From contig NW_004086236.1 of the NCBI RefSeq assembly GCF_000220395.1, positions 1-32,895 of the forward strand: a DNA stretch of 32,895 nucleotides. Direction: 5' to 3'. A program made the position numbers and the translations under genes. Within the stretch, counting starts at the first letter, position 1. Each line of letters opens with the position of its first letter. The notes beneath the pieces were generated by a model that did no database searches, was not told the origin of the DNA, and saw nothing but the letters and a program-made list of their open reading frames with translations. This DNA is from Ichthyophthirius multifiliis. Lineage: Eukaryota > Ciliophora > Oligohymenophorea > Hymenostomatida. Positions 1-32,895 of the stretch are shown one piece after another.

Positions 1-489
1 ATAGTATATATTTTTTTTATTTATTATATCTTAGATATATTTTTTAATATATATATATATATAAAATATTATAATTTATATCTTTTAGTAAAATCAATAA
101 TTATATAATTTTTATTAAATCAAATAATTTATTTTTATTATTATAAATATATATATTTTATTTTATAGATTTTTTATATTATTTTTATACTATTTTTTTT
201 TTTTTTTCTATTTTATTTTAATTATTTAATCTATGAATAAATATGTATTAATAAAAAATAGATATTAGCTATATTTTTTTGAATGATTATTAATAAATAA
301 AAAAATTAATCCTACTAAAAAATAATAATTGCATTTAATAAAATTAAAAAAATAATAATTATATACACTTTATAATTATAAAATTAAAATTAATAAATTT
401 TCTTATATAATGAATATAAAATATAAAAATAATTTTTATTTTGTAAAATAAAATATATAAGTAATATAATTTATATATTAATTACTATT
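1..489. other. AT-rich non-coding or unresolved 3' end of HMG-like gene
   Basis: No open frame with convincing codon composition is visible here. The minus-strand HMG-like gene to the right has no TGA in its frame before it runs into this stretch, so its last exon or 3' UTR may extend here. The sequence is otherwise A/T runs with short TA repeats. Confidence 0.4.
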
Positions 490-1076
490 ATTTTTAATTT
501 AAAAAATTGTCAATTAATGTTTTATTATTTTTTTATGTTTATAATAGCTATTAATATGCTTTTTTATGATTTTCATACTGCAAATTATATTTATCTTTGT
601 TTTCTTCCCAAAATGAAGCAATTTAATTAACAAAATCACTTAAACTTATTTCATTTTAAAACTATTCTATTTATTTTTTTTATTGAAAAAGTTCTTTATT
701 TTTAATATATATAATTTGTATTAAATCATTAACTTTAATAACCTATTCTTTTATTTTTATTAAAAAATTATATTTTGTTAATTTGAAATAAGTTATAAAA
801 TTTAATGCAAAAATTATCTAATTTTAAATAAAGAATTTTATTTTTTTAATGAATTTAAGCAATTTCGTATTCTAACAATTCAGTGTATTTTATAAATTCA
901 AAGTCAAATTTTTATTCATTAATATTACAAAAGTCAACTATTTATTATATTTTTTCAAAAATATATATTATACTTTCATTTTTAATATCAATTAAATTTT
1001 CATGAATTTATTATTTATTTGAGAATTATTATTCAAGATACAAAAATATATTTTGGTTGTCTGATTATGGTAATCT
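490..1076 (-). CDS. HMG-box-like protein (ends unresolved)
   Basis: Two minus-strand coding segments join in frame across a 40-nt GT..AG intron at 694-733: about 1076-734, then 693 to about 490. The first part is a mixed-charge helical stretch. After the junction the product reads NKNKRIGYQKLFQQKK and then SDFVNQIASFWEENKDKY, resembling an HMG box: a basic lead, Gly-Tyr, the -LF- helix, then a Trp-containing second helix and a Lys/Tyr-rich third helix. HMG-box proteins bend DNA in chromatin; that role is inferred from this weak similarity. No in-frame ATG lies at the 5' end; an intron acceptor near 1060-1076 probably joins an upstream exon. No TGA ends the 3' end in this frame. The amino-terminal half is not recognised. 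The coding nature is more certain than the family. Confidence 0.5.
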
Positions 1077-2213
1077 CAAGGATTAAAATTAAAATAAATA
1101 TATTATATAAATAAAAAAATATAAAATTATTAAGTAATCATAAATATTTTTTTATTAGGATTTTTATTTTGTTTAATGATATAAATTATTTAACTCTTTA
1201 ATAATTATTAATTAATTAAAAAATAAATTTAATATATATACCTATATAAATATAAATATAGATATTTAAAAATAAATAGATTATTTTATTTTAAATAAAA
1301 AATTAAAAAAAAAAAAAAAAAATTTAAAAATAATAATTTAATAAATAAAATAATATATAATTATAAAATATAATTTAAATATAAATTTTTAAGATTTTAT
1401 AATAATTGTTATGAATATATATTATTTTCTTTTAATCTCTTATATATATATATAATTTTATAAATAAATATTATATATATATAAATTTATATATATATAT
1501 ATATATATATATATCTACTTTAATTTTTTTTTAATAAAAATTCGAATAATAGAATTTACTAAAAATAAGGATTTTTCATTATAAAAAATAATAGGTAACA
1601 ATAATTAAAGTAATTTATAATTTTAAAATTTTATTTTTAATTATTTATTAGTTATATTGTATTAAAAAATATTATTTCTTTTATTATATTTTTTTTTTTA
1701 TCATTATTTAAAAATAAATATAATTAAATATAAAAAATACTTTTTTTCTATTTTTTTGTCTTTTTTTTATTATTAGACTTTTTTAAAAAAGAATTAATTA
1801 TATCTTAAAAAAATATTAATTTAAGTAATATTTAAAATTCGTTTTAATTATATATTACTTTTAGTTAAAATTCTTACTTATTAATATAATTGTATATATT
1901 TATATATATATTTTTTTTTTATTTCAATTCAGCTAAAATTAAAACCAATTTTTTATTATATAAAAATTTATTGCATTTTTTTCAATTTATCATATTAAGT
2001 ATTTTCTATTTTAGTTTTAATGTATTTATATATAAATAAACGTTAATATTTATTAGAAAACGCTTTTAAAATCTATTTTAAAAGAAATAGAAAAGAATAA
2101 TGTGAGAAAAAAGAAAAAATCTTTTATATTTTTTACAAATTAAAAAATAAGAAATATTAATAAATAAAAATAAAAATTAAATAAATAAAAAATATAGATC
2201 AAAATAAATAAAT
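1077..2213. other. AT-rich intergenic spacer
   Basis: Nothing convincing is coded here. It holds a 16-base A run near 1305-1320, TA repeats at about 1488-1514 and long A/T runs. It presumably contains the promoters of both the HMG-like gene (-) and the CCCH gene (+), and possibly a small first exon of the former. No recognisable promoter motif could be picked out of such AT-rich DNA. Confidence 0.5.
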
Positions 2214-2756
2214 ATGTAATAAATTTAATACAATTTCCTTTACTTTAATGAATTTGATGTTTAAAACTAAAAAAATTAAAATAAATTAGAGCTTTCTGAA
2301 AAAAACTCAACAAAATGTGATTCTGAGGAAGAAAATAATTACGAAGAAATCTTTTTATAAGACTAAAATAAATCAAGTGCAAAAAAAATCAAAAACATCA
2401 TACTTACAGAATTTGATAAATATAAAACCGAAATGTGTAAAAATTGGAGTCAATTTTAATATTGTAAATATGGAGACAAATGCAGATTTGCACATGGAAA
2501 AAAATAACTTAATTCAAAAATACCTATAAATACTCTTTACAAAACTAAATTATGTAAATAATATTTCGAAAAAGGAGTTTGTTGTTATGGTTTAAGATGC
2601 CATTTTACTCATGATGTGCGAACCATAGATTAAATAGTTAAAAATAAGAAAATAAGTTATCTTTAAAATCTTAATTAAATCTAAAATCAATAATAAATAT
2701 ATCCTGTTATAAAAAATAATAGATTATAAGTATTTATTAACATAACTAAAAATTGA
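2214..2756 (+). CDS. Tandem CCCH zinc-finger protein (TIS11/tristetraprolin-like)
   Basis: A single-exon gene of 180 residues. The ATG at 2214 is the first in frame after an in-frame TGA at 2103; TGA at 2754 ends it. Two fingers are visible: C75-x8-C84-x5-C90-x3-H94 and C114-x8-C123-x5-C129-x3-H133, each led in by YKTEMC or YKTKLC. This lead-in, the finger spacing and the linker of 19 residues between H94 and C114 match tristetraprolin/TIS11 proteins. Those proteins bind AU-rich elements in mRNA 3' ends and promote decay. In a transcriptome this AT-rich the usual AU-rich target cannot be assumed. The amino-terminal half is acidic and Asn/Gln-rich and the tail after the second finger is Gln/Asn/Lys-rich; neither is recognised. 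A different internal frame is also open for 70 codons but lacks the paired fingers. Confidence 0.9.
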
Positions 2757-3409
2757 AATTTAAAAAAATAAAAAAAGTAAAGGATTTTTGTAAAAATTAA
2801 TAATAAAAAAATAATTTATTTCATAATTATATAAAAAAAAATATAAAATATTTAAATTTTAAATATAATATTTAATGACTTTTTATTAATAATAATTTCA
2901 TTTTATTCATTTTTATTTAAAAAAATATAAAATATATAAAAATTGAATATATATTTAAACATTTATTAATATATATTTTTTTTTATAAATAAAATAATAA
3001 ATATATATATAATTTAAATATATATTAGATATATTTTATATATATATTTATTTATATATATATTATGAAATAAAAAACAAAAAGTATTTATATATACATA
3101 TATATTTTAAATATATATATAAAAATAGCAAATACAAAATCAAAATATAAATAAAAACTAATTTTAGTTTTTTAATTTTTTTTTAACTAACTATTAATTT
3201 ATATTTTAAATTTTTAATAATATTTTATAATTAAATGTTTTTATAAAATATAATAAATGATATTTCTATATACTAAATTCATTAATAAAATTTATAAATT
3301 AAAAATAATAATAAATATTCATAAAATATCAACATTCTTATTTTTATTATATAAAGATAAAATTTGAAATAAAATTTGTAATTTCTATTATGTCTAGTAA
3401 ATTCTTTAA
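2757..3409. other. AT-rich spacer between convergent genes
   Basis: This lies between the 3' ends of the CCCH gene (+) and the Sec7 gene (-). It contains TA-rich repeats and A/T runs and no convincing coding frame. The frame that the Sec7 gene would follow without its last frameshift stays open to a TGA at 3319-3321, but its composition stops looking coding before that. Confidence 0.5.
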
Positions 3410-3899
3410 TCATGATTATTATTCTTTATTAAATTCTTCGCTAATATTATTCTAAATTTATTAATCTTAATTATTATAATCAGATATATTAATTTCTATA
3501 AGCTATTCATGATTATGATCTTATTAAACTTCTATTTATAAAAATTCTTGTTATTTTAGTTAATTTTAATTTTTTTTTCTTATAAAATTTATATATCCTA
3601 ATATTATGTGTTTTATTCTTCTTACTGTTATGTTTATTAATTTAATTTCTCTTATTATTAATTTTCATAAAATTCTTCATGTTAAATAATTTAATTATCA
3701 TTTTCTTTATCTTATTATAAAAATTATAATTTATCTAATTTTTCATTTTTTAACATTTATTATTAATTAATATTAATTATTTATAAAGTATCATTTTATA
3801 CAGACTCAATTAATAATATTTAATTGTTTACTTATTAGTCTTATAATTAAGCTTATATATGTTAATTTTGTAGAGTTTGTTGTTATTATTATTATTATA

Positions 3900-3941
<42 letters not shown>

Positions 3942-6900
3942 ATTAATTTTATTTTTCTACATATTCATTTTATTATTATTTTTATTGTTCTTATAATTAT
4001 TAATATTAATTTTATTACTATTAACATTTTATTTAATTATCAAATAAATTATTATAATCATTTTAATTTAAATACTTTTTTGATATTTATTTTAATTTAT
4101 TTATATCTAAATTATAACCTTAGATAATAAAAAAATATATTTTTATTTATTTATTTATATAATTTATGTACTATGCAAAAATGATTTAATTTCATCTAAG
4201 ACTAATTATTTTAAATTTTCTATTTTATTTTCATTAATAAATTAATATAATTCTAAAAAATTTATAACAAATTCAATTATAAAACCTTCGCAAAATTTTT
4301 GATAACAAGACCAATTACTAAAAATTGTTACCAAAATTCTTATATATTTAGTTATATGATTTTCATCTCTCATAAATAATATTTTACTTTAAAAAAGTCT
4401 TATTTTATCATAAATGCTTTTAATCTATACTTCATTAATAACATAAAATCTTAATTAATAAACTGCTTTATCAATTAGTAATACAATTTATTCGCATATT
4501 TAAGAATTCCATTCTTTAAGACTAATAAATAAAACACTCAAAGCTTAAATTATATTCTAGTTCATAAGTACTATAATTATAAATATATATTTATATAAAT
4601 AAATATATATATATATTTAATATATATATTTTTTATATATTTATATATATATATATTTAAATTTATTTATACATATTTATATAGATATATTTAATTTTAA
4701 AATATATGTTATATTTTATAATTTTTTTTTTTTTACAATCATGTTATTAATCTAATTTTTAATGTCTCTAGTTTTCAGATATAATTAAAACTGAAATTAT
4801 CTAAATTGCCCAATTATTTCCTTCTAAAATCTTAAATACTTTTGATTTTAAAAATCCTACAAAGAATATTATACTAGCCTATATAACTTTCACAAATTAA
4901 TCATCTTCTTTAATACTTACTACAGCTAACATAAAATTGCTTATTGAATTTTTCAAACACAAGCAATTATTAATAACTTCCGTCTTATCCAGTTTTTTTT
5001 CATCAAGAACATCTAATATTTTTTAAAACATTTCTAATATTTAAAAGAATGGTTAGTTTTCTTCATTATTCTGACATAATTTATTAGAAATTACAAAATC
5101 ATTTAACTAATTAATAAATTCTTACAAAATATATAAAGAACAATCATTTAAATAATTCAATCCTTCCTATAAACAATCATCGAAAGAGTTAAATTTCGAA
5201 CACAAATTTAAATGTGATAAACATAATTCCAAAAGACAAAATTTACTAAAACTTTAAAGAAAAGTTTTTTTCTTTTTCCTTTTCAAAGACATTTCGTTTA
5301 AATTAAAAATTAAATTTTATAAATTCTCATTATCAATTTATTATAGCAAACATTCAGTTTTTTCAACTTTTTTATTAGAAAATGCTAATTTCAATATAAT
5401 ACAAATCTTTTACCATATTTTTTCAACTCTGTCTTAGTTTATTTTCATTATTTCTATACTTAAGTCTATTAAATGAGCAAATTTAATTTTTTCTGGAATA
5501 TTTTTAAATTCATTTAATATTTGATTTATAAATTCTTCATAATCTTTATCATCTAACATTCTAATTAAATAATAAAAATTAAAATTATGTATATATATAT
5601 ATTTATAATTATATATATATAATTTTATACATTTATATATATATTTAATATATTTTATTATAATATTATATTTTTTTTTTACTTTGTTTATTCTAAAATT
5701 TTATATGTAAGTTTATCGTTTTTGAATGCTTTTTGGTATAAAATTTAATTTTCTTGGGAACATATACGTTATATTTATTAATTAATAGTAATATCTTCTT
5801 TTTCCTCATCAGAAATTTCTTCTTATTAGATAAATGATGAAAAAATATCAATTAAAGATCTATTATTATGTATATTTTAATTATAAAAATCATTAGATTC
5901 TCTTATTTTTTTAATTATACTATTACATCTTTAAGCTACATAATCATTCATTAAAAAACTGCGAATATTTATTGTTTTTACTAGTAATTTTACTGCTAGA
6001 TTTTTACTATTTTTTAAATATTCAAGTGCTTTACCAGCAAAAATAAAGCAACATTATAAATATTATATATTATTTAAATTATTTAAATCTTCAAATTATA
6101 TTTTATCATAAAAGTTCTATTTAAAAAATATTTTTTTATTTTTTTATTTTTTTATTTTTTTTACTTTAAATATTTTATCAACATAATCAATTTTATCATT
6201 AGATATACATAAATTTATTAAAGATTCCAATATAATTTACATATTTTCCTCTTCTTCTTCGGTTTCTTTAAATTTAAAAATAATAAAGTCTATATTCTCA
6301 AATATATTTTTTAAAATCATTTCTAAAAGTGCCTTTTCAGCTATTTCTCTTTTAAGCTTTTCATCTTACTCTATTAATGATAATTCGTCATCCAAAAAAT
6401 CAAATTTACTAAACATTTAATAGTTCAATATCATATATTTCCAAATTATGATAGTGCATTCAGTTGATATATGAAAGCTTCTACACTCTTTAATCTCATT
6501 ACTTTATATATTATAATAACAATCAAGAACATATTCATTAGAAATATCTTAACCTTCATTAACTCCTCTTACTTATTTAATAAATTCTTCAGGTAGCATC
6601 TTTTTTTCATTTTTACTACTATGTAAGTCTGATTATAACATAATCAAAGCACATGTAAATGTATAAGCAGAATTAGATGACAAAAATGTTTACTTATAAA
6701 AAAAAAAAAGGAAGAAAAAAAATTAAAAATTTATATAACAAAAAAAATACTTACTTAATTTTATTAATAATAATTAATTGAAAATTCATCTAAAATTCTT
6801 AAAACTTATTGTGATTCTATATATAAATAATAATATATAAAATATATATAAATAATAATTTTTTAAATATATATTAATAATAATATATAAAAGTTTGTAA

Positions 6901-8577
6901 AAAAAATATTTATGTATTTTTTTATTTACCTCCAGTCATTAAAAATGTTGATAATAGTATTCTTAAAGCATCAATAATATTAATTTATGAAAAATCGAAT
7001 AATTAAATATATTATTAAATACATTTTTAATTAAATTTATCTGGTCCACCTAAAATTTCTATCATATATTTATGAGAAACATTATAAAAAGTCCTTAAAA
7101 AAAGAACTATTTTTTTTATTATAGGATCTTCTAAATCTTTATAATCTTAAATCTTGTATTCTTCTGCTATTTTTCTTAAAAATTTTTTAGGGTTTTCATT
7201 TAATAAATTTCCATATTCAATATATTTATTTTTTATATTTTCATATTTTATATAATAATTATCTTTATTATTATTTGAATTTACTTCCTTTTTTTAAAAT
7301 AGTAATAAATTCATTAATATATCACAAGAAATATTCATTATATATTTCGAATCATCTCTTAATCCATTTCCTCCTTTTGAAAATTCTATTATATTTTATA
7401 AGATTTCTTATATTATTGGTTAATTAGTATATAAAAAGTCATTTAAAATAAAAATATCTAAAAAAAATTCTTAATTGGAAAACATTTTTTTTAAAAAAGG
7501 CATTAATAATAAAAATTCTGCAGTAATAGTTTTCTCTTCCTTATATTTTTTTACGAAGTTTTTGAATTTCATATATATTAATTACCCAAATAAAAATTTC
7601 TTTATTATATTACTTTCTGGACTGTTTTATTGGGTATAAAAATTAAACAAAATTTCGAAAATTTGGATTATTTTTCCATATATACTGACATTTTATATCC
7701 TTGAAATTTAGCAAATTGTAAAAATGCACTCTTTTTCAATTATTTTAATGTATTCAGGTAACTAATCCCTATCTATAAGTAAAATTATGATTAATATTAA
7801 TAATTATATTGGCATTTCTATTATTTTAATATTTTCATTAGAGTTTGATTTGGCATAAGTTTCATAACTTTTATTCAATTTAGTGATTATTAATTATAAT
7901 ATTTGTATTATTCTAAAAGATTCAGGCTATTAAATATTTATTATACGCGTAATATACTATTACATAGCATATAAAAGTGTGTCTTTAGCCATTTCTTTTA
8001 ATCCAATATTTTAAATTAATTGACAATTTGAGATTTCTTCCCATATTTTTTCAAAAATCTCTTCACTTATATATTCTAAAGGAAAATTTAAAATTATTTT
8101 TAAAAACTAAAAAAAAAATATATATATAAAAAAAAATATTCATATTATATATAAATACTTTTAATTTTTTAGCAAAATATATACTCTAAGTATCTAATTC
8201 ATTAAATTTATAATTACATAATCTTTCTATTGTATATAAAATTATTTCTTCATCAAATAAATCTTAAAAATTCTAAATATCTATTTAACAAACTAAAAAA
8301 ACAAAATTTAAATATATATATATATATATAATATATTTGAATTTTTACACTTAATAACTTTGTTTACACTTTATATTATTGCAATATTTATAAATTCATC
8401 ATTTTCTCATAATTGAGTAAATTTATAAAATATATCTTTTAACGATAATTAATTTTATTATAATAATACTAATTAAAAAGCTTATTCAAATTATACTGAT
8501 ACATAAGAATTTTATTTTTTGTATTCTCTTATTTTATGAAAAGCTTATATAAGCTCGTTTTGTATTATTAAATTCAT
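3410..8577 (-). CDS. Sec7-domain Arf guanine-nucleotide exchange factor, GBF1/BIG type
   Basis: Nine exons: 8577-8349, 8292-8159, 8106-6930, 6816-6755, 6692-6165, 6116-5683, 5560-4737, 4570-4172, 4118-3410, about 1498 residues. The Sec7 domain (about 424-602) shows FLRTFYNVSHKYMIEILG, LFDFSQINIIDALRILLS, the MTGE loop, AYTFTCALIMLQSDLH and RGVNEGQDI. Glu514 in that loop is the expected catalytic glutamate. Sec7 proteins load GTP on Arf at Golgi or endosome membranes. Long helical regions flank the domain, as in the DCB/HUS and HDS regions of large Arf exchange factors; the post-Sec7 sequence leans to GBF1. The tail (about 1263-1498) is very Gln-rich with a poly-Gln tract near 1323-1343. Oddities: an in-frame TGA at 8407-8409 and a one-base shift at an A9 run (sense) at 3570-3578. 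Phases fit at all eight introns. Confidence 0.88.
3883..3941 (-). repeat. Trinucleotide repeat coding poly-glutamine
   Basis: A near-perfect ATT repeat on the + strand. On the minus strand, in the frame of the last Sec7-gene exon, it reads as TAA codons and so gives about 21 glutamines broken by one leucine, ending in two CAA codons. Slippage in whole triplets would change only the Gln count. Confidence 0.85.
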
Positions 8578-9461
8578 TTTTTAATTATTTAATAATATTT
8601 AAAAGATATTTATATATATAAAAAAAATGTTATTTTTTATTTATTTTATAAATTAATTATTTTTTATTAACACTTGTAAATAAATGATTATTTTAATTTA
8701 ATAAAAATGAAATTTTCCTTTTATTTAAAAAAAAATATACATTTATAAAATTAATTAATTATATATTTTTAATATCATATTTTAAATAATTGTGATTTTT
8801 ATATTTTATATATATAATATTTTTAAATAATTTTATTTGCTTAATTATATTATATATTGCAATTTTAATCTTTTCTCTTTTCTCTTTTTAATTTTTAATT
8901 TTTTAATTTATCATATTAAATTGAAAAAAAAAATCTAAATTATTTATATTATTATATTTTATAAAAAAATAATTTCTTTATATAATAAAAAAAATCTTAA
9001 AAGTATGTAAACTATATATTATTAATTTATATTTATAAAAATAATTAATTAAAAAATACTTTATAACTTATAAATATTCTTAAAAAAAATATTTAATTGA
9101 AACATCATTTATAAAATAAAAAATTTATATATAAAATTCTTTATTTTTTATTCTTAAAAAATTGTTTGCATTTTATTTAAATATATTAAAAAATACAAAA
9201 TTATTTAGAACTGTATATTCTAATTCTAATTTATAAAATTATAGTAAAATAAAAACAACATATGTATTAACATACAAATTTATTTAGAAATACATTAAGT
9301 ATTTGAAACTTAATTTTATTCTGTTTTATAATAATGTATATATTAAAATAAGTGTAGTAATGAAAGAGTTAAAAAATATTTTATAAATCAAAAGAATACT
9401 ATTTTTGAAAGAGAGATAAAAATAACTGAATTTATTTAAAACTATAAATAATGAAATTAAA

Positions 9462-9492
9462 TAAAAATAAAAATAAAAATAAAAATAAAAAT
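9462..9492. repeat. TAAAAA hexamer repeat
   Basis: Five near-perfect copies of TAAAAA in tandem, ending at TAGG. In the plus-strand frame from an ATG at 9360 it would read Gln-Lys repeats, but that frame is short and unsupported. Confidence 0.6.
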
Positions 9493-9695
9493 AGGAAAAA
9501 AATATTAATAAATGAATAAAAATTACCTGATGTTATATAATTATAATATTAGAAAAAATAATTATTAGTAAAAATTATTAATTAATTATAATAATAAAAT
9601 AAAAATATAAAAACAAGTAAAAAATTTAAAAAAATTAAATATAAAAAATGTAAATGATAAAATATATAAATGTTTTAATATATAATATTATATAA

Positions 9696-9698
<3 letters not shown>

Positions 9699-9744
<46 letters not shown>
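9699..9744. repeat. TA dinucleotide tract
   Basis: About 23 uninterrupted TA units in the middle of the longest gene-free stretch. Such tracts are prone to length error in assembly. Confidence 0.8.
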
Positions 9745-9749
<5 letters not shown>

Positions 9750-10814
9750 TCATATTATTAATTTTTTTTTTTCTTATAATGAATATATATCATGTTTATT
9801 TATACTTTATTTTTATAAAACAATTGATTTACGTAATTTTAAAAAAATATTTAATTGCAATATTTTAAACAGTTTTATTATAAATATCATATTTTTTTTC
9901 TTGGTTGATAATATATTATTAGAATATACAATTATATTATTTACATGAAGATTAAATAAATTATTCATTATTTTTAAAATAATATAAAAAATATCTTAAT
10001 TAATAATAAAAAAAATTAAATAAAAAAATTAATTTAAGATATTATTTTGTTTATTATTATTATAAATAATTTAAAAATCATAATAAATTAAAATATGATT
10101 TTAAATATTTATTAATTTATTTATAAATTGAATAGAATAATTTTTTTAATAAAATAATATCAATATTCATATACTAAATATTTTTTATAAAAAATAAAAC
10201 AATAAAACGAAATCATTTTAACTATTAAGTTGATGAAAATTAATAAATATATAAATTATTATTATATATATTGATATAGTAATTATTAAATAATAAATTT
10301 AATTATTCTTATTAAATATTTATGATTTTATATTTTAAAAACTTAAAAAGAATATTTATATATACAAAAAAATATATAGAATGTTATAATAAATAAAGTA
10401 AATGTATAGAAAACGTTAATTCATAACATATAGTTAAAATATAAATAATTTTTAAATAAAAAGAAACAATTATTATATTATAAACAAAAGAATGGAAACG
10501 AAAATTTTGATTGTATAGTATTATATAATATCATATAAATAAATATTATTTTATTAATTTTTATATTTTATTTTTTAAACAAAAAAATAAAATTATGTGT
10601 TATAAGTTAAAATATTTAAATAAAAAAAAAAAATATATATATTGTTTACATAAAGGATATAAAAAATATTAAACTTTCAAATTAAAATATATTTTTTATT
10701 TAAAAAAATATGAATGTATCGCAAAATAAAACTTTAATTAATATTAAATATTATTTTAATTTATATAAATATATTAAAATTATATTAATTAATATTTTAT
10801 TAAAATTTATATGT

Positions 10815-11198
10815 TTTAATTTCCTTCTTTCTAATATTATTCCTTTTTCTGAGTTTTAAACTCTAATACCTCATTTTTTTACTCTTCGATTCTAGATTTC
10901 CTTTTTTCCACCAATTTTTAATATTCAATATAAATTGATCTGCCACTAAACTTACTCTTTTCCAGTTTCATATATTTATTATATTAATATACATATTCTC
11001 TATTTATTAATATGCTTTATCAATTAATTAATAAATTCTTTAATAATAATCATAATCAAATAATTTCCCTATTTACACTTCCTCGCTTCATCTACAAGTA
11101 TTTGAATTTTCTATGAAATTAAATAAACATGATCATTTTATTTTAATTCGTATTTACTTAGTAGTATTTATAGCTTTTAAATTAATCTTTGTCGCATT
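10815..11198 (-). CDS. Hypothetical charged coiled-coil protein (ends unresolved)
   Basis: Two minus-strand segments look coding but their connection is not settled. The right one starts at an ATG at 11137-11139 (MRQRLIQKL) and contains VDEARKCKQGNY. The left one can start at an ATG at 10969-10971 (MKLEKSKF) and runs through IEYQKLVEKRKSRIEEQK into a Lys/Glu/Gln-rich helix. They lie in different frames. A GT at 11077-11078 joined to an AG at 10955-10956 would connect them in phase with an intron of 124 nt; alternatively the left ATG starts a separate protein. No TGA in the left frame ends it before 10680. No family is recognised; the composition suggests a coiled coil. Confidence 0.4.
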
Positions 11199-11219
11199 GA
11201 TTTATTATTTATATAAGAA

Positions 11220-11834
11220 TATTGTCAACTAGTTATTAAATTGTATTAAGTATATTTTATTAAATGTTATAAATTTATTGAAATTCATTCTATATTTTTA
11301 TTTATGTATTTTTATTACCATAAATAAACTATCATCTTAAAATATAAACAAATTAAAGGTATTATTATTTTAAATATATTCGAGGGGAACAAATAGGATT
11401 ATTAAAAAATTTTAATTAAAATAATAATAAACATTTTTGTTATAAATTAAATTTATTACTTATTCTTTTTTATGGAAAAAAAAATATTTTTAAAATATAA
11501 AGAAATAATTTGTATTAAAAAAAATATATAATAATTAATATAATAAATATATTATATGATAATGTTTAATAATATATATGATTTAGATTTTAGTAAAAAT
11601 AAATTTAATATAATAAATTATATTAATTTAAATAATATCTAGAAAGTTTAAATTGTTTTAAATAACTTGATTACTTTTTTATAATAAATAACATTTTTTT
11701 AAATATATAATATATATATATAAAACAAAACAAAAATTAATATTTTAAATAAAAATAAATCTTTAATCAATAAAATTAACAAAAAAATAATTTTTAAAAA
11801 TATTATAAATTAAAATAAATATAAGAAAAATAAA
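11220..11834. other. AT-rich spacer, likely divergent promoter region
   Basis: Separates the minus-strand coiled-coil segment from the plus-strand BBS8 gene, so it should hold both promoters. Only A/T-rich sequence is visible, apart from a short GC-containing patch near 11381-11400 that I cannot assign. Confidence 0.5.
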
Positions 11835-13809
11835 ATGGATAATTTCATAATTGCTATGAGTAGATATAAAAGAAGAAAATATGATCAAGCAATAGAATTA
11901 TCTGATTAAATGATAGAATTAAATTAAAGAGATTAAGTTATTATAAATATTTAAAAATAACATACATAAATATATTAAAAAAAGGCAGCTTGGATAATAA
12001 AATGCAATTGCCTAATTAAAAAAAATTATATAGATGACCTAGAAACAGATGAAGAAGGAATTGGCGATATTTTATTAGATGAAAATACAGTTTCCTAATA
12101 TGCTAGACCTGGTACATCATTGTAAAGACCAACAACATCAAGTCAAAATGGATTAAATCCAGTAAAAATAAAATATATATAAAAAATAATTATATATATA
12201 TATAAAAAATATATAAATTTAAATTTTTAAATAAATAGATATAAAGGCCTGTAAGTAAATCAGGAAGACCTATTACTGGTTTTGCAAGACCAGGAACTAA
12301 TAGATTATAATCATCATCGAATTAGAATAGAATAGAAACAGCACTTTAAGGAAATCGTATAGGTACAACACGTCCGATAACAAGTGGCGGTAGGTATTAA
12401 CATAAATATAAATATTAAATATATATATAAATGTATATATGAATATATATATAAAAATAAATATATAAAATAATTATATATAAAAATATTTATATAAATA
12501 AAAAAAAATATTTATATATACAAATATAAAATAATATATTTAAATATTTTTAAAAAGATATTGTTAAATATATAAATATATAAATATATAAATATATAAA
12601 TATATAATTATATATATATATATATATTTATTTTATTTATTTATTATATTTTTTTTTATATATTTTTTTTATATATTTTAGATATATGAGATTAGGTACT
12701 GCTTGTTTAATAGCTGACAAGGACAATTTTTTATAAATAGATAAATTAGATATGAAAAAAATTGCTAAAAAAGGTATTTTAGCATAAGCTATTTGTAACT
12801 ATCTTCTTTATGTCGAAAATAACCCAAAAAAAGCTCTCTAACTTGCCTCGGAATGTACACAATTATCTTAATTTAAAGACTGGTGGTGGAAAGAAAGACT
12901 TGCAAAATGTTATTCTTAACTTGGTTTACATCGTGAAGCCGAAAAACAACTACAAAGTTCCTTAAAAGATTAAGATATAATTAAAACTCACCTCCAATTG
13001 GCCAAAGTATATATTAGATTAAATCAACCAATAACAGCAATTGAATGTTATAAAAAGGGACTATAAAAACATCCTTAAGAAATATAATTTATACTAGGAA
13101 TTGCTCGTATATATGATTAATTAGGTGAAAACGAGAAAGCTGTAGATCATTATAAGTTTTTATTTTTTTGTATAAAAAAAATAATCCCAAAAAATATATT
13201 TTTATATAAAGATAAGTGCTTAGTTTAGACAGTAGTAATATGGAATCTGTAGCTTAATTAGCCGCAAATTAATTTTATATAGACTAGCCTGAAGTATCAA
13301 CAAAATTTTATTAAAGACTATTATAATTAGGTATTAATTAAGCTGAATTATGGAATAACTTAGCTTTATGCCTATTTTATGATGGCTAATATGATCTGTT
13401 TTATTCATGCTTTGAAAAAGCATTAATGTTAGCAGATGAAAGCAATAAAGCAGATATTTGGTATAATATTTCACATGTATTTATAAATTTAGGGGAAACT
13501 GGAATGGCTTATTAATGTCTCAAAATTGCTATTTGCTTTGATCCACATCATCCTGAAGCTTATAATAATCTAGGTATATTAGAAATTAAAAAAGGGAATA
13601 TTGAAAAAGGAAAATATGAACTATAAGTAGCAATGAAAGAAGGTGAAATGTTAATAGAACCACATTATAATGCGGCTTTATGGGCTTTTAATACAGCAGA
13701 GTATTAAGAAGCTTTGAATTTAGTCAATAAAGCGATATGTATATACCCAGATCATGATGATTCAAAGAAATTGAAAAAAAATATAGAAGATTTACTAAAA
13801 GTTTTATGA
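11835..13809 (+). CDS. BBS8: BBSome subunit BBS8 (TTC8), TPR protein
   Basis: Five exons: 11835-11936, 11985-12161, 12239-12393, 12682-13155, 13212-13809, giving 501 residues with all phases consistent, close to the usual length of the family. The amino-terminal part has AAWIIKCNCL, the YIDDLETDEEGI segment and repeated R-P-G-T / R-P-I-T motifs (ARPGTS, GRPITGF, TRPITSGG). The family signature FKDWWWKERLAKCYSQLG follows. TPR repeats fill the carboxy-terminal half, for example GLHREAEKQL, ADIWYNISHVFINLG and HPEAYNNLGILEIKKG. In other eukaryotes BBS8 is part of the BBSome, which carries membrane proteins along the cilium with the IFT machinery. The third intron, 288 nt, is the longest of those resolved here. 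No frame breaks are present. Confidence 0.96.
12394..12681 (+). other. Long intron of BBS8
   Basis: A 288-nt GT..AG intron made of TA-rich repeats, splitting the Arg codon of a GGRYMRLGT segment. Nothing else is visible in it. Confidence 0.8.
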
Positions 13810-13981
13810 TAATACAAAATTATAATAAATAAATATATAAATAATTATATGTTATATGTTTTCATTAATGTCATGTTTTTTTAACTTTTTATTAAAATTT
13901 TATTATTATATTATTTTATTAGTTTTTTATATTTTAAATTATTATTTTTTACTAATTTATTAAAAATTTATTAAATTCTAA

Positions 13982-14672
13982 ATGAATAATAATTTATATT
14001 TACTAAAAAATAAGTCTTTTTCTCCTTTAAAGTAAATTTTAAAAACACGCAAATACATATTTAAAGAATCTTAAGTTTAATAAAATAAAGTTAATTAATA
14101 AATTTATAAATAATCTATATATATATTTATTTTTTTCTAAATTCAATTTTTTTATAAATAAAAGAATGAATCTTTAAAATAATTGTGTAAAAAAAAAACG
14201 TAATCTTATTAAAATTCTTTACATAATAGTTTATTGTTATATAAAAGTATTTGTGACAATAATGAAAAAAATAAATTATAAGTAAATATTAGTAAAATTG
14301 ATATAAATAAATAAAAAAATATAATTTAAAACGACAAATAAAAAAATATAAATATAAATTTTATATAATATTAAACGAATCGTAATTTTTTTTATTTAAT
14401 ATGTATATATATATAAATTTTGATTAGGCAATCGAAATAAATTAATTTCTAATAAATATATAATATTAAAAAATTCTAAATTTGTGAATAATTTAAATTA
14501 GAAATAAGCTAATTTTAATACAAACTAAAATGTAATGTAATAAAATAGAATTAGGTTTTCTAATAAGTTAAATCCATTTAAAATAAGAAACGATAGTTTT
14601 TAATAAAAATAAAACTTTAAAAATGCTTCAACAAATACTCCAAATTATTAATCACTAAATAAACTTAAATGA
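13982..14672 (+). CDS. Hypothetical Asn/Lys/Gln-rich protein
   Basis: ATG at 13982 opens MNNNLYLLKNKSFSPLKQ. A 46-nt GT..AG intron at 14382-14427 splits an Arg codon. The second exon ends KNASTNTPNYQSLNKLK then TGA at 14670. Read this way it has 214 residues. A second possible intron at 14090-14164 (75 nt, no TGA, multiple of three) would remove a hydrophobic patch and give 189 residues without changing the frame. The protein is basic, low in complexity and rich in Ser, Asn, Lys and Gln; no domain is recognised. It starts 172 bases after BBS8 on the same strand. Coding is supported because the frames on both sides of the intron match and the codon composition contrasts with nearby spacer. Confidence 0.65.
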
Positions 14673-14900
14673 TTATTTAAAAATAAAAAAAAAATAATTA
14701 TAATTATAAATAATAATAAATATTATATCTTAAAATTAATTAATAAATTTTATTAAATTTAATAAAAATATTTTTTTTTTATAATAAATTATTAATATTA
14801 TAACTTAGTTATTTTTTAAATCATTTATTAATAAAAAATTAATATAAATACATATACATGTAGAAAAATAAATAAATAAATAAATAATAAATAATAATAG

Positions 14901-14902
<2 letters not shown>

Positions 14903-14942
<40 letters not shown>
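14903..14942. repeat. TA dinucleotide tract
   Basis: About 19 AT units ending 30 bases beyond the stop codon of the ABC transporter gene, between two convergent genes. Confidence 0.8.
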
Positions 14943-14948
<6 letters not shown>

Positions 14949-14971
14949 ATATTATTTAATTAAAAAATTAT

Positions 14972-16963
14972 TCAATTGATCTAAATAGTATTTTATATTT
15001 ATCTTTCAATTAAACTCTTATAAACTCCTTATTTTTCAATAAGTTCTTAATGATTTCCCTCTTCAACGATAATTCCATACTACATAACAATAATTTTATT
15101 AGAATTTTTTATTGTAGACAATCTATGAGCAATAATAATAATTGTCATACTTTTGTTTTAAACTAATTTATCAATACTTTACTATACTTAGTATTCACTT
15201 TCAGCATCCAAAGCACTTGTAGCCTCATCAAAAATTAAAATATTCGGATTTTTAGCCAATGCCCTAGCAATAGCCACTCTTTATTTTTATCCTCCAGAAA
15301 GTTTAGTACCTCTTTCTCCCACAAGAGTATCATATCCTTTCGGGAACATATTCTTATTTTATAAAAATTCACTAACCCCTGCCATATCGCAAATTTTATC
15401 AATAAAATCTAAACAATATTCATCTATTCCATAGACTATATTATCCAATAGACTGCCCGAAAAAAGTGTTGGTTCTTAACTCACTAAGCCTATTTATTAC
15501 CTCAACTTTAATCCATTTATTTCTTTGACATTTTCCCCATTTACGAAAATTCCTCCACTACTAACATCATAAAATCTCTCAATTAATTTCACTATAGTAC
15601 TTTTGCCACTTCCAGAAGCCCCAACAATAGCCACACATTCCCCAGCCTTTATTTTGCTTGAAACTCCATGCAAAATCTCCACATTAGTTTTCGGATAGGA
15701 AAATGTAACATCTTTAAGTTCTATTTCTCCACTTACGCATGTGAAATTCTTCCCTGTATTATTTTTAACTATCGGCTCGTAATTTAGCATTTCGAAAATC
15801 CTCTCCAATGCTCCCATAGCGCTAACAATACTACTAATTCCATATGATATAGCAGAGGAATTAGTCGCTAGAGAAGTCGAATATAAAATAAAAGAAGCCA
15901 AATCTCCAGAAGATAAATCTCCAGTTTATTCAGCCACAATAGAACCTCCATACCATAAAATAATCAAAATGCCAATATTAGAAATAAATGTATTTTAAAT
16001 TGTAAAAAATAAAGCATTCGCTATTGAGCTTTTCAAACATTCAGCATATTCATCTGAAATAATTTAATTGTATTTTTTAATCTCGAAATTTTCCTAACCG
16101 AAAGATTTCACAGTCATAATTCCAGAGAAGACTTCCTCTGTTAATTCACTCTATACAGCAGATATATCACTAACTTTTTTTTCTATTTTTTTACTAAAAC
16201 TGGAATAAACTTTAGTAACAAAATAATAAGCGGGTACGACAGGCAATATAGCAAGTGAAACCTTCCAACTAATTACAAAAAGCATAATTAAATTACTAAA
16301 AATTAAAAAGAAATTTCTTAAAAGCATATTAGTGTTAAATCCAACTGCTGCTTTAGCAGTTGAAATATCTCTACTTAGTCTACTCATGAGTTCTCCAGTT
16401 TTATGCTTTTCGAAAAATTCCATATCTTAATTAATGAAATGTGAAAAAACATCTTTTCTTAAATTTAAAAGGATTTTTTAAGAAAGTAAATTAGAACAAA
16501 TCATTCTTATTAAAATCAAAATACAAGTAATAATAATAATTCCTAAAAATTAAAAACTTAAAGTTTTTACTTAATGTTATGCATCTACTGATGTTACCAC
16601 ATTCAAAAGCCTTCCTATTAAATAAGGAATTAAAGTTTAGGATAAGGTTGATAATATTAATGTCACATACATTGCTATTAGTATTTTTTTTTCTTTTAAA
16701 CAATAACTATACATTCTTTTATATAAACCCCATTCGAATTTATCGCTTTGTTTTTATTTTTTTATATCTTTTCGAGCATTTTATGAAATTTTTAATTAAT
16801 CCCGCTCTTCGTATGATATTTTTATTTCTTTCTTTATTTATGTACATCTGTCTATATGTATTATTGACTCCTGATTCATATCTGAAATTCTCGAATCATC
16901 TATTGTTGAAGTTGTTGGGCGACCGCTTATTTTCTTTTATTCTTGTTCGAATTCTTTACTCAT
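14972..16963 (-). CDS. ABCB-type half transporter (exporter with fused ATPase domain)
   Basis: An intronless gene of 663 residues from ATG at 16961-16963 to TGA at 14972-14974. The first ~100 residues are hydrophilic ([11 protein letters not shown]). A six-helix type membrane domain follows, including [18 protein letters not shown] and [15 protein letters not shown] and the loop [18 protein letters not shown]. The nucleotide-binding domain has Walker [10 protein letters not shown] (448-456), the Q-loop LVSQEPTLF, the signature LSGGQ (555-559), Walker B ILIFDE (575-580) and the H-loop histidine 613, so both ATPase half-sites look intact. Half transporters work as dimers and export peptides, lipids or drugs; the membrane and substrate cannot be told, and no clear mitochondrial presequence is seen. 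TAA and TAG are used for glutamine, so it is adapted to this genome. It is visibly richer in G and C than neighbouring genes. Confidence 0.95.
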
Positions 16964-18095
16964 TAATGATATGGTTATTTCTTTTGATAAATCTTATTTC
17001 ATATATTTTTTTAGATTTTTTTTGTTTTTTATTTGCTTTTCCTATTATTTTAATATTTCTTTTTTTTTTTTTAAAAAAAAAAAATACAATTAAAAATAGT
17101 TTATTTATTAATACTAAAAAAAAATGATTGTATTTTGGAAATAATTGACATTATTCTATATAATAATTAAATATATTTTTAATAACAAATTATTTAATCT
17201 GTAAAATTAAGAAAAAAAAAAAAAAATAGATTATTTATTATAATGTAATCTTTACATTTTTATATAATTAAAAATAAAAAAAAACATTATTTATATAAAA
17301 ATTATATAAGTAAATGAAATCTAATATATCGTTTTTAATTTTATTTGATAAAAAATTTTAATCCAAATAATCTCAAAAATGGAATTAGGCCCGACTTTAA
17401 TTAATTTTTTAATAAATAATAAAAGAAAATAAAATTTTAGCATGCTGGAATGAAGAACACATAAAATAAATAATATATAGAAAGAAAATTATTATTTAAT
17501 TTTTAAAAAAATGCATAGGATTAAATTTTTTATTATTATTATTTTTTTACTCTATATAATAATTAATACTTAAATTAGTATTAATTTTTTTTTCATATTT
17601 ATATTTAAATCAATTTAAAGTTTTAAAATTTAATATTATTTAAATTAATTAATAATTTTATTAATCAATATATTCCTAATCTCTTATTTGAATAATTATT
17701 TTTTGGTTAATAGACTCTTTTTTCTTTCTTTTTTTATTACATATTTCATTTAAATTTGAAATGATTTTTAATTATAATTTTTTATATTAAATCCTATTTT
17801 ATTTACGTAATTATTTACTGATTTGTATATTGATTTTTAATTATAATTCAAAGTCAATATATTGGTTTACTAATGTATATATATTTTTATGATTAAATTT
17901 ATCAATAAAATAATATGATGGAGAATGATTTTAGTTCAATATTTTTTTTTATATATTAATTTTAAGAATAATTTTATTTTATAAAAAAATATTATTAATA
18001 GTAATATCTTATATATTTAATAAACAAAAAAATATATATATATTATATGTCTATGTATATATTAAATATCATATATATTTTATTAATTTAAAAAA
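16964..18095. other. Divergent intergenic region
   Basis: Lies between the ABC transporter (-) and the coiled-coil gene (+) and should hold both promoters. Mostly A/T runs. The patch at 17380-17450 contains unusually GC-rich islets (GGCCCGACTT, GCATGCTGG) flanking an AATTTTTTAA element and is discussed as a possible small RNA. No protein-coding frame is convincing. Confidence 0.5.
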
Positions 18096-19255
18096 ATGTT
18101 TAAAAAAATAGCTAAAAAAGCAAATTTATAGCATATAGAAGAAGACTAATAAAATAAAGAAGAAGAAGAAGATATAAAGTAAAATTTTATAATTAAAAAT
18201 ATAAAAAGAAATAACTTAAAGCTATTATGATTCTAAAATACTTCCATAAAGCAAATAAATAAAAAAGAAAAAAACAGGACTTGATGTATATTTATAAATA
18301 AAAACAAAATAAATTAATTAATTACTTAAAACGAAAATAGTAAAATACTTTAAGCTTTATAAAAGAAAGTGAATTTCAATAAAAAAATGTCAAAAAAGGT
18401 TTAGAAGATATAATAGGATTGATTGATAAATAATATTTAAAAGAAACAATGTAAGGAGATTAAGATAAATAAGTTAAAGAGTAATTAATTTGAAAAATAA
18501 AATAATATATTTATAAAAAGACCAGTATATAAAAAAATGCTTCTAAATGAACTTTAAAATAAAATAAATAACGATAAATTAGAATAATATGAACAAAAAT
18601 AAATTATTATTGATATTGAAAAAGATAAAGCATTATAAATATCAGAATTAATAAAAGAAATTGAAAATGTAATTTTATTATTATTATATATTTTATATTA
18701 ATTTATTTAGAAAGCCGAAAATTAAGAGAGATTTTAATTCAAAATAGCATTAAAGCCGCATTAAGTTATATAATAATAAGGATTTTAAGAATTAAAAATG
18801 ACATATGAGTAAATATAATAATAAAATATTAATAATTAAAATAAAATATAAGCTAAAAAGCCAAAAATATATACTATATTGAGGATTTAAGAAGAAAACA
18901 ACTATTTGGTTGCGATATTTATATAAATGAATAAGAAATGTATATATAAATAATAATATTTATATATTTATATATATTTTTATATATATATTTATATTAA
19001 TATATTATATATAAATATATATATATATATTATATTACTTTCAGAAATTAGCAAAATATGTCTAAAGAAGCTTTATAAGAAAAGCAAGAAAAAGAATTTC
19101 GTTAATTCGAAGATAAATTTTTAAAAAGAGGAAGAGGTAATATTTAATATTTTTTATAATAAAAAATAATTAAATATATTACTATATTAATAGCTTTTAG
19201 ATAAAAAGTTTATTAGGCATCTTAATATAATTAAGTAATAGATAACATGCTATGA
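18096..19255 (+). CDS. Coiled-coil protein, family not recognised
   Basis: Eight short exons: 18096-18178, 18222-18285, 18341-18480, 18521-18668, 18711-18808, 18853-18939, 19045-19136, 19194-19255, summing to 774 nt (257 residues). It starts MFKKIAKKANLQHIEEDQ and ends SQYNQVIDNML before TGA. Most of the chain is long charged helix, for example LLNELQNKINNDKLEQYEQ, NIYYIEDLRRKQLFGCD and ALQEKQEKEFRQFEDKFL. This pattern resembles axonemal coiled-coil proteins of ciliates, but I recognise no family signature. The intron positions were chosen because each pair of GT..AG sites restores the frame. The exon at 18711-18808 is the least certain, because a second frame through it also looks coding. 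Confidence 0.65.
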
Positions 19256-19469
19256 TTTTTTTAAACATATTATACATTATATATATTTTATATAAGTATT
19301 ACATAAAAATATATTAATATATTAAACTTTATATTTTTATTACATAAATATTTTTTTCAATAATTTAGTTTATAATTTTTTTTAAATTTCTTGCTAAGTT
19401 TTTTTAGTTTATTTAATTGAAAATATAAATTTACTTAAAAATAAAAAAAAAGCTTATATAATAAAATAA

Positions 19470-19977
19470 ATGGATTAATTTAGTTAAGTGAGTTAACATA
19501 CTCCTTAATCTTTCGATGATATATTGAAAAACATAGAAAAAATGACATAAAATCCTTAAGTAAAAAACAGAAATTAAGAATACATATAAAATATGAATTT
19601 AAAAATGTAAGAAATAGCTTAAAAAATATAAATGGTAAAAAAATCTTTTTGTATTTATGGTTTAAATTACAAACTAATAAAAAGAGCTTTTAAATTTTTA
19701 TTGAAGAAGTAAATAATTTAGATTAATAATTTTAAACAAATATAATAAATCTTTAATAATAAAATATGTAATTCATAAATGATTAAATAGAAAATTTATA
19801 GGAATAAATCTTATAAAGGTTAAAAAAAACATTTTTTTTTAAATAAAATATATATATTTTTTTTTTTTAAATAACAAAAAAAAAAGAGAAAAAGTTTGCT
19901 AAAAAACTACATTTCATTCTTACGCCATTCATAATATAAATGAAACACTTAAAAGTATGGAAAATTAAGATAATTGA
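19470..19977 (+). CDS. Small coiled-coil protein
   Basis: Three exons (19470-19634, 19685-19818, 19887-19977) give 129 residues with consistent phases. It begins MDQFSQVSQHTPQSFDDIL and ends NETLKSMENQDN, TGA at 19975. The middle, FIEEVNNLDQQFQTNI and INDQIENLQEQILQR, has regular hydrophobic spacing typical of a two-stranded coiled coil. It begins 214 bases after the preceding coiled-coil gene on the same strand, each with its own start and stop. Size and composition resemble small subunits of scaffold complexes, but no family can be named. Confidence 0.65.
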
Positions 19978-20793
19978 GATAAAAAATAATTTATATTTAT
20001 ATAAAATATGTAGTAAAACTCTCTAATATTAAATATAATAAAAAAATTATAAGAATATAAAATATAGAAAATTTTGATATTTTATAAAGATAATATATAT
20101 AATATTTATTTATTCAAACATAAATAATTTTTGTTATTATTCTTTAATTTTAATTAAAATATATACAGAATAAATCAAATATTAATTAGTTTTTTAAAAA
20201 TAATTTATAAATAAATTCGAATATATATCCATTTTATCTAGATTATTTATATTATTTCTAATTATTATTTTTTTATTATAAAAACAATTATATAATGGAA
20301 TGAATATTTTATTAATTATTATGATTATAATAAAATTATATTAATCCTATTATTTAATATTATTGTCAAAATAAATAGTAAGATATTAATATTATAATAT
20401 AAAAAAATAATGAGTATAAAATTATAAAAAACATATAAATAATTATTATATAATATTTATATTTATTTATATTTGAATATATTTTTATAATATTTTTAAA
20501 GTATAAATATAATATTAAAATATATATTAAAACTATTTTTGTTTTATATATTAATATTAATATATTTATATATTACAATAATTTTTGTTAAATTTTTTGT
20601 AATCATTTTTTTATAAATATTAAAATCTATTTTTTTTTCGAATTATTTTTATTAAGATGTTTTATTAAATACTTTGTTATTTTAAATATTCATAAATAAA
20701 TTAATAGATTTAATTATTTTACTTATTAATATTTTTTTTTACAATATTAATTTAATATCTTTTATTTTTATTTTTTTTAAGTAAATTTTTTAT

Positions 20794-20837
<44 letters not shown>

Positions 20838-21540
20838 GTTTATATTTATAAATTAAAGTTTTTGATAATAATTAACTTATATTATATTTATTTTTATGTT
20901 TCCTAATTGTCCATTCAAATATATTTTACTCTTTCTTTATTTTTTATTATTATATATTTTTAAATAAATAAAATAAATAACTTCATTATTAGTTTTTTTA
21001 AAATATATTAATAAAACATATAATATCTTATTTTTTTTAATATATTAAATATTTAACAGTTTATGATAATAATTAAAAATATATGTGTTATTTTTTTTAT
21101 TTAATTGTATTTATATATTATTACTTATTTAATATTTATTAAAAAAGATTATTTTTGTTAATAAAAAGAAACACAAAAATTTAAAATTAAAGCCAAAAAA
21201 ACTTTTAATATTTTTAATAAAACTTAATTTATATAAATATATTTTATTATAACATATTTTTTTTTATTATTAATATTTTAAATTTTTAAATTAGTTTATT
21301 TAATAAAAAATTTTAATTTACGTATATTATAATAATTAAATATTTTCTCTATAATATTTGTATTTTTTGTAAACTATATTGTTTAAAAAAATTAAAAATA
21401 CTTAGGCTCTCAATCATAAACAAAAAAAGATTATACTACAAAAAATACAAAATATTATTAAGAATAATTAAAAAAAATAATAAAAATAAAAATAATATTG
21501 CATAATAAATTTTAAATAAAAAAATAAAAAAAACTAAAAA
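19978..21540. other. AT-rich spacer of 1.5 kb
   Basis: I see no gene here. It is made of A/T runs and TA repeats, including a long TA tract at 20799-20836. The final part must include the promoter of the TPR gene starting at 21541. Confidence 0.6.
20799..20836. repeat. TA dinucleotide tract
   Basis: About 19 TA units followed by CG, in the middle of the gene-free stretch between a coiled-coil gene and a TPR gene. Confidence 0.8.
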
Positions 21541-23375
21541 ATGATTAATACTGAAATATTTAAACTAACAAAAAACTCAACTCAATAAGATTTAGAATAA
21601 TGCATAAAATGGATCCGCTATAATTTCGAATAATCAACTTCCCCAAACATTCAAGTAATAATAAAACATCCATAATCCAATATTAACTACCAATAATAGA
21701 CAACTTTAAAAGCTTTTTTTATGAAAGCCAAAATATAATTAACTAAAATATTGAAAAAAACTAAAAGTAGGCTTCTATATAAATAATGTAACAAACCCTT
21801 TAATAAAAAATATAAGATGCAATAGATTAAATATATAAATATATTGAAAAAGGACTTTCTTTTTATAAAGAAAAAACTATACAAATGCCATTGAAAATTA
21901 TTAGAAATGCCAAACAATATGTGAAGAACAGACTAGTATATTAGAAGATAAAAATAAACTACTCTAAAATGAATCATTTAGTATAAATAATTATTTCTAT
22001 ATAGGATTATGTTTTTTAAATATGAATGAATACGAAAAAGCAGGTGAATATTTAGAAAAAGGAATCATAAATTTATAAGCAAACAAATACGACTAATCTT
22101 TATTAGATTAATTAGTCCCTAATATGTCTTTTTATTTATATTCAACACTAGGAGAAATATATTCTAAAAAAAAAGATTATAAAAAGGGTATCAAAAACTG
22201 GGAAAAATCATTAGAATTTCTGGAGAACCAAGAATATGGGGAAGGTTTAAAAAATAGAGGACATATTTTAAATAATTTAGGCCTAGCATATTATTGTACA
22301 TAAAATATTTAATTAGCAATTTAATCATTTTAATAGAGTCTTAAAATATATACAAGTATATTAGGTGAAAATGATATATAAGTTGCAAATAGAATGAATA
22401 ATGTAAATATATAAAATATATAAGTATATATAAAAATAAAAATAAATATATATATATATATATATTTATTTATTTATATATATAAGAAATATATAGATTT
22501 AATATATATATAAATATTTATCTATATATATTTTTATATATATAAAAGTTAGCAGAAGCTTATAGATATAATAAAGAATATATAAAAGCTTTAGATTTGT
22601 TTACACAAAGTTTATTAATTAAAAAAAATTTAAATTAATCTAATGAAAATATAAAAAATATTGCTAATACATATCAAAACATTGGTAATACTTATTAATC
22701 ATTAGAAGATTTTCCAAATGCAATTGATAATTTTTTACAATCTTTAAAATATTACAATGATTTATTATAATTAGATAATAATTAAACTGAAATTTAAGAT
22801 AATGTCAGTAAATTGCATATCATATTAGGGGATTGTTATAAGGAAAATAAATAATATGACCTTTCAGTCTACTAATTTGAAAGAGGATATGAAATGAAAA
22901 AATAATTGCATGGCATCAATAATAAAAGTACTATTAGTTGTGCTAATTAATTAGCTTCATTATATTTTAGAATTAAACAATTTTAAAAAAGTATAGATTT
23001 ATTTGTAATAGTTTTAGATTTTCAAATATAACAATATGGCGAAAGTTCAATATAAGTAGGACAAACATTAAATAATATAGGGTTTTAAATATATATATAG
23101 ATATATATATATATATAAATAATTTTTATATATAAATATAATAAATATAAATAAGTTTTTTTTATATTATTAGAACTTCTTTATGTTAATTAAAAAATTA
23201 TAAAGAAGGAATAGTTAAAATATAGCAATCATATGAAATATTTAAATAATAATAAGATAAAATAGGAGATAAATAATTATTAGAAAGAATGTAAAAAGTA
23301 CTAAATTCTAATATTAATAAATATTAATAATTACTTGAAAAGAACGATAAATAAGAAGTGGAAGAAATATAATGA
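21541..23375 (+). CDS. TPR repeat protein (kinesin-light-chain-like repeats), frame broken twice
   Basis: Exons 21541-22402, 22549-23081 and 23174-23375. It opens MINTEIFKLTKNSTQQDLEQ. TPR motifs follow: IYKYIEKGLSFYKEK, GLCFLNMNEYEKAGEYLEKG, LGEIYSKKKDYKKGIKNWEK, LNNLGLAYYC, IGNTYQSLEDFPNAIDNFLQ and ASLYFRIKQF. The long repeats with Asn/Tyr in the first helix resemble kinesin light chain and LGN-type TPRs, which bind partner proteins; the partner is unknown. The 1597 exon bases are not whole codons. One extra T at the T7 run 21714-21720 and one extra A at the A6 run 21871-21876 restore a single frame of 532 residues. The second site falls within a canonical TPR helix pair, so it is not an intron edge. 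As written, the first frame stops at a TGA near 21888. Confidence 0.85.
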
Positions 23376-23682
23376 GTTTTTTTTTTATTTAATAAAAAAA
23401 TTCTTAAAATAAATTAAAAAAAATTATAAAATATATATAATATATAATTCTTTTATTCAAAAATTGTTTTGTAAAAAAACTATATCTATTTTCATTTAAT
23501 TTTTTTTTCATTATTTTAATTTAATTTAATTTAATTTTATATTTATAATAATTACTTTCAATAAACTATATTTTGATTAAAAAAATACAAATAATTAACA
23601 CATTTATAATAAAAATAAATAAAAAACCTTAAAAATCAAAAAAACTAAATTAATATAAAAAAGAACATATATAAAATAAAAA
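23376..23682. other. Short AT-rich spacer
   Basis: 307 bases between two plus-strand genes. It contains A/T runs and an ATTTA-rich patch and no coding frame; it should hold the 3' UTR of the TPR gene and the promoter of the MORN gene. Confidence 0.6.
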
Positions 23683-23990
23683 ATGGGAGCAGAATTATAA
23701 AAAGAATAATAACCATTTTAAATAGATGACGAATATACACGAAAATACGAATATATGTTATAAAATTATTTTCAAATAGATACCAAAAATGATATTTTAG
23801 TAGGAAATTATGATTTATTTTTATCAAAATACAATAAAAACACAAGCATAATCCAAATATATCAAATATTTAATTCCGAATATGAACTTTAAGCTCAATA
23901 TCAACTAAAATAGCTAAGATTAATAAAAACACATCCATATATTATATAATTACATAGTAAAAAATAAAATAAAATTAAATAATTATAATA

Positions 23991-24021
<31 letters not shown>

Positions 24022-25463
24022 TTTTATATATAAAGTATTTAAAAAAGTAATTGAAGATTCAATTTGTAGTAAATAATTTAAAATATATTCACTTCTTGAT
24101 AATTGTTCATTAACTTTATAACATAAGTACGTAAATATGATATAGATAAATTAAAGATTTTCTGAAATATAGTTATTTTAAATACTGGAATAAATAACTT
24201 TTGCATTATCTTTTATATATTCTAATAATTGCACTCATCAATATTTGCGTTTAGATACTATTTTTATTATTTATTGTCCTTAATAAAACACTTTTTTATA
24301 TAAAATTGCTGAAAATTCTTTTATTTCTTCCACTTTTTTTTCTAATTATTCCGATTGTTTAAATTAAAATAGTTAAGGACGTTACTTATCACCCGAAAGC
24401 ATGTAATGTTTATAAAAAAATTATTTAAAAGTACTGAAAACGGTATCAAATCCGATGTTTTTACACTAGGAATGATATTATTATAACTGTCAACTTTTAC
24501 CTAATTAGAATATATATATGACTTTAAATAAAACGTAATAAACACATATTTATTAGAAGAAAAAATATACACTTTATAACGAATTTATACATAGGAATAT
24601 ACGTAAATAATAAGTGAAATGCTCTAAATAAACCCTATAAATCGCATAGATATATATTAATTAGAATAAAAATTATTATAGAGGTAAAATTTACCAATAG
24701 TTAAAAATATAAACTAATAATAAAATTAATAATTATAAATAATGAATATGCTGTAATAAATGCTATAACAATAATAATAATAGGAAAAAAATATTGTATT
24801 TTCTTCTAATAATAAAAGTGATATAATATAATAAGCAAATGTATTCAGTTGTTCACCTCATAAAAAATACTTTCAGAAGGTTGTTCTCCTTTAAAAGGTG
24901 CTAATGTATTTGATAAATTTTCTTCATAATAATAATATTAATAATAATAATAATAATATTAATAATATTAATAATAGTTAATTAAATAATTTAAATATAA
25001 TGACGGTTCTATTTATGAAGGAGAAATGTTCTAAGAATACAGAAACGGTTATGGAAATTTAACTTTTTCAAATGGAGGAGTATACAAAGGTTTTTGGAAA
25101 ATAAACAAAATGCACGGAAAAGGTACCCTATATTACCCTAATGGGCAAAAAGCATATGAAGGATATTGGTATGAGGACTAGTTTAATGAATATGGTCATT
25201 TATTTAACAATAAATTTAAAATTTTTAATACAAAATTCGACTATAAAGATTTTTCTTAAATTAAAAATTAATGGATTAAATATGAAGGTGAATTTAATTT
25301 TGATAAAAAACAAGGTTTTGGAACTATTTTTTTAGCAAATGGGGAAAAATATATAGGAAATTTTAAATAGGATAAAATACATGGATATGGCATGTTTTAT
25401 GACATTAATGGATAATGTATAAGTGGATATTGGGAAAATAATTTATTATTAAAAAAAATGTGA
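23683..25463 (+). CDS. Pseudokinase fused to MORN repeats, frame broken twice
   Basis: Exons 23683-23956 and 24036-25463; 567 residues once two one-base gaps are counted. The first ~330 residues follow a protein kinase fold: helix E ILEQITFALSFIYSNNC, catalytic-loop position HQYLRLDTIFI, APE-like YLSPESM, helix F KSDVFTLGMILLQL and helix I INPINRIDIYQL. HRD is replaced by HQY, DFG by IAE, and the VAIK lysine position lacks lysine, so a pseudokinase is expected. A Gln-rich linker leads to about five MORN repeats from ~415: YEGEMFQEYRNGYG, YKGFWKINKMHGKG, YEGEFNFDKKQGFG, YIGNFKQDKIHGYG and a last partial one. MORN repeats often mediate membrane or cytoskeleton contact. Frame shifts at A7 24414-24420 and A6 24862-24867 each need one extra A. 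Confidence 0.85.
24926..24978 (+). repeat. TAA/TAT triplet repeat coding a Gln-rich linker
   Basis: TAA triplets interrupted by TAT read as glutamines with scattered tyrosines between the pseudokinase and MORN parts. As in the Sec7 gene, a TAA microsatellite becomes poly-Gln because of the altered code. Confidence 0.75.
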
Positions 25464-25940
25464 ATAATTATTTTTTGTTAATATGTTATATTTTATATAT
25501 TTATATATATATTTATAATTTATATAAATTATTTATTTGCTTTGCTATACTTATCTTTAAAAAAAAAAATTTTTAATTTATATAAATAATTAATTATTAA
25601 ATTTTTAATAATATTAATTCATTTTCATCAATTTTATAATATTTAAAAATTTACAATATTATAAATTTATATTTATATATATAAATAATATTTTAAAGTT
25701 TTTTTGTAAAAACATTTGTATAATATATGTAAACTTTATTAAAATTAATTTTTTTAAAAAAATGAATATTTTATAATATAAGACAATTCTAAGAAAAATA
25801 TTTAAAATAAATAATTATGTTTAATAATAAAAATTTTTATATTTAATTCAAAAATAAATATAAAAACATTCATATAAAATTTATACAAATAACAATTACT
25901 AAATAATCAAAACAAATAAATATTTAGTAAAAAAAAAAAA
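25464..25940. other. Spacer between convergent genes
   Basis: Holds the 3' ends of the MORN gene (+) and the SCO1 gene (-). Only A/T-rich sequence is seen, with an A9 run near 25559 and an A12 run just before the SCO1 stop codon. Confidence 0.6.
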
Positions 25941-27167
25941 TCATTAATTAATTTTACTAATTTCATTTTCTAAAATTTTATCAATAATAATTCGTGATAA
26001 TTAATTTTCATTTAAATTTGGACCTAAGTGTATTAAATATTAACCTTCATCATCCATTAAATATGAAATAACAGTATGATCAATAGTATAATTATATTAA
26101 AGTTAACCTAATTTATCTTTACCTCTATTAAAAAATAAAAAATAAAAAAAATGAATAAAAAAATATAATTGTAAATATAAGTATTATATATATATAAATA
26201 TTTAAATAGATATAAAAATATAATTATATATATTTTTATATTTATATATATACATTTTTTCATTTTATAAAAAAAATATATATAAATATTAATATATAAA
26301 TATTTAATATATTAATACATTTTTTATTTATATATTTTTTTTAATAAAAATACCTATTATCTTCAGCAAGTTCATATTCAATTTTAGTGGAATATATTCT
26401 AAATTTTTTCATTATGTCTTTTAGTTTTTAATCATTATTACTACTACCAGTAACCCCAATAATATTTTTATCAAATAAATTACAGAACTTTTTAATATCA
26501 CTCATAGTATCTCTATCTGGATCTACACTTACAAATATGCTTTTCAATTTTATTAATCTACCTTCTGGTGTATCTTAAACCTTCCTTATGCTTTATGATA
26601 TTTTCTACAAAGCATTTGGACATATATCTGGGCACTTACAAAATCCGAAATAAATAATATAATAATATCCTTTTAAATCATCACTTCCAAATTATTTTCC
26701 TTCAGTATTATATAATTACCATTCTCCTCCCACTATCTATTTTTATTATAAAATCTTTTATTTTTATTCCTCCGTAGTACCTTTTTTCGATTATAACTAA
26801 GGCAATAATTCCAAAGATAAGTATCCTAAAATTATACCCAAACTCCCTATTAATAATAATTTTGTAGTTGTTGAACCTTTTCTTTCGAATGATCCATCGT
26901 CTCCGTCTAAATCTTCCGTTTTTTATTCTTATTCGGTAAACATACTTTCTATTTTGGCTAATTTTTCATCTTTTGATAAATTTTAAAAATCTTTTAAATC
27001 TTAATGAGTTTATTTTTCGAATTCTTTATTTAAAGAATCATGTCTATCTTCGTTTAACTTTTTTGAAAAATTATTTATTGGTATATTTGTTAATTATTTG
27101 AATTTTGTTTATATTGCTATTTATTTTATTTAATTAAATATTGTTTTATTTCTTAATAATAACATTT
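25941..27167 (-). CDS. SCO1: SCO1/SenC copper chaperone for cytochrome c oxidase
   Basis: Exons 27167-26354 and 26124-25941, separated by a 229-nt intron; 332 residues once a one-base gap near 27059-27070 is counted. The start MLLLRNKTIFNQIKQI is basic and hydroxylated, fitting a mitochondrial presequence. One membrane span (KLLLIGSLGIILGYLSLELL) is followed by the thioredoxin-like domain. The copper site is present: Cys179 and Cys183 in CPDIC, and His288 in YTIDHTVISYLMD. FVSVDPDRDT is also typical. SCO1 sits in the mitochondrial inner membrane and delivers copper to the CuA site of cytochrome oxidase subunit 2. Without the correction, the ATG frame and the domain frame differ by one base. 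Family assignment does not depend on that correction. Confidence 0.93.
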
Positions 27168-27512
27168 TTGTTGATTATTTAAAAATTCGCACCTTTGTAT
27201 GGAATATGTAAATTAAAATAAAAGATATTTTAAAATAAAATAAATAATAATTAGTATATAAATTTATATTATGTAAACTTAAATAATCTTTAATTTTATA
27301 ATATTAATTATAATATATATGCTATTATATATTCATTATAATTATATAAAAGCTCTTTTATTTCAAAATTATATTATATTTTATTTAAAAATTAGTTAAA
27401 TGCATTTTATAAAACACTCTATTATTTTTAAAATAAATGCAAATATATTATAATAATCTAAAATTCATTTATTCCTAAACATTGGAAATATTTAACAAAT
27501 TAATATAATAAA
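27168..27512. other. AT-rich divergent spacer
   Basis: 345 bases between SCO1 (-) and an orphan ORF (+). No coding frame or motif stands out. Confidence 0.6.
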
Positions 27513-28231
27513 ATGATACTAATCTATATATTAATACATAAAATTTTAAAAACAATATATTTAAAAACTTATAAAATCTTCTTTAATATATTAATAGAAG
27601 TAAATTTCAAAATTGAACTTATAAAAAACTATAAATAACTTCGATTAAAAACTAAAATCCTATTTTTAATAAATATACATGATAATACACGAGATCTAGA
27701 TAATAAATTCCAAGAGTGTATAAAAAAGGTAATAAAAACATAATTTTAGTATTTTATATATTCCAATAAAAGTGGTCAAATCTTAATATTTAATAAAGTG
27801 TTCCATTTATTAGAAAAAAATTAAAATTTCCAAAAAGCTCAAAAACATAAAATATATTAAATTATTAAAAAATAAATATGCAAATAAAAATTATTTATAA
27901 ACAAGTATTATAAATAAAACTTAGAATTTCTATTAAATTATACAAACAAACAAAAAACTGAATAAAAGTTACAGATCATATAAAAAGCTTATTAATATAA
28001 AAAAATTAAATTCAAAATATAATCATATTTATGTTTTAGTAGAACTTAAGATATTTATTTGAAAGTTAAAAAAAAGAAAAATAAGCATTATTAATAAATC
28101 CTTAATTAAATTTATGGCCTAAAGGATTAAAAAAATCTGAATATATTGTAATCTATAACATATTTAGTTTTCATATTAATTATTTATTCAAAAAATATAC
28201 TTTTCGATTAACTTTTAAGAATAATATATGA
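27513..28231 (+). CDS. Orphan basic protein, frame broken once
   Basis: The ATG at 27513 opens MILIYILIHKILKTIYLK, a hydrophobic then basic start. The frame continues through NIHDNTRDLDNKFQECIKK, SGQILIFNKVFHLLEKNQ and NKYYKQNLEFLLNYTNKQ with coding-like composition. At the A8 run 28068-28075 the coding look moves to the frame one base back and reads QALLINPQLNLWPKGLKKSE, ending FKNNI and TGA at 28229. With one extra base it has 239 residues. No family is recognised. It could be a lineage-specific gene or a decaying copy. Confidence 0.5.
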
Positions 28232-28390
28232 ATTAATCAAAAGATAAAATTTAAAAACTTTTATAATATTGACAATTGACCCTTGATTAATATAAAATTA
28301 ATTGTGTATTAAAATATGATTTTCATATTGTTTGATATCCTTGTATTTTATATTTTACGAAAAAAAAAGAAAAAAAAAGCTAATTTAATA

Positions 28391-28683
28391 ATGACATAAT
28401 TAAATTGATTTTCTTAAAAATTTCAAATCAATAACTATAAAATTGAAAAGGATAATTTAGATAATAATTACTTAATTTTAAAAAGGCTTTTTTAAATTTA
28501 AGATTTAATGGTTTTAATTATGAATGAAATTTTTAAAGAAAAATTATATTTAAGATTATAAGAAGAAACATAAAGTAATTTTATTTCAATAATAAAATTT
28601 TAATTATTAATTAAAAAAGAAGAATTTAGTTATCAGTCTATTTAAAAAAAAACTATTAATTTTTAAAAGAATCATTTTATTGA
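28391..28683 (+). CDS. Small orphan ORF with an internal TGA and a frame break
   Basis: ATG at 28391 reads MTQLN and then meets a TGA at 28406-28408, after which the same frame continues as FSQKFQINNYKIEKDNLDNN and LMVLIMNEIFKEKLYLRLQ with clear coding composition. At the A9 run 28644-28652 an extra base would give a frame that ends at TGA 28681, for 97 residues in all. Without it the frame runs on into spacer. Alternatively the true start is elsewhere, or this is a remnant of the orphan ORF just upstream. Function is unknown. Confidence 0.4.
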
Positions 28684-29099
28684 AAAATAAATTTTTATTT
28701 ATACATTTTTTTTATAATAAGATATAAACTATATAAATATATTTAATTTATATAATTATATATTATAAAGTATAAATAATAAATTATATTTAATTATTAA
28801 TATAGAAATTTTTTATTAATATTAAATATTATAAAAATATATATATTTTTTTTATTAAAAACATTAACTTAAGTTATTTATAATAAAAGTATATACAAGA
28901 AATTATAAAATGTTAAAATTAAATATATATGTAAAAATTATATATTTAAATACTAAATAAAGTTTATTTATTATTTTAATTTTCTTAGTTTAATATATTT
29001 TTATTTGTAGTATTTTTTTATTTTATTATTTTTAAAAAACTAATTATATAAAATTTAATTTATATTTTTATATTTTATTTATTTTATATTTAATTAAAA
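28684..29099. other. AT-rich spacer before RPC3
   Basis: 416 bases of A/T-rich sequence containing no convincing frame; presumably the promoter of the RPC3 gene. Confidence 0.6.
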
Positions 29100-30833
29100 A
29101 TGGATAATTAAAATTAATTAATATTTTAGATAATTAATGAAAATTTTAACTATGAATAAGTTTAAATATGTTAAATAATTTAAAAGTATAATTAGATAAT
29201 ATTGGAATAAATAATATAAAATCTTTAATAGCATATAAACCTTAAAACAATAAAATAAAATATTAGTATTTTATTATTCAAAGGAATTATTTAAAAAAAT
29301 TAGATAAATAATGAATATTTTTATTCATTAAATAATTATGAAATTTTAAATATAATAAGATATCCATAATTTATATAACATATTAATTAATTATATGGCA
29401 ATATATCTGGTTAAATAATAGAATATATTATTTAATAATATACTGGAAACATATAAGAATGCATTTAATATCTTTAAAAATATTATAATATATAAAATAA
29501 ATAAAAAAGTAAAAAAATAATCAGAATTTGTATTTATATATTTTAATAAATAAGTTCTTTAGTCATTTTTTTAACTATTATAAAATAATTATTTTTAATA
29601 AATAGAAATTAATTAAAATGATATAGATGAATTAACTACTACTACTTCAAATATGAAATAAAAATGTATAAAAATGTGTTTATTAAAAAATAAAATATAT
29701 ATTAATAAATATTTTTTTATTATATATTAGATTTGAATATATAATATTTTAATACAATCAAAAATATAAAATAATAATAAATTATGCACATAAATGATGA
29801 TTTTTTATCAGATTATAACATATGTAACTATAAAAATATATAAATATTATATATATATATATATTAATAATTAAAATAGATGATGAAGATAATTAAAATG
29901 AATAGAATAAATAAGAAGTATTAATAAATGATATTGAGAATAAATATTATAGGATAAATTCTAAATAATTCATATAATATTTTTGTATAGAATAAATAAT
30001 AAATATATTGAATGCTAACATATGTTTTTAAGAAAAATAATTAATTAAACTTTTATTAAACTAAAGCTAAAAATAATTTTCTATTTAAGAAATTTTAAAA
30101 CTATTACCAGATTATGTTAATAAATAAATATTTGAATAAATTATATCAGAAAATTAATTAAGATATATAAAATCAAAAGAAATTGATAATAAATAGCTAT
30201 ATAGTGTTAATTTAAATAAAATTATTTAGAAAATACAATATTATTATATTTTTAAATTAATTGAAAGAACATAAGGATAAAATATAACAAGAATTTTACG
30301 TATTTTAAAAAAATGTAAATTCTTAGAAATAAAAAAAGTAATTTTTATATCTATATTTTAATTATTTATTTTTTAAACAAAAATTATATAAAGATTGCCG
30401 AATTATCAGTTCTTTCTATTAGCGAAGTATAAAAGTTTGTAGATTAATTATAATAATAAGGATTTATAACTTAACAGGAATTATATTTAAATGGCTAAAA
30501 TACAATTTATTGTATATTAAATTAAAATAAATAAATATTGAATAACTAAGCAATATAATCATACTATAATGTAAAAAAAAAAGATATTGTATTTTTAATA
30601 TTAATATATTCTTGTTTTTTTTATTTTTTTTAAAAAAAAAATATTAATAAAAAATTTAGTGTATTCAAAGTTTAAAATAAGAATAAAACATTTTACTTAA
30701 AAAACATGAAAATTTCTAAATTTCAAATAAAAAAGAACAAGATAATAACTTGAAAAACATAATAAATCTCTAAATTGCAATATAAGAAGTTGATTTAGCA
30801 TTATTATTTTTTACAGAGTTTAATTAAATTTGA
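29100..30833 (+). CDS. POLR3C: RNA polymerase III subunit RPC3 (POLR3C/Rpc82)
   Basis: Six exons: 29100-29508, 29555-29665, 29731-29823, 29880-30337, 30394-30570, 30660-30833, 473 residues with every phase consistent. The first winged helix ends in EILNIIRYPQFIQHINQLYG and is followed by SGQIIEYIIQQYTGNI. The Rpc82 core begins YLNIQYFN. Later segments are FSIQEILKLLPDYVNKQIF, ILRILKKCKFLEIKK, the last winged helix IAELSVLSISEVQKFVDQL with GFITQQEL, and a carboxy-terminal helix EVDLALLFFTEF. RPC3 forms a Pol III-specific subcomplex that helps initiation at tRNA, 5S rRNA and U6 genes. The protein is Ile/Gln/Asn-rich, so identity to other eukaryotes would be low, but motif order along the chain matches the family. 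No frame breaks are present. Confidence 0.85.
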
Positions 30834-30896
30834 AAAAAATAAAAATATAATAAAAAATAGATATATTTAATCAAATAAAAAATTTAATAATTAAAA

Positions 30897-30899
<3 letters not shown>

Positions 30900-30932
<33 letters not shown>
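30900..30932. repeat. TA dinucleotide tract
   Basis: About 16 TA units in the short spacer between the convergent RPC3 and HECT genes. Confidence 0.8.
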
Positions 30933-30936
<4 letters not shown>

Positions 30937-31054
30937 ATAAAATATATTTAAATTTATTATAATATATATGCTTCTTTTTATTTTTGAATATTTATAATTA
31001 ATTTGATAAACATAAAATTATAATAAAAATATATGATTTATAATGTTAATATTT

Positions 31055-32283
31055 TCAATGTAAACCAAAACCTTCAGCATTTTCTAATGCTTAAAGTAAT
31101 TTTTTTTTAAGTTATTCTTTTGAAGTATACATAGGAATTTATAAATAATTAAAACATGTATGAGCAGAAGGTAATTATTCATCGCCACCTCCATTTCTAA
31201 AGTATAAACATATATATATATATATATATCGATATTTTATAAAAAAATACCTTATAACAGTAAATTAAAGTGATCCTAAACCAGTTATAGGAGATCTTTC
31301 ACTTCCAGTGCAGAAAAGTAAAAATCTTTTTTTTATTCTATATCAAATTCATTAAGAGTTTCCCATAACCATCTTTATTTATGTATTTATTTATGTAATT
31401 ATATTAAATATTACTTAACTTAATCAGAATTTTCATCATAACCATCTTTATATGAAGTCTTTTCTTTTAACTCATTTAAATTAAGTTCTTCAAGTCCAAC
31501 AAGGACTTGTGTAAGTTCAGAACTAGAAAACATCTTTATATATATATTTATATTATATATTTTATTAATAAAAAAAATACTTTAATTAATTCTCCATTTA
31601 AAACTTTATAAAATCCTCTTTTGAAGTTATTAAATTATTTTTCTATAGATTTATTTAAATACCAATCTACATATAAATCAATAAATTATTATTTATTTTC
31701 TTAAGTTACAGATATATTATCTCCATTTTCCTTTATTTTTTATTTTTATTTAATATATACAATAAAAATTTACAATCAAATCATATTTTATAGTCTCATA
31801 TACAGTTTATTCAATTTAAAAAGTAAGTTAAAGATCAGTCTATAAATCTCCTTAATAGCTTAAAATATGCTTAAATCCTTTAGTAAGTAGAAGGATCAAA
31901 TTCTGCAATATCTTCAATAGTAACAGGTTCATCAATTAGTTTTATATAAATAACTCTTGGGAATTTCGCATCCATTTAAATTTAATTGTATATAGCTAAC
32001 CCCATCAAACTACCAATTAATTCATATAAAATAGGCATATCATATGAATGTCCATTAAACCATAAAAACCTATCATCCTATTAATTTTTTGTTAATTATA
32101 ATTATTAAATACTTTTTAAAAAGAAATACGTTTTTTGGTAAAAACATTCCAAAATCAGGATTTAATAGTTTTTTTATCATAATTTAATAATATTCTTTTC
32201 TTAAACCACCCTCATCTATTCCTTATTCGCCTTTAAATTTAACCTATTTCAATAATAATTATTATATAAATAAAATAAATTTT

Positions 32284-32321
<38 letters not shown>

Positions 32322-32895
32322 CTTTAAAAGGTAATCTAAAATTTAAATTAGGTCTTGAAATTTATTCCATAGTATCTTCTAATACAGTATCCCTCCCGAC
32401 TTCAAAAATAAGAAAAAGCTAAGATGTTGATAATAAGAATTACCCTTAATCAAAAAAGTCTCTAATCCTACTCTCATGTGCTTATTTTTTTTAAAACTTT
32501 GAATCTACTTCTAACAAAGTATATTTATATTTCACATCAGTACAAAAGGGATAATTCATATAAGAAAAAAGCCTTTTATTAGGATCTTTATTTTTTTTTG
32601 ATTAAATCCAGAATATATAATCTTCGTATATGTTATTATTATTATTCAATATAAAATCGTTTTAAAATAATTAAGGATTAACTCTTTATTTTATTACATT
32701 AGATGTATATAATATTTTTAATAAATTCATAAATATTTCTAAACTATTGTATTGAATATCTTCTGTTATTTCTTCGTCATATTAAATTATACTTATTTAT
32801 GTTTATAATTATCCTACCCATTTTTCAAATTAATTACATGGAACTTCTTTTAACCAATTTCCCTTTAAAAAAAAAAAAAATTCTATTTTATTTAT
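31055..32895 (-). CDS. HECT-domain E3 ubiquitin ligase, carboxy-terminal part (runs off right edge)
   Basis: Visible exons: about 32863-32323, 32243-32130, 32077-31774, 31730-31581, 31533-31415, 31372-31251, 31196-31055. The HECT domain shows GRDTVLEDTM, RPNLNFRLPFK, GIDEGGLRKEYY, FLWFNGHSYDMPILYELIG, LMGLAIYN, EPVTIEDIAEFDPSTY, NGDNISVTQENKQQFI, FSSSELTQVLVG, WLWETLNEFD, TGSERSPITGLGSL and the active-site segment AHTCFNYLQIPMY. Its Cys codon is at 31154-31156. HECT enzymes take ubiquitin on this cysteine and pass it to a substrate. The chain ends EGFGLH, so nothing follows the domain. Upstream sequence in the window (EKWVGQL, EDYIFWIQSKKNKDPNK) precedes the HECT domain, and the 5' part lies outside. 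Two frame breaks occur: one base missing at T8 31327-31334 and one extra at 31879-31881. Confidence 0.93.

Follow-up and report, generated by a model that had tools for sequence, protein, structure and literature searches.

Gene content of the window

The window analysed here, 32,895 bases of the Ichthyophthirius multifiliis genome, is an entire contig (C601) with a GC content of 14.9%, and the genome assembly examined comprises 44,957,332 bases in 937 contigs. The species is supported by two published 20-base primers for I. multifiliis hsp90 (PMC10024447), each of which has a single mismatch-free site, on contig C390; the two sites face each other and span 225 bases, compared with a reported 138 bases on cDNA, a difference that an intron would account for. 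TAA and TAG codons occur within conserved frames, and conserved genes of this genome use TAA for Gln. The genes recognized in the window are as follows:

2106-2753: CCCH zinc fingers (Pfam)
4191-8577, minus strand: long Sec7 gene, with the Sec7 domain in two pieces within 5448-8139 (Pfam), modelled with seven introns and no break
11.8-13.8 kb: TPR gene (TPRs by Pfam)
14975-17935: ABC transporter (Pfam)
21541-23374, plus strand: TPR-repeat gene (Pfam TPRs at 21.5-23.4 kb; relatives)
23683-25462, plus strand: kinase-MORN gene (MORN repeats at 24822-25460 by Pfam; relatives; gene-structure script)
25940-27165, minus strand: SCO1 gene (Pfam), with its frame open across 27059-27070
31058-32895, minus strand: HECT ubiquitin ligase gene in seven exon pieces, truncated by the contig end

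The original prediction, made from the sequence alone, held that nine gene frames each lack one base at an A or T run and that the BBS8, ABC transporter, RPC3 and CCCH genes show no such break. The gene-structure script indeed models no break in the BBS8, ABC transporter and CCCH genes, nor in the SCO1 and Sec7 genes; the name BBS8 is that of the original prediction, Pfam giving TPRs only. An RPC3 gene was not identified, as Pfam assigned Sec7 to 4191-8577 and three ORFs at 10680-11331 gave nothing, and the gene called RPC3 is probably the Sec7 gene at 4191-8577.

The Pkinase pieces of the kinase-MORN gene fall below the curated cut-off and were seen once both frames were supplied separately. 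HRD and DFG are the usual kinase motifs; the kinase part fits Pkinase weakly, and both motifs are seemingly missing when inspected by eye. Judged from its sequence, the gene may encode a pseudokinase fused to MORN repeats. The same kinase-MORN layout was found by protein search in relatives from Tetrahymena, Paramecium and Pseudocohnilembus. A further stretch, at 4545-4960 of contig C359 (L010, L069), is 73% identical in DNA to part of the TPR gene at 21541-23374 and, on this similarity, is likely a paralog of it.

Frame breaks in the HECT, TPR and kinase-MORN genes

The breaks and frame changes examined in the window are:

31327-31334, minus strand: 8-base run (A on the mRNA strand), one base short (P0001 tblastn; HECT profile pieces net -1)
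31879-31882, minus strand: a surplus of one base or a deficit of two (P0001 alignments; four bases for one residue)
21871-21876, plus strand: A6 run within a TPR motif, frame change, one base short (P0121 register; coding signal)
21667-21840, plus strand: stretch holding one further frame break (frame 1 to 21666, frame 0 later; weak GT..AG candidates only)
24414-24420, plus strand: A7 run, frame change, one base short (relatives; Pkinase profile; gene-structure script)
24862-24867, plus strand: A6 run within a Q-rich linker, close to a frame change due to either an indel or an intron (coding frame; candidate intron 24684-24835)
3570-3578, minus strand: T9 run near a weak coding-frame change in a Q-rich stretch (coding signal; GT..AG alternatives)

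The HECT gene was aligned exon by exon by tblastn with its Tetrahymena thermophila homolog P0001 (57% identical), and two of its pieces reach identities of 83.8% and 72.7%. Across 31327-31334, P0001 runs EQKKKFLFFCTG uninterrupted, while the window alignments switch frame at the run with no residues lost, which fixes the placement of one missing base. The script had bypassed this break by an intron at 31414-31326, a solution overruled by the relatives, which carry residues at 31327. A second break in the same gene was overlooked by the original prediction: the P0001 alignments stop at 31883 and restart at 31878 in a different frame with one residue between, and the script places an extra base at 31884. 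The sign of this break is opposite.

In the TPR gene, the T. malaccensis protein P0121 aligns to frame 1 over 21553-21666 and to frame 2 starting at 21872, and by eye its residues stay in a single register within the TPR motif spanning 21871-21876. One base is thus missing at this run, its placement fixed by P0121. A further break lies upstream. Frame 1 has been confirmed as far as 21666, frame 0 scores best from about 21740 onward, and the coding signal switches at about 21740-21770. The proposed break at the T7 run 21714-21720 is therefore real in so far as one break falls within 21667-21840; the T7 run is a possible site, and another A run at about 21753-21759 lies in the same stretch. BLAST with the middle segment of the gene returned a best E value of 0.021. 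The script's single extra base near 21863, offered in place of two short runs, was overruled by the relatives.

For the kinase-MORN gene, the Pkinase profile aligns over its positions 84-169 in one frame and continues at 171-259 in the following one, and the script places a missing base at 24415. The residues across 24414-24420 are present in all four aligned relatives (P0196-P0199), which fixes one missing base at this run. A 29-nt GT..AG intron at 24403-24431 (score 6.8), which would also restore the frame, was rejected, as the same four relatives hold the residues it would delete. When the frameshift and intron versions were compared, four of five relatives scored the frameshift higher, and P0200 slightly preferred the intron.

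Introns and the remaining sites

The original prediction stated that no GT..AG pair explains the sites. Frame-restoring pairs of at least 20 nt were nevertheless found at five of the six predicted sites tested, the exception being 21871, and the pairs at 24414 and 31327 are ruled out by the relatives alone, which hold residues there. No GT..AG removal agreeing with the relatives was found at 21871, 24414 or 31327, and there is next to no chance that these three breaks are misread introns, even though the script chose one, wrongly, at 31326-31414. For 24862-24867 and 3570-3578, the same explanation is a serious contender, with a probability somewhat short of even. The coding-signal scan shows a sharp frame shift near 24862-24867, and the 152-nt GT..AG candidate at 24684-24835, which the script selected, scores 10.1, matching the top score among the nine introns accepted in the window; its GC content of 13% is above the 2.5-11% of those introns and counts against it. 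The frame change is upheld at this site, and may reflect either the proposed missing base or this intron. At 3570-3578, which falls outside the script's Sec7 gene model, a weak frame change was seen, with GT..AG alternatives present to the proposed missing base.

Three further predicted sites received no support. The sequence at 27059-27070 is no homopolymer, and the SCO1 frame runs open from the ATG at 27165; this frame is the best of the strand's three in six scoring windows over 26981-27220, save for a near-tie in the first (-2.2 vs -2.1). At 28068-28075 and 28644-28652, the coding signal is weak or absent, and the script models no gene over 27580-28760. In this interval, 4 of 18 plus-strand scoring windows exceed zero in some frame (2.3, 5.0, 0.8 and 0.1), compared with none of 18 on the minus strand, and the highest (5.0) spans 28060-28179, a short weak signal adjoining the proposed 28068-28075. 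Taken together, the nine predicted sites comprise three confirmed in place, one break that is real and unplaced, two frame changes that introns could explain and three that are unsupported.

Frame breaks elsewhere in the genome

Five families (CCT, kinesin, HECT, DHC_N2 and HSP70) were surveyed in the I. multifiliis genome itself, giving 257 rows and 46,529 codons, with 12 row pairs lacking sequence. Eight neighbour pairs were flagged, among which C220, its copy C417, C467, C601 and C815 are net -1 and C654, C418 and C613 are ambiguous; an overlap on C226 had been flagged by an earlier run of the survey. When 50 kinesin loci were searched in finer detail, nine junctions were flagged, including the known C220, C417 and C467 together with two new ones, C757 (-1) and C927 (+1). 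The other four (C370, C911, C869 and C200) were taken as introns or overlaps, two of them (C370 and C200) having been viewed. The C815 break lies in a HECT gene, and those of C467, C757 and C927 in kinesin genes. The runs at these breaks are T4 in C467, two A in C220 and C417, A5 in C757, T7 in C815, and TT or AAA in C927. The kinesin copies of C220 (L075) and C417 (L079) are 99.07% identical and have the identical one-base-short break, which may thus be a genuine mutation within duplicated DNA.

The kinesin and CCT sample (105 segments, 57,177 bases) contains four breaks (C220, C467, C757 and C927). None of its 239 runs of at least six bases is hit, some of these runs lying in bridged introns, vs 3 of 83 in the window (p 0.017, uncorrected, the window having been preselected by the original prediction). 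Similarly, 4 secure breaks of fixed position fall in the 13,087 modelled coding bases of the window, vs 0.92 expected from the kinesin and CCT sample (p 0.014, again uncorrected and for a preselected window). These rates are rough, as best-scoring rows favour intact genes. A kinase survey, in which 129 of 1239 candidates were scored with intact genes likewise favoured, was excluded from the counts. The contig ends of C2 and C197, which are 98% identical with three gaps beside T runs, were considered as a gauge of error and set aside because their divergence is too great.

Origin of the frame breaks

The breaks, their positions and signs, and the conservation of the protein on either side are observed directly, and it is highly probable that the secure breaks as a set are single-base indel errors of the macronuclear assembly, mostly one base short in A/T runs. 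In 454 chemistry, all bases of a run give a single light signal; its strength can be miscounted, and the consensus would inherit the error. The I. multifiliis genome paper describes an assembly mainly of 454 FLX Titanium reads, with Sanger reads as a supplement, made with Celera at 19x (PMC3341644), and the entry for the species in a later source reads '454, Sanger', 48.80 Mb (PMC7285179). We infer that C601 is part of the published 454 assembly (44.96 Mb here vs 48.80 Mb published); the size difference perhaps reflects the omission of small contigs. According to two studies, 454 accuracy drops with run length, both over- and undercalls occur, and indels lead among the errors (PMC5822529; PMC3116506). 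In a genome of 15% GC that is full of A/T runs, 454 miscounts would be expected to leave breaks of either sign scattered over unrelated conserved genes. The breaks found here resemble the errors in those studies in being single-base indels of both signs in unrelated genes with conserved proteins, and perhaps in lying mostly at A/T runs: those at 31879-31882 and in C927 have an extra base and the other placed breaks are short. The secure one-base-short breaks of the window fall at runs of 6, 7 and 8, and that of C815 at T7. The breaks found here differ in that some occur at runs of 2 to 5 and that C601 is denser in breaks than the kinesin and CCT sample. 454 error does not readily account for those at shorter runs (C467, C757, C927 and C220) or for the one that C220 and C417 have in common: several breaks outside the window fall at T4, A5, or runs of 2 or 3, where such errors are expected to be rare at 19x, and random errors would not produce a break common to copies 99% identical. 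The homopolymer undercalling suggested by the original prediction is the best fit, the published assembly of the species being mainly 454, although three of the nine sites are unsupported, two may be introns, one is unplaced, and an extra base is seen at one break.

Real mutations in the sequenced DNA, as in recent pseudogenes or minor alleles, could account for the kinesin break common to the near-identical copies of C220 and C417 and for a break density in the window exceeding that of the family sample. As a general explanation, they are very unlikely: the exon pieces are still conserved, as in the two HECT identities given above, and several unrelated genes of one contig would have been broken together while their neighbours are modelled unbroken. 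Rarer still as a prospect is that the DNA is correct and that minus-one ribosomal frameshifting or RNA polymerase slippage on the runs restores the frame, the alternative also raised by the original prediction, for which there is no positive evidence here and to which several results are contrary. The clean row-pair breaks are net -1 in five of five cases (C220, C417, C467, C601 and C815), and a classic slippery heptamer, which for minus-one frameshifting follows the rule X XXY YYZ, is readable in frame by eye at 24414, 31327 and C815. Ribosomal slippage would, however, require a common motif, and the heptamer is missing at 21871, C467 and C757, that is, at three of six missing-base sites (by eye, C220 left out). 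The likeness to programmed minus-one frameshifting is thus confined to the sign of most breaks and the heptamer at half of these sites, and breaks of opposite sign (31879-31882 and C927) set the two apart. Most runs, moreover, pass unbroken (3 secure breaks at the 83 window runs of at least six), and at 4 to 7 bases the runs are short for slippage by a polymerase.

Among ciliates, Euplotes uses plus-one frameshifting at AAA-UAA. Both I. multifiliis extra-base events, at 31879-31882 and in the C927 kinesin (L059), are readable as TAA (Gln) followed by A; these are two events only, and the pattern may be due to chance in so A/T-rich a genome. The resemblance to Euplotes lies in these readings and in both organisms being ciliates, whereas TAA encodes Gln here and most of the secure breaks have the opposite sign. 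No frame change was found at UAA or UAG serving as a stop, TAA and TAG being codons in conserved frames and most secure breaks being one base short. A decoding mechanism that tolerates breaks genome-wide, by slippage on A/T runs where a base is missing and by a plus-one step at reassigned UAA where one is extra, is a very long shot; were the breaks genuine at the DNA level, widespread frame slippage in a ciliate would be a remarkable discovery.

The best reading remains that the breaks are ordinary assembly indels rather than new biology. We infer that the fault lies in the reads or the consensus and not in the DNA of the cell, and the genes affected are presumably intact and ordinary. The terms frameshift and homopolymer are absent from the available part of the genome paper (PMC3341644), and among the matches listed in literature searches on I. 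multifiliis (frameshift; macronuclear genome with homopolymer; PacBio), no title deals with frame breaks or with a more recent assembly of this genome. Among the matches listed in three protein searches (for HECT, the best 120 of 159), no name mentions Ichthyophthirius, most rows being nameless; its gene models may be split, or the species may be absent from the database. Anyone using this assembly should be aware that its gene models and gene counts may miss or split genes, since clear breaks occur in kinesin and HECT genes elsewhere in the genome as well.
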